Assembly (NCBI GenBank): GCA_933822405.4
Contig: CAKOGP040002036.1
Span: 126,636 to 190,635, forward strand
Direction of reading: 5' to 3'
Length of the DNA stretch: 64,000 nucleotides
Source of the DNA: Cylindrotheca closterium
Lineage: Eukaryota > Bacillariophyta > Bacillariophyceae > Bacillariales > Bacillariaceae
Shown piece after piece: positions 1 through 64,000 of this stretch. The position numbers and the translations under genes are program-made. Each line of letters starts with the position of its first letter. Position 1 is the first letter of the stretch. Below the pieces are notes generated by a model. That model searched no databases, was not told the DNA's origin, and saw only the letters and a list, made by a program, of their open reading frames with translations.

Positions 1-1602
1 GCACGAACCACGATCATGGTCAAGGATCAAGCCGATTCTAGACAAAAACAGATTCAAGGAATGAAGATGCAATGGGAGAATCCGGCACGAAGACCTTATT
101 ATGACAATAATAATAATAATGATCCACGGGGTCCGCAACAACAGCCACCGTATAATGGTGGATACTACGATGGACGGGATAGTGGAAGTACTGGAAATAC
201 GGCTGGCGATTGGTGGGGCGAAGCTGGTGGAAAGAGCATGTTCATGAGCAACCAACCAAGACAACCAACTCCAGAAGATTGGAAACGAGCCGAACAAGGA
301 GGAGGAGGAGGAAGTTATCGTGGTGGTGTTGGCGGACCACAGCAGCAGCAAGGCAATATTCCAGGATATCCAGGACCAGGAGGAGCAAACATTGATCCGA
401 GAGTAGTAGGAGGACTAGGAGGAGGACGAGGATACCAACCAAATGACCGAGGAGGATTTGGTCCACCACCACCACCTGAATATGATATGTATCAACCGTC
501 CAATCAATGGAATCCAAATCAAGCCATGAATCGAGGCCCCTCCAATAATAGTTTTGGTGGACCAGGAAGCCGAGGTCCGGCCACGAATAGTTTTGGCACA
601 AATAGTTTTGGAGTACAACCGCCACCACCACCAATGAATAACAATCTAGGAGGACCAGGCCTAGGAGGGGTCAACAGCTTCCAGCAACAACAGCAGCAGC
701 AGCCACCAATGAATCCCCGTCCAACCACCGCACCGTCCAATTCGCGAGATGCCGATTGGTTTGAAAAGGCAGGCGAAACAATCTATGATAGTAGCAATGG
801 ATGGTGGAACAAGGAAAAAAGAGAAGGAAACAAGGTGGTTCGTGATTATGAAAAGACCTATGTTGATAATACCAACAAGCAACCACCACTACAACAACAG
901 GGGGATACCACTTGGTCCATGGGCCCAAAAGGAAGAGTGGATGACACCAGAGGAGCAGGTCGAGTTGGAGGAGGCTATGCTGATAGCAGTGGTGGTGCCA
1001 CTCGTGGTCCATCTTCCTATGGCACGGCACGAGGATACGACAATCCCACTCCTGGCATCCAGAATCCACAACGATTTGAAAATCCCAATCGATACGACAA
1101 TAATGTGTACAAGGGACAGCCGCCGCAACAACCCGGTCAATATGGTGGTGGTGGTGGGGGTGGTCCTCCCAATATGCAACAAGGATATTCCAGCTACGGT
1201 GGTGGTCAAGCTCCAGCAGATGGAGGAGCATGGAGAGGCGATGACAATGCCCGAAAGAATTTTTCCAATGAATGGCAGCGCAATGATTTATTGGGTCGGA
1301 GTCGAGAAAAGTACCTACAAGGGCAAATGGGGAATCAACAACCTCCACCTCCACCAGGTTTTGGTGGTGGTGGTGGACCATATGATCCATATGGTCCACC
1401 ACCGCCTCCTGGAATGATGGGGGATCCCTACTATCCACAAGGACAAGGAGATTATCGAAATGATCCTCGCATGATGGGAGGCCAGCAACAACAACAACAG
1501 CAGCAGCAGGGACGACAAAACTACGACGGGCGGGGCAATCCAAGCGCTGGTAGTAGCTATTATGGGAATGCGGACAGTCAGACATGGTGGGACGACAAAT
1601 AA
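1..1602 (+). CDS. Gly/Pro/Gln-rich disordered protein, 5' partial
   Basis: The frame is open to the left edge of the window, so the true start may lie outside; the first in-window Met is at 16. The rest is 528 residues ending at 1602. The composition is strongly biased: runs of Gln, Pro and Gly, poly-Asn near the start, and almost no stretch long enough for a globular fold. Short aromatic/acidic islands recur: GDWWGEAGGKS (about residue 65), DADWFEKAGETIYDSSNGWW (about 245), WRGDDNARKNFSNEWQRNDL (about 410) and a C-terminal SQTWWDDK. No signal peptide, transmembrane segment or catalytic motif is visible. Regular low-complexity composition could fit a scaffold or condensate protein, but this is inference. 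The long antisense frames over it (671-1621) are composition shadows. Confidence 0.7.
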   Translation, partial: ARTTIMVKDQADSRQKQIQGMKMQWENPARRPYYDNNNNNDPRGPQQQPPYNGGYYDGRDSGSTGNTAGDWWGEAGGKSMFMSNQPRQPTPEDWKRAEQGGGGGSYRGGVGGPQQQQGNIPGYPGPGGANIDPRVVGGLGGGRGYQPNDRGGFGPPPPPEYDMYQPSNQWNPNQAMNRGPSNNSFGGPGSRGPATNSFGTNSFGVQPPPPPMNNNLGGPGLGGVNSFQQQQQQQPPMNPRPTTAPSNSRDADWFEKAGETIYDSSNGWWNKEKREGNKVVRDYEKTYVDNTNKQPPLQQQGDTTWSMGPKGRVDDTRGAGRVGGGYADSSGGATRGPSSYGTARGYDNPTPGIQNPQRFENPNRYDNNVYKGQPPQQPGQYGGGGGGGPPNMQQGYSSYGGGQAPADGGAWRGDDNARKNFSNEWQRNDLLGRSREKYLQGQMGNQQPPPPPGFGGGGGPYDPYGPPPPPGMMGDPYYPQGQGDYRNDPRMMGGQQQQQQQQQGRQNYDGRGNPSAGSSYYGNADSQTWWDDK

Positions 1603-2195
1603 AGAACCGCAACAACCACAAGGTACAAGGTATTAGGTATTAGGTCGTGTCCAATCGTGTCCAATACGATCAACAAGCTACATACTACTACTACTACTAC
1701 TACCACCCTTTCCAGCATGTGCTGATATGATGTGATGATGAGCGACCGAGGTGATGTAGAATAATATTATATATATAATGTAATCAATCCATTTTGTGAA
1801 ACTTCGGCTTCTATTTTTGGATTAATTGATGATTGATTTGTTACTACCTATGGCGTTGCAGCTGGGACAGTGTATGTTGTAAACAACAGTATGTTTCAAT
1901 TCAGATCTTAGTTCTTCTGTTGAAAAATGTTACAGAAGGCTCGGACAGCATAAACAAACCCGGTTGTGCGCCACATCCAGATCGTCATTGACATGCAATT
2001 TGACAGCTTGTGCCACGCTCGAGGCGAAGTTCGAACAAGCTTCGCACAAACTTCGCCTCTTTACGGTGAAAATGTACTAGAGGTTGCCGTACGAATGACA
2101 GGAAGATACGCTTCAAAGAGCGAGGATACCTTCAACGGGCAAATCCTACCCTCTGTTCTCACAATTTGTCAAATACAAAGAGTATCAAGTCAAAC
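1603..2195. other. Intergenic, Lhcf promoter region
   Basis: No gene seen. It holds a short ACT microsatellite around 1680-1703, an AT-rich stretch near 1765-1780, and an 11-bp inverted repeat at 2021-2059 about 140 bp before the Lhcf start. Homology with the inverted Lhcf copy begins only at 2158, so most of this promoter is not shared with that copy. Confidence 0.6.
2021..2059. promoter_or_regulatory. Inverted repeat in Lhcf upstream region
   Basis: GAGGCGAAGTT at 2021-2031 is the perfect reverse complement of AACTTCGCCTC at 2049-2059. The 17-base loop itself contains CGAA and TTCG. A hairpin or a dimeric protein site is possible. Position 137-175 bp before the ATG is the only support for a regulatory role. 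Confidence 0.35.
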
Positions 2196-2856
2196 ATGAA
2201 GACCGCCGTCCTTGCCACCCTTATCGCTGCAGCCTCTGCCTTCGCCCCTGTCCAACAGGGAGCCAAGACCACCTCCTTGAACGCTTTCGAGGATGCTCTT
2301 GGTGCCCAACCACCACTTGGATTCTTCGATCCTCTTGGACTTGTTGAGGATGGTGACCAAGAGAAGTTCGACCGTCTTCGTTACGTCGAGATCAAGCACG
2401 GACGTATCTGTATGCTTGGTGTTGTCGGATACTTGGTCACCGCTGCCGGTATCCGTCTTCCAGGAGATATTGACTACTCTGGAACCTCGTTCGCCAGCAT
2501 CGCTTCCGGATGGGAGGGAACCACCCAGGTCCCTGTTGCCGGAGCCCTTCAAGTGTTCGCCTTCGTTGGCTTCCTTGAGTTGGCCGTCATGAAGGACATC
2601 ACCGGAGGAGAATTCCCAGGTGACTTCCGTAACGACGCCCTTGACTTCGGCTGGGACTCTTTCGATGAAGAGACCAAGCTTCAAAAGCGTGCTGTTGAGC
2701 TGAACCAAGGCCGTGCCGCCATGATGGGTCTTTTGGCTCTTATGGTCCATGACAAGCTCGGAAACGTGAGCGACTTCTTCCCCAACTAAGAGTTTTGTCT
2801 TAGCTGATTGCATGAAGATGTAATTTCTGATTTTGACTGACTCGTCTGAATAGATG
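2158..2856 (+). repeat. Inverted-duplicate arm 1 (Lhcf gene with UTRs)
   Basis: This segment matches the reverse complement of 4827-5529 nearly base for base, covering the last 38 bp of the 5' leader, the whole CDS and about 65 bp after the stop. The differences I found are one synonymous base in the CDS, single bases in the leader and 3' region, and a 4-bp indel (GACT repeat) in the 3' region. Homology stops abruptly at both ends. Confidence 0.85.
2196..2789 (+). CDS. Lhcf: Fucoxanthin-chlorophyll a/c light-harvesting protein, copy 1
   Basis: A 197-residue FCP of normal length. It binds fucoxanthin and chlorophylls a and c in the thylakoid membrane and feeds excitation to the photosystems. 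Residues 1-15 form a hydrophobic signal peptide, and ASAFAP at 13-18 with Phe at +1 is the diatom bipartite plastid-targeting motif. Membrane helix 1 contains EIKHGRICMLG, helix 2 lies around the GALQVFAFVGFLELAVMK stretch, and helix 3 contains ELNQGRAAMMG; the Glu, His and Arg residues are the family's chlorophyll ligands and salt-bridge partners. I chose the ATG at 2196 rather than 2166 because only this start begins with the signal peptide. There is no intron. The protein is identical to the copies at 4898 and 6873. Confidence 0.96.
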   Translation: MKTAVLATLIAAASAFAPVQQGAKTTSLNAFEDALGAQPPLGFFDPLGLVEDGDQEKFDRLRYVEIKHGRICMLGVVGYLVTAAGIRLPGDIDYSGTSFASIASGWEGTTQVPVAGALQVFAFVGFLELAVMKDITGGEFPGDFRNDALDFGWDSFDEETKLQKRAVELNQGRAAMMGLLALMVHDKLGNVSDFFPN

Positions 2857-3454
2857 CTACTGCTGCTGAGTAAATCCTTTGTACCATACTAATATAAAGT
2901 CGATTAATCTTGGCAAAAAAGCTTCATAGTACTGTCTTTTTAAGAGTTGTATTCAGTGACTTCATGGTTTAATAGGTGAGATGGTGTTTGAATGCGGTGA
3001 TTGCCTGCCTGATAAAACATCAAGAATCTCCTAATTTTCAGGGGCCACATGAGAATAATCTCCTAAACTTACCTGAGACGTTGCCTAAACTCTGATACAA
3101 AAGATTCACTCGATTTACTTCCCTCAATTTTTCTGTCCACTTTCATACGTATCGATATGGTAGGAGGTGAATTGGTTGATACTTCCTTTGCGGTTGATAA
3201 CTCCTCTCCATCATTGCTCCTTCATTGGTCGATACTTCCTTTAGGTACTTCCTTTTCTCTCCCATCTCCGACTCGTTTGACTTCTTTATCCCAAGCTTTG
3301 CAGATCGCTTGTTGGTACATTTTCTACGAGAAACCTACGGCAAAGATACGCGAAGATACACTTCAAAGACGATCTGTGATGTTCTTTCGCCTGCAAGATC
3401 GGGTGCTGAGCTGGGCCTTCGAAAACAACCATACTTTCCCATACCTCGATCACC
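2857..3454. other. Intergenic between two Lhcf genes
   Basis: No gene is supported. It ends in the leader of the intron-bearing Lhcf gene. The frame at 3157-3609 runs into that gene out of phase and shows no domain. Confidence 0.5.
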
Positions 3455-4159
3455 ATGAAGACCGCCGTCCTTGCCTCCCTTATCGCCGCCGCTTCGGCTT
3501 TCGCCCCTGCTCAACAAGGAGCCACCAAGACCTCCTTGAACAGCTTCGAGAACGCCCTTGGAGCCCAAGATCCTCTTGGATTCTTCGATCCTCTTGGCCT
3601 TGTCGCTGACGCCGACCAAGAAAAGTTCGACCGTCTTCGTTATGTTGAGATCAAGCACGGACGTATCTGTATGCTTGGAGTGCTTGGATACTTGACCAGT
3701 AAGTAGAAAACAGTCATCGTCAGTATTGATGGATTCATTCATTTCAGTGAAGCAATCAATGAACGAACCACTTTGCTAACATGACTCTTTTTCATTATGG
3801 CTGCAGCTGCCTCTGGTGTCCGTCTTCCAGGAACCATCGACTACGCCGGAACCAAGTTCTCTGACATCGCCACTGGATGGGAGGGAACCACCCAAGTTCC
3901 TGTTTCTGGAGCCCTCCAAATTTTCGCCTTTGTTGGCTTGTTGGAGTTGGCCGTCATGAAGGACGTCGTTGGAGGAGAATTCCCAGGTGACTTCCGCAAC
4001 AACTACATCGATTTCGGATGGGACTCTTTCGATGCCGAGACCAAGCTTCAAAAGCGTGCCATCGAATTGAACAATGGCCGTGCTGCCATGATGGGTCTTT
4101 TGGGACTTATGATCCACGACAAGCTCGGAAACGTCAGCGAATTGTTCCCAGGAAACTAA
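3455..4159 (+). CDS. Lhcf: Fucoxanthin-chlorophyll a/c light-harvesting protein with one intron
   Basis: Exons 3455-3698 and 3807-4159 give 198 residues. The intron 3699-3806 has GTAAGT at the donor and GCTGCAG at the acceptor, and splits codon 82 (ACC A|CT GCC) just after helix 1. Splicing restores GYLTTASGVRLPG, which aligns with GYLVTAAGIRLPG of the intronless paralogs. It starts with the same signal peptide and ASAFAP motif, has EIKHGRICMLG in helix 1 and ELNNGRAAMMG in helix 3. It differs from the 2196 copy throughout, so it is an older paralog. The 5' part alone looks like an 83-residue frame ending in the intron, and the 3' part like a separate 120-residue frame; neither is a gene on its own. 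Confidence 0.95.
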
Positions 4160-4826
4160 GTTGATTTCTTTCAGCATGTCACTTCTTGAGCTGCTGACAG
4201 CTCGAATCAAATAGCTAAGATAGACATTTCATGTTCATCGAATACCTGTCTTTTATTAATTCATCTATATTCTATGATAGGTTGTGAGCACGAAGGAATC
4301 TCGAATGACGACCTGAAGAGTTATCCCGAGAATGATCTCGATTGGGTCTCAATCTCTGTTGCTCTCTGTCTTTTCTAAATACTGAAGCCACTAAAATGCC
4401 TACGGGTTATAGATGCATTGATACTGAAAGGGAACTGCCGAGAAGGCAACATAACTAAACTTATAACCCACAGATTCAAACATCTGAATATGTAGCTCGC
4501 AAAGTGGTCCATCACCTGAAGCAAAACATTACAGGCATACAGTATGGGGCTGAGACACAAAGGCATATGCTCCAACCGCACTGTCTTGGCTGTTTTCTCT
4601 CTCCAAGACAGATTCAGAATTCAACCCTTTCCATCTATTTGCGCTTGACGCGCCACTGGTGGTTCACCGATTCAGACGTCGCCTGAAGACTGATTATAGA
4701 CTTTGTTCCAGACCCCAACGACGAATGCATAGTTCACCGACTCAGAAGTTACATAAAAATCAATGAAAGAACAATTTCCAGAGCTAAGGATTTTTAGTAT
4801 TAAGAATCTACGCAGCTAGCATCTAT
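4160..4826. other. Intergenic between convergent Lhcf genes
   Basis: It lies between the 3' ends of the plus-strand gene at 3455 and the minus-strand gene at 4898. I see no gene, RNA or clear terminator hairpin. Two short matching pieces, GTTCACCGATTCAGACG and GTTCACCGACTCAGAAG, occur at 4663 and 4732. Confidence 0.5.
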
Positions 4827-5529
4827 CATCTATTCAGACGAGTCAGTCAGTCAAAATCAGAAATTACATCTTCATGCAATCAGCTAAGACAAGACTCTTA
4901 GTTGGGGAAGAAGTCGCTCACGTTTCCGAGCTTGTCATGGACCATAAGAGCCAAAAGACCCATCATGGCGGCACGGCCTTGGTTCAGCTCAACAGCACGC
5001 TTTTGAAGCTTGGTCTCTTCATCGAAAGAGTCCCAGCCGAAGTCAAGGGCGTCGTTACGGAAGTCACCTGGGAATTCTCCTCCGGTGATGTCCTTCATGA
5101 CGGCCAACTCAAGGAAGCCAACGAAGGCGAACACTTGAAGGGCTCCGGCAACAGGGACCTGGGTGGTTCCCTCCCATCCGGAAGCGATGCTGGCGAACGA
5201 GGTTCCAGAGTAGTCAATATCTCCTGGAAGACGGATACCGGCAGCGGTGACCAAGTATCCGACAACACCAAGCATACAGATACGTCCGTGCTTGATCTCG
5301 ACGTAACGAAGACGGTCGAACTTCTCTTGGTCACCATCCTCAACAAGTCCAAGAGGATCGAAGAATCCAAGTGGTGGTTGGGCACCAAGAGCATCCTCGA
5401 ATGCGTTCAAGGAGGTGGTCTTGGCTCCCTGTTGGACAGGGGCGAAGGCAGAGGCTGCAGCGATAAGGGTGGCAAGGACGGCGGTCTTCATGTTTGACTT
5501 GATATTCTTTGTATTTGACAAATTGTGAG
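4827..5529 (-). repeat. Inverted-duplicate arm 2 (Lhcf gene with UTRs)
   Basis: Reverse-complement match of 2158-2856. The arms are about 2 kb apart and enclose the intron-bearing Lhcf gene. The 1975-bp tandem unit starts at 4867, inside this arm, so the inverted duplication came before the tandem one. Confidence 0.85.
4898..5491 (-). CDS. Lhcf: Fucoxanthin-chlorophyll a/c light-harvesting protein, copy 3
   Basis: 197 residues, identical in protein to the copy at 2196, with one silent base change. It has the signal peptide, ASAFAP cleavage motif and EIKHGR / ELNQGR helix motifs of an Lhcf antenna protein. The frame extends upstream to 5629, but the Met at 5491 is the start because the signal peptide begins there and the inverted copy has the same ATG with different upstream sequence. 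It lies in tandem unit 1; its promoter differs from that of the 2196 copy beyond 38 bp, so identical products may be under different control. Confidence 0.95.
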   Translation of the reverse strand: MKTAVLATLIAAASAFAPVQQGAKTTSLNAFEDALGAQPPLGFFDPLGLVEDGDQEKFDRLRYVEIKHGRICMLGVVGYLVTAAGIRLPGDIDYSGTSFASIASGWEGTTQVPVAGALQVFAFVGFLELAVMKDITGGEFPGDFRNDALDFGWDSFDEETKLQKRAVELNQGRAAMMGLLALMVHDKLGNVSDFFPN

Positions 5530-6841
5530 TGTTGGAGTGGACGACGTGAACTTTCCCGCACTTTGAACTTGCGAATTTCTCAACAGCTGCTCCTTTTTGA
5601 AGCATATCTTGCGATCTTGTCCACGTCAAGTCTCAGTACAAACTCAACGGTAAAAATATCTTTGACGCGTCCGATTAAAAAGCCGAACAAAATGAAAACC
5701 ACATCATTGATCGACACCAAAATTCGCTTCAGAAGTACCGGTATCTTCAAGACCATTAGAGACAGAAGGCTTGTTCTGTACTGGTACCAGATACCAATCG
5801 CAATCAGTGAAGAAGATACTCTCAACAAGAGGTATAAACTAATCACACGATACGCAGAAACTTCAGAGATGGAACTTACAAATGGCTTAGGATGAAAGCA
5901 ATCAAGATATACAGAGGGAGATAGTCCTACGCGACGAAAGCTGATCACAGGGGAATGGACTGTAGTGAACACCAACAAGACAAGGGTTCGTCAGAAACTA
6001 CCGCCGCTGGAATGCCTTCGATGGACATGGCATAGTGACCATGTCCTCATGACTTCTTCCGCCGAAAATGAGCGTGATGGTGGAATGTGGTATAGTTTAA
6101 GGTGCTCATGCCATATCATCTGATACTTCTTGTTAGTCCTGACATTGGTTTATCTCGCCACAAAATTCAAGGTTTACGAGCGATGGACAATGACTGAACT
6201 ATACTTGATCTACTGCAGGCGACCTCAAATTTAAGGAAACCCAGATTTCTGATTCTACCTCCAAGCTGCTTTCCTAGCTGATGCCTAGAAACGAGCTTGG
6301 CGATCACAATTTAGGAGCCTACTATAAATCAGGAGACGGCAGATACATTCTGGCAACAAGACGTGGGGAAATGCTGATTCATATGGAATGTAACATCAGA
6401 GCTCTAGACCGCTACATTATAAAAGGAACGCAATCCCACTGGAATGTACGAATGTCATTTCATCGACGACACGATCAAAGGTTGAACACTGACAATCGTC
6501 GCAGTATCGCAGAGACTTTGTAGGAATCACTAAAAATAGATAACAATAAGATTCTTCTATAGCTGAGCTCTTCATCTCTCATGCAATCAAGTAATTTCGC
6601 CCTGGCAGAAGCGACATCATGTAATTCTGCCTCATCACAAGTGAAACCTAAGGGTTCTTTTACGAGACCCCGCCACCTCACTACAACAAAGAAATAAAAA
6701 ATATTTGACGATGCATACCGGTAGAAGCATTCAGAATGTATGTGAAGATCAATCAACTTTATTATTACAAAAGGATTTACACTCAACTACACAGTAGGTT
6801 CCCTTCAGAAGAGAAGGAGAAGGAGTCAAATACAACAATCG
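5530..6841. other. Spacer of tandem unit 1
   Basis: No gene recognised; the same sequence recurs at 7505-8816. Frames such as 5509-5895 and the overlapping 5580-5978 on the other strand are perfectly conserved only because the whole unit is duplicated, so conservation is no evidence of coding. The first 60 bp include a degenerate HSE-like site at 5548-5565. Confidence 0.5.
5548..5565 (-). promoter_or_regulatory. HSE-like site in Lhcf promoter
   Basis: GAActTTCccGCActTTG: four alternating 5-bp units, two perfect (GAA, TTC) and two with one mismatch (GCA, TTG). It lies 57-74 bp before the Lhcf start. The same site is at 7523-7540 in unit 2. It matches the heat-shock-element pattern only partly. 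Confidence 0.25.
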
Positions 6842-8816
6842 CATCTTCATGCAATCAGCTAAGACAAGACTCTTAGTTGGGGAAGAAGTCGCTCACGTTT
6901 CCGAGCTTGTCATGGACCATAAGAGCCAAAAGACCCATCATGGCGGCACGGCCTTGGTTCAGCTCAACAGCACGCTTTTGAAGCTTGGTCTCTTCATCGA
7001 AAGAGTCCCAGCCGAAGTCAAGGGCGTCGTTACGGAAGTCACCTGGGAATTCTCCTCCGGTGATGTCCTTCATGACGGCCAACTCAAGGAAGCCAACGAA
7101 GGCGAACACTTGAAGGGCTCCGGCAACAGGGACCTGGGTGGTTCCCTCCCATCCGGAAGCGATGCTGGCGAACGAGGTTCCAGAGTAGTCAATATCTCCT
7201 GGAAGACGGATACCGGCAGCGGTGACCAAGTATCCGACAACACCAAGCATACAGATACGTCCGTGCTTGATCTCGACGTAACGAAGACGGTCGAACTTCT
7301 CTTGGTCACCATCCTCAACAAGTCCAAGAGGATCGAAGAATCCAAGTGGTGGTTGGGCACCAAGAGCATCCTCGAATGCGTTCAAGGAGGTGGTCTTGGC
7401 TCCCTGTTGGACAGGGGCGAAGGCAGAGGCTGCAGCGATAAGGGTGGCAAGGACGGCGGTCTTCATGTTTGACTTGATATTCTTTGTATTTGACAAATTG
7501 TGAGTGTTGGAGTGGACGACGTGAACTTTCCCGCACTTTGAACTTGCGAATTTCTCAACAGCTGCTCCTTTTTGAAGCATATCTTGCGATCTTGTCCACG
7601 TCAAGTCTCAGTACAAACTCAACGGTAAAAATATCTTTGACGCGTCCGATTAAAAAGCCGAACAAAATGAAAACCACATCATTGATCGACACCAAAATTC
7701 GCTTCAGAAGTACCGGTATCTTCAAGACCATTAGAGACAGAAGGCTTGTTCTGTACTGGTACCAGATACCAATCGCAATCAGTGAAGAAGATACTCTCAA
7801 CAAGAGGTATAAACTAATCACACGATACGCAGAAACTTCAGAGATGGAACTTACAAATGGCTTAGGATGAAAGCAATCAAGATATACAGAGGGAGATAGT
7901 CCTACGCGACGAAAGCTGATCACAGGGGAATGGACTGTAGTGAACACCAACAAGACAAGGGTTCGTCAGAAACTACCGCCGCTGGAATGCCTTCGATGGA
8001 CATGGCATAGTGACCATGTCCTCATGACTTCTTCCGCCGAAAATGAGCGTGATGGTGGAATGTGGTATAGTTTAAGGTGCTCATGCCATATCATCTGATA
8101 CTTCTTGTTAGTCCTGACATTGGTTTATCTCGCCACAAAATTCAAGGTTTACGAGCGATGGACAATGACTGAACTATACTTGATCTACTGCAGGCGACCT
8201 CAAATTTAAGGAAACCCAGATTTCTGATTCTACCTCCAAGCTGCTTTCCTAGCTGATGCCTAGAAACGAGCTTGGCGATCACAATTTAGGAGCCTACTAT
8301 AAATCAGGAGACGGCAGATACATTCTGGCAACAAGACGTGGGGAAATGCTGATTCATATGGAATGTAACATCAGAGCTCTAGACCGCTACATTATAAAAG
8401 GAACGCAATCCCACTGGAATGTACGAATGTCATTTCATCGACGACACGATCAAAGGTTGAACACTGACAATCGTCGCAGTATCGCAGAGACTTTGTAGGA
8501 ATCACTAAAAATAGATAACAATAAGATTCTTCTATAGCTGAGCTCTTCATCTCTCATGCAATCAAGTAATTTCGCCCTGGCAGAAGCGACATCATGTAAT
8601 TCTGCCTCATCACAAGTGAAACCTAAGGGTTCTTTTACGAGACCCCGCCACCTCACTACAACAAAGAAATAAAAAATATTTGACGATGCATACCGGTAGA
8701 AGCATTCAGAATGTATGTGAAGATCAATCAACTTTATTATTACAAAAGGATTTACACTCAACTACACAGTAGGTTCCCTTCAGAAGAGAAGGAGAAGGAG
8801 TCAAATACAACAATCG
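6842..8816. repeat. 1975-bp tandem unit 2
   Basis: Second copy of the unit at 4867-6841, apparently identical. A third copy starts at 8817 and is cut by the gap at 8944. Complete identity means either very recent duplication or an assembly effect; the adjoining gap makes copy number uncertain. Confidence 0.9.
6873..7466 (-). CDS. Lhcf: Fucoxanthin-chlorophyll a/c light-harvesting protein, copy 4
   Basis: 197 residues, identical to the gene at 4898-5491 in both DNA and protein, as part of tandem unit 2. Same signal peptide, ASAFAP motif and chlorophyll-binding helices. Upstream sequence is also identical to unit 1, so the two genes should be expressed alike unless one is an assembly artefact. 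Confidence 0.93.
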   Translation of the reverse strand: MKTAVLATLIAAASAFAPVQQGAKTTSLNAFEDALGAQPPLGFFDPLGLVEDGDQEKFDRLRYVEIKHGRICMLGVVGYLVTAAGIRLPGDIDYSGTSFASIASGWEGTTQVPVAGALQVFAFVGFLELAVMKDITGGEFPGDFRNDALDFGWDSFDEETKLQKRAVELNQGRAAMMGLLALMVHDKLGNVSDFFPN

Positions 8817-8847
8817 CATCTTCATGCAATCAGCTAAGACAAGACTC

Positions 8848-8943
8848 TTAGTTGGGGAAGAAGTCGCTCACGTTTCCGAGCTTGTCATGGACCATAAGAG
8901 CCAAAAGACCCATCATGGCGGCACGGCCTTGGTTCAGCTCAAC
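8848..8943 (-). CDS. Lhcf: Lhcf copy 5, 3' end only (cut by gap)
   Basis: The last 31 codons and stop of another Lhcf copy in tandem unit 3, ending with helix 3 (ELNQGRAAMMG) and VSDFFPN. The remaining 5' part falls in the run of N. Sequence up to the gap is the same as the other two units. Confidence 0.85.
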   Translation of the reverse strand, partial: VELNQGRAAMMGLLALMVHDKLGNVSDFFPN

Positions 8944-9781
8944 NNNNNNNNNNNNNNNNNNNNNNNNNNNNNNNNNNNNNNNNNNNNNNNNNNNNNNNNN
9001 NNNNNNNNNNNNNNNNNNNNNNNNNNNNNNNNNNNNNNNNNNNNNNNNNNNNNNNNNNNNNNNNNNNNNNNNNNNNNNNNNNNNNNNNNNNNNNNNNNNN
9101 NNNNNNNNNNNNNNNNNNNNNNNNNNNNNNNNNNNNNNNNNNNNNNNNNNNNNNNNNNNNNNNNNNNNNNNNNNNNNNNNNNNNNNNNNNNNNNNNNNNN
9201 NNNNNNNNNNNNNNNNNNNNNNNNNNNNNNNNNNNNNNNNNNNNNNNNNNNNNNNNNNNNNNNNNNNNNNNNNNNNNNNNNNNNNNNNNNNNNNNNNNNN
9301 NNNNNNNNNNNNNNNNNNNNNNNNNNNNNNNNNNNNNNNNNNNNNNNNNNNNNNNNNNNNNNNNNNNNNNNNNNNNNNNNNNNNNNNNNNNNNNNNNNNN
9401 NNNNNNNNNNNNNNNNNNNNNNNNNNNNNNNNNNNNNNNNNNNNNNNNNNNNNNNNNNNNNNNNNNNNNNNNNNNNNNNNNNNNNNNNNNNNNNNNNNNN
9501 NNNNNNNNNNNNNNNNNNNNNNNNNNNNNNNNNNNNNNNNNNNNNNNNNNNNNNNNNNNNNNNNNNNNNNNNNNNNNNNNNNNNNNNNNNNNNNNNNNNN
9601 NNNNNNNNNNNNNNNNNNNNNNNNNNNNNNNNNNNNNNNNNNNNNNNNNNNNNNNNNNNNNNNNNNNNNNNNNNNNNNNNNNNNNNNNNNNNNNNNNNNN
9701 NNNNNNNNNNNNNNNNNNNNNNNNNNNNNNNNNNNNNNNNNNNNNNNNNNNNNNNNNNNNNNNNNNNNNNNNNNNNNNNNN
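8944..9781. other. Assembly gap (838 N)
   Basis: Run of unknown bases. It begins inside the third Lhcf tandem unit, as expected where an assembler fails on near-identical repeats. Any reading frame drawn through it is meaningless. Confidence 1.
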
Positions 9782-9995
9782 TATATATCAACTGCAACTG
9801 ACGTGGTTTGGTCTTTTGGGTTCTGAAGTAGTTCTTTATCCACGATCAATTTTGCAGGTCTCAACCATCATGTGATTTGCTTCATGAACCAAAAAGATAC
9901 GTATCAGGATAGAAGGCACGTCTTGACAACGACATACCCATCATGTCACAAAATCAAAGAAGCAAAAGCATCAGACTAGACCAAAGAAAGTCAAA

Positions 9996-11354
9996 ATGGG
10001 TGTTGCATTTCGATCAGGTGGATACACAAAATTTGTCCGCATCGGTGGTAGAACTATTAAAGATGGAGAAGCTGCAGCTATCTGGAATCGTTCTGGAGAA
10101 CACTCGCAGATCGTCGGACCGAAGCGTATCCTTATGTTCTATTCTACCATTCGGTTTCTGACGCGCTTCAAAGCAGAAGCGGATCAATATCTCAAGATCC
10201 AACATCGGGACGGAACAGTGGAACACCTTCAAGGTCCTGTTCAGATGTATTTGAATCCAAGTTTCCATGACACCATCTCTGTCAACGACGGCATCAAGCT
10301 GAAGGAGAACGAGGTTATCCAGGTGAGCCATCTACCTATGCTGAAAAACGAGGATATCGCATATAATACAGATGGCACGGCTGTTGAGAAAGATGAGAGC
10401 CTCGTCGTGAAAAAGAGTAAGAGATTTGTTCTTGGGCCCGCTCTTTTCATTCCTGCTGAAGACGAGATTGTCGAAGAATTTTCATGGAGTGGCCTACCCG
10501 AAGAAACATGCTGCACATTGAATTATGGATCTGGGGATATTTCTAGATTCAAAAAGATTCAGCTTCATACCAAACGAGTATGGAGTGTAAAGGTACCAAT
10601 TGGGAGCGGATCGGCAAAGGTTCATGCCTCACTGGCCATCACATACACGATCGATTCCATTGATAAGGTCACAATGCACAGCGACCCATGCGCTTTCATT
10701 TGCGGTGCGCTAATGGGAGATATTCAAGATCTCCTTTCTGAAGACCTCCCGACAGTGAAATCCGCAGCCGACTTTAGATCTATTCAAACTAAGGTTACAT
10801 ACAAGATGTCGGGTTCGAAATCTTTTCCAAATTTAATGGGAACTGGTGAAGCTATCGGGTTCTCCATCGATTCAATTCAAGTACTTGAAGTCACTCCTGG
10901 AAGCCGAATGCAGAAACAGCTAGCCACGGAACATGAGCGAGAAATGCGAATGAATGCACAAGTTGCCAACAAAGAAAGTGAGATCAAATTCCAAGAGCTT
11001 GAACTCGAAGAACGCCGTAAGAAAATGGAGAATGAAATCGAACTATCTCGCAAGGAGGCAAAGATGCAGGCTGATTTGGCAGAGGAACTGCATGTACAGA
11101 AGGTGTCAGCTTTGACTCAGGAACAAGAAATGACGAAGATTAGAAAGCAGGAGAACCTTGGCTCTTTGAAGGCTTCTGATGCACTTGTCTTGGAATTCTT
11201 GGGCAATCTCAAGGAGTTAGGGGTTGACATGTCGAAATATCTTTGCACAGAAGCCGGGAACAAAGCATCCAGGAAGATTATCGATCGAGCACCATCCCTT
11301 GCCACGTATTCTAATCCAGCTACATTCTCAGATTCCGAGGAAAGGAAAGAATGA
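9996..11354 (+). CDS. SPFH/band-7-like protein with C-terminal coiled coil
   Basis: 452 residues, no intron. The N-terminal half (about 1-180) has two beta-rich segments opening with VGPKRILMFYS and VLGPALFIPAEDE. Residues about 195-300 resemble an SPFH/prohibitin core (VWSVKVPIGSG, then SLAITYTIDSIDKV and a helical GALMGDIQDLLSEDLP stretch). Residues about 305-390 are a charged helix rich in E, K, R and Q with heptad-like spacing, as in stomatin/flotillin or vault-type assemblies. There is no transmembrane segment or signal peptide, so it is probably cytosolic or peripheral and forms oligomers. The family call rests on fold-level resemblance; a major-vault-protein relative is the main alternative. 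The ATG at 9996 is the first Met that includes the conserved N-terminus; the frame at 9943 is out of phase. Confidence 0.6.
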   Translation: MGVAFRSGGYTKFVRIGGRTIKDGEAAAIWNRSGEHSQIVGPKRILMFYSTIRFLTRFKAEADQYLKIQHRDGTVEHLQGPVQMYLNPSFHDTISVNDGIKLKENEVIQVSHLPMLKNEDIAYNTDGTAVEKDESLVVKKSKRFVLGPALFIPAEDEIVEEFSWSGLPEETCCTLNYGSGDISRFKKIQLHTKRVWSVKVPIGSGSAKVHASLAITYTIDSIDKVTMHSDPCAFICGALMGDIQDLLSEDLPTVKSAADFRSIQTKVTYKMSGSKSFPNLMGTGEAIGFSIDSIQVLEVTPGSRMQKQLATEHEREMRMNAQVANKESEIKFQELELEERRKKMENEIELSRKEAKMQADLAEELHVQKVSALTQEQEMTKIRKQENLGSLKASDALVLEFLGNLKELGVDMSKYLCTEAGNKASRKIIDRAPSLATYSNPATFSDSEERKE

Positions 11355-11730
11355 AATCTTGATGAATTCCTCTAATGTATATCTTGCTGTTTATGCACAA
11401 TACTACCTCGACCGTTGGAGGTATCCAATATATCTTGATTTGGAATAAATTACCTTGCTGTTGTATCCTATGACTTGTCCTTGAGCCTTTGCAGTTTAAT
11501 CGATATACCGTGGTGTGAACCATCAGTTCGATCTTTCAGAAATGAATATTTTCTTTGGACTATGTTCTTTGGACTCGTTATGGTATCATCTTTGCATCCA
11601 CCGATCGCGTAGCTTTGTCGATATCATGCCCCAATTTTACGGTGCTACAAGTAGGGTATCGACTGTCTCGAAGGAGTCGAGTCTTCTATCGTGTTCAAGG
11701 AATCATCGTGTTAGTGCGTGGCAATACGGC
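11355..11730. other. Intergenic, convergent 3' ends
   Basis: 376 bp between the ends of the SPFH-like gene and the first HSF gene. Nothing recognised. Confidence 0.5.
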
Positions 11731-12761
11731 TCATGATCCTTTCTTCCTCTTCGCCCAATAAAGTTCTGGTTCCTCTATCATATCTTGAATGGTTCGTGGT
11801 TCCAACGATGATGATGATGAAGCATCATCTGATGAACCTTCATGGTGCCTTGTTTGGGGGGAAGCTCGGCAAGATTCGTTTTCGTTGGGCAGAATTTGTG
11901 ATCGGACATGATGAGAGCCATACTTTTGGCCGTGATGGTCGCTGTGGCGAGCACTTGGATTCAATCCATATCGAGATGGACTGAATGAAGGACTTTTTGC
12001 AACAGGATTGCTTGCTTCGTCGTCATCAGATAGCTCTGACATAGCCCGTTCCCTTGCATAACAAGCATGAATCGTCTTTTCTCTCTCACGCTTATGTTTC
12101 AGCTCCTGAACGGCTCTCATTGTTCCAGAAGGAGCTGATATAGGCTGCAAGAAATAAGATGCTGGTGTCAAGTTTCCCATCTTGAAATTATAACTGTGAT
12201 CTTCCATCAGAGAAAAGTTAGTGCTTGGAAAGTTGCCATTCTCCATTCGAACAATGGAACTCGGCCTATCACCAGTGTATGTGAACGACTGTTTGAGATA
12301 TGCCTTGCCTGACCCTCTCGTGATACTATTACAAGCATTATAGTCATCACGGGCGAAGATAGGGTGATAATCTGGAGGTAAAAGACATGCTGAGTGAAAG
12401 TTGAAACATATGATATCACTGCGACTCAGTTGCTCGATTTCTTACATCGTCCCGGTTTTCGGCCTTGTCGGACGCATGAGAATCCATAGGCACAAAGCTG
12501 CCTTGTGAAACTTGCATACTTCTTCATTTGAAAGTATTTGACAAGCATTTTTTTCTCAAACTCGTTCGGATCATGTACTGTAAACGATTTTCCATCTTGG
12601 GCCCACGAAATGGTATCTTCCTGATGAGAGTTTTCAGCGATCTGTAACAGGAGGAAGAGCTGCTGTGGGAAAGAAAAGATTGCTGGATCGAATGGCTGCC
12701 TATAGTTTTCCATTGATACCCTCGGTGATGGCATCTGGCCACAAGGAAACTCTTTCATCAT
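11731..12761 (-). CDS. HSF-domain transcription factor, soluble type (array locus 1)
   Basis: Exons 12446-12761 and 11731-12371 give 318 residues; intron GTAAGA to CTCCAG, phase 1 inside the wing of the HSF domain, as in all other loci. The DNA-binding domain spans about residues 27-125, with recognition helix SFTRQLCAYGFSCVRQG and second-exon continuation YHPIFARDDYNA. The linker has an acidic SELSDDDEAS and a Ser-rich stretch. The protein ends LEPRTIQDMIEEPELYWAKRKKGS: it keeps the EPRxIxxM juxtamembrane motif of the membrane-type paralogs but stops where their membrane domain would begin. No HR-A/B heptad array is obvious. Expected to be a nuclear or cytosolic DNA-binding protein. It lies at the left edge of the array. 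Confidence 0.85.
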
Positions 12762-13255
12762 ACTCGATGTATGTATTGATGAGTTGGATGAATTTTGCTC
12801 TGCTTGTTTCCTTCCACAATTCTAGAGGAAAAAGCGTCTGGTCAAGCTTTTCGGGAATGGTAGCTTCTGTTCCCCTTGTTCCCTTGCATGAACTTGTGAA
12901 GCAGGATTTATATTGCGGAAACTATCTATAGGAGTAGGCCGAGACTAGGTATTTTTAATCACATTTGGAATTGACGAATTTTACACACGGTATTGAAGCA
13001 GAAAGAGCAGCGCACGTGTCGAATTTTGCGTCCGAAAGTTCGCATTTTGTTTCCAACAATCAACTCCACGTCTTCAAGCCTGTGTTACCACTACTGGTGG
13101 TCCATTGGGCTGTGAGAACGAGCAGAACACCGCAAATTCTTGTTTACCAATTCTTCTACATGGATGATATTCGCAAGAAAGCCTGAGTGTGGTCGTCATA
13201 GGAATAATGATGGATTAATTGCGTTAATTTCATCCCCCTACAGTAGCACCGTAGC
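12762..13255. other. Intergenic, upstream of array locus 1
   Basis: No gene. Contains single two-unit HSE pieces (TTCggGAA near 12858, GAAagTTC near 13035) and a CACGTG core near 13013. Confidence 0.4.
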
Positions 13256-14429
13256 TACCAGCCACTCTTATAGTCCAATCTTGCAGGAATCGAAAGCATC
13301 ACTCTGTAGGATTCATATATGAACAGTGGTTTCAGGTTTCCAATGTCAGAATAATGCCCAAGGCAAATGCAGAGAATCGCTTTGCCAATTCACGTGATAG
13401 CGTGTCTTGGGACCAGTCGCAAGTCCAACAACGTGAAAGATAGCAAAATTAAGTTAAAGTAGGATATACCAGATAAAATGAATAGGGATGAATTGTCGCA
13501 CAACGCTTTTGGTGGATTTGAGTTGGAATGATTGCCTTCACAGCATTGCAGCTACACTGAATTCAAATCATCTGATTTTTCATTCATCTCCGCACATTGC
13601 TCCCAACAAGAGAGCAATATGCTCAGAGGACCAGGTTATCGGCTCAAAATCATCGTTATTGTCAAGGACTTCTTGTAGTTCTGCATAAAGATTGAAATTT
13701 GGTGACACGGGGATTGGTGTTTCATTATCACCAAGACAGACCAAACCATAGTTCTGAGCGATTTGCTCATGTCGCTCTTGTTGGTCCCCAGTCAGTTGAT
13801 CAGACCGCTTTCTCATATAACACGAGGGTATAGATGCTGCATGACCATCAATGATCGGCACAAAATTCTCAATCATTAACTTGGGATCATCCATCCTTTC
13901 GGAGCTTATTGAAGCAAGATGATGGTGGTGGAAGGAGCCTGAGTACGGAGTGGCGATTAGACTGGATGGTTCGCGCCTTTTCCATGCTTTCGAATAACTC
14001 GCTTTCTTCACTCTTTTCATCAGACACACCGCCTCGGGGTCATTGCGATTGAACTTAGGGTGGGAGTCTGCAAGTTGTTAGAATATGTCATTTGAAGATC
14101 GAAGACCTGAGGATAATGGTATATGTTTTCAACTTACAAATCCCAGTTTGCCTTCCCGTTCTGACACAGCCAAATCCATGGGAACACAACGCTCGAGTGA
14201 AACTAGCATATTTCTGCGTGTTGAAATACTTGGGAAGCAATTCACGTTCAAATTCTTCTGTATCGTGTACTTTAAACGCTGTGCCATCGTTCATCCATGA
14301 GACGACGTGTTCCTGATGATTATCTTCGCAGACTTTCAATACGTTGTAGACTCTCTGAGGAAAGGAAATACGACTGGTTGCCGCTTCATTAGCTTTTGGT
14401 TTGATCTCTGCCATTCTTATCTCTTTCAT
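13256..14429 (-). pseudogene. HSF-domain gene with decayed membrane exon (array locus 2)
   Basis: Exon 1 (14138-14429) encodes an intact HSF domain with SFTRALCSHGFGCVRTG; donor GTAAGTTG and acceptor TTGCAG are kept. Exon 2 is open from 14067 to a stop at 13580 (259 residues in total), ending soon after the DDFEPITWSS motif. Beyond the stop, 13256-13579 still holds scrambled pieces of the membrane exon, including ESYRVMLSIPARL encoded near 13280-13318 and the region matching the tail of the KTHY loop near 13390. The linker also lacks the LYxTxRSQxADRT block. It looks like a decaying membrane-type copy; a truncated soluble product from the 5' part cannot be excluded. Confidence 0.75.
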
Positions 14430-14976
14430 ATTATGTTTTTCTGGTTTTGTGATGAAAGCAACATGGCTGATTTCACGTCAGTTCGAAATTTTCGACTTCA
14501 CGAGGTTCAATGTTCCAAGAACGTGAATCGTTCTTCTTTGGGAATAAACACGCGTCATCATTTATATAAGATTCTGGACGCACTCCCCTGATCAGACACT
14601 GAGAGCTTTGCAACACTTAAGAACTGATGATCCTTTTTCCAGATGCGGAGCTTTTCAGCCGAGCGTTTGGTTCGTACTGGTCCCATCCAGTGCTGTATTA
14701 GCTTTTTAGAGGCAACTACAGTATCGGAACGGGATGCCAAAATTCTCTGTCTCCAACACGACCAGCAATCGCCCTCACTTTTCTCTCGAAATTTTACTCC
14801 TATCTGGGAAGATGAAACTGATCACAGATATGTCCAAAAAGTTACACCGAAAACGATGATGCTACGGCAGCGGAGCAATTTGCATGAGTGAATGAATGGA
14901 CCAAACCAGTACGAGTATGCGAATCATTCTTCGAGCAATATCTGGTGGGGAGGATGAAAATTGTACTAATAGTCAA
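14430..14976. other. Intergenic between array loci 2 and 3
   Basis: No gene seen. Near 14480-14500 lies the palindrome TCGAAATTTTCGA, 60 bp before locus 2. Confidence 0.4.
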
Positions 14977-16774
14977 CTATTTGTATTTCTTGTCGCCATG
15001 CCGACCTTCCAATCTTGCGGGAATCGAAAGCAGCATTCTGTAGGATTCACAAGTAAATAACGGTGTCAAGTTCAGTATGAAGATTCCAATCAGCTTCAGA
15101 TTCGCGATAGTAAAACAGTGCCCTATGCAAATGCAGAGAATCGCAATCAGGTATCCCAAGAAGATCAATCTCACGATGTCTGCAATCCACCATTCTCCAT
15201 GGACAAAAGGCACGCCCTTCTGGCTATTCATGTGATAGTGCGTCTTTAGACTAGTCGCAAGGTTGGGCGGTTGGGTGCTGATAAAGGCTATCGCCAGCAT
15301 AACGCTCGATGATCCAAAGTATTCTGGAACCAATACCATAGCCGAGAGGAGAGAATGCATCCACATGATGTCCATGAAAATATGCTTCAGCATACTGATC
15401 TTTGGACTCAAGACCAAGTCTTGCGTGTTTGGTCCAAAGGCAGTAAACAAGGCTTGAATGGTATGCCCAACAATGAGGAACATTGCCCAGCACATTCCAA
15501 ATGTTGAAATATCCATGTAGTGGAAAAGAGCAGGTAAAGCGACCGGAGATGAAAAGTCGTACAGCGCTTGGTACCTTGATTTTGGAATGATTGGCATAGC
15601 ATCATACCATGAATTCAATTCATTTGACTCTTCAGTCATTTCCTGAATGCCTCTTGGCTCCCAACAGGAAAGCAATATGTCTTGGTCGGGATGGCTGTGT
15701 TCGCAACCATTTTGCAATGGGGTATGCTCTGGGGACCAGGGTATCGGCTCAAAATCATCTTCATCTTGTGCTATATCGCAGTCGCCAAGGATTTGCGACT
15801 CTGCAGGAAGTCTGAGCTCTGATGACAAGGGGATTGATGGTTCATTATTGCCGAAGACCGAACAGTTGTTGTGAGCGATTTGCTCATGTTGCTCTGGCTC
15901 GTCCCAAATCAGATTAGCCCTTGTAGGACTGTCCATGGTCGGCACAAAGTTCTGAGTAACCAGGTTGGGATCATCTGTCCTCTCGGCGATTGCAGCAAGA
16001 TGGATGCGGCCTGATGAGTGCGAATTGGGTATCGGATTGTATGGCGATTGTCGACCCGTACTATCATCGTCACTTTGTTCGTCCGAAGTGACGTATTGTG
16101 ACCCAGGTGGAAGGCGTATGAGCGCATTTGTTGTTCGATCCGCTATTTGAGACCGAACCGTTTGGTATAGCTGAGCAAAACCTGATGCATTCGCATCTTC
16201 ATCCATGAGCGTTTGAGTATTATTCAGAAGCGATGGAAACACAAATGATCGCCCTCCGTCTCGCGACGATAAGCCATTGCTTCGATTTGATAGCTTGTTC
16301 AGTGCCTTTGTATTGTTCGCTTTCTTCACTCTCTTTATCATCGAAGGAGCATAAGGGTCGTTGCGATTAAACTTAGGGTGGGAGTCTGACAGAAGTTGTT
16401 AGAGAATTTGCCTTCGGAAGTCCAAGCTTATCATACGACGAAGCTTACGATTAAAAGCTAACGATGGGACAAACAAAATTCAACTTACAAATCCCGGTTT
16501 GTCTTCCCGTCCTGACACAATCAAATCCATGGGCACACAAGGCTCTAGTAAAGCTCGCATACTTCTGAGTGTTGAAATACTTGGGGAGCATTTCACGTTC
16601 AAACTGTTCCAAGTCGTGCACTTTAAACGCCGTCCCATCGTTCATCCATGAGACAATGTGTTCCCGATGGTTCTCTTCACAGAGATTCAGCACGTTGTAG
16701 ACCTTCTGAGGGAAACAAAGACGAGTGCTGGCCGTTTTAGCAGCTTTTGGTTTGGTAATTGTCACGTTGTTCAT
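14977..16774 (-). CDS. Membrane-anchored HSF-domain protein (array locus 3)
   Basis: Exons 16489-16774 and 14977-16385 give 564 residues; intron of 103 bp, GTAAGTTG to CTGTCAG, splitting codon 96 in the HSF wing (TGI/Y SHPKFNRNDP). HSF domain about 17-117, recognition helix SFTRALCAHGFDCVRTG, then basic MIKRVKK at 111-117. The linker carries FPSLLNNTQ, LYQTVRSQIADRTTNALIRL, DDFEPIPWSP and EPRGIQEM. The last 200 residues are a hydrophobic domain with about six membrane segments, with MDIMWMHSLLSAM, KTHY and HGEWWIADIVR, ending GDKKYK: a KKXX dilysine ER-retrieval signal. The second exon is a single frame from the HSF wing to the KKXX end, so the fusion does not depend on further splicing. Expected to be ER-anchored with the DNA-binding domain in the cytosol. 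Confidence 0.9.
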
Positions 16775-18914
16775 TCGGTCCTCCTGTGGTGTGGCTCTGT
16801 TTTCTTGTTATTTGAAGTTTCGAAGTGAGTATTTTGGCATGGTTTTCCATGTTTTTTTTAATATCAACATTTTGCAGCCGAACACGTATGTTTGTTACTT
16901 AGAGGTATTGATCGTTTTTCCAAAAACTGCATGGGCAAAATGAGAACATTTTAAAACTGGCATTAAATACCACCATCTGTTTTCTCATTCGTTTCCGCTG
17001 GCCCTTCGCGCGAACGTCCTCAACGGAAAAAGGGTGAGTCGCGAAGAATAAGGGCCTTTTATTTTAATATAATACTCCTGCTTTTAATTTCTGACACCCA
17101 AACACCCCATGGGACCGCGCGCGGGAGGCTCCAAAATTGATGTGCCCGGTTTTTTCGAGAAAAAATGCCACGATTATTTTTTAAAATAATAAAGAAAACA
17201 GCAAAATGACCATGACCATTGCTCCACTTTTCGGCATCATTCGTACGACTGATGAAGCATGGGAGTCAACGATCAAAACAGCATCCTATGGAAGTCTACC
17301 AAGGTTGACTTTCCTACTATTGTCTACTTTTTGGAGCAGCATTACCTGATGCGCAAACGCAACAATATCACCTCACGGATCTGTCCAGCAGTTTCATTGG
17401 ATGCCTCACTACTCGGATATCTCTTTTTGAGCCAGGGTCCAGCTAGAGCAGTTTATTTTATTGCACAATGCTTTGCTAATAGCGGAATTGAAGGTCCAAC
17501 AAACCATCTTTCAGACTCGAGTCGCCGCCATATCCAATCTTTGATGGATTGGACTTCATTCGTGTTCGCGACCACTTTATCTGTCTGTCCAATAGTCTCA
17601 AGTATGAGCCGACACATTCTGGCTATTTGACACGGGAAGTACCAGCCCAACTGGAAAACGCCCGTGATGTGCGAAGTGGTGTCGCAATGTTACTCTGCCA
17701 AGGTACACAAAGCCAAAAGTACTAGATGATGACACCAAGCTAATCAAATGGTGTGTCCAAAAATTCATAAGAAATGAAGTTTGTGTGCATCTTGGTTTTA
17801 AAAGAATCCCTCCCAAAGGGAAAGCGTGTCAAATCTTAATGCATTTTGGCGACCATCAGATGGAATGGACGAACAAATCTACAACTTGCAGGTTAGTACT
17901 AGATGAATCAACTGCAACAATTTGCATTGACGCTTTCTTGGCACCAGTTGGCACCGGTAGCAAAGGATTTCGAAGCCTAACAAAGACAGTCAGCAAAGGC
18001 GTGAGTTCCGATAGGTAACTTCTCCGCCATGTCAAGGAAACAAAAGCACACAATGAATCGGGCTTCACGATGCAACAGGTAAATTTTTCTACAAAGCGAA
18101 TTTACAAATATACTCTTACATCCTTTTCCTAATATTCACCAATATACTCTTACATCCCTTTCCTACTGTTCACGTGTACACACAAGGGATCTGGTACAGT
18201 GTGCCTGGTACGGTAGGCAGCAAAGCTGCCCTGGGAGAGACGATGGGCCACTTCGCAGAGTAACTGATGTTTAGAAAATTACACTGGAAGCACTGGCACT
18301 GAAGGAGTTGGATTTCGGTTCTGGCGGACATCAGACAAGCGACAGGCTTGTCGTCGTCCAAACCGATTGACAACTTTGTGGCCCATGAAGCCATCATTGC
18401 CAACCAGCCGTGCCAACATGCGACCCATCAAGTTGTCATGCAGAGGCACCGACCATAGCGATCTCCGATCCGCCTAATAGGAAATAATCATCTCTACAGG
18501 AAATAACTATTCTAAAAGACTTGTTATCTACATGGAATGGGCAAAGCAAAAGCCTTGCACGAAAACTCAAATTTCCCAAACCTTTACTGGATGTTTGCAA
18601 TCCAGAAAGGCCGGTACAAAACCCACGTACCGAACTCCCGCAGGATTCAGTATGGGATTTTCGTGGCGCTCAGACGTTTGATAGTCCAAGCCCACAATTC
18701 CATGTTTTCAGATTCCCTGCAAAAACCGACTCATAGGAATCCCCCGAATAAAACGGACCAAACGGACATTTGTCCGTCTGTCCGATCGGACGTGTCGAAC
18801 TGCTTCCATCAAGGAGTTTCCAATGAATGGTCTCCAAGAGAGCAATTTCAACAGAAGGATTGGCCATAGGAGGTAATATCTGAGAGAAAATTAAGTTTCA
18901 GTTTTTATTGTCAT
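16775..18914. other. Intergenic with decayed coding relic
   Basis: About 2.1 kb. 16775-17200 is the upstream region of array locus 3, with GAAgtTTC near 16832 and AT-rich tracts. 17205-18480 has many short plus-strand frames that appear to continue each other across frameshifts (for example around 17205-17640, 17710-18015), as in a dead transposon or gene. I cannot name the family. The rest holds nothing recognisable. Confidence 0.35.
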
Positions 18915-20514
18915 CTATTTGTGTTTCTTAGCACCATTCTGAGCTTCCAATCTTGTAGGAATTGAAAGCAACAATCTGTAGGATTCGCATGCGAATAATG
19001 GTGAAAGGTTCATAAGGAAAACTCCAATCACCTTCAAATTTGCAATAGTAAAATAGTGCCCTAGAGCAATGCAAGAAAGCGCAATCAAGTCCCCCGAAAG
19101 GATCAATCGCACGATATCTGCCATCCACCATTCTCCATGAACAAAAGGCACAACCTTTTGGCTTTTCATGCGATAGTGCGTCTTGAGACAAATAACAAGG
19201 GAGAGCGGTTGTCCGCTGGCAAAGATAAAGGCCACTATAACACTTGATGATCCAAAGTAATCTGGAACCAATATCATGGCCGAGAGGAGAGAATGGGTCC
19301 ACATAATGTCCATGAAAATATGCTTCAGCATGCTGATCTCCGGACTCAAAACCAAAATTCCTGTTTTTGCTCCAAAGTCAGTATATAAGGATTGTATGGT
19401 ATGCCCAACAATGAGAAAGATTGCCCAGCACATTCCAAATGATGAAATATCCGTGAAGTAGAAAAGAGCGGGCAAAGAGAACTGAGATGAATAGTCATAC
19501 AACGCTTGATACCTTGGCTTTGGAAACACTGGTAGGATGTTGTAAAAAGTATTCAAATCGTCTGGTTTTTCTTTCATCTCCTCGATGCTTCTTGGTTCCA
19601 TTGCATTTAGCAATGCCTCATCTTCGGAATGATCAAGTGTGTTCTGCGATGAAGCGTGCGCTGACAAGGGTACGGGCTCGAAATCATCATCATCATCCTC
19701 CTCGAAGATTGAACCAAAGTTCTGATCGATTTGTTCCTGTTGGTTTTGTTGATCCAAGGTTGTCCTATTATGATCTGAAGTCATATGGTAAAAGCCACTA
19801 GAAGGTACGGCCGGTGGCGCGCTTGGGTCATCCGAACTGTCATCGTCACTTTCGTCTGAGCTGACGAAATGCGACCCCGGTGGAAGACGGATAAGCACAT
19901 ACGTTGCTCGATCAGCGATCTGAGACCGAAATGATTGGTACAACTGGCCAAAACCTGGTGCATTTTCATCAAAAGTGCGCGGTCGGGTGTTATCTGAAGA
20001 AAGGGATGGACACAGAATTGGTTGATCTCCATCTCGAAATAAGGAGCCATGTCTTCGATTTGATAAGTGGTTATTCGGTGTTTTCGCTTTCTTCACTCTC
20101 TTCATCAGGGACACAGCATTTGGGTCGTCGCTATGAAACTTTGGGTGCGAGTCTAAAAGTCCATATAGAGTTTGTCAGGGTGATGGTACGGGACTGGTGA
20201 CATATGGAAGTCTCCAACTTACAAATCCCACTATGGCTCCCCGTTCTTACACAATCAAATCCATGGGCACACAAAGCTCGAGTAAAGCTAGCATACTTCC
20301 GAGTATTGAAATACTTGGGAAGCAATTCACTTTCGAACTCTTCTATATCATGAACTCTGAAGGCTGTCCCATCGTTCATCCATGATGCGATGTGCTCCTG
20401 ATGATTCTCTTCACAGAATTTGAGCAAGTTGTAGATTCTCTGAGGAAAGGAAAGGTGAATGCTGGTCGCTCTCGATTTTGGTTTGGTGTCTTCCATTATA
20501 CCGGTATGCTCCAC
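18915..20514 (-). CDS. Membrane-anchored HSF-domain protein (array locus 4)
   Basis: Exons 20223-20514 and 18915-20152 give 509 residues; 70-bp intron with GTAAGTTG donor and TTTTAG acceptor, same phase-1 site. HSF domain about 19-119 with SFTRALCAHGFDCVRTG and the wing SHPKFHSDDPNA. The linker has LYQSFRSQIADRATYVLIRL, an acidic Asp run followed by FEPVPLS, and EPRSIEEM. Membrane domain about 310-498: GHTIQSLYT, MDIMWTHSLLSAM, KTHY, HGEWWMADIVR and ESYRLLLSIP, then GAKKHK, a KKXX end. All histidines conserved in the family are kept. No frameshift or stop, so I call it functional. A TATA-like ACATATAAATATAAATG stretch lies near 20587-20603 upstream. Confidence 0.9.
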
Positions 20515-21205
20515 CGCAATATTTTTTGAATATGTAACTTCTCCAGGTCAGGTTCAGATTTTATTCTGCTCCTGCTGTGTTCTGAGTACATATAAATATA
20601 AATGAATACCAGTGCACCGCGGGACCCCTTGCTCCGAATATGCGAGGCGAACACAAAAAATTGATTCATTTGTACAAAAGGAATCGAGCGAGTCCGTTTG
20701 GGTTGTACCGCGATAATCTACCAATATATTATACAGTATCTGTAGTGTCATATTTTCGATGTGCGTATTGGTCTGTTTTCAACGGTTCCAATACGTCGAA
20801 TTTTTTCCATACCACTCGGAATGAACCTTGCAAAAGGACGACTTTGATTTTATTGTCTGCTTGTTAAAAAGCATCATCATCAGCACAGTCAACGGAATAA
20901 CCACACTACACACCCCGAAAAGGAGGATCTGGCCAACAGAGGCATTTTCAGGAGTTGGTACATAAGAGTCAATCGTCTTTGTCTGAGAGAACTACCCATC
21001 ATGCACCATTCGGCAACGCATGTTTGATTTGATGGAATGTCGGAGATTGAGGCTCTTTCAGCTTTGGCATCACTGGAACAATAGCGATGATGCCACGGTC
21101 TTGGATGGCGGTATGTAAATCGCTCGAATGCGGGCGATTGATTGATTGATTGATACGTTCTTCGAGGAATGTTGAGGATGGAACTGAGCTGCAGTGCAAA
21201 GTCAA
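20515..21205. other. Intergenic between array loci 4 and 5
   Basis: No gene is supported. It includes short GATT repeats near 21137 (TTGATTGATTGATTGAT). Nothing else recognised. Confidence 0.4.
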
Positions 21206-22890
21206 CTATTTTTGTTTCTTCTCCTGATTCGGATCTTCCAACCTTGCGCGAATCGAAAGCAGTAATCTATAGGATCCATATGCGAGCAATGGTGTCAGGT
21301 TCATGAAGAAAACTCCAACCGCCTTCAAACTCGTAATATCTGAATATTGCCCAAGGCAAATGAAGAGAGCTGAAACCATGTATCCCAAGAAGAGACATTT
21401 GATGATGTCGGCTAACCAGCATTCTCCGCAGACAAATGACTGACCCTCTTGGCTGTGAAAGTGATGATAGTGTGACTTGAGACTCATTCCAAGGCTCGGA
21501 GGGTTGGATCACATAAAGGAAGTGGCCAGCATAACACTTGATGATCGAAAGTATTCTGGAACCAACAATGTCATAGCCGAGATGAGAGATTGTACCCACA
21601 TAATGTCTAGGAACATATGCTTCCCCAAACTAATCTTTGGATTCAAAACCAAGTCCCCAGTATTCGGTTTATAGGCTGTAAATAAGGATTGCATGGTATG
21701 TCGAACAATGAGAAAAATTGCCCAGGAGGACATGATGCCAAATGATGAAATGTCCATATAGTAGAAAATGCGGGGTAGAGTGACTGGAGATGAATAATCA
21801 TACAATGCTTGCCACCTTGGCTCTGGAAACGTTGGAAGCACATTGTAAAATGCATTCAAATCCTCGGCCTCGTCTTCCATCTCTTGAATACTTCTCGGCC
21901 CAACCAACCAAAGCAATGCCTCATCTTCGGAATGATTTGGTGCGACGGAGTTCGGCGACGAAGTGGGCGGTGACCAGGGTATCGGCTCAAAATCATCTCT
22001 TCTGAAGCACACGGCTCCGTCGGTGCTAAGGTAATCGGTTCAAATTCATCACCGAGGATTGAACCAGAGTTAGGAGTGTGCTCATGTTCGTTTCCTTGGT
22101 CCAATGATATCAGATTATATTCTGGAGCGACATGGTAGGAACTAGAAGGTACAGCTGATGTCGGCGCCGGCATCGGATTGTACATTGATTGTTCACCCGC
22201 ACTACTGTCATCGCTACTTTCATCTGAAGTGAGGAACTATGTCCCTGGTGGAAGAAGTATGAGCGCATTTGTTGTTCGATCAGCTATTTGAGACCTCACC
22301 GTTTGGTACAGCTGGCCCAAAAATGATGCATTATCATCTTCAGTCATGTGAGATTGGGTATTATTCAGAAGTGATGGAAAGATTATTGATGGCTTTCCAT
22401 CTCGCAACAATAAGCCATGACTTCGATTTGATACACCTTTTTTGGAAGTTTTCGTATTATTCGCTTTCTTCACTCTATCATCGAAGGAGCATATGGGTCG
22501 CTGCGATTAAACTTTGGGTGGGAGTCTGACAGAAGTCGTTAGAGAATTTGTGTGGGAAGTCCAAGCTTACGATGATGACAACAGTTTTCAACTTACAAAT
22601 CCCGGTTTGTCTTCCCGTTCTGACACAATCAAATCCATGGGCACACAAGGCTCTAGTAAAACTAGCATACTTCAGAGTGTTGGGAATACTTGGGGAGCAT
22701 TTCACGTTCAAAGTGTACCAAGTCATGTACCTTAAACGCCGTCCCATCGTTCATCCATGATACGATGTGTTCCTAATGCGGTTCTCTTCACAGAGATTCA
22801 GCAAGTTCTAGACTTTCTGAGGAAAAGAAATACGAGTACTGGTTGTTTTGGCTTTTATTTGGTCTCTGCCATGCTCATATAGTAGAAATA
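21206..22890 (-). pseudogene. Membrane-type HSF-domain pseudogene (array locus 5)
   Basis: All modules are present but broken. Exon 1 (about 22607-22890) has an early in-frame stop after MSMAETK and frameshifts before KYASFTRALCAHGFDCVRTG. In exon 2, MIKRVKK is broken by a 4-bp deletion, LIRLPPGS is followed by a stop at about 22237, there is a frameshift between the two FEPI blocks near 22010, and another near 21490 within the membrane domain. Four of the family's invariant membrane positions are changed (GH to RH, WMHS to WVQS, KTHY to KSHY, HGEWW to CGECW), as expected without selection. The end still reads NQEKKQK, so the KKXX motif was present in the ancestor. Confidence 0.9.
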
Positions 22891-23216
22891 AGAGGGGGAT
22901 GATATGCGCTGCCAGAATTTGCTGATGACAATGTGTGACATACTGTACCGGTACCCCTGGCTATAGTATACGGTAACTAACTTGTACATGCGTATCGTGC
23001 GGTCATAATCCTGAAAAGAACTGGCTACTTTGAAGTTGTCACTTCAACGTTCCACGTGATTTTCCGAGATATTGCAAGTGCAAGGGCGAAAGCGATGATG
23101 CCACGGTCGTGGAGTGACAGGCGTGAGTAATCCAATTACTCTTTGATGAGTAATGTAATCCAATTATTCTTTGATTAATATTGAAAAGGGAATGCAGTGT
23201 ATTAGTAAGTAGTTAA
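22891..23216. other. Intergenic between array loci 5 and 6
   Basis: No gene. A CACGTG core lies at 23053-23058, about 165 bp before pseudogene locus 5. A small direct repeat (CCAATTAyTCTTTGATkA) is at 23131 and 23160. Confidence 0.4.
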
Positions 23217-24804
23217 CTATTTGCGTTTCTTTTCGCCAGGCTGATCTTCCAATCTTGAAGGAATTGATAGCAACAATCTGTAGGATTCGAATGCGAGTAA
23301 TGGTGTCAGGTTCATCAAGAAAACTCCGATCACCTTCAGAGTTGGAACAGTAAAACAGTGCCCTAGGCAAATGCAGAGAATCGCTGTTAAGTAACCCAAG
23401 AAGATCCATCTCACGATGTCTGCACTCCACCATTCGCCATGAACAAAAGGGACACTCTGGTTTTGGCTATTCATGTGATAGTGCGTCTTAAGATTTGTTG
23501 CAAGGCCAGGCGGTTGGGTGCCGATAAAGGTTATGGCCAGCATAACACTTGATGCTCCAAAATATTCTGGAACTAATACCATTGCCGAGAGGAGAGAATG
23601 CATCCATATAATGTCCATGAAAATATGCTTCAGCATGCTGATCTTCGGACGCAGAACCAAATCAGCTGTATTCGGTCCATAGGCAGTGAACAAGGCTTGA
23701 ATGGTGTGCCCAACGATGAGAAAGGTTGCCCAGTATAATCCAAATGATGAAATATCCATAAAGTAGAAAAGACCTGGTAAAACGAACGGAGATGAAAAGT
23801 CGTACAACGCTTGGTACCTTGGCTGTGAAAACATCGGAAGCACATTATACAATGCATTCAAATCGTCTGGGTTTCGTTTCATCTCCTGGATAGTTCTTGG
23901 CTCCATCGAACTCAGAGACGAATTACCTTCGGAATGATCAAGTACACCGCAATTCTGCGTTGAAGTCTGCGGTGACCAAGGTATCGGTTCAAAATCATCT
24001 TCGTCATATTCCTCTAAGTCATCCGTGATATGGTAAGAACTAGACCTCACAGATGATGCTGATGCTGATGCTGAATCGTGTCCACCCGCACTACTGTCAT
24101 CGCTACTTTCGTCTGAACTCACGAAATGAATCCCCGGCGGAAGACGTATCAGCGCCTTCGTTGCTCGATCAGCTATTTGAGACCGTGTCGTTTGGTACAG
24201 CTGACCTAGAACTGTTGCATTATCATCTTCAGCCATTCGATATTGCGGGTTATCCAGAAGCGATGGAAATGCCATGGGTCGCTTTCTATCTCGCAACAAC
24301 AAGCCATGACTTCGATTCGATACACCTTCCTTCAATGCTTTCTTATTCTTCGCTTTCTTCACTCTCTTTATCATCGAAGGAGCATAAGGGTCGTTGCGAT
24401 TAAACTTAGGGTGGGAGTCTGACAGAAGATGTTAGAGAATTTGCCTTCGGAAGTCCAAGCTTATCATACGACGAAGCTTACGATTAAAAGCTAACGATGG
24501 GACAAACAAAATTCAACTTACAGATCCCGGTTTGTCTTCCAGTTCTGACACAATCGAATCCATGGGCACACAGCGTTCGAGTAAAGCTAGCATATTTCTG
24601 AGTGTTGAAATACTTGGGAAGCAGTTCACGTTCAAACGCTTCTACATCGTGTACTTTAAACGCCGTCCCACTGTTCATCCATGATAATATGTGTTCCTGA
24701 TGAGTATCGTCACAGAGTTGAAGCACATTGTAGACCTTCTGAGGGAAACAAAGATGGGTCCTGGTCGTTTTAGCAGCTTTGGGTTTGGTCATTGTCATGC
24801 TCAT
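23217..24804 (-). CDS. Membrane-anchored HSF-domain protein (array locus 6)
   Basis: Exons 24522-24804 and 23217-24418 give 494 residues; intron of 103 bp differing at only one base from that of locus 3. HSF domain about 16-116, with SFTRTLCAHGFDCVRTG (Ala to Thr next to the contact Arg) and SHPKFNRNDPYAPSMIKRVKK. Linker: LYQTTRSQIADRATKALIRL, YDEDDFEPIPWSP, EPRTIQEM. Membrane domain about 295-483 with GHTIQALFT, MDIIWMHSLLSAM, KTHY, HGEWWSADIVR and ESYRLLLSIP; C-terminus GEKKRK, a KKXX signal. No defects seen. Its promoter carries GTACACGTACACGTGTAC about 147 bp before the ATG. Confidence 0.9.
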
Positions 24805-24950
24805 TTTGCAAACTTGAGCGACGACTGCGTACTGTACAGTATGATAGTGCGAGGTGCGAGGCTATCCTTCCTGATGATGATGATGAGGCCCACGTCAGTA
24901 CACGATTGATTGATTGATTCGATTTGCTCTGTTCTCTGTTCGGTTTCGCC

Positions 24951-24968
24951 GTACACGTACACGTGTAC
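24951..24968. promoter_or_regulatory. Palindromic CACGTG (G-box-like) site
   Basis: GTACACGTACACGTGTAC, containing the 12-bp palindrome GTACACGTGTAC. The same 18 bases occur at 28442-28459 upstream of locus 7, and the 12-bp core at 30623-30634 upstream of locus 8. CACGTG is the usual core for bHLH and bZIP factors. Distance to the ATG of locus 6 is 147 bp. Confidence 0.45.
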
Positions 24969-25342
24969 TGTGTACTGTCTTCACGCGTCAAATGGTATGC
25001 ATCATCATTTTATTCGTGGACACACTCCTGGCTACATTTTTTTCTCTCGCCACTTACTTCATCGATAAGATTTACTATCCCGGCTATAGACTACAGTAGC
25101 CGAGCCTTCTGCACCTTTTTTTAAAATTAAAACCACTGCTAAATGAAATTACTCGAATGATCACACCAATTTGCCGCCACTTTATTCTTTCAGGCAAGTT
25201 TGGATGAACTATCGAAGATAGCCAACTGGCGCCTGCCGCCTGGTTTCTTCCGTGAGGGATTCTTTCTTGGTGTGACTCTGGTGGGTTGTGGTGTGAAGCT
25301 GGTCTTTTGGATTGCGCGCGAAGCGTGCGGTTCCAAAAGGCC

Positions 25343-25379
25343 AGTCTTTGATATTCCGCTTCGCGGAATATCAAAGACT
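25343..25379. repeat. Perfect 17-bp stem hairpin
   Basis: AGTCTTTGATATTCCGC, loop TTC, then its exact reverse complement. It is the first of three hairpins within 220 bp of gene-free sequence. Confidence 0.7.
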
Positions 25380-25392
25380 TGCTTGCCTACTA

Positions 25393-25429
25393 GGCCTTAC
25401 AGAGACGTAGAATGCGTCGATGTAAGGCC
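25393..25429. repeat. Second hairpin of the cluster
   Basis: GGCCTTACA and TGTAAGGCC form a 9-bp outer stem; inside it, GACG pairs with CGTC after a GA/GA internal loop. Confidence 0.6.
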
Positions 25430-25542
25430 CAACAGGGATGTGGAGGGAGGGAAAGAAAGAAATAAACCTTATTTCTTGACGTATACTCGCACACAAGTTC
25501 GATAAACTGATCGGACTTGGTGTTGCTGAGCAATGCTATTGT

Positions 25543-25560
25543 GACGGTCGTTCGACCGTC
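25543..25560. repeat. Third hairpin of the cluster
   Basis: GACGGTCG, TT, CGACCGTC: an 8-bp perfect stem with a 2-base centre. Confidence 0.6.
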
Positions 25561-25854
25561 GTCAGTATGATGAAAGGAATCCAATGATTCGTTCTCGAGC
25601 TTTCGTCTACGTTAGAAGATCAAACCGGGTAAGGTACACGGGCACAGAATTGAGAATGCTAAAAAAAAGGTAAACCGAAAAATATAGGTGCTAGGAAAAC
25701 AAAAAGTTTTGCGTTTGTCAATAACACTACCGTACTACGAGGGAGAGTTAAAATAACAAATGATTACCATGCAACTGAGATCGATTCACCTACCTTACTA
25801 CTAGGGAGAGTTGAAATAAAAAATGATCACCACGCGACCATGCAACCGAGTACT

Positions 25855-26540
25855 ACTATTTCAATCTTGCAGGAATCGAAAGCAGCAATATGAAGGATTC
25901 ACATGCAGCAGATAATGTCATTAGGTTCATGAATGAGACTCGTACCATAGGCTTTAGCTTGCAGCAGCAACAACAATGCACAAAGCAAATTGAAAATGCT
26001 GGCTGAGAGCTGAAAACGGACATCGGCTGTCAACCATTCTTCATTGACAAGTAACTAGCCCTTTTAGCTATTCACTTGTCAGGTTCAGTAAGAAATTAAA
26101 ACCACCATCAGATTCGCAATTTCAGAACAACGCCCAGGGCAAATGCTGCTGAGAGCTGACGAAGCGAAATCGGCTATCCACCATTCTCCATCGACAACTT
26201 GCTGGCCTTTCGGCTATTCATGGTGCGTGGCTGGGTTTTGGACTTGTTGCACATTGAGGTTGAAAAAAATTAGCAATAAATAGTGAAGCCAAGCTACTCC
26301 CACTAGTTGTCCTTCTTCTTGCCATTCTACTGAGCTTCCAATCTTGCAGGAGCGAACAATCTATAGGTTTCGCATGCGAATAATGAAGAAAGGTTCATGA
26401 AGAAAACTCAAATCACCTTCATACTTGCAGTATCCGAATAATGCCCAAGGCAAATGCAGAGATCAAGTACTACCCCGCGAAATAAACCCAATCTCAAGAT
26501 ATCTCCCATTCACCATTCTCCATTGACAAATCTCATTCTT
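25855..26540 (-). pseudogene. Three tandem relics of the HSF membrane exon
   Basis: Three separate segments (about 25859-26060, 26088-26225, 26330-26545) each match the last 150-200 bp of the membrane-type second exon, from the SIPARLE tail through ESYR to the HGEWW and KTHY region. They are full of indels and lack any upstream HSF domain. The repeated order tail-to-HGEWW three times shows repeated unequal exchange at the 3' end of a former locus. Confidence 0.75.
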
Positions 26541-26703
26541 TTGGCTAATACACCGGTATTGTACTCGTATTCGTTTGACAAAACCAATCACAAGGTAGAG
26601 CAGATGGAGATGAGATTTTACTGCCTACGATGGGTCGGTGCTTCTGAACTATAAGTGCGCCCGCAATGAGGCTAAAACGAAGTTGCAGTAAACAAATCAT
26701 CTA

Positions 26704-28324
26704 CTATTTGCGTTTCTTAACACCATGCTGAACTTCCAACCTTGCAGGAATCGAAAGCAATAATCTGTAGGATTCGCATGCGAATAATGGTGTTAGATTC
26801 AGTACGAAGGTTCCAATCACTTTCATATTCGCGATATCCCAAAAATGCCCCAGGCAAATGCAAAGCATGGCAATGAAGTACCCAACGAAGATCCATCTCG
26901 CGATATCTGCAATCCACCATTCTCCATGATGTACAAAAGGCGCGGCCTTTTGGATATTCATGTGATAGTGCGTCTTTAGACTAGTTGCAAGGTTGGGAGG
27001 TTGGGTGCCGATAAAGGTTATGGCAAGCATAACACTTGATGATCCAAAGTATTCTGGAACCAACACCATAGCAGAGAGGAGAGAATGCATCCACATAATG
27101 TCCATGAAAATATGCTTCAGCATGCTGATCTTCGGACGCAAAACCAAATCTTGCGTGTTTGGTCCAAAGGCAGTAAATAAGGCTTGAATGGTATGCCCAA
27201 CAATGAGGAACATTGCCCAGCACATTCCAAATGATGAAATATCCATAAAGTAGAAAAGACCGGGTAAAGCGACTGGAGATGAAAAGTCGTACAACGCCTG
27301 GTACCTTGGCTTTGGAATCACTGGTAGGATGTTGTAGAATGCATTGAAATCTTCTGGATTCCTTTTCATCTCTTGAATGTTTCGTGGCTCCAAGGAGCCA
27401 AGCGATGCTTCATCATCTTCAGAATGATCAGGTACGCCAAAATTCTGCGATGAACTGTGCATTGGCAAAGGTATTGGTTCGAAATCATCATGGTCCAGGA
27501 TTGAGCCAGAGTTCTGAGCTGTTTGATCATCATGTTTTTGTTGGTCAAAGGTTGCCCTATTGTAATCTGGGACGACATTGTAGGAACTTGAGGGTACAGC
27601 TGATGCCGACGGCGGGAACTGACTGTTCAGGGATTCGTGTTCACCCGCGCTGTAATCATCACTTTCGTCTGAACTGATGAAGTGTGAGCCTGGTGGAAGA
27701 CGGATGAGCGCATATGTTGTTCGATCTACTATTTGAGAGCGAGCCGTTTGGTACAAGTGACCAAAAATCGATGCATTATCATCTGCATTCATGTGAGATT
27801 GGGTATTGTTCAGAAGCGATGGAAACATAAATGATCGCCCTCCATCTCGCAATACTAAGTCATGGCTTCGATTTGATAGTTTGTTCAACGCTTTCGCATG
27901 GTTCGTTTTCTTCACTCTCTTGATCATAGAAGGAGCCGCGGGGTCGTTGCGATTAAACTTAGGGTGCGAGTCTGAAAAGTTCACACGAGTTTGTCAGGGG
28001 AAATGGCAGGGGAATGATGACATACTGTATATCAGTCATCAACTTACAAATCCCAGTGTGGCTCCCCGTTCGTACACAGTGAAATCCATGGGCACACAGC
28101 GCCCGAGTAAAGCTAGCATACTTCTGAGTATTGAAATACTTGGGAAGCATTTCACGTTCGAACTGTTCCAAATCGTGTACTCTGAAGGCTGTCCCATCGT
28201 TCATCCATGAAACTATGTGTTCCTGATGAGTATCTTCACACAGTTTGAGTACATTGTAGACTCTTTGAGGAAAACAAAGACGAGTGCTGGTCGTTTCAGT
28301 AGCTTTTGGTTTTGTACGTGACAT
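26704..28324 (-). CDS. Membrane-anchored HSF-domain protein (array locus 7)
   Basis: Exons 28048-28324 and 26704-27971 give 514 residues; 76-bp intron, GTAAGTTG to TTTTCAG. The frame runs upstream to 28468, but the Met at 28324 aligns with the starts of the paralogs. HSF domain about 14-115 with SFTRALCAHGFHCVRTGSHTGI. Linker: FPSLLNNTQ, LYQTARSQIVDRTTYALIRL, HDDFEPIPLP, EPRNIQEM. Membrane domain about 315-503: GHTIQALFT, MDIMWMHSLLSAM, KTHY, HHGEWWIADIAR (one extra His), ESYRLLLSIP; end GVKKRK, a KKXX signal. It is the only locus with a perfect three-unit heat-shock element, 81-93 bp before the ATG, which suggests control by an HSF. Confidence 0.9.
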
Positions 28325-28404
28325 GGTTATGTTTCGAATCCGTACAATAACACTGTGTCGGTCTCTTACCATGCACGATGCCATGCGAAGCCCATGCCAA
28401 AACA

Positions 28405-28417
28405 GAAGTTTCACGAA
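28405..28417. promoter_or_regulatory. Perfect three-unit heat-shock element
   Basis: GAAgtTTCacGAA: three inverted nGAAn units in exact 5-bp phase, 81-93 bp upstream of array locus 7. This matches the HSF binding consensus. Whether these diverged HSF domains still read it is not known. Confidence 0.55.
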
Positions 28418-28441
28418 CGATCGTCGGGTAATGGTGAACGT

Positions 28442-28459
28442 GTACACGTACACGTGTAC
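28442..28459. promoter_or_regulatory. Palindromic CACGTG (G-box-like) site, second copy
   Basis: The same 18 bases as at 24951-24968, here 118-135 bp before the ATG of locus 7 and 25 bp beyond its heat-shock element. Confidence 0.45.
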
Positions 28460-28844
28460 ATACATCATGCTTTCCTTTTCTTAGAAAAAATACCACGATT
28501 CTCCTGATCAGACAGGGTACCAGGTACCTATTACCGCAGAGAGAACATTTTGACACTAACAGGTCCCGTTTGCTGATTTTATTAGCCGGCTCTTCCCTCT
28601 CTCTCTTGCACTCGTACATCATGATTTTTTTCGGTGTTCTAAAAACTGGCAGCCGAACTGCCATCAAATTGAGGGTGGGATATATAGGTATAAAAATTAA
28701 AAGTAAGATTTGAAGATAAATTCGTAGTGACACCGATGGCGCTACGTTTGTTGAATGCGGGTGGGCCTCATCCTCCTCATTATAACGGCACTTTTCGAAG
28801 AATATTGAGGAGGGAAGGAACAAACTGCATTTTCTAGTAGTCAA
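28460..28844. other. Intergenic between array loci 7 and 8
   Basis: No gene recognised. The minus-strand frame at 28296-28844 lacks any domain and overlaps the start of locus 7 exon 1. Confidence 0.4.
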
Positions 28845-30159
28845 CTATTTGCCTTTCTTATCATCAGTCTGATCTTCCAGTCTTGTGGGAACCGATAGCA
28901 GCGTTAGGTTCATGAAGGAAACCCCAGTATCCTTCAGCATCCGCGGCTTCAAAATCAAGTAAAATGTATACGGCGCACAGGTAGTCCTTAAGGATTCAAT
29001 GGTGTACCCCACAACGAGAGAAAGCTTGCCGCAGTAGTAGAGGAGTCCAAATGATTGAATATCCATGGAGTAGAATGGAATAGACCAGGTAAAGCGACCG
29101 GAGAAGAATTTTCGTTCTCAAAACTTGGAATGCTGGGTTTGTTAACATTGGACGAACATGTAAATGCATTTATAACTTCGAAATATTCTTTCAGCTCATG
29201 AATACTTCTCGACTCCATGACAGGAATGCCTCATCTTCTGCATTATCAAGCATGCCGCAAATTTTCGATGCAGAGTGCGGTAACCAGGGCAGCGGCTCAA
29301 AATCAGCATCTATTGAATCATATCCGTCGCTTGACGGCAAGGGAATCGGTGTAAAATCATCATCTAGGATTGAATCAGCGATCTCCTGGGCGTATTGCTC
29401 ATCCTGGTTTTGTTCGACAAAGGTTGTCATGTCGTAATCTTCTGTAGCGAGAAGGCAGGAAGCAGACCGAACAATCGGGTTGTATGGCGATTGTTCACCA
29501 GCACTCTCGTCGCCACTTTCGTCTGAGCTGACCAAATGTGACAAAGGTGTTCGATCGGCAATTTGAGACCGAATCGTTTGATATAGATGACCAAAAACTG
29601 ATGCATCAGCATCTTCATTCATGAGCGACTGCGTAGTATTCATAAGGGACGGAAATGCAAATGATCGCTTTCTATCTCCCAATGAAAAGCCATGACATCC
29701 AGTTGATAGCTTGGTCAATGAAGCCTTCGCATTGTTGTTCGTTTTCTTTACTCGCTTGATCATAGACGGAGCCTCAGGGTCGTTGCGATTGAATTTAGGG
29801 TGGGAGTCTGCAAAAAGCTGTTAGATAATATGCCTTGCTAAGTTCATTCTTAAGATGGTGACATCAATCGACAACTTACAAATGCCGGTTTGTCTTCCGG
29901 TTCTGATACAATCAAATCCATAGGAACACAACGCTCGAGTAAAGCTAGCGTATTTTTGAGTGTTGAAGTACTTTGGAAGCAATTCACGTTCAAACTGTGC
30001 GATATCGTGAACTTTGAACGCCGTCCCATCATTCATCCACGATGCGATATGTTCCTGATGAGTATCGTCACAGAGGTTCAGCACGTTGTAGACTCTCTGA
30101 GGAAATGAAATGCGACTGGTGGTCGTTTTAGATTTTGGTTTGGTAATTGGCATGCTCAT
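28845..30159 (-). pseudogene. Membrane-type HSF-domain pseudogene (array locus 8)
   Basis: Exon 1 (29880-30159) and exon 2 (from 29807) are open to a stop at 29191, giving 298 residues with an intact HSF domain (SFTRALCSYGFDCIRTG), LYQTIRSQIADRT and FEPLPWLP. A frameshift just before the EPR motif (now read as WSREVFMS, with MESRSIHEL in another frame) puts the membrane exon out of frame. That exon also has large internal deletions, losing the MDIMW...KTHY...HGEWW centre, but still ends DDKKGK. Its 5' 700 bp is nearly identical to locus 9, so that duplication is recent. Confidence 0.85.
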
Positions 30160-31224
30160 CTTTGCAGTTTTGTGGTTTGATGGTTTGATGTTGTGACGTT
30201 TTTATGGTTTGAAGCAGCCGTCCAAAAGTTTGGGTCTCACGTTGGTGACAGAGATTAGGCACTGTCGACTTTGTGAACGTAGTTGTACGGCACATCTCAG
30301 GAAAAAAAGATGAAAAAAAATCGGAGTTGACAGGGACCCTTTCCCAAAACCGATTTCACAAGTTTTGGTTCGTTTGTGTAAGTACTAGCAGCGCGTAGCC
30401 TGAACGTAAGTTGTTCTGGTGCTACCAAAAATCCTTCTGCTTTCGCGTGAATCGTTGCTTCGAACTTGCATGTCAGCATTTTATTTATCACATTTTGATC
30501 ATGCGGAGTGACTTTCCGCCGTTGTTTATATGATTGTTTTCCCTGAGGTTCTGGTCGCAGAACGCATGCCCGATGGAGGACTGGAAGTTCCAGCAAGCTT
30601 CAATTGCTTCTTGACAGTACCTGTACACGTGTACCACCACCATGATGAGTTTCACAAAATGAGACTTCTCATCCCCAGTTGCAGGATAATTGGGGGTAGG
30701 TACACCAAAACCTCACATCTCATAGTACGTCTCATATGGGTCATCGTATAGTTGTTGCATTGCCGTAAGTGCAAGACTGAAGGATCGCCTGCTCATCTCC
30801 TTTAAAGCACCATCCATTGTAAGATATTTCCCCTACTATGCATTTCATCCTACTGTCGTAGAAAAAGTGTGAGCCAACAGCCAACCACTTAATGTCGTCC
30901 AAACTCCTAGTATTAGTAGCAACTCTTCTTCATTGCGATCAATGATATCATGTTGAAGCCAAATACCAGAAGGAAGGCACCCATCTGCCATGTCTATCTG
31001 GTGTCATGCCAGTACCAGTACCAATACCAACTTCACCAGGTACAGTAACGGTGAAGATTGATATGTGCGTCGTCGTGCCCGTCATTGGTACGTTACGAAA
31101 TATCGAAGAATGTTGGACGGATTCATTCTTTGATCCTGAAGCAGCTGTACTTTTGGATGCGCGCGTTCAAAGTGAGAGCTTTTAAAAAACACATTTCATG
31201 GCGTCTATAGTAATGAGGTAGTAT
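30160..31224. other. Intergenic between array loci 8 and 9
   Basis: No gene seen. GTACACGTGTAC lies at 30623-30634, about 465 bp before locus 8. The segment 30240-30560 is loosely similar to 33010-33250 upstream of locus 9 (both share GGAGTTGACAGGGA and TTGTCAGCATTTTATTTA-like pieces), so the duplication of loci 8 and 9 included upstream DNA. Confidence 0.45.
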
Positions 31225-31365
31225 GTGTAAGAATATCCAGTACCTGTGACAAATGGGGAAGTGAGATGTAAACTTCCAACCCCAAAGATACTTCATGTAT
31301 TTAGGGGAGACCCATCTTGCCACGGGGAGTCCATAGCTTAGTGGCACATCTCTACATTTTGTACA
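31225..31365. repeat. 141-bp direct repeat, copy 1, with tRNA-like promoter boxes
   Basis: This segment recurs at 31635-31775. Its end, plus the 22 bases after it, reads like a Pol III internal promoter: TAGCTTAGTGG at 31334-31344 (A box) and GGTTCGACTCC at 31377-31387 (B box), 32 bp apart. The acceptor stem and D stem do not pair, so this is not a working tRNA; a tRNA-derived SINE is possible. Confidence 0.5.
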
Positions 31366-31634
31366 TGGTAGCTTCAGGTTCGACTCCAGTGTGTCAGGTT
31401 GAGAGGGCCCGTCTAGGGGTACCCAATGAGGGCGACACGGTAGTGCTCAATCGCGCACGAGGATCTTCGTGGAACTTTCATTGATGTTTTCATACTACTT
31501 AAGCAAATGACTCCCCTATATAGAAGACAAGGAGATTGCGACACTGGGTCTTATGCGTTCAGAAATACGAACTGTCCATCCGCGGTACTCAGCCTTGCTG
31601 AATAATAGCTCGAAGCTGGAAAGTCCGACGGGGA

Positions 31635-31775
31635 GTGTAAGAATATCCAGTACCTGTGACAAATGGGGAAGTGAGATGTAAACTTCCAACCCCAAAGATA
31701 CTTCATGTATTTAGGGGAGACCCATCTTGCCACGGGGAGTCCATAGCTTAGTGGCACATCTCTACATTTTGTACA
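31635..31775. repeat. 141-bp direct repeat, copy 2
   Basis: Second copy of 31225-31365, 410 bp downstream. It keeps the A-box-like part but ends before the B box. It abuts the truncated 3' end of array locus 9. Confidence 0.75.
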
Positions 31776-31898
31776 AGTATGGTACAGACTACAGGAATGC
31801 GACAAGAGAGAAATCTTTGAAAAGAGTTTGGTGCCTTGGGCTGGACATATTGTTAGCATATTGTAAAATTGTATTTAAAAAAATTATCTGAATTTTCT

Positions 31899-32891
31899 TC
31901 AGCTCATCAATACTTCATGGCTCCATGACAGCAGGAATGCCTGGTCTTCTGAATTATCAAGTCGGCCGCAATTTTGCGATGAAGCGCCCGGAGACCAGGG
32001 CAGCGGCTCAAAATCATCATCTTCTGAAGCATAACCTTCACTAGGTGATACGGGAAACGTTGCAAAATCATCATCGAGGATTGAATCAGCGATCTCCTGG
32101 GCGTATTGCTCGCCCTGGTTTTGTTCGTCACATGTTATCACATCGTAATCTTCTGCAGCGATATGGTAGGAGTCAGAACGAACAATCGGGTTGCAAGACG
32201 AAGACAAGGGATTGTATGGTGATTGTTCACCAGCGCTCTCGTCGCCACTTTCGTCTGAGCTGACCAAATGTGACAAAGGTGTTCGATCGGCAATTTGAGA
32301 CCGAATCGTTTGATATAGATGACCAAAAACTGATGCATCAGCATCTTCATTCATGAGCGACTGCGTAGTATTCATAAGGGACGGAAATGCAAATGATCGC
32401 TTTCTATCTCCCAATGAAAAGCCATGACATCCAGTTGATAGCTTGGTCAATGAAGCCTTCGCATTGTTGTTCGTTTTCTTTACTCGCTTGATCATAGACG
32501 GAGCCTCAGGGTCGTTGCGATTGAATTTAGGGTGGGAGTCTGCAAAAAGCTGTTAGATAATATGCCTTGCTAAGTTCATTCTTAAGATGGTGACATCAAT
32601 CGACAACTTACAAATGCCGGTTTGTCTTCCGGTTCTGATACAATCAAATCCATAGGAACACAACGCTCGAGTAAAGCTAGCGTATTTTTGAGTGTTGAAG
32701 TACTTTGGAAGCAATTCACGTTCAAACTGTGCGATATCGTGAACTTTGAACGCCGTCCCATCATTCATCCACGATGCGATATGTTCCTGATGAGTATCGT
32801 CACAGAGGTTCAGCACGTTGTAGACTCTCTGAGGAAATGAAATGCGACTGGTGGTCGTTTTAGATTTTGGTTTGGTAATTGGCATGCTCAT
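31899..32891 (-). pseudogene. Truncated HSF-domain pseudogene (array locus 9)
   Basis: Exons 32612-32891 and 31899-32539 read as 306 residues. Exon 1 and the intron are identical to locus 8, and exon 2 is nearly so up to the Ser/Asp-rich linker. It ends LLSWSHEVLMS at the same place as locus 8, from the same frameshift; in the other frame the EPR motif reads EP, stop, SIDEL. No membrane exon follows: the sequence runs into the 141-bp repeat instead. A soluble HSF-plus-linker product is possible, but loss after the shared frameshift is simpler. Confidence 0.8.
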
Positions 32892-35800
32892 CTTTGCAGT
32901 TTTGTGGTTTGATGGTTTGATGGTTTGATGTTGTGATGTTTTTATGCGGTGACAGTCTCAGCACTTGGGTACACTTTCATTTTGTGAGCGTATTGTGCAA
33001 TGTGGAAAAGTTGAAAAACGGAGTTGACAGGGATCTTTGCCCAAAACCGATTTTTCGAACATCTCGAAGAACGGTTCGCTTGCGGATGTACTTCCAGCCA
33101 GTAGACTGAACGTCAGTTCTCGATATTCTTGGTGTTATTTGATTGCTTCATAACCTGTCTTATCAGGACGAGTTCGAATTCTTGTCAGCATTTTATTTAA
33201 AACATTTTGATCGTTCGGTATTACTTTCCGCCGTTGCTTATAAAGATTTTCCCTATTCTTCTGGTCGCAGAAGGTCCGATCAAGTGGAATTCTCAGCGCG
33301 AGGTTCAAGTTATGTTTTGATGCTAACTAGAGATCCCGCAGGAAATGGCTTGTCGTATGTTTGTTCAAACGATTAGCTTGAACGGTTGTTCTTTTAGTGT
33401 TACTTCAACGACTCATAATCTATCCTATCAGGATTCGATGAATTTTTCTTTGATATCGTTAATTACGATTTTATATAGGGATGATGGTCTTCCCCAGAAA
33501 GTCAGATGACTATGAACCTTCAGCAGGGACGGCCGGGAAATAGAAATTTAGCATACAATTCTTGCGAGTAAATATTGATTTTCCCGGCCGTTCCAGGCTT
33601 TGATACCACAAGATCTAAGCCGTGGTGGTACAAACGATAGATTGATTCATTCTTCGGATTCATAATTGGACTTATTCGACTTTCAAATGACCGAAATTCT
33701 GGAACAAGAGGTAAGAGCACCTTCTTGTACGATAAGACCTTCTTTTGACTACAAATCTTGTATTTGAGCATGTATTATTTGTTTAATATAAATAGACTAG
33801 AGGTGTACGCACTTTCAATTGCAAATTTCTGTCCATAATACATAAGGTTTCGAAACATTCATAAAAGCCACCTGAAATGTTCTGAAGGGGGCAGCAGGAA
33901 ATCAGAGAAGGGAATCTCATTTCTGCCTCGGCATTGCAAAACAGCACCCAACTTCGATGCGTATATGTGTAGTGATAACTTTTGTCGGGGTCCAACCGTG
34001 TCTGGGTACCGATACATTGACTGGGATAGATTCTTGGCCACTTCTGGATTGCATTCCGAATTGACCCCAAAGGTCCATTAGGTGCACTTCAATCACTTTG
34101 GCCTTGAAATCTCCCATTCCAAGCCGCCAAACCTTGACAGATATACCCATGGATGACAAATACGTGTTAGAATAAAGAAGATTAAGGAAAGCAGGCCAAC
34201 AATTCGACAAGTCCAGAATTTTCAACAAACATACCTCTTTTCTGGCCCCGTTTTGGCCCCTGTCTGCTTTAGCTAGACCAAATCTTTGACTGCGTCCCAA
34301 AATTTATCGACCGTAGGTATCCAAGGGAGGTCCTGGTGTCTTGTTGAATGGATAGCTGTCTCCATGGCGGTCATGGGGACCTTCATCTGATTTTGAAGAT
34401 TTTTTCCAAATGATGGACTCGGTTGAGAAGGCACCCTGATATCGAACATCAAACGACTCCAAGGTCCTCAGTATAACAACAGAAGCTCTTTATGCCATGG
34501 GACTCTGTGGTGTCCCAAAACCATGCGAAAACTTCTTTTTGGACATTGACGGTACCAGGTAGGCTTCAGCGGTCATTTCCGGGACCAAAGAAACCAATGA
34601 GACCAGATCACTTCATAGGAACAGGGTATCTTATGTCAATCTACAGGTACTGTTAGCTACGCATCGGCTTTCTTATAGTGGGTGATGAATACAGGTGCCC
34701 CAGAACTGACCACCGTGGTGAAATCAAATCCATCTGCCTTTTTGGTAGGTAGATTTTCACTACATACCGGTATTTAGAATCATCGGTCATGTTGTTTTTA
34801 CCAGCCAAGTGGAGCTACAAGGAAATCGCCAGCACACCTTGCACCAGCAATCATTATCCACAAATCGTAGATGACACGTGTCACAATATAGAACAATGAT
34901 CAGGCCGGCTTGCGACATCATCACCACAATAAGTTGCTGTAAGCTATCCCATTGCTCGCAGCATAGTTGCTCAACTCAACAATCTTCTCTCTCCACCACT
35001 AGCCTGTAGCGACATTTCCAAACTTCTCAGAGACCGGTTCCTCCATCCACTTCTGCACAGCCTAGCTTTTTACACATCTGTTTTTCATTTCCATAGCATG
35101 GACTGACATACAGTGTGTAGCTAGGAAATTTTTTGTGTGTTGTGTCTTGTCCTCACCTCTTGTAGGTTGGAGACTGGGTGCGGTGAAGTACTAAGATGCC
35201 AGGATCGTCTACAGGTAGGAACAATCGCACTGCTGGCAAGGGTTGAATATATATAACTGATGCATTAATCGTATTAAAACTATCTCAAGTTTCTAGATTG
35301 CCGTTAACGGCTGTCATGGCCATTTACCATACGGAGGTGACAAGTCCAGTACTGTTGAACCAGTGCTGGCAATGGTCGAAGTAAGAAGAAGGGTTAGGGA
35401 AGGCTGACGATTCATCACATTGCAACTAGGTTTGCTTTGGGAAAATTTGGAAACGAAGACAAAGAGCAACAAGTCTATGGCCTTGCCAATATCTTTCTGG
35501 AGCATTCGCCTACATCTTGTCACTTTCTTACGGAATACACTCGCTACAAGACCTAGTGGAAATGGATGTACTGCAAAAACTCAAGAATTGTTGGAGCGAG
35601 AATATTTCCACCGCAGTGAATAATGCTGGAATTTTTCTGCCTCCTGATGTGCAGCAAGCTTGGCTGACACAATATCAGCGTATCAACTTTGTCGAGAAGA
35701 AGCTACTATCAAGGTCCAGCCAATCAAGGTGTTTGCTTTTTGTTTGCTTCTTGAGAGTCTGGCGTCCTACTCCCATCCTACAATGTTGAACGTCACTTTG

Positions 35801-36400
35801 ACCAACCACTGGCACTGCCCTTTGCCAAAAACCTTCATGTTGCTTAAATGATTCCTGGTCCGCAGTTGCATGGCACCATAATTCCCAGGCAAGAAACCAA
35901 CAAGCTGCCTCAATCAGCGGCATCATCATGATTGTTCTCACCTGCAGGATCATCAAATGTTAAATGATCAAACTCCACATGACCTCCTACTCCCCCATCA
36001 GTGTTGTTTGCTTTGTTTGTGCCTCACACCAATAGATTTGATACAGTACAGTCTCGTCCCCAACATTGACTGTGATTGTTCTGTCTGTTTTGTTCCAATG
36101 TTCGAGCATCTACTTTTCAATTTGTACTCATCATGATGATATCTTGTTCACTTTGTTGCTATTCAAGTCTTGTTGTTTGGCAGGAACACCCAAACTGCTT
36201 TTGTGAGACTGCAGAATTTTGCTGTTTGTGAAACATTTTATTTAATGTATTGTCTTTACTTTGGATCGACTGGATCGATTTTAAAAAAGATATTTAGCTC
36301 CGACTGTGATGATGATGAGGAGTCTCAATGGTATTGTCAATAGGCAGAGTTGTGGGAGTGAGCTGACTATGACTCTATTTTCAGTTCCAGTTCTAGTTCC
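32892..36400. other. Gene-free 3.5 kb with decayed relics
   Basis: 33840-34400 is related to the diverged 1.3-kb units of 58.8-61.8 kb (shared phrases such as TTAGAATAAAGAA, TTTCTGGCCCC). 34470-36330 has short plus-strand frames that seem to be pieces of one dead gene or transposon, for example around 35400-35790 and 36185-36335. A TGACACGTGTCA palindrome is at 34874. I do not recognise a family. Confidence 0.4.
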
Positions 36401-36412
36401 CAAATTTCGTTT

Positions 36413-37741
36413 TCAGTAATTTGTAGCCATGCTATGAAAAGGTGACTTTTGCATGTTTCCCACAAGGAACGATGAGCAAAACAAGCTCCACCCCTTTACT
36501 ATCCTTGTATGATTCTCCTCGTCCGAAGTCAACGATGAGAAAGGCTGCCAAGAATATTCCAACTGATGAAACATCCATCTAGTAATATTAGCACAGACCA
36601 CAAGCAGGTAGTGATTGGAGAGAAACATTCGTACAGCGCATGGTACCTTGATCTAGGACACATTATGGTAGCATACTGAAGAATTGAATTTTTTTAAAAG
36701 TTGCCTGAATTTTCTCAACAGATTAATGCTTCTCGGCTCCATACCAGAATGAAATAAATGCCTCGTCTTCGGAATGATCAAGAATGCCGCGATTATTCAA
36801 TGTAGTGTGGGGTGAGCAGGATAGCGGCTCAAAACCAGCACCTTCCAAAGCATTTCCCTCACTCGTTGATGACGAAATCGGTACCAAGTCATCATCGCGG
36901 ATTGAACCAGAGTAATGATGAGCAAGATGACCATGCTGGTTTTGTTGGTCCAAGATTGTCGTATTGTAGTCTGCTGCAATATGGTAGGAACTAGGCAGTG
37001 CAACTGACGCCGATGAAGGGATGGGAATGCATGGTGATTGTTCACCCGTACTCTCACCGCCACCACTTCTGTCTAAGCTGACAAAACGTAGATGGTGATG
37101 GTGCTGAATCATTGCCTTTACTGTTGTTTTTGTTCGATCAGCAATTGGAGATGCAACAGTTTGGTACAGCCGACCAAAAACTGATGCATAATCATCATCA
37201 TTCATGACTGTGTGGGCATTGTTCAGAAACGATGGAAACATAAAAGATCGTTTTCCACCTCCCACCGATGACAAGTCCCCTTGGCTTACATTTGATATCT
37301 TTTTGTTCAATACTTTTGCATGTTTCACTCTCTTCACTCTTTTCATCATAGACGGAGCCTCGGGATCGTTGCGAGTGAACTTGGGGTGGGAGTCTGGAAG
37401 AAGTGGTTAGACAATTTGCGTGGGGAAGTTGAAGCTTTCCAGATGACAAAACATTACAACTTACAAATCCCGGTTTGTCTTCCAGTTCTGACACAATCAA
37501 ATCCATGGGCACACAACGCTCGAGTAAAGCTGGAGTATTTCTGAGTGTTGAAGTACTTGGGAAGCAATTCACATTCAAACTCTTTCACATCGTGCACTCT
37601 AAAGGCTGCCCCTTCGTTCACCCACGACACTATGTGTTCCTGATGAGTATCTTCACACAGTTTGAGTACATTGTAGACTCTTTGAGGAAAACAAAGACGA
37701 GCGCTAGTCGGTTTAGTAGCTTGTGGTTTTGTACTTGACAT
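36413..37741 (-). pseudogene. HSF-domain pseudogene with decayed membrane exon (array locus 10)
   Basis: Exons 37465-37741 and 36723-37393 read as 315 residues: HSF domain with SFTRALCAHGFDCVRTG (but an NDG to NEG change in the turn), the wing HPKFTRNDPEAP and a damaged linker motif (LYQTVASPIADRT). It ends in FWYGAEKH because of a one-base frameshift; the next frame reads GMEPRSINLL, the EPR motif. Downstream 36413-36680 holds weak traces of the first membrane helix region. Like loci 8 and 9 it is cut exactly at the linker-membrane junction. Confidence 0.75.
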
Positions 37742-38450
37742 GGTTATCTTTGCAGTTTCGTGTTTTTGTAAAGTGCCCACCACAAGTTTTCATGTGTTTA
37801 TGGTAGCGTTTTCGAGGCTTCGTGACGAACCGGTATAGTTGTGTGTCCAACAAGATTTCCTCGGTCTCGCTCATCTACCACTCTGGTTGTTAAAAGTGCT
37901 CCCTGCCAATATTATGATATATCAAAACGTCCAAAGGTCCCGCACATATATAGTGTTCCTTGACTGATTTGTACATAGCCTTCCAGTAGCTTCGTGTCAG
38001 GAACGAACGAACGAATGGAAAGGCAGTTTTAATCGTTTGAGGTTTCGCCGCTCCAGCGCTCCTGGAGACCCAACTTAACGCATGAACGTAAAATGTACCA
38101 GCACTTCGGGTCTGCAATGATTGCTGTTCTTGCGCAAAAACTTCTGGCCGCAGACTTTCCAGCTGTTCCAAGTTTGGATCCCATGGGTACTTCTGATACG
38201 GTAGTATCATTCCCCCTTGGAGGATAATCGAGGGGACACACAAAAATGCCACGCAACCTATTCTGTAAGGATAGATCATAGGTGCTTGTATTTAGTAGCG
38301 AAAGCACCAGTCATACATCTCTTTCGAAGCATCGTCTACGGTCGGGATTATGTGTTCCGAAGCATCATCCATTGCAAGTTGTTCCCACTACATCCTATCC
38401 TTGTGCGCAGAAGCTAGCCCCAATAGAAATACTATGTACATTATATTCAG
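37742..38450. other. Intergenic between array loci 10 and 11
   Basis: Nothing recognised. The minus-strand frame at 37890-38279 has no domain or composition to support it. Confidence 0.4.
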
Positions 38451-40240
38451 TTACTGCACTTTCTTCTTCGCAACGCGTGCTTCTGAAGTCAATCCAGCTA
38501 CCGCAGACACTGAAAGCAAGTATCGGTAGGACTCAAATGCAACCAACGGTATCATGTTGAACCCAAACACCAGCGGAATTCGCAACGAAGCCATTTCGAA
38601 TACGTGTACCAGGACGATACCTAGTATCGTGAAACCGTAACCCAAGAGTACCTTCCTGACGATGTCACCAATCCACCATTTCCCATGAGCATACGTACCC
38701 TCGAGATTGCTTTCACAATAGTGCGTCTTGATAGCAATGGACAGATTGAACGGTTGCGGCCAAATAAAGAGGTATAAAAGTGCATAGCACGGAGCTCCAA
38801 AGTAGTGCGGCGTCAATATCATGTTCGAAAGAAGTGAATGGAACCACAGCAAGTCCATGATATGATGCTGAAGCATTCCAATCGTGGGTTTGATGCTGAG
38901 GTCCTTCGTGTATGTCTTGTCCTTTTTATCTTCTGCACCTCCCCATGAAGTAAACAGACATTCCACAAAATGTCCCAAAATGAGGAAACAGACCCAATAG
39001 ATTCCATAGGAGGAAACATCCGCGACATAAAAGCCAATTGGTAATGAAACCGGGAGCGAGAACTCAAGCAAGGCTCGCCTTCTCGGGGTGCCAAGCAATG
39101 GGACCGAGTCGTACATCCATGTGTTTGCGGTTGCTGGGTCTTGGACCATCTCATTGATCGGTCGAGGCTCCAGAATAGAGGAGTCGAGTTGGATCGGCAG
39201 AACAGAGTCAATGTCACCCTCAAAAGGAGTCGGTAATGGTGACCATGGTATGGGTTCGAAATCGCCGTCTTCTCCGAACGAGTCATCATCTTCCTCAGGC
39301 ACCATTGCCATCTGACGAAACATGTCATCATCAACAATATTCATGTTCATATTCATATTGTAGTGGGCACCCATGCCAGATGGCTTTGGTGATGAAACAC
39401 TATTGTTCATGCTTATGAAGCTTGATTTTGTAGATATTGATGAAGTATCACTAACCGCTCGATTGTGGTTTGTATTCTGATTTGTATTGGGAGACCAGAA
39501 CGCATTGTCTGGATTGCTAAAAGGGTTGTCCGAAGCTTCGGAAGGGATCCTTATGAGTGCCTTTCTGGTTCGATCGGCAACTTGAGCGCGGACAGTATTA
39601 TACAGGTTACCCATTGGCCCCGAGGGCTGGCTATTATCGAAAGTCAGAGTCCCAAAATTAGCTTCTCCATTTTGTGTGCTTGGCTTCAAAAGTGAAGGGA
39701 ACTGAACAACAGTGTCTCCTGCACGAATCCCCAGGTGAAAGTTTGAGAACCGACTGATGTTTGATGCTGCTTGATTGTGCTCTGAGATTGCCTTTTTGGA
39801 TATGGTTTTCGTTTCTTCTCGTTTCAACAAGCACGAGCCTTTTGGGTCGTCGCGCTTGAAGGCTGGATGAGAATCTGTTGGGTAAGGTTCACAGAACGTT
39901 GAGATGAGCAACCGTGAGTCAAGGGATGAACAACAGCAGTTCGCATGTTCTGATGATTCATTCCAAATCGGAGTGACTCACAAATTCCAGTATTCCTTCC
40001 TGTCCGTACACAATCAAAGCCATAGGCATGAAGCTGTCGTGCAAAGCTTGCATATCGTTTGGTATTAAAATGTTTCTGAAGCAAGACCTTTTCGAACTTT
40101 TCCCTATCATGAACTTTGAAGCCAGTACCATCGTTAACCCAGGAAAATATGTCTTCCCATCCTTTATCTTCCGTTAGCTTCAGAAGCTGAAACAGCCGCG
40201 AAGGGAAGGGCACTCGGCCACCCTTTTTCTTTACTGCCAT
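38451..40240 (-). CDS. Membrane-anchored HSF-domain protein, second clade (array locus 11)
   Basis: Exons 39982-40240 and 38451-39874 give 560 residues; intron GTGAGT to CAACAG at the same codon. HSF domain about 9-107, helix SFARQLHAYGFDCVRTG (keeps the canonical Arg-Gln pair) and wing HPAFKRDDPKGS. Linker: FPSLLKPST, LYNTVRAQVADRTRKALIRI, DFEPIPWSP, EPRPINEM. Membrane domain about 345-545: GHFVECLFTSW, a Lys-rich loop EDKKDKTYTKD, HHIMDLLWFHSLLSNM, KTHY, HGKWWIGDIVR, ESYRYLLS. End AKKKVQ, a KKXX signal. The first loop is 11 residues longer than in the first clade. Intact and probably functional. Confidence 0.9.
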
Positions 40241-41087
40241 GCTGCTGCGGTATTCGGTATTCGTGTGAGCAGAGAGATGTTGTTTATACGGTTAACGACA
40301 CCAGCGTTTTGTTTCTACAGCTGTTCGTTTCTATCGTGAAATGGGGTGCTGCGTGGTGGAACAAAGCGGCGAAGCCAGTGGCTGGTGCTGCGGGAAACAC
40401 TTATATATGGTGAGCTATTTTGTAACCGGCGAACCTTTCAAATTCCATTCCCAGTTAAGTCGAGTGACATCGAGAGTTTTTCATGAAGCATTGAGTTCTT
40501 TGCGGGGAGTCACAAAAAAAGTTAGTCCTATAACGGGAAAATAACCAATAAGAGACAGGTCCCAAAACAATCATATCCACGTACTAAACTGAACGGACCA
40601 GATAAGGTACCGTGGTGATGAACACGCTCATAGATATTATAAAAATACCTACCACCGGTGAGTGGTCGGCACCTCCGATTGGAATACTAGTATAAAAGCT
40701 AGTTTGTTTCCCATGAGAGAATATCTCAATCGGTGAAAAGCTAAGACGATTGAGTTAGTGGCAGCTCGACCCATCTTTCAACGACAGGCCTTTACAACAG
40801 CCCGTCGATCTGGGTCGTCTGGCTGCTAGACGGAAATTCTGGTGGATGGCTTTATAGAGAGACAACTAACTAGATAGTTAACTAGCGTGAGTATAGTATG
40901 ACCGTGGAGTCTAGGCTTGCACTGTCTCTGTCACACGATCGATTGGGGCGTGGTGAGGAGCCGGAGACCGAGTTAACAACATACCTACAACCGGTTAGAG
41001 ACAAGTGGCAATGATGATGTTGCGCGAAGATTGCAATTTGAATGCAAAAACAAAGTGCATTATCCTACACTGTGCGGTATACATAGT
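40241..41087. other. Intergenic between array loci 11 and 12
   Basis: No gene, tRNA or snRNA recognised. Nothing else notable. Confidence 0.4.
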
Positions 41088-42898
41088 TTATTTGATTTTC
41101 TTCGCATCAGAGACACCTGACGAAAGGATCGCTGGTGTTGATAGCAAGTACCGGTAGGATTCGAATGCGAAAAGTGGTATCATGTTGAAGCCAAACACCA
41201 GCGGAATTCGCAGGAAGGTCATGTCATAAAAGTGCATAAAAATGACACCAACTATCGCCAAAGCGTACCCAATGAAAACGTTCTTGACGATGTCACCAAT
41301 CCACCATTTCCCGTGAGAATATGTACCCTCGAGATTGCTTTCACAATAGTGCGTCTTGATGGCCATGCAAAGATTGAAGGGTTGCGGCCAAATAAAGAGG
41401 TACAGCAGTAGGAAGCATGGGGATCCAAATTTGCGTGGTGTCAGCATCATGTTCGAAAGAAGTGAATGGAACCACAGCAAGTCCATGATGTGATGCTGAA
41501 GCATTCCAATCGTGGGTTTGATGCTGAGATCTTTGGTGTACGTCTTATCCTTTTCATCTTCTGCACCTCCCCATGAGGTAAAGAGGCATTCGACAAAGTG
41601 TCCCAAGATTAGGAAAGCGACCCAGTAGATTCCATATGTGGAAACATCCAAAAAGTAAAAGCCGATTGGCAAAGATATGGGAAGGGAGAACTCGAGCATT
41701 GCACGCTTTCTTGGAGTCCCAAGCATTGGAACCGAGTCGTAGAGCCAATTGTTCATCGTGGCTGGGTCTTGGACCATCTCATTGATTGGTCGAGGTTCCA
41801 TAAAGGAATCGACTTGGTTCGGTAATCCAAACTCATCTTCATCTGATACACTGCCTTCTGGTGACAATGGTATCGGATCCCAGTCTACGCCATGGAACAA
41901 ATTATGGTCTTCGAGCGACGTATTCAATGGAATTGGATTCAGATCATTATCATGATCATCATGAATGAAGTTGCGGCTTGCAAACACATCGTTCGGCTCA
42001 GATTCAGATACAGTATGCATTAGAGATCTACCATTCATTGTTGTAGTCCCACCAGTGATATTCGTCGATAGTGCTGCATCGGCATCACTAACCTTTCGCT
42101 GGTGATTTGTAGAAGGAGACCAGAACGTATTGTTTGCATCATGCATTCCGGATGAGTCATTCATTAAAGCACCCTCAGAAGTGGTGGTGCCAGACCAGAA
42201 CCCTGTATTCCTGCTCTGGAACGGAAGATCTGCGCCTGGAATAGTAGCTTCGGAAGGAATCCTGATAAGCGCCTTCTTTGTTCGATCAGCAACTTGAGAG
42301 CGAATGGTATTGTATAGATTGGACATGACGGAGGACGAATGTTGATAGCTGTCATCGCTTTCATTGGATGTGTCCAAAAGCGAAGGGACTAGCACAATGG
42401 TGTCGCCTGCAAGAACAAAGTTGCGGGTTCCTCCAAAGCGATCGCCTAGTCTTTTGCCTAGGCATTCCTGGTTGCGTCTGGAGACTGCTGCTTTGGAGAT
42501 GTTTCTTCCCGTTTCTCTCTTCAACTCAGCAGAACCCTTTGGGTCATCCCGTTTGAAGCGTGGATGAGAGTCTAAATAAGTATGTTCATGGGCACATTAG
42601 ATGAGGACTATGAACAAGGCCCAGCCACAACTCAGAATCATAACAATCAGTAGAGTGACTCACAAATTCCAGTATTCCTGCCGGTTCGTACACAATCAAA
42701 GCCGTAGGCATGAAGCTGCCGTGCAAAGCTTGCATATCGTTTGGTATTAAAATGCTTCTGAAGCAAGACCTTTTCGAATTTTTCCCTATCATGAACTTTG
42801 AAGCCAGTACCATCGTTAACCCAAGAAAATATGTCTTCCCATCCTTTATCTTCAGTTAGCTTCAGAAGCTCAAACAATCGTTTCGGGAACTTGGCCAT
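41088..42898 (-). CDS. Membrane-anchored HSF-domain protein, second clade (array locus 12)
   Basis: Exons 42664-42898 and 41088-42571 give 572 residues. The frame is open upstream to 43030, but the ATG at 42898 sits in ACCATGG and aligns with locus 15, so I take it as the start. HSF domain begins at residue 2 (MAKFPKRLFELLKL), helix SFARQLHAYGFDCVRTG. Linker: VPSLLDTS, LYNTIRSQVADRTKKALIRI, WDPIPLSP, EPRPINEM. Membrane domain about 357-555 with GHFVECLFTSW, HHIMDLLWFHSLLSNM, KTHY, HGKWWIGDIVK, ESYRYLLS; end DAKKIK, a KKXX signal. Membrane part is very close to locus 11, while the linker differs much more. Confidence 0.9.
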
Positions 42899-43829
42899 GG
42901 TGGGTTTTTGGGGGGTGCGTGTGGAGACGACGAAACCGCCCACTCCGCACTTGTGTTTCATTCTTCGTTGATGTTCGTGATGGAGATTTTCCGAAACCCC
43001 GGATGCGGTACACATGATTGATTGATTCATTCGAATGAGTTCGAAGATGGCACAAAGCCCGTATATCTATATCTCCCCCCCTTGGTCCACTTTCAACTTG
43101 TAATTCTTTGACCTTATGTCCAGCTCAAATTCGGCAATGTCGAAGGTAGCAGTCCGTCGATGTATCAGTCGTTTTTGTTTCGCAAGTCTGTGATGTGAGA
43201 GTCATTCTCATGTTCGAATATTATCATTTATCGTGATACTTCTGCTCGAGTCTTTTGGACATGCTACAAAACGATGAATGATTGCAGTCGAACAAATAGA
43301 AAATTCTGCTCATGACTACACCCCGAGTCCGTATCGGTAGCTCAAGGTGCTGAGAGCGTCGTCGATGCTTAGAACTTAGAAGTACCAGGTACCTTTAGTT
43401 CTGCATCATACCACTTGACACCACGGGCTCACAGATTGGGAATCGCTGCAGGTTAATTAATTGTCGACTGGTTCTATTGTTAAAACAATATAATCGTGTG
43501 CATTGGTGTACCTTCACAAATCCCAAGCAGCAAGCTGAGAGCCGAAGAAAGAGTAGATGGTGTATGTACTGCGTCCATTGAGTAACATGTTCCTGCTTGC
43601 CCGGATATATTGGTACGGCATGTACAAAAGCACGGGACGACTTTACTTTCATTGCCATATTCTCGATAAGCAACTTGAGGCTGCCCTTTCTTCGCAAGCC
43701 CGCGACAATGAAAGAGGAAACTGTTAACAATTCACCACTTCCCCGAAGCAAGCTTGCCGTCGAGACTGCCTTGCGGCAACAAATATTCATAACGAAGTCT
43801 ATTATTGTATTTATCTTTTAATTCTTCTT
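42899..43829. other. Intergenic between array loci 12 and 13
   Basis: No gene. A minus-strand frame at 43395-43790 shows no domain. Short GATTGATT repeat near 43014. Confidence 0.4.
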
Positions 43830-43947
43830 GATTTCCTTCGTGTCAGAGGAACACCTGGTGAAAGGATCACGCACGATGATAGCCACTGATAAAACTATGA
43901 GGAGCAAGAACTCAAGCATGGCATGGAGTGGGATTGATGAGTGAGTC
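43830..43947 (-). pseudogene. Residue of the deleted membrane exon of locus 13
   Basis: Just after the stop of locus 13 lie two joined scraps: one matching LLEFS at the start of the membrane domain (near 43905) and one matching the extreme C-terminus (near 43835-43870, reading about PFTRCSSDTKEIKKN). The roughly 600 bp between them is gone, so the membrane domain was removed by an internal deletion. Confidence 0.65.
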
Positions 43948-45185
43948 CTACATCCACGGTGTGCTCAAGCTTGCTGGGTTCTCGACCATCTCATCGATTG
44001 GCCGAGGCTCTAGAAAGGACCCAACTTTGTCCGGTGATCCAAAGTCATCTTCGTCTTCATCAAACACACTGCCTGCTGGTGACCAGGCCGTAGCATCCCA
44101 GTCGTTGTCATGGAACAAACAATGGTCTTCGAGCGGAGTTTTCAATGGAGTCATGCCATCAAGATGATTCAATGGAATTGGATCAAGATCATCATAATCG
44201 TCACGAATAAAGCTGCGGTTTGCAAACACAGCGTTTGATTTGGATTCATCCAATACCGTATCCATTCGAGATGGGTAATATGCTGAAGCCGCCCCAGCAG
44301 TGGCGCGAGCCTTTGTTGATAGTGAAACATCACTAACCACTCGATGGTGATTTGTAGAAAGAGAGCAGAACGAATTGTCTGGACAATGAATTTCGGATGG
44401 GTCGCGCATTAAAACCCTGCCATCAGAAGTGGTACCAGACCAGAACCCACTCTCCCTTCTTTTGAATGGAAGATCTTGAGTAGTAGCTTCGGAAGGAATC
44501 CTTGTGTGCGACTTCTTTGTTCTATCAGCAACTAGAACAGTATCGTTTAGGCTTGACATAACTGACGAATGGTGAGTACCGTCATCAGTCATCCCTGAAT
44601 TGTTCTTCTTCATATTTGGCAGGCCCCTTGCATTGGGTCTCTCCAAAAGCGAAGGGCAAAGCACAATAGCGTTGTCTTCTAGAATTAAGTTGCGTAGTCC
44701 TGCGAGACGTCCATCCAATCCCTCTTCGTCTTGCTGTTCCTGGCAGCGTCTAGAGACCATTGCTTCTTTGGAGATGTTTCTTCCCTTTTCTCTCTTCAAT
44801 GCAAACGAACCCTCTGGATCATCCCTCCTGAAGTGGGGATGCGAGTCTGCGAGATCGACCAAGGTGGAGCAAAACAGGTTCATGTGTACGTTAGAAGAGG
44901 AAGAATGCAGAGCACAACCACTCAACATCATGATTACAGTGACTTACAAATTCCAGTTTGCCGTCCTGTTCGGACACAGTCAAAGCCATAGGCATGAAGC
45001 TGCCTTGCGAAGCTTGCGTATCGCGTTGTATTGAAATGTTTTTTAAGCAAAACATTTTCGAACTTGCTCCTGTCATGTACTTTGAATCCTGTCCCATTGT
45101 TTACCCATGAAAATGTGTCTTCCCATCCATTCTCATCAACTAGCTTCAATAGCTGAAACAATCGTTGAGGGAACTTTGCCATCAT
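43948..45185 (-). CDS. HSF-domain protein without membrane domain (array locus 13)
   Basis: Exons 44948-45185 and 43948-44846 give 378 residues (starting at the second Met, 45182, gives 377). HSF domain from residue 3, helix SFARQLHAYGFDCVRTG, wing HPHFRRDDPEGS. The linker keeps CPSLLERPN, a shortened LNDTVLVADRTKK block, DLDPIPLN and WDATAWSP, then FLEPRPIDEMVENPASLSTPWM and a stop where paralogs continue WMYDS (TAC to TAG). The membrane exon behind it is deleted. The 300-codon second exon has stayed open although diverged from locus 14, which suggests a retained soluble factor rather than a dead copy; a recent pseudogene remains possible. Confidence 0.7.
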
Positions 45186-46040
45186 GTCGATTTTATGGTG
45201 GGGAACACCAAAGTCGAAGGCGTCGGAATTCACTTCTATTTGAGGCTATTCGCCAATCCAGAGGTAAAAACATATGTTTCTTATGTGGATGCGGTCCCGA
45301 AGTTTGGTCATTTCTGACATTTTGCATATTTACATTTTGTGTGTCCAGATCAGGTTAAATGTTGCCCGAATTGTGGTTACGGTCGTTGGAGGGGTATTTT
45401 GAAAGATTCTTTTCTCCGATTTTATCATTGAAGCCATGCGCGACGATACTTTTTGGATTTCGGACGTACTTATCACTCGTGCGTCTATGTATCTATTCAT
45501 CCGTCGTCGTTTTGGATGTTCGAAAGTGAAAGGAGAGTCTTTTTGCAAAATCATTGATCGCGTAATTGCTCAAGCTTCTGATCAGGCACCGCATACTGTT
45601 GGAAATGTTGCTACCGGTACCTGCTAAAGGAAGCTGGAAAAGTTCTGTTCATGAATACCAGTAACCGGAGTATCATGTATCATGCTTAAAGTCGTACTGG
45701 ACCTAATGAGACCACGGAGGCTGTGAAATGACAAATGTAGCGTCTATTATTACAAGTAGGACTTGGCTGGTGGGTCCTACAGTATAGTACTAATATTAAA
45801 GTAGTTGAATTGTGGTGTAGCTTTAGGCAGTACACCAGTAAGCTATTGTAGTTGACTGGTATACTTTTGTTTTAAAATATGATCATGGTTTATAGATTCA
45901 TTTGGTTGTTTCATTTTTATTTGCTCAAGAAATCGTTGATTATCTGCTTTTCTTGGATCGGTCCAGGCTCAAAAGAAGACGAGTCAAGGGCATTGGTTAC
46001 TGCAAAGAGTTCCATCGTCTTTATATAATCATTGTAAGAG
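45186..46040. other. Intergenic between array loci 13 and 14
   Basis: No gene. CCGAAGTTTGGTC near 45299 matches TCGAAGTTTGGTG near 47562 upstream of locus 14; a weak two-unit HSE could be shared by both promoters. Confidence 0.4.
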
Positions 46041-46261
46041 TGGAGTAGGCCTAACCACGATGCCACGGCATTTGTTCAGTACCATCATTCCAGAGGAGAA
46101 ACTGTCGTGTACTCCTCAAAATGGTGTTCTTCCTATCGCAGATACGCAGCGAAAGGATCGCGGGTGTTGATAGCAGCTCAAAACAAGAGGCAAAGCGTAA
46201 AGATACCATGAGCGAGTATGGCAAGAGTACTCAGGGTCCTACGCATTGGAACCCATAAGCC

Positions 46262-47463
46262 CTAGCGACATGTGCTCAAGCAACCTGGGTCTTGGACCAT
46301 CTCATTGATTGGGCGGGGCTCCAGAAAAAAGCCGTCTTGGATCGGTGATCTACGGGCGTCGTTATCTTTACCCGATACACTGCCAGCTGGTGACCAATTT
46401 GTTGGATCCCAGTTTTTGCCACGGAACGAATAATCGTCTTCCACCGGTGGTTTCAATGCAATTTGATCAAAGGCAGCCTCTTCTAATGGAATCGGATCAA
46501 GATCACTGTCTTCTTCCTCGTCACAAATCAAGTTGCCTGTAGCAAACGCATCATTCGATTTGCCTTCATCGACTATCATATGCAATGGAGTGGGGTCATT
46601 CACTGAAGCCATTGATAGTGCTGAAGTCGCTCGCTTTTGATTTGTAGAAAGAGTCCAGAACGACTTGTGTGGATTGTGCATTCCATATGAGCCATTTAGT
46701 GAAGTCCCACCAGCAGAAATACCAGAGCAGGGTCCAGTCTCCTTGCGATTGAAATGGAGACATTGCGTAGGAAGTGGGGAAGGAATCACGTTTTTTCTTC
46801 GATCCGCGACTTGAGAGCGAACAGTATCGTATAGATTTGACATAACTGACCAATGTTGGCTACCGTCGTCAGCTGTGCCCACATTGTCCTTCTGCATGTT
46901 TGGCAGACAACTTGCATTTGGTCTCTCCAAAAGCAAAGGGGCTAGCTTAATCGCATCCTTTGAAAGGACAAAGTTGCGCATTCGTGCAAAATGATCTTCT
47001 AGTCCCCCGTCTTGGCATTCCTGGTTACGTCTGGAGACGGCGGCCTTGGAGACATTTCTTCCCGCTTCTCTCTTCAAAGCAGAAGAACCGATTGGATCAT
47101 CCCGCCTGAAATGTGGATGCGAGTCTACAAGATCGGAGGTGGAGGAAAAAGTTCATTGATGCATTAGAAGAGGAATACAGCCAAACCAAGAACGAATCAT
47201 CATCATCATCATCAGAGTGACTTACAAATTCCAGTTTGTCTTCCTGCTCGGACACAGTCAAAGCCGTAGGCATGAAGCTGCCGTGCAAAGCTCGCGTATC
47301 GTGTGGTATTGAAGTGCTTCTTCAGCAGCAGCTTTTCGAACTTGTTCCTGTCGTGTACTTTGAAGCCTGTACCATTGTTTACCCACGAAAAAGTGTCTTC
47401 CCATCCATTCTCATCTACTAGTTTGAGAAGCTGAAACAATCGTTCTGGAAACCTTGCCATCAT
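46262..47463 (-). CDS. HSF-domain protein without membrane domain (array locus 14)
   Basis: Exons 47226-47463 and 46262-47124 give 366 residues (the next Met is at 47460). HSF domain from residue 3 with SFARQLHAYGFDCVRAG (Thr to Ala) and wing HPHFRRDDPIGS. Linker: APLLLERPN, LYDTVRSQVADRRKN (damaged after ADR), DLDPIPLE, NWSPAGS, then LEPRPINEMVQDPGCLSTCR and a stop. The LST near the stop is shared with locus 13, so the two descend from one truncated ancestor. Scraps of the deleted membrane exon follow at about 46135-46261. Open reading over 287 second-exon codons supports function as a soluble protein, with moderate certainty. Confidence 0.7.
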
Positions 47464-48302
47464 CCCGTTCTTATTACTAAAAGTGTGAGGGTTTTGTGAA
47501 AGATGAGCTCTTCTTTCCAATTCACGTCGAAGTCTTGTTTTTGCTTGATTCGTTCAATCTTCGAAGTTTGGTGAGATCGCTGGCATTTATGCTTTTGTGG
47601 GGTCCCACTCAAGTTCAATGTATAGCCATATATAGAGGCTGCGGGATAGAACTTGTTTTGCTGACAGATTGCTTTCTCGATGAGGCTCTCTTGCACCGTC
47701 GCGCGACGTTCTATTTGATCCAACTTGCTTTTATCAGTAGTTAGTCGACGTACCCTCCTACTTGTTCATTGATCTGTTTCGCAACTCCGTGAAGAGAAAG
47801 TCCCATACGAATAGTTCTGGTCGCGTATTTCTCAAACTTCTGCTCAGATACTTATAAAGTGGTACCCACAGAATCATCCATGCGCTTCAAGGAACGGAAA
47901 GAGGAAAATCTGCTCTGGATGACAAATAAAGAAGCAGACTAGTACCAGTGCCGCTTCAAGCAGGAGCATAAAATACCACACTTGGTGGCGCTTTCTTGCT
48001 GGTAGTATCTGGTACCTGGTACCAAACAACGAACTCGAGAACCGCCTGATACCACAGGCTAACGAAGTTGAAAATGAAGGCATTGGTACTGGTACCAGGT
48101 ACTGGTAACTAAGGGACTATGGCTGCTTGCAATATGACATTTCACAATATAGTAAATCCATATATTAAGATGTTTTATATTACGTAGTACCAATAACAGT
48201 GTACGTACATCCTCTTGTTTGCTTTCATTCCATTTGCACAAGAAGTCTCGTCGCTTTGTCTTTGGCTTGGTCGTTGTTGGTTCATAGAAGTGGGTTGTAG
48301 GC
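47464..48302. other. Intergenic upstream of array locus 14
   Basis: No gene. Contains several GGTACC/GGTACTGGTACC-type short palindromes around 48005-48105. Nothing else recognised. Confidence 0.4.
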
Positions 48303-48830
48303 ATTCTTGGGTGGGGCGTAGTGCACCTCCATCATCGTACTCTAGCACTTTAAAGTTGGCAGGGGGCAGAGGGTTGATCAGACAGCTGCGGCTGATCAGA
48401 CAGCTAGTATAATCTAAACATACACCGTTGCATTCTTGGGTGGGGCGTAGTGCGCCTCCTATATGCGATAGATAATACCGGTACTAGCACTATAAAGTTG
48501 GCAGGGGGCAGGGAACAGAGGGTTGATCAGATAGTATAGCTGATCAGACAGCTACCGGTACTGTAGTAATCTAACGGGCGTAGTGCGCCTCCATCTGCAT
48601 GCGATGGTGGTACTAGCACTATGAAGTTGGCAGGGGGCAGAGGGTTGATCAGATAGCTGATCAGACAGCTATAGTAGTCTAAGCATACACCGTTGCATTC
48701 TTGGGTGCGGGGCGTAGTGCGCCTCCACCTTCATGCGATGGTGGTACTAGCACTATAAAGTTGGCAGGCGCAGGGGGGCAGAGGGTTGATCAGATAGCTG
48801 ATCAGACAGCTAGTAATCTAAACATAGATA
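48303..48830. repeat. Four-copy minisatellite, 120-145 bp unit
   Basis: Units start near 48303, 48431, 48575 and 48696. Each reads (ATTCTTGGGTGGG)GCGTAGTGCGCCTCC, then a variable piece, then ACTATAAAGTTGGCAGG, GGCAGAGGGTTGATCAGA and CTGATCAGACAGCTA. The palindrome TGATCA recurs twice per unit. Internal indels make unit lengths differ. Confidence 0.85.
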
Positions 48831-48947
48831 AAAGTATATGTATCCTGATCAGACAACTAGTTTCAAGCTAGTTCCCACAAAAAAGTTGTACGAGTAGATG
48901 GAAGTATAGTATTAGTAGTAGGACCTGGTTCTTTGTGTACAGTGTCG

Positions 48948-49003
48948 TACCATGTCGTATCAGATCGTATCGGATCGTATCGTATCGTATCGGTATCGTA
49001 TCC
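48948..49003. repeat. CGTAT-type microsatellite
   Basis: Repeated GTATCG/TCGTA words (GTATCGGATCGTATCGTATC and similar) over about 55 bp. Confidence 0.7.
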
Positions 49004-49236
49004 TCGGATGGTGACGGATGGTTTATCTGGCGGTGTCGTGCACTAGTCAGCTTCTCGGCCAGACAGCTATCTGGATAGCTGGTCAGGCAGCCCTGTTGAG
49101 CAAGTAGGATTCGTCCTTTGCTTTCGCTCAATTCCGCCTTGTGGGTGTAAGAGTCCAGAGTTTAAACTGGCTTGTCGAAATATTTTTTTAAAGACTTCCA
49201 GTATACCTATAGTATGGTATATGTATTCCCTCTATT
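49004..49236. other. 3' flank of array locus 15
   Basis: No gene recognised. Includes further CAGACAGCTA-type words that resemble the minisatellite. Confidence 0.4.
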
Positions 49237-51006
49237 TTAGCTGATTTTCTTCGCATGTGAGACGACACCTAGCCCAAGTAGTGTCAATGGTGCTGATAGC
49301 AAGTACCGGTAGGATTCGAACGCGAACAGTGGTATCATGTTGAAGCCAAACACAATCGGGATCCGCAAAAAGTTCATGTTGTAAAAGTGCATGAAAAAAA
49401 CACCCAGCGTTGTCAAGGTGTATCCTATGAAAACCTTCTTGACAATGTCACCGATCCACCACTTTTCATGGGTATATGTACCCTCAAGATTGCTTTCACA
49501 ATAGTGCGTCTTGATTACAATGACAAGATTGACTGGCTGTAGTCCAATGAAAAGGTAAAAGAGTGCAAAGCAGGAGGGTCCAAAGTAGTGTGGTGTCAAC
49601 ACCATGTTGGACAGAAGTGAATGGATCCACATCAAGTCCATAATGTGATGCTGGAGCATTCCAATGGTAGGTTTGATGCTGAGATCCTCAGTGTACGTCT
49701 TGTCCTTTTTATCGTCTGCGCCTCCCCACCAGGTAAACATACATTCCACAAAGTGTCCAACAAGGAGTAAGGTGATCCAGCATATTCCATAAGTAGAAAC
49801 ATTCAGGACGTAAAAGCCAAGCGGCAAAACCATTGGGAATGAGAGTTCCACTAAAGCTCGCTGTCTCGGAGTTGCAAAAATTGGGATCGAATCGTACATC
49901 CAAGTGTTCGCGCTGGATGGGTGTTCGACCATCTCGTTGATAGTTCGAGGTTCGAGAGAGGGTTCGAGTTGGTTGGGTGGTATAGCGTCGTCCTCGTCTT
50001 CGTCATAATCATCATCGTCGTCCGAAGAGTGGAATGCGTCCGAAGAGTGTAGTGGTGACCATGGTATCGGTTCGAAATCTTCTTTTTGGAACAACAACAT
50101 GGAGCCATTCCCGGTGCTGTTTTCCGCCGAGGTTCTCATTGGAACTGGTTCCAGATCATCAAAGTGCTGGCTTCCTTGGGCAGACGCATCGTCCGCTATC
50201 ATGTGCATTCGAGATGGGACATTCATGTTATTATCATTGTTCATGGAACCACCGCCACCAGCAGTCGTGATGCCCGACCAGGACCCAGTCTTCCCATTTA
50301 TACGATGATTCCCAAAGGGAAGATCATCATGCTGCTGGATAGTAGTAGCTCCAGAGGGGATTCGGATAAGTGCCTTTTTGGTTTGATGCACAACTTGAGA
50401 GCGCATGGTATTGTATAGGTTGGACATGACCGATGATGAATTTTGACTACTGTCATCGCTTTCGCTAGAGGTTTCCAAAAGCGAAGGGACTAGCACAATG
50501 GTATCGCCTGCAAGTACAAAATTGCGGATTCCACCACCACCGGGTTGGAATTCCTGTTTGTGTACACCATGGATTGTTTCTTTGGAAACATTTTTTCCCA
50601 TTTTTCTCTTTAAATTGGCAGAACCCTTGGGGTCGTCCCGTTTGAACTGTGGATGAGAGTCTAATAGTACGGTACGAGATTGAAAGTCAACAATAATACA
50701 TTATTAGACGAGGAAGGGCAAGATGAAGCAGCCTAAACCACAATTCAGCATCACCCATTGTAGCAACTTACAAATTCCAGTATTCCTTCCGGTTCGTACA
50801 CAATCAAAGCCATAGGCATGAAGCTGGCGCGCAAAGCTTGCATATCGTTTGGTATTGAAATGCTTCTGAAGCAAGACCGTTTCGAACTTTTCCCGGTCAT
50901 GCACTTTGAAGCCTGTGCCGTCGTTAACCCACGAAAATATGCCTTCCCATCCTTTCTCTTCTGTGAGCTTCAGAAGCTCAAACAATCGTCGAGGGAACTT
51001 TGGCAT
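49237..51006 (-). CDS. Membrane-anchored HSF-domain protein, second clade (array locus 15)
   Basis: Exons 50772-51006 and 49237-50660 give 552 residues; intron GTAAGT to TATTAG at the shared codon. HSF domain begins at residue 2 (MPKFPRRLFELLKL), helix SFARQLHAYGFDCVRTG, wing HPQFKRDDPKGS. Linker: VPSLLETS, LYNTMRSQVVHQTKKALIRI, DFEPIPWSP, an acidic Asp/Glu run, then EPRTINEM. Membrane domain about 335-535: GHFVECMFTWW, DKKDKTYTED, HHIMDLMWIHSLLSNM, KTHY, HEKWWIGDIVK (HG to HE), ESYRYLLS; end HAKKIS, a KKXX signal. No lesions. It is the right-most membrane-type locus. Confidence 0.9.
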
Positions 51007-51727
51007 GATACTGTACTCCGTGTGAATTTGATTTTGATTTTGATTTTCTTTCTGTTTTGTCTCTTGTTGCTTTGGCTCTCTTGCGATTATTGAGAATACT
51101 ACGAGTAGTATATACCACCGGAAGAGGCATCAATCGGTACCTACCCCTAAATTGAAAATATATATATAGAATATATCTGTATATAATATATATGAAAAAA
51201 AGTGAAAGGCGCCGCCGTATAATTTGGACAGCAACTCGTTTTGGGATAGGTCGTGCCCGATATATCCGGTATATATATTATACAAGATATATATATTTGA
51301 TTGTGGTTGGGGTCCCACCTGAAATTGCAGTGGGTTGGAGTTGCGACGCTCCTGGGAAACGCATGTATTTTTACATATAACAATCATCATTCTGACGGAT
51401 ATCAAGCGACTGAACTGTACCTTTACTTCTGCTCGTGAAATAAATTCTGCTCATGAGTGATCCTGGAGTAGGTACCAACCAAGCCGCCCATTGGAAACAA
51501 AGAAGTACCCCCCACCCAGCATATACTGTAGTTCCCAAATGACAGTTCCCAAATGACAAAATCAAATTCATTGCGAATCCCTGCACCGTATAGCTAGCTA
51601 ATATAGTTCACTGGTTTTAATATATATGGATAATGGTGCGATGTATGAATTACATCAACATGATTTGCAAACAAAAAAGTCGTTCGTGCCCCTTTCATGC
51701 CTTTCGAGTATTGCAGGGGGGGGGGGG
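51007..51727. other. Intergenic, AT-rich
   Basis: No gene. TA microsatellite tracts at about 51155-51195 and 51268-51300; a run of 12 G at 51716-51727 ends right next to the stop codon of locus 16. Confidence 0.5.
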
Positions 51728-52821
51728 CTAATTCTGGTTCGTGCGACCCTTGTTTAGATTCAGCATATTTGGGTTGAATCCATGATGTGATGGTGGAAAT
51801 GGTCTTGGATCAAAATCACCCTCACGGACAGAAAAGTCAGTAGTAGTAGTAGTAGTAGCAGCAGCAGGAGATCTGCTGATAACATCTGTGGATGCCAAAA
51901 GATGTTGTCGCAGTTTCTCATTTTCTAGCAAAGTATTGGTAGCACTCATTTGTGGCGCATGATGATTGCCCAATCCTCCCCCATAGGCATTCATCAAGGC
52001 AGCGCTTGTGGCCACAGAAAGAGACCAAAAGCTTGAACCTCTTCCGTTCATGTTCATATTGAATGGGAAACGGAGCTGTGGATGATTGGCAAGCAGTGTC
52101 TTTTTCGTCTGATCCGCCACTGTCGCAGCGTTCTTGTATAGCTTGGACGTAGTTGTTGTTGTGTTGGTGGTAGAAGAAGTGGCCGAGTCACTACTACTGG
52201 AATCGCCCTCTTGACTGTCCGATTCACTGGAAGAGTTATTCTCCACCAACAAAGGCATGTCGACAATGGTCTTGGCAGCTCCTCCTCGAACTTGCTTTTC
52301 TTTGGAGATTTTTGCACTGGATTTCAGTCTTCCTACTTCTCTTTCTAGAGAGCAGGAAGACTGTGGATCATTGCGATGAAAGCTTGGATGCGAGTCTGAA
52401 ACAACAACAAAAAGGGAAATTTAATTTTGTTAGAAACGATTGACTTGCAATTTTTTCCCTTTTTATAATTTACGATTGACTTGGACTTCCCAGCAATCAA
52501 CAAATCGAAATGCCAACATTCAATAATTCAGTAAAACTTACAAATTCCAGTCTGTCTTCCTGTTCTTACGCAGTTGAAACCATAGGCGTGAAGCTGTCTG
52601 GTAAAGCTAGCATATTTCTTGCTGTTGAAATACGTAGGAAGAAGTCGTTTTTCAAACTCTTCAATTTCGTACACTCGAAACGCTTTGCCATCATTCACCC
52701 AGGAAATGATATGATCCCAACCATTCTCTTCCACCAGCTTTAGCAGATGGAATAGATGCCCTGGAAAATGCGGGCGACGGTTCTTCCTCGATTGCTGTTT
52801 TCTCTTGTTGTTTCCCGTCAT
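51728..52821 (-). CDS. HSF-domain transcription factor, soluble type (array locus 16)
   Basis: Exons 52542-52821 and 51728-52395 give 315 residues. I start at 52821 (MTGNNKRKQQ), whose basic stretch precedes the HSF domain; the frame is open to 52944. HSF domain about 15-115, helix SFTRQLHAYGFNCVRTG, wing HPSFHRNDPQSS. The linker has a Ser/Asp/Thr-rich run, LYKNAATVADQTKKTLL (a variant of LYxTxRSQxADRT) and EGDFDPRPFPPS (variant of DDFEPIPWSP), and the protein ends soon after. There is no EPR motif, membrane domain or dilysine end. It shares enough linker motifs to be an outgroup of the membrane clades and may resemble the ancestral soluble form. Confidence 0.85.
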
Positions 52822-53882
52822 CTCTTGCAATTTACTGGTTCGGTAGGGTTTGCGAATGGTGCTCGTTCGGGATAATGAAGGACAGCGCGAGTTTGGTGTT
52901 TTGGGTAAGCTACCACGAAACCACGCCCGTTGTAGTGAGACCACTTAATTCGGTCGTAGGACCTTTAAGTACGGCTGGACTGTGACATTCCTTCGACGCT
53001 TCGTATCAGCGTAGGAATGACGATTGGAAGGACTTGGTGGTTCGTATTTTGGTACTGAAATCACTGGCACGACCGAGGAGAACTTTGGATCGACGCTTCC
53101 ACTTGCAACAAATACTAAATTCTATTCCCTTTGACTTGCTTCTGATCAGGACGACAGTGGCCTCGACGAATGAAAATGCGTAATTCCTAAAATCCTTCTG
53201 CTCTTGTCTGGTCAAAAAAGTCTGTTCAGAAATCGAGGAAATTCTTGAACCCACCAAAAAGCGATCTGGGGAGCGACCCATCTCCTCCAACTATTCCGGT
53301 ACGGTACGGTAGACGCGAAGTAAAAAGTTTCCTGCATGAAGTTGTATTGTGTACCCGTGAGAATGCGATGTCTGCGATTTGTTTTGTGTGAGATGGAATG
53401 AATTTCTCTTTTGGCAAGAGATTCATTCAGCTGAGGACTAACTAATCCGTTTGTTGTGGTTTGTAGCTACTAAAAATTAGAAAGTGTTGATGATAGCATG
53501 TATGTACATATGTAGTTAGTAAGTAATATTAGATATTGTAGATATTGTTGTATGGGGTAATATATAAAGTTCTGTGTATATATTTTCTATGCACCTGGCA
53601 GCATATCCTTTTCGACTTGCCACTCGGAAAAGAATGGCAAGGTTCCAAGTGAATGTAATCGGAGGGTGTATCGCAATCGGTACACAATCCGAGCCACTTG
53701 GAATCAGATCAAAATGGATAAGATCCAATGCTGTCAATCAAGACAGGCATTTAGACCTTTAGAGCAAAGGAATCGAGTGTCTCAAAGAGCGATTCAGGGC
53801 CAGCTTTCGCGGGTCCTTGATCAGCTTCGGCGGAGGATGGTTCCATTGTTCCAGAAGAGGTACATAGAGAAGGAGTTCCTAG
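52822..53882. other. Intergenic between array loci 16 and 17
   Basis: No gene is supported; 53000-53420 contains frames on both strands without recognisable domains. AT-rich near 53490-53600. Confidence 0.4.
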
Positions 53883-54884
53883 TCAAATGGGGGTCGACAC
53901 AGTGGAAATGGATTGTGGCTCGTACATGCCGGCAAGCAACTCTTCGTCCGTTGGTTCCACATAGTTGGACTTGTTGTTGTTGTTGGAGAACATGCTGGAG
54001 AAGCCGTTCAAAGATGCCGAAAATTCTCTCTTTTGGGGCAACAAGGCATTCTCCCAGTTAAAGACTGGAATGGGTTCCAAATCATCCATGGAGACTCCAG
54101 TCCTGTAGCCTCCATTGTCACTTTGCGAGTCATCAGAAGAGTCCAAGACTGGCAGAGAATACTGGCTAATCTTTCGTGCATGTGGAATAGCCGGTGCTTG
54201 TGCCGTTTGGTTTACGGTTGGCTGAGAAATAGAAGTAGCAGTCTTGGGAGCGCAAAGGAGATTGTGAAGATGGCTGAGCTGATTGGTGTGATCCGCACTG
54301 GTGTATCGCCCATTGCTGCCAAAGACAGCTGGGAATTCAAAGGTCTTGGCGGTAGATTGAGGAATTCCAGCTTGCACATTCGGAACTCCTGCCTTCATGA
54401 TTCCTTGGTGCTTGGTGAGCATTGGAGTCTCGACGGATGGTCTGGAGACATGCGATTTGGCAGTCTTCTTGGCCGATTCTCGTCGGATCTGGAAGGATCC
54501 AGCAGGGTCGCTGCGATGGAATCCTGGATGAGAGTCTAAAGTAGTCAAGGAGGGGGGAAAGTGGTCGTGTTAGTGTGATGTGATCCCACAAAATGGATGG
54601 ATCTTTGTTTTCCCGCTTGCAATGCACTTACAAATACCAGTCTGTCGTCCAGTTCTCAAGCACGAGAATCCATAGGCACACAGCTGTCGGGTAAAGCTAG
54701 CGTATTTCTTCGTGCTAAAGTACTTGGGCAGCAATACATCTTGGAATTCCTTCAGGTCGTGAACCTTAAAGGCAGATCCATCGTTGACCCAAGAGACAAC
54801 GTGGTCTAGTCCCTTCTCTTCGACGAGTTTTAGAAGAAGGAAGAGACGTTGGGGGAAACACGGTCGGTTGTTAGTTTTCATCAT
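53883..54884 (-). CDS. HSF-domain transcription factor, soluble type (array locus 17)
   Basis: Exons 54632-54884 and 53883-54535 give 301 residues; intron GTAAGT to CTTTAG at the shared codon. HSF domain about 7-105, helix SFTRQLCAYGFSCLRTG, wing HPGFHRSDPAGS. The linker has FEFPAVFG in place of FPSLL, MDDLEPIPVFNWENALL matching the DDFEPIPW block, and near the end DEELLAGMYEPQSISTVS, which resembles the acidic-plus-EPRSI motif of the paralogs. It ends there with no membrane segment. A normal-looking soluble factor at the right edge of the array, and with locus 1 the most likely outgroup. The plus-strand frame 53913-54539 is an antisense shadow. Confidence 0.87.
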
Positions 54885-55614
54885 GGTTTATAGAGTAGGG
54901 CGTGAAATTGATGGTTCGTTGAAATTATGAGCTTTTCAAGGGATTTCTTAGAGTTTTGTTGAGCCCCACGTAGATGGAACGCAGTACAAGAAGTGCGTAC
55001 CTGCAGGTCGTACATGGATTTGCAATTCCAAGATGGCTAACGATAACGCCCGTTCCAATGGGACCAACCTTTGCGAACTAGACTGTCCCTGGCACAAAAA
55101 ACCCTATAGCACGACATTAGACACAGAATGGGACCTCGCAGGGCAAAATATAAATAGAACTCGTCCGAGCGAAAAACCTAGTCGAGTTCTAGCGGCACCA
55201 TTCCTTCTGCTCAGCATGCGTCAGTAATTAGCTGATCAAGAAGGGTGTTGTCGTCAGGACGGCGCCAACTTTCTGGCGATTATTAGATCTCTCACCGTCC
55301 GCGACCGCCATTCCTGTTCAAGAGAATCAAGGAGGAGCGACGCTATTTTGCTGGGGAAGGATGGCATGATCGCGCTTTTCACTCTGTAGTTTTTGTCTAA
55401 TGTGACGATTGCGACACGTTACCATGATTGAACACTTACTGATTTCAATTCGAGCTAGTCGTTTGTAGCATGATTACAGAGTGATGGCATGCGGTATAGG
55501 GGTCACGCTCAATACCTATGGTACTAACAATCGCTACATTCCCGACCAGACAGATTTACCCTCGACCGGACAGGTTTTCCGTCTGATGGTGTGGTATCAA
55601 CGGAATTCGATATG
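54885..55614. other. Intergenic right of the HSF array
   Basis: No gene recognised; short frames such as 55033-55227 have no domain. Confidence 0.4.
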
Positions 55615-55667
55615 TTTCGATGTTTGCGGGTGTTTGCGGGTGTTTGCAGATGTTTGCGGATATTTGC
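55615..55667. repeat. Short tandem repeat, about 10-bp unit
   Basis: Five imperfect copies of GTGTTTGCGG-like words in a row, ending before TTCTGATCAG. Confidence 0.7.
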
Positions 55668-56074
55668 TTCTGATCAGCGACGGGAGTGTACCCGCTCTAG
55701 AACGGCACAAGAGCCAAATAATCTAAAATCACCAGGGACTGAACATTGTGAGTCCTGGCGAACCAAACTTCTAATTCCGTTCGCACCACGCCATTTTTCT
55801 GACGCAGAATTCCTTCTCATTTTATTCCGTTCACAAATTCGAACGCATTCTGCCTGTGGGTCCAAATGCCCAAGTAAAGTACAGTAGATCCTCTTTGGCG
55901 AGCGACAGGATTGTCTCGCAACAGATGGTTCCTACCATACTACACGCTGAGAGGTCTAATCTTTTCGCTGATGATGTCATAATGTGGCACAAACGACGGC
56001 TCATTGTGACTCGTGCTTTGGGAGCTTACTTTACTAGCAAATGAGTTCGGATTTTTCGAACACGCCACGTAAGC

Positions 56075-56195
56075 TAGGCTGACCCAGAATTTCACTATTC
56101 TTTGTAGAAGACTGACCCAGAATTTCACTATTCTTTGTAGGAGACTGACCAGAATTGTAGGTATTTATTCTTTGTAGAAGACTGGCCCAGAATTC
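56075..56195. repeat. Tandem repeat, about 32-bp unit
   Basis: Units of AGACTGACCCAGAATTTCAC followed by TATTCTTTGTAG, about four copies with indels. Confidence 0.75.
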
Positions 56196-56231
56196 ATTTC
56201 TTCCACCAGTACCTGATACTCTCCGAGAAAA

Positions 56232-56450
56232 TAAGATACGTTCTAATAGTACTCTGGATGAGCCCTGATCGATCACAGAACAGGGACTGAAACGTCGCCC
56301 TGTACTCACACAAGAGGTATTTTGATTTCGATAAGATACGTTCTAATAGTACTCTGGATGAGCCCTGATGAATGATCATATTGATCATATTGATCACAGA
56401 ACAGGGACTGAAAAGTCGCCCTGTACTCACAAGAGGTATTTTGATTTCGA
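56232..56450. repeat. Two-copy direct repeat, about 100-120 bp
   Basis: ATAAGATACGTTCTAATAGT through CCCTGTACTCACA and AAGAGGTATTTTGATTTCGA is present twice in a row. The second copy has an insertion of TGATCATAT-type words. Confidence 0.85.
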
Positions 56451-58834
56451 CCGCCACTAATGTGCTCCGATGATGTCATCACTGCATGTCAGTTTGTACT
56501 GCAGGAGAGACTGACTGCATATTGTGACTCGTGGTGCTTCTCGCTGATTCTGGTCAAGACGACACGATATGCTCAACCAGAATTTATCTCTTTTCTTGTG
56601 AAAGATCTACCGGTCTTCCATTTCATCTGGTCGAATACTTTCGCTTGGTTGTGGATTGGTTATCATATTGTGCATGGTTGGCAGTCGTGTGGCGGCAAGA
56701 GTCGTCGTCAGTCGTCAGTGGGAGCAATTGCATTTCAGATCCTTTGTACCTGGTAGGGAGGTACCGGCAAGTGGCAAGCGGCAAGAGATCCAATTCATGA
56801 TAGAGTGATTGAGTGAGTGTCGTCGATTCAAACTCGATCGTCCATCATCCATAGCATGCCAATCTATCCTTCATTGCTTCAGCGACCGATCATTCCGTTC
56901 CTTCCAGCTAGATGTTCGATTTTCTGTTCGTTCTATTCTTCAATGTGGTTTCCATTTGAAGAGCGTCTGCGACTCACTCGTTTGGATTCTTCTCCTGATC
57001 AGCCCGAAAAGTCCATCTCTCGTCCAAGCCTTCACAAAGAACCATCACTACGTCGTGAAGATATCCTGCCGGTCATAATTCATTCGAAAACTGTGACGTT
57101 CGTGGTCTAATAGTGCTCACAATGGATGATTATTCGGGTCCTCGCCGCCACCTTGATCCAAGTGCAGTATACTGTCAATGACAGGCTTGGAGGACTTCTT
57201 GAACTGAACTGAGTTTTATGACAGCGGAAAAGCAACGCGACCGAGGAAACCAATGTTGTTTGCGGAACTCAAAGAATCAAACTCGCATTCAGACTGACAA
57301 CTTGACTGGCCCTTTCTTGCATGAAGCGAAATTCCAATCGCTTCGTGAGGAAGCAGCAACTACAGTCATATTTTGAGGAGCATAGTCACTTTTTGCTTCT
57401 TTCTTCACACAACAAAACACTACTACTACGACTACTACCGGTAAACATGGTCTGGGCGCATATTGTCGTTCGATTTCAACAAGTACCTCTTCTTGGGATG
57501 AATGGTCTGTCGCGTGGTACATCCTTTCCGCAAGGAAGCAGCGAGCATCTTCTTTCAGGAGCATACTACGAGCCAAATCTGTTGTTGCCCCTATACGCTC
57601 AAGCATTGGTGAAGTCTTCACTTTTCCTTTTTCTTCACAACAGAGTACTACTACTACCGGGTGCATATTGTCGGTTGATTTCAGCAAGGTGCTTCTTCTT
57701 CTTTGGAGGTAAGAAGAGGTGTCTGTCATTTTGGGGATGCTCGTAAATGCCAATGGCGTCGTCGTTCCATCCCCCGGGCAGTAACAATTGGATCGACAAT
57801 CAACCTTTGGAGGAAGGGAAAGAAGTTCACAGAAAGTCTTGGTACACTTAATGGTCATCATGGACTTTCGAGAATGAATGAATGATTCAAGTGCCTTGAA
57901 ATATTTCTAAAGCATCGTCTCCTTCGCCTAGTACACTACAGTAGCTCGCTGTAGGAGATCAAATGATATGCGACCTCTCTGTATAGAGACACTGGCGGGA
58001 TCGTCGTGTGGTTCTCGGAGTGTCAAGGGCCGAGCACTAAAGCTATACTACTCGAGCATAGTATTCGTGTGGTTGTTATCCTTCCAGTGTGAGTCAGCCA
58101 ATCGATCATGCCTTTTGCAGACACCAGCAAAGAAAGAGGGAATGCTCTTTGTATCAGCCATTCATCATGCATTGGCTGGCAGCAGCATACCTCCAAAAAA
58201 TCATCATCATTCCAATTTCTTTTGGATTAGTAGCTGCCGTTTGTCATGCTATAATGAATTCAAGAAGCTTCAAAGCCTCACGCTTTGACATTCGTGGACT
58301 AGGCTCTTGATTGTAAACTGTGCTGTCACTATCGTCGTTGCAATCATGGTTAATGCTGAAAAGTGGTGTCAACTTCTCATACGTATCTATGTTCTTTTTC
58401 ATAATCTCATCATCGACCTCGTCGCATCAAGAGGTTTCGTTTTCGATTTGCGTAGAAAGTTCGTAAGCGTGGTACTGGAGAAAAGGTGGAGGTCCATCGA
58501 ATCATAGGACTGCAATTGACACTACCTAAGACCCTTGAGCTTAGGACCTCGTTCCGATTGCAAATTTTGGGATTGTAACATAAAGTAGATGTTCTTTTTA
58601 TCTATAGTAGATGTCTGTCAACTCTTATTAGCTGACTTTGCTCTAGATTAGATCAGTTTACAAGAAATTCCATCAAATCTCCTTGAAATTGTCGGAAAGA
58701 GATGCGTGGGAAAGTGGAGCTGAACATCTCATGTACACTGTAGCATTCCCAAACAACAGCCAAATCCGATTACTATGAGCATATTGGACACATTGATCAG
58801 GGTCCCATTGTGTAGAGGAATCTACAGGGCGACT
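56451..58834. other. Gene-free region
   Basis: No gene is supported over 2.4 kb. About 57385-57490 and 57620-57705 are a diverged direct duplication (CACTTTT..CTTCTTTCTTCACA, CTACTACTACCGG, GCATATTGTCG). The minus-strand frame 57289-57861 is open across this duplication but its Val-run protein has no recognisable features. Confidence 0.4.
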
Positions 58835-61780
58835 GGGAAAGATTCTCAGCCGCTTCTTGGAGGAATGCCAAATGGATCACTCACGTCAAGCTAATGCCGT
58901 TCAAACACTTCTAACTAGGAAACCCCGCATACCAACCCACCTAACCTTGTTACATGTATCCACAAACGATAGATAAGTGTTAGAATAAAGAAATCTGAAG
59001 GTTTGAAGCTAACCATGCGTCCAATACTGGCTTTTGAACGAGACAGAACTTACATGTTTTCTGGCCCCATTGAGGCCGCTGTATGTTTGATGTAGGCCGA
59101 ATGTATCAGTGAGTCGCATACTACCCGAGACTTGAAGATCTATAGAAAGAATTGGGGTATTGTTGAGTGGTTTTCTCTTTCCATGGCCGCCATGGAGACC
59201 TGCCCAACGATCACAAACCGGTAATAAAACCGAGCCAACTCGCCATTTTGGCCGGCATTTCTCTTCTGAAAGTCAGATCTTTCTGGAAGACGATCCAGTC
59301 GCTTTTATTTGGTCCACAGAAGAGATTGGTGTATTGTTGCTTCGTTTTCGAGCCTTGCTGGGTCCACCAACGCCAGCTTCTTAAAAAAACCAGATTTTGG
59401 AACTAGAGCTCGGGTTCGAATTGGGCGGGTTCTAGCACCATTAGACACCAGCTGCTTTGACCCAAGGCTTTCATATCATTCAAAGAATATCCTGCGCCCA
59501 TGGATACGACTTCTAAATTCATGAAGGCTCCGTGGGACGCCGATAAGTGAATGGCGGAGGATCTTGGGATATGAAAAAATGTTCTGTTTGTTCCCAGAGA
59601 AAGTAAATTTTCCATTTTCTTTCATGCTGAGCCGTTCCTATAGCTTCTTGAGAGTCATTCTTGAGTTTCGATCCGACTTTCACATGGTTTACACAGAGAA
59701 TATGGGCTCCGATTCACCATTTTTGTTGCCATGACGAGATGAATAGAAAATGGATGGACTGGAGACGGACGGACGACGCCAGGTTCAAATGCAAAACTCG
59801 TCGACAAGAGCTAAGTCTCGTACCATACGACCTTGTTCTGATTACAAAACTTGTTATTCTGACATATAGTATGCGGAATTTTGTTTATTTTCAACGCCTG
59901 TCAAATTCATATTGAGAACTTCGGTCTAAAACAGATCAAATTCCAGGAAAAACCAACGAGTCACCTGTTGCTCTTCACATAGTAAGTCAATTCGAAACCG
60001 TAGCCCAAGGTTCTTTTCCACCATAGCATTCCAAAAAATGCTTAATATTGATTATTTGGAGTATGCTAGGAGACTTTGGTAACGGTCTCATAGTGTCTGG
60101 GTATCTACAGAGTGACTGGGAAAGACTCTTGGCCTTTTCATGAGAGTAAGTTGGATTGGTAACCCAGGTCAAGCAATTGCCGTTGAAACACTTCTACCTA
60201 GAATATCCACCTTCCAAAGTACCCAAACCTTGATGTATGTACCCATGGACCAAAAAGATGCGTTAGAACATAGAAGTTCAAAGAAACTAGGCTCGCAATG
60301 CAACCAACACTGGTTAGGGGTAAAACTCACAGGTGTCCTGACGCCATTGTGGCCCTTGTTTGTTTGATCTAGTCCGATTCTATAAGCGAATCACATGCTT
60401 CCCTGACCTGAGGGATAATTAGAAAGCATTGGTGTATTGTTGAGTGATTTTCTCTATCAATGGCGGGTAGGGGGACCTGCCCAACGATGGTAAACCGACA
60501 GTTTGTTCCGGATCATTCCGCCAGTTTGGTCGACACTTCTCTTCTAATAGAAGGTCAATTACCTCTGGGAAACGACCCAGTCACTTTTGTTAGATCCAAA
60601 GAAGAGATTGGTGCATTGCTGTTGTGTTTTCGCGGCTTGCCGGGTCCACCAACACTGATTTCATACGGGCAACAGATTTTGAGTCTACCGCTTGGCTTCG
60701 ATTTCGGTGCATCTTGAGACCATTCGACATCGTCCTCTTGAATTCAAGGCTTTCGTGTCACTCAAAGAAGATATTGCGCCCTTTGATACGACTTGTAAAT
60801 CCATGAGGGCTACGTAGGACGCCCAGAAGCGAAGGGACGAAAATGTTGAGCTTGGAAAAGTGGTCCTGTTTGTGCCCAAAGAAGGCAAATATTCCAAATT
60901 CTTTCATACTGGGCCCTTCCTAGAAGGCCAGGAGATTCATAGCTCCTAATATCAATCAAATGTTCATGCAGTGAACAAAATATTCTGGGCTCCAACTCAC
61001 CATTGATGATGTTGTAAAGAGGAAAACCACCTTCGATGTGATCATTGATTGACCGGAGACGGGCGGACGTCACCCCGACCGAAATGCAAAATTCAGAGGC
61101 AATAATGAGAGCGACCTTGTTCTGGTTACAAATCTTGTTATTCCGATATAACCAATATGCTATTTTTCTTCATTCTAGAGTGTCAGTGTACTTCAAACCG
61201 CGAGGTTTGGTCCAGAATGGATCAAATTCCAGGAAAACCCTTGGAGTCCACTGTCGCCTTTTCGAATGAGGTCCAGCAAAAATCGGAGCCCTTGGGCTCA
61301 TTTCCGCCGTATCATATTCCTAAATGACACCCAAAACCGAATGGTATGTGTATATTTGAATGCGTTGGGTCAGGGTCTTACCGTGTTTGGATACATATAG
61401 GGCGACTGGAAAGATCCTTGGCCAGCATCTTTGGACTCTTGATATCACGAGGACTGAACGAATGAATCAATCACCCAATAAGTCAAAGTGATAAGGCCAT
61501 TGAAACACCCCCCATCAATTTCCAACCCACCTGGCCTTAATGTGTTTGCCCAAGGATGCCAAATAAGTGATGGAATGAAGAAGTTAAGTGAAATTAGGCC
61601 AACCATTCGACCAGTACCACTTTACTTCTTGCGTCCTAACTTCATTTGAGGGCAGTGCATGTATCTATGGATGGTTGATCTAGCGAGGCCGATTGATTTC
61701 TATCGACATTTTCTCATCCATAGCGATCCATAGACGAAATTGGCGTATTGTTGCGTAAGACCCAGCCCCATGGAGATGAG
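58835..61780. repeat. Three diverged tandem units of about 1.3 kb
   Basis: Units start near 58835, 60105 and 61395. Each opens with GCGACTGG(G)AAAGATyCTyrGCC, passes a TTAGAATAAAGAA-like phrase about 150 bp on, then a CTGGCCCCATT-like phrase, a GTATTGTTGAGTGrTTTTCTCT piece, and (in units 1 and 2) CTGGrArACGAyCCAGTCrCTTT with AGAAGAGATTGGTG. No frame is open throughout any unit. A fourth relative lies at about 33840-34400. Probably remnants of a duplicated gene or mobile element; family not recognised. Confidence 0.6.
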
Positions 61781-63073
61781 AATCCCAAATATTTTACAAC
61801 TCCAACCAGTAGATAAAACCGATGCATGGAACAAAGATAGATCAATATAATACTATTGATCATCATGCCTTGGGATTTCGACACCTTTGTTTGCATGTGG
61901 AGACCCCATTCTGAACCCCAAAGGTGCATCCAACAAAAAGAGTTCGAGCAGCCAATAGTAACACTTGTGGCGTAAGATGGTTGAATGAATAAATAATGAT
62001 TGTTGCCAAACATAAAGAACTTGAAGAATCATCGCAGCTCGTGTCGTTGGCCTTCTTGATTAACCTGATGGGGAATGTGAAATGATGCAATGGCTTTTTT
62101 GCAGAGCTCCAGAATCTTGTTCTGTACCATGGGCACTTTTCATGGTGTGTCCCACAAGCTTCCTTGTCAACACCAAGTTTCCGACCTTTATGGTGATGAT
62201 GACGATGATGATGGATGGATGGATGGACGGATGGGTTCTCTGTTGGCTTCCCCACACTCCTCGTCGTTTTGATAGTCGAAACGAACCCAACACTTCCTGC
62301 TACTGGAGCAATGCTATACCATTACCTAGCTGCGCATCTATCTATCCATTCATTCATTCATTCCTTTTCTTGCAGTGGTTTTGATGTATATAAGATAGGA
62401 GCGACCTCCCCAACGCATACCCTCTGGTGGGTATGATCATCTCGTTTGGGAAAACGAGCGATGGGCGGGACTTGTTTAGGCGCTATCATAATCTATCGAT
62501 ACCATCCTTGTCGATACTGACTGTAGTTCGGAGTTCGGAACAGTCGAAGATGATCTTACATTATTTGCAGCAGGTCCATCTGCATCCATGGTTGGCCCAC
62601 CCCAGTACTGTACTGCATGTAGCGTTTATCTGCAATTGATTCCATACATTTTATCGAATCACAATTTTGAAAATCTTTTTCTAAAAGGATGCTACTGATG
62701 TGCACAATCAATCAATCAATATCGCTGACTGTCGCTACGGTTGCGCATTTTAGAATATATATATATAACTTTTTTTGTTCCATGCTGCCCTTTTGTTTTT
62801 GTGTGTGAGTGTGCCAGTGCGAAAATGGAACAACAAGTGTCCATTTACATACAGTGCAGCATCAGTAGCTCTCTAATCGTAGTATTGGAGAAACGACGAC
62901 CGTTCAATCACCATGCATGAATGAATCAGTCGTTCCGTTTCCCACTTTCCCCTCGTAAGTGTTTATGCTTTCTTTGTTCTTTATCAGCGCGGTATTCCTA
63001 GTGTCCCCATGATGCAGTCATTCTTCTTCTTTTTCTTCTTATCATTAACAATACTTCTTCTTTTTCCTTCTTT
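61781..63073. other. Intergenic, simple repeats
   Basis: No gene recognised. Holds GATG/GGAT microsatellite near 62195-62235, CATT repeats near 62346-62362, TA repeats near 62755-62766 and a CTT-rich stretch near 63022-63075. Confidence 0.5.
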
Positions 63074-64000
63074 TTAAAAGGACTGCGATGCCAAGTAATA
63101 CTTGCCTTCGGGACACAAGACAATTCCATTGTTGCTCTTCATCTTGTCATTTTCCTTTTCGTCGTAATCATTCATTCCTCTTCCAAATGGAATACTGCAG
63201 GGTGGCAAATGACACATGCCCTTTTGGGATTTGTAATAAGGTGGACACTTGGGTTGACATCCTCCCAATACTTTGGTTTCGCGTTCTTCGTCACACGTCC
63301 CAATGTATCGATTCTTATTGTCCCGGGGCAATTTCTTCCAAACTCTTGGTTCCGAAATTCGAGATCGATCGCATCGTCCCGTCATTGGATTGTAATAAAA
63401 ACGACCGGGAACACTGGGCAAATTGCATTCCGTGAGGCTGGTGGTGGAAGGGGGCAAAATGGCATTTTGCGATTGACTCCCCGCCTTTTGCTGCTGCATC
63501 TTTTGGATGCGAATCTCATGACGTGCTTGAATCAAATCCCCGCATTGATCCGATTCGCAACAATAGGCACCAATTCTATGCAAATTTTTGTTGTTGTTGC
63601 TGTTGTTGTTGTCGTTCGGACAAGTCATGGAATGTTGGGGCATGGAATCCTTGAGTTGAATGCACTTGCCTCGTTTGGAATTGTAACCACGGGGACAGGG
63701 AGAATGGCATTGCGTTCCGTATCGTTGATAATCGACGGGACAGGTTGGAACGGAAGCCGGATCCTTGTTGCTGTTGTTGTTGTTGTTGCTGCTCTTGTCA
63801 TCATTAGTATCACTATCATTATCATTAGTATTAGCATTGGCATTCAATGATGGTTGGCAATACGATTGCGATTGAGTGGGCGTGGTGATCAATTCCCAAC
63901 CAGTCTTGCAGGTCGCATCGACAATTTCTCGGGCCATTTCGTTGCGTTCTCGTACGCAATTACTGCCATTGTTAATGTAAACACCAACGACATTGGGTTC
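63074..64000 (-). CDS. Cys-rich secreted-type protein, 5' partial
   Basis: The frame is open to the right edge; 308 codons are inside the window and the N-terminus is outside. The protein has many cysteines in short modules: SNCVRERNEM..CKTGWE, CPVDYQRYGTQCHSPCPRGY, CCESDQCGDL, CNLPSVPGRFYYNPMTGRCD, CQPKCPPYYKSQKGMC and LCPEGKYY. They are separated by poly-Asn and Asp/Ser low-complexity runs. Repeated CPxGYxxxxxxC patterns look like disulfide-knit, EGF- or GCC2/GCC3-like extracellular repeats, suggesting a secreted or cell-surface protein, but no named domain is certain and the signal peptide would lie outside the window. The opposing frame 63209-63850 is a shadow. Confidence 0.6.
   Translation of the reverse strand, partial: EPNVVGVYINNGSNCVRERNEMAREIVDATCKTGWELITTPTQSQSYCQPSLNANANTNDNDSDTNDDKSSNNNNNSNKDPASVPTCPVDYQRYGTQCHSPCPRGYNSKRGKCIQLKDSMPQHSMTCPNDNNNSNNNKNLHRIGAYCCESDQCGDLIQARHEIRIQKMQQQKAGSQSQNAILPPSTTSLTECNLPSVPGRFYYNPMTGRCDRSRISEPRVWKKLPRDNKNRYIGTCDEERETKVLGGCQPKCPPYYKSQKGMCHLPPCSIPFGRGMNDYDEKENDKMKSNNGIVLCPEGKYYLASQSF

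What the first reader, a model, noticed from the sequence alone, without database searches (positions are those of the whole stretch)
11731..54884. Tandem array of HSF-domain genes in which most carry a C-terminal multi-pass membrane domain
Seventeen loci on one strand share an HSF DNA-binding domain and an identical intron. Seven are intact fusions to a hydrophobic domain of about 200 residues in the same exon as the HSF wing, so the fusion is read directly and does not depend on an unproven splice. HSFs are known as soluble nuclear/cytosolic trimers; membrane-tethered transcription factors are known from other families (ATF6, SREBP, some plant NAC and bZIP). I know of no described HSF-family protein with such an anchor. 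It would make a membrane-to-nucleus signalling system.
Basis: partly seen in the sequence, partly recalled or inferred. Interest (0 to 1): 0.95.

Follow-up and report, generated by a model that had tools for sequence, protein, structure and literature searches.

The report
ER-tethered heat-shock-factor family in diatoms
A marine diatom carries a row of genes for gene-switch proteins of the heat-shock-factor type that are built into a membrane by a multi-helix domain and end in a label that normally keeps proteins in the endoplasmic reticulum, which suggests a one-protein route from that membrane to the nucleus.

Summary
The window (Cylindrotheca closterium) has 17 HSF loci on one strand; 16 have a complete core and the same phase-1 intron, and 7 are intact HSF-plus-membrane-domain genes whose spliced models equal deposited C. 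closterium proteins. Elsewhere the exons are joined in RNA: two MMETSP transcript-derived ORFs encode the same architecture across the predicted junction (one starts inside the DBD). Both domains are under purifying selection. The membrane domain models as six helices (the first weak by hydropathy), matches no known fold convincingly, and in this genome was found only on HSF-array contigs.

This is the classical COPI/ER-retrieval signal and predicts an ER protein with both ends cytosolic. Of the 9 array members lacking the domain, 6 carry remnants of it or stop just before helix 1, so the tether was probably lost repeatedly.

Best reading: an ER-resident, membrane-tethered HSF released (most likely by proteolysis) to the nucleus. 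Release, signal and targets are inferred. Membrane-tethered transcription factors are known; this HSF family, as far as searched, is a new variant.

The parts
14977..16774 (-). Intact HSF-TM gene: ATG 16774, intron 16386-16488, exon 2 with HSF wing, linker, membrane domain, C-terminus GDKKYK; 564 aa
   Evidence: Spliced model equals deposited protein P0016; PF00447 67.4 bits
18915..20496 (-). Intact HSF-TM gene, 503 aa, C-terminus GAKKHK
   Evidence: Equals P0020
21209..22750 (-). Disabled HSF-TM copy: DBD fragment 22481-22750, membrane domain 21209-21838 with an in-frame stop
23217..24804 (-). Intact HSF-TM gene, 492-494 aa depending on start, C-terminus GEKKRK
   Evidence: Equals P0019 from ATG 24798; longer start ATG 24804
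26704..28324 (-). Intact HSF-TM gene, C-terminus GVKKRK; the deposited model starts at an internal Met (28204), although the frame is open to ATG 28324 and beyond
   Evidence: P0015 equals the model from 28204; upstream ATGs in frame at 28324, 28372, 28384, 28465, 28468
38451..40240 (-). Intact HSF-TM gene (clade B), 560 aa, intron 39875-39981, C-terminus AKKKVQ
   Evidence: Equals P0003
41088..43030 (-). Intact HSF-TM gene (clade B), 572 aa from ATG 42898 (616 aa from ATG 43030), C-terminus DAKKIK
   Evidence: Equals P0006; longer frame
49237..51006 (-). Intact HSF-TM gene (clade B), 552 aa, C-terminus HAKKIS
   Evidence: Equals P0010
38454..39086 (-). Membrane domain of the clade B reference copy, with the KKxx tail
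   Evidence: AlphaFold2 model m8e34b95a6c87, mean pLDDT 81.7, helices 35-55, 60-78, 105-125, 134-142 + 145-160, 169-197, 200-226
13261..14429 (-). HSF locus without an intact domain: 259 aa ORF from ATG 14429; decayed membrane-domain remnant 13261-13465
28848..30159 (-). HSF locus, 298 aa; decayed membrane-domain remnants 28848-29215, including a remnant of the KKxx tail (DDKKGK)
30916..32891 (-). HSF locus, 306 aa (P0028); 354 bases of DBD region identical to the neighbour at 29752-30105; weak remnants near 31807-31923 (E 0.07) and 30916-30969 (E 0.002)
36498..37741 (-). HSF locus, 315 aa; frame-broken remnant of the start of the membrane domain at about 36498-36663 (best E 7e-4)
43948..45185 (-). 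HSF locus (clade B type), 378 aa, ends between the conserved EPRPI-EM motif and the first membrane helix
46262..47463 (-). HSF locus (clade B type), 366 aa, ends in the same stretch
11731..12761 (-). HSF locus without membrane domain, 318 aa; ends ...LEPRTIQDMIEEPELYWAKRKKGS, which also fits KKxx
51728..52821 (-). HSF locus without membrane domain or remnant, 315 aa
53883..54884 (-). HSF locus without membrane domain, 301 aa; no convincing remnant

Best explanation
A family of membrane-tethered HSF-type transcription factors resident in the endoplasmic reticulum. The N-terminal HSF domain and an acidic, aromatic-containing linker (DFEPIPWSP) face the cytosol; six helices span the ER membrane; the C-terminus returns to the cytosol and carries a COPI dilysine retrieval signal (KKxx). 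In the resting state the protein is held in the ER (or the chloroplast ER, which in diatoms is continuous with it; recalled). A signal sensed by the membrane domain or its partners releases the DNA-binding part, most likely by cleavage at or near the first helix, and it enters the nucleus. Shown by computation: fusion, transcript-level joining in relatives, purifying selection on both domains, six-helix model, near-invariant KKxx. Inferred: ER location, cytosolic orientation, release by proteolysis, the signal, the target genes, and that domain-less paralogues act as soluble versions.
For: Fusion and splice; 7 of 7 intact models equal deposited proteins. RNA: MMETSP-derived ORFs P0007 and P0023 read ..GIYSHP.. 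across the junction, whereas the contig-derived P0009 reads through the intron. Function kept: dN/dS - DBD core 0.02-0.24, median 0.15 (clade A, 21 pairs) and 0.05-0.07 (clade B, 3 pairs); membrane domain median 0.29 (range 0.18-0.52) and 0.16; linker 0.53 and 0.36. ER signal: K at -3 in 23 of 23 and at -4 in 22 of 23 relatives, while the other 13 of the last 15 positions are 10-25% identical; shuffling each tail gave at most 5 in 20,000 runs; the tail evolves freely otherwise (median dN/dS 0.69 and 1.20). Control: 0 of 32 HSF ORFs over 180 aa from 40 other fetched regions of the genome end in KKxx. Topology: six helices at mean pLDDT 81.7; K+R per residue 0.10-0.21 in loops 2, 4 and tail, 0.00-0.03 in loops 1, 3, 5. 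No other source of the domain seen: 17 own-genome hits, all on three HSF-array contigs. Common origin: all 12 TM-linked DBDs fall in one clade at 100/99.
Against: No transcript from C. closterium itself, no localisation, no cleavage site found. Helix 1 of the model is weak in the hydropathy scan (2.4, where helices 2-6 score 7-12 in P0003; not listed separately in P0007, P0023, P0024, P0027); with five spans the C-terminus would be luminal and KKxx could not work. The loops used for the charge test are short (2-8 residues for loops 1, 3, 4, 5) and the stretch before helix 1 is not K/R-rich (0.067). KKxx relatives are not independent, so the shuffle overstates the case. Three mechanically listed ORFs without the domain also end in KKxx (15 of 181, 12 of them with the domain), one being the array member at 11731. 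KKxx says nothing of release. No HR-A/B-like heptad was seen in the linkers, so trimerisation, usual for active HSFs, is not accounted for.
Confidence: 0.5

Rival explanations
1. Permanent membrane regulator: the HSF domain works from the inner nuclear membrane, which is continuous with the ER, holding or silencing target genes at the nuclear edge, without proteolytic release.
For: KKxx, N-in/C-in six-helix model and the lack of a recognised cleavage site fit an ER/nuclear-envelope resident; the part before the membrane domain is about 260-370 residues, small enough for lateral diffusion past pores (recalled).
Against: The acidic aromatic linker motif conserved before the membrane domain looks like an activation motif (by eye); no inner-nuclear-membrane sorting feature was tested.
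Confidence: 0.25
2. Membrane enzyme, transporter or receptor whose HSF domain no longer regulates genes; it is a regulatory or scaffold domain.
For: The domain has conserved polar residues in or near helices (H73, H108, D112, H117, K154, H156, N211 at 90% or more) and no convincing known fold.
Against: The DBD core is the most constrained part (dN/dS 0.02-0.24) and matches PF00447 at 54-70 bits in 8 of 8 proteins scanned; SFxR of the recognition helix is kept in 16 of 16 complete loci.
Confidence: 0.12
3. Artefact: neighbouring exons or a pseudogene array misread as fusions.
For: Several array members are broken, and the array is a tandem repeat.
Against: Seven open exon-2 frames of 404-508 codons; transcript-derived and other-organism proteins with the same architecture; purifying selection.
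Confidence: 0.03

Closest known systems
Canonical heat shock factors (HSF1/2/4 type)
   Same: HSF-type DNA-binding domain; the best PDB sequence matches are 5d5w ('putative transcription factor') and then HSF DBDs (1hks, HSF4, HSF2, HSF1)
   Different: C-terminal membrane domain and KKxx; no HR-A/B-like heptad seen in 9 linkers with a simple score, which found it clearly in only two of ten other HSF ORFs of the same genome
Plant NAC-TM1-like and bZIP membrane-bound transcription factors (NTL, bZIP28/17/60)
   Same: DNA-binding part at the cytosolic end and membrane anchor at the C-terminus; latent until released (recalled; review PMC9237531: start of abstract and a term search only)
   Different: Most predicted Arabidopsis MTFs have a single span (63-93% by method; PMC5694209, section read); here a multi-helix domain without known fold and a dilysine signal
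SREBP/SCAP and ATF6
   Same: ER-held transcription factor idea; a multi-pass sensor is part of the SREBP system (recalled)
   Different: Sensor and transcription factor would be one chain here; no luminal S1P-type site was sought systematically; none of these families appeared among the Pfam matches
HSFs listed among predicted plant membrane-bound TFs (PMC5694209, Table 3)
   Same: HSF proteins predicted to hold a membrane segment: 6 in 14 species
   Different: In-silico calls in land plants; their sequences were not examined here; the section read reports no multi-helix HSF family

Membership tests
HSF superfamily (PF00447) | HSF-type DNA-binding domain over curated cut-off | tested here: met
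   8 of 8 scanned full proteins, 54-70 bits against a 22-bit cut-off
HSF superfamily (PF00447) | Recognition-helix core SFxR(Q/A/T)L (motif recalled) | tested here: met
   16 of 16 complete window loci, read from the cores printed; Q is replaced by A or T in clade A types
Canonical HSF | HR-A/B trimerisation coiled coil after the DBD | tested here: inconclusive
   Best heptad score 0.28-0.46 in 9 of 9 linkers; of 10 other HSF ORFs two scored 0.88 and 0.76, one 0.52, two 0.26-0.36 and five had no proline-free window; home-made score
Membrane-tethered transcription factor | DNA-binding domain and membrane segments in one expressed chain | tested here: met
   Transcript-derived P0007 and P0023 (P0023 holds only profile positions 22-99 of the DBD); six-helix model
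Membrane-tethered transcription factor | Release from membrane and entry into nucleus | not testable with these tools
   Needs localisation and fractionation
ER-resident protein with dilysine signal | KKxx or KxKxx at the extreme C-terminus | tested here: met
   22 of 23 KKxx, 1 of 23 KxKxx; of all 27 listed relatives 22 and 1
ER-resident protein with dilysine signal | Cytosolic C-terminus | tested here: inconclusive
   Six model helices and charge bias agree; hydropathy leaves helix 1 in doubt
Known membrane-domain families (Pfam) | Pfam match of the membrane domain | tested here: not met
   17 members of A2 scanned; best E 0.064, no family matched by more than one member
Known membrane folds (PDB) | Structural match covering the domain | tested here: inconclusive

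The most novel reading that the evidence does not exclude
A single-chain sensor-and-switch: an orphan six-helix domain with membrane-buried histidines and an aspartate senses a membrane, metal, redox or lipid cue in the ER or chloroplast ER of pennate diatoms and directly frees its own HSF DNA-binding part, so that diatoms have an ER- or plastid-envelope-to-nucleus pathway built from one protein and tuned by repeated loss of the tether in tandem copies that become constitutive soluble paralogues.
Probability: 0.3. Interest if true: 0.92.

Novelty: new variant of a known kind. Interest (0 to 1): 0.8.

Why it matters
Diatoms have very many HSFs (151 domain matches in this genome, a capped first look), and what most of them do is, to my knowledge, an open question. 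A membrane-tethered branch with an ER signal says that part of this expansion may serve signalling from membranes, not heat shock, and it gives a directly testable start: tag, change the last four residues, stress, and look for the nuclear fragment. It would also extend membrane-tethered transcription factors to the HSF fold and to a multi-helix domain of unknown fold.

Tried and rejected
Fold searches of the membrane domain: PDB, PDB second look and viral gave no convincing match; rhodopsin-like, zinc-transporter and helical-bundle rows were not used. A first, shorter fold (mean pLDDT 76.4, first helix missing because I cut the alignment's first row too short) was replaced by the second.

Search for a free-standing ancestor of the membrane domain: own genome and database gave none clearly apart from HSFs. 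P0004, P0011, P0012, P0013, P0022, P0025, P0026, P0027 and P0029 are listed without PF00447. Of these, P0022, P0027 and P0029 carry the HSF wing; P0011 is on array contig C476; P0013 is numbered next to the HSF protein P0005 on a contig of the same length; P0004 and P0012 lie on contigs of 1.0-1.1 kb; P0025 and P0026 begin inside the linker, on contigs of 6.5 and 5.8 kb that I did not see. I read all as pieces or partial models of HSF-TM genes. The database search is seeded by short exact words and scored only the 7994 best candidates, so absence from other diatoms is not shown.

S1P-type site (RxxL) near helix 1: looked at by eye only; dropped. DBD tree: 63 rows and 70 columns are too few to place single losses; the TM label needs 6 changes on it and no bootstrap tree has it as one group, which fits losses but equally several gains; only the main clade is used. 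Rows dropped before the KKxx count of 23: P0013 (its end departs from the family), P0014, P0028 and P0029 (no complete domain). The HR-A/B score failed to find a coiled coil in most control HSFs and is weak. Paper searches showed no report of HSF membrane proteins in diatoms; most subscription journals and bioRxiv are not held.
Full report
WHAT IS THERE. The window is contig C485:126636-190635 of a 47.6-Mb assembly. Proteins identical to its genes are deposited for Cylindrotheca closterium, a pennate diatom, on a contig of the same length, 234,829 bases. On the minus strand between 11731 and 54884 a profile made from nine DBD cores finds 17 HSF loci, 16 complete and one fragment. All 16 complete ones have one intron of 70-146 nt at the same codon and phase. 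In seven loci exon 2 runs without a stop from the HSF wing (SHPxFxRxDP or close) through a linker (148-273 residues in nine family members measured) into a hydrophobic domain of about 190-210 residues with its tail. The seven spliced models are identical to seven deposited proteins; P0015 starts at a later Met.

IS THE FUSION REAL. Two proteins in the database come from MMETSP transcript assemblies: P0007 (585 aa) and P0023 (577 aa). Both contain PF00447 and the membrane domain and read GIYSHP across the predicted junction. P0023 begins at an internal Met and covers only profile positions 22-99 of the DBD. P0008 and P0021, from JGI contigs of 2,019 and 1,790 bases, read the same junction. P0009, from a 1,894-base contig, instead reads the intron in frame (GICKFF...FFEDSHP), as unspliced DNA would. 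The species behind the MMETSP entries was cut off in the listing, so this is not shown to be RNA from C. closterium. A MAG of Bacillariaceae sp. has two relatives with consecutive locus numbers (P0005, P0013), which suggests a tandem arrangement there too.

SELECTION. Between paralogues the DBD core has dN/dS 0.02-0.24 (median 0.15) in clade A (21 pairs) and 0.05-0.07 in clade B (3 pairs). The membrane domain has median 0.29 (range 0.18-0.52; clade A, 7 genes) and 0.16 (clade B, 3 genes); the linker 0.53 and 0.36; the last 13-14 residues 0.69 and 1.20. Both domains are therefore kept as protein. The simple Nei-Gojobori counts do not model gene conversion, which is likely in this array.

THE MEMBRANE DOMAIN. 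A hydropathy scan of eight TM proteins gives five clear segments in the domain and, in some, a weak one at helix 1 (2.4 in P0003, 2.5 in P0016, 4.5 in P0009); P0009 has two extra ones in its unspliced intron and linker, P0019 one weak one before the domain, and the domain-less P0028 none. AlphaFold2 with 24 sequences gives six long helices at mean pLDDT 81.7, pTM 0.77. With helix 1 entering from the cytosol, K+R per residue is 0.111, 0.103 and 0.209 in loop 2, loop 4 and the tail against 0.000, 0.026 and 0.000 in loops 1, 3 and 5; several loops are very short, and the 20 residues before helix 1 are only 0.067. Pfam has no match (17 members scanned, best E 0.064) and solved structures give no convincing fold. 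In the own genome the domain was found 17 times at E<=0.1, intact or decayed, all on the three HSF-array contigs C485 (11), C476 (5) and C567 (1).

THE ER SIGNAL. Of 27 database relatives listed, 22 end in KKxx and one in KxKxx; the other four lack a complete domain (P0014, P0028, P0029) or end differently (P0013). Among the 23, K is at -3 in 23 and at -4 in 22, while the other 13 of the last 15 positions show 10-25% pairwise identity, counted from the end without gaps; shuffling the last 15 residues gives a mean of 0.46 and at most 5. The relatives are not independent, but the tail is otherwise nearly free to change, so the two lysines stand out. None of 32 HSF ORFs over 180 aa in 40 other fetched regions ends so (some of these ORFs may not be the last exon); of 181 mechanical ORFs of 150 aa or more, 15 do, 12 of them with the domain. 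KKxx at a cytosolic C-terminus is the classical COPI retrieval signal of ER membrane proteins (recalled).

ORIGIN AND LOSS. In a tree of 63 DBD cores from this genome all 12 TM-linked cores, 11 array members without the domain and one further HSF (L050, contig C68) form one clade at 100/99; few columns make the inner order uncertain, and the TM label needs 6 changes. Two of the 12 are incomplete genes: one is cut by the contig end and one has a broken start of exon 2. Of the nine window members without the domain, four have remnants (13261-13465; 28848-29215 with a KKxx-like tail; 36498-36663; weak ones near 31807-31923 and 30916-30969) and two stop just before helix 1 (43948, 46262). The locus at 11731 has only the EPR motif; 53883 and 51728 show no convincing trace. 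L050 and an HSF on C567 (L034) are likewise cut just before or inside helix 1. So the tether is probably old in this clade and soluble versions arose from it more than once; several gains are not excluded.

HOW IT MAY WORK. Best supported: an ER-resident HSF with both ends in the cytosol. The likely function, release of the DBD by cleavage after a cue at the ER or chloroplast ER, is inferred from the architecture and from membrane-tethered transcription factors in general. The linker motif DFEPIPWSP is acidic with aromatic residues and may be an activation motif (by eye). No HR-A/B-like heptad was seen in 9 linkers with a simple score; the score found one clearly in only two of ten other HSF ORFs (0.88, 0.76), so this is weak. 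The domain's conserved H73, H108, D112, H117, K154, H156 and N211 could bind a ligand; this is untested.

KNOWN OR NEW. A plant survey counts 6 HSFs among predicted membrane-bound factors in 14 species (PMC5694209, one section and passages read). A term search of a review of plant membrane-bound factors found no mention of HSF (PMC9237531). A recent HSF guide mentions 'transmembrane' four times; the passages shown concern adhesion receptors (PMC12366260, passages). Eight paper searches (listings and abstract starts seen) showed no HSF membrane family in diatoms, within the limits of an open-access library. I file it as an HSF-type, membrane-tethered transcription factor: a new variant of a known kind.

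Noticed in passing
whole genome G000: 151 HSF-domain matches in 47.6 Mb; contigs C36 and C408 carry four pairs of hits with equal scores and may be uncollapsed haplotypes or recent duplicates.
   Followed up: no
window 28058-28324; P0015, P0021, P0023: Three sequences from different sources start at the same internal Met (MNxGTAF) inside the DBD, although the window gene is open further upstream; possibly a shorter isoform lacking the first part of the DBD, or a recurrent annotation effect.
   Followed up: no
window 25859-26581: Further decayed membrane-domain pieces downstream of the intact gene at 26704, without a recognised HSF core: perhaps an extra dead copy.
   Followed up: partly
window 16386-16488 and 24419-24521; 29752-30105 and 32484-32837: Two non-adjacent genes have introns differing at 1 of 103 bases, and two neighbouring loci are identical over 354 bases of the DBD region, which suggests gene conversion or recent duplication.
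   Followed up: partly
window 4820-5632 and 6798-7607: Two stretches beside the array, 778 identical of 784 aligned bases and about 1,976 bases apart: a recent tandem duplication of unknown content.
   Followed up: partly
window 8001-10000: GC falls to 24% and long ORFs overlap in several frames on both strands, as in low-complexity DNA.
   Followed up: no
L033:1853-4143 (contig C567): Two adjacent, similar-looking genes for hydrophobic, probably multi-pass proteins of about 270-290 aa lie beside the HSF array on C567; no obvious similarity to the HSF membrane domain by eye.
   Followed up: no
P0007 and P0008: Two HSF-TM proteins from different sources are identical over the last 104 residues but differ upstream, as after gene conversion or as an assembly chimera.
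   Followed up: partly
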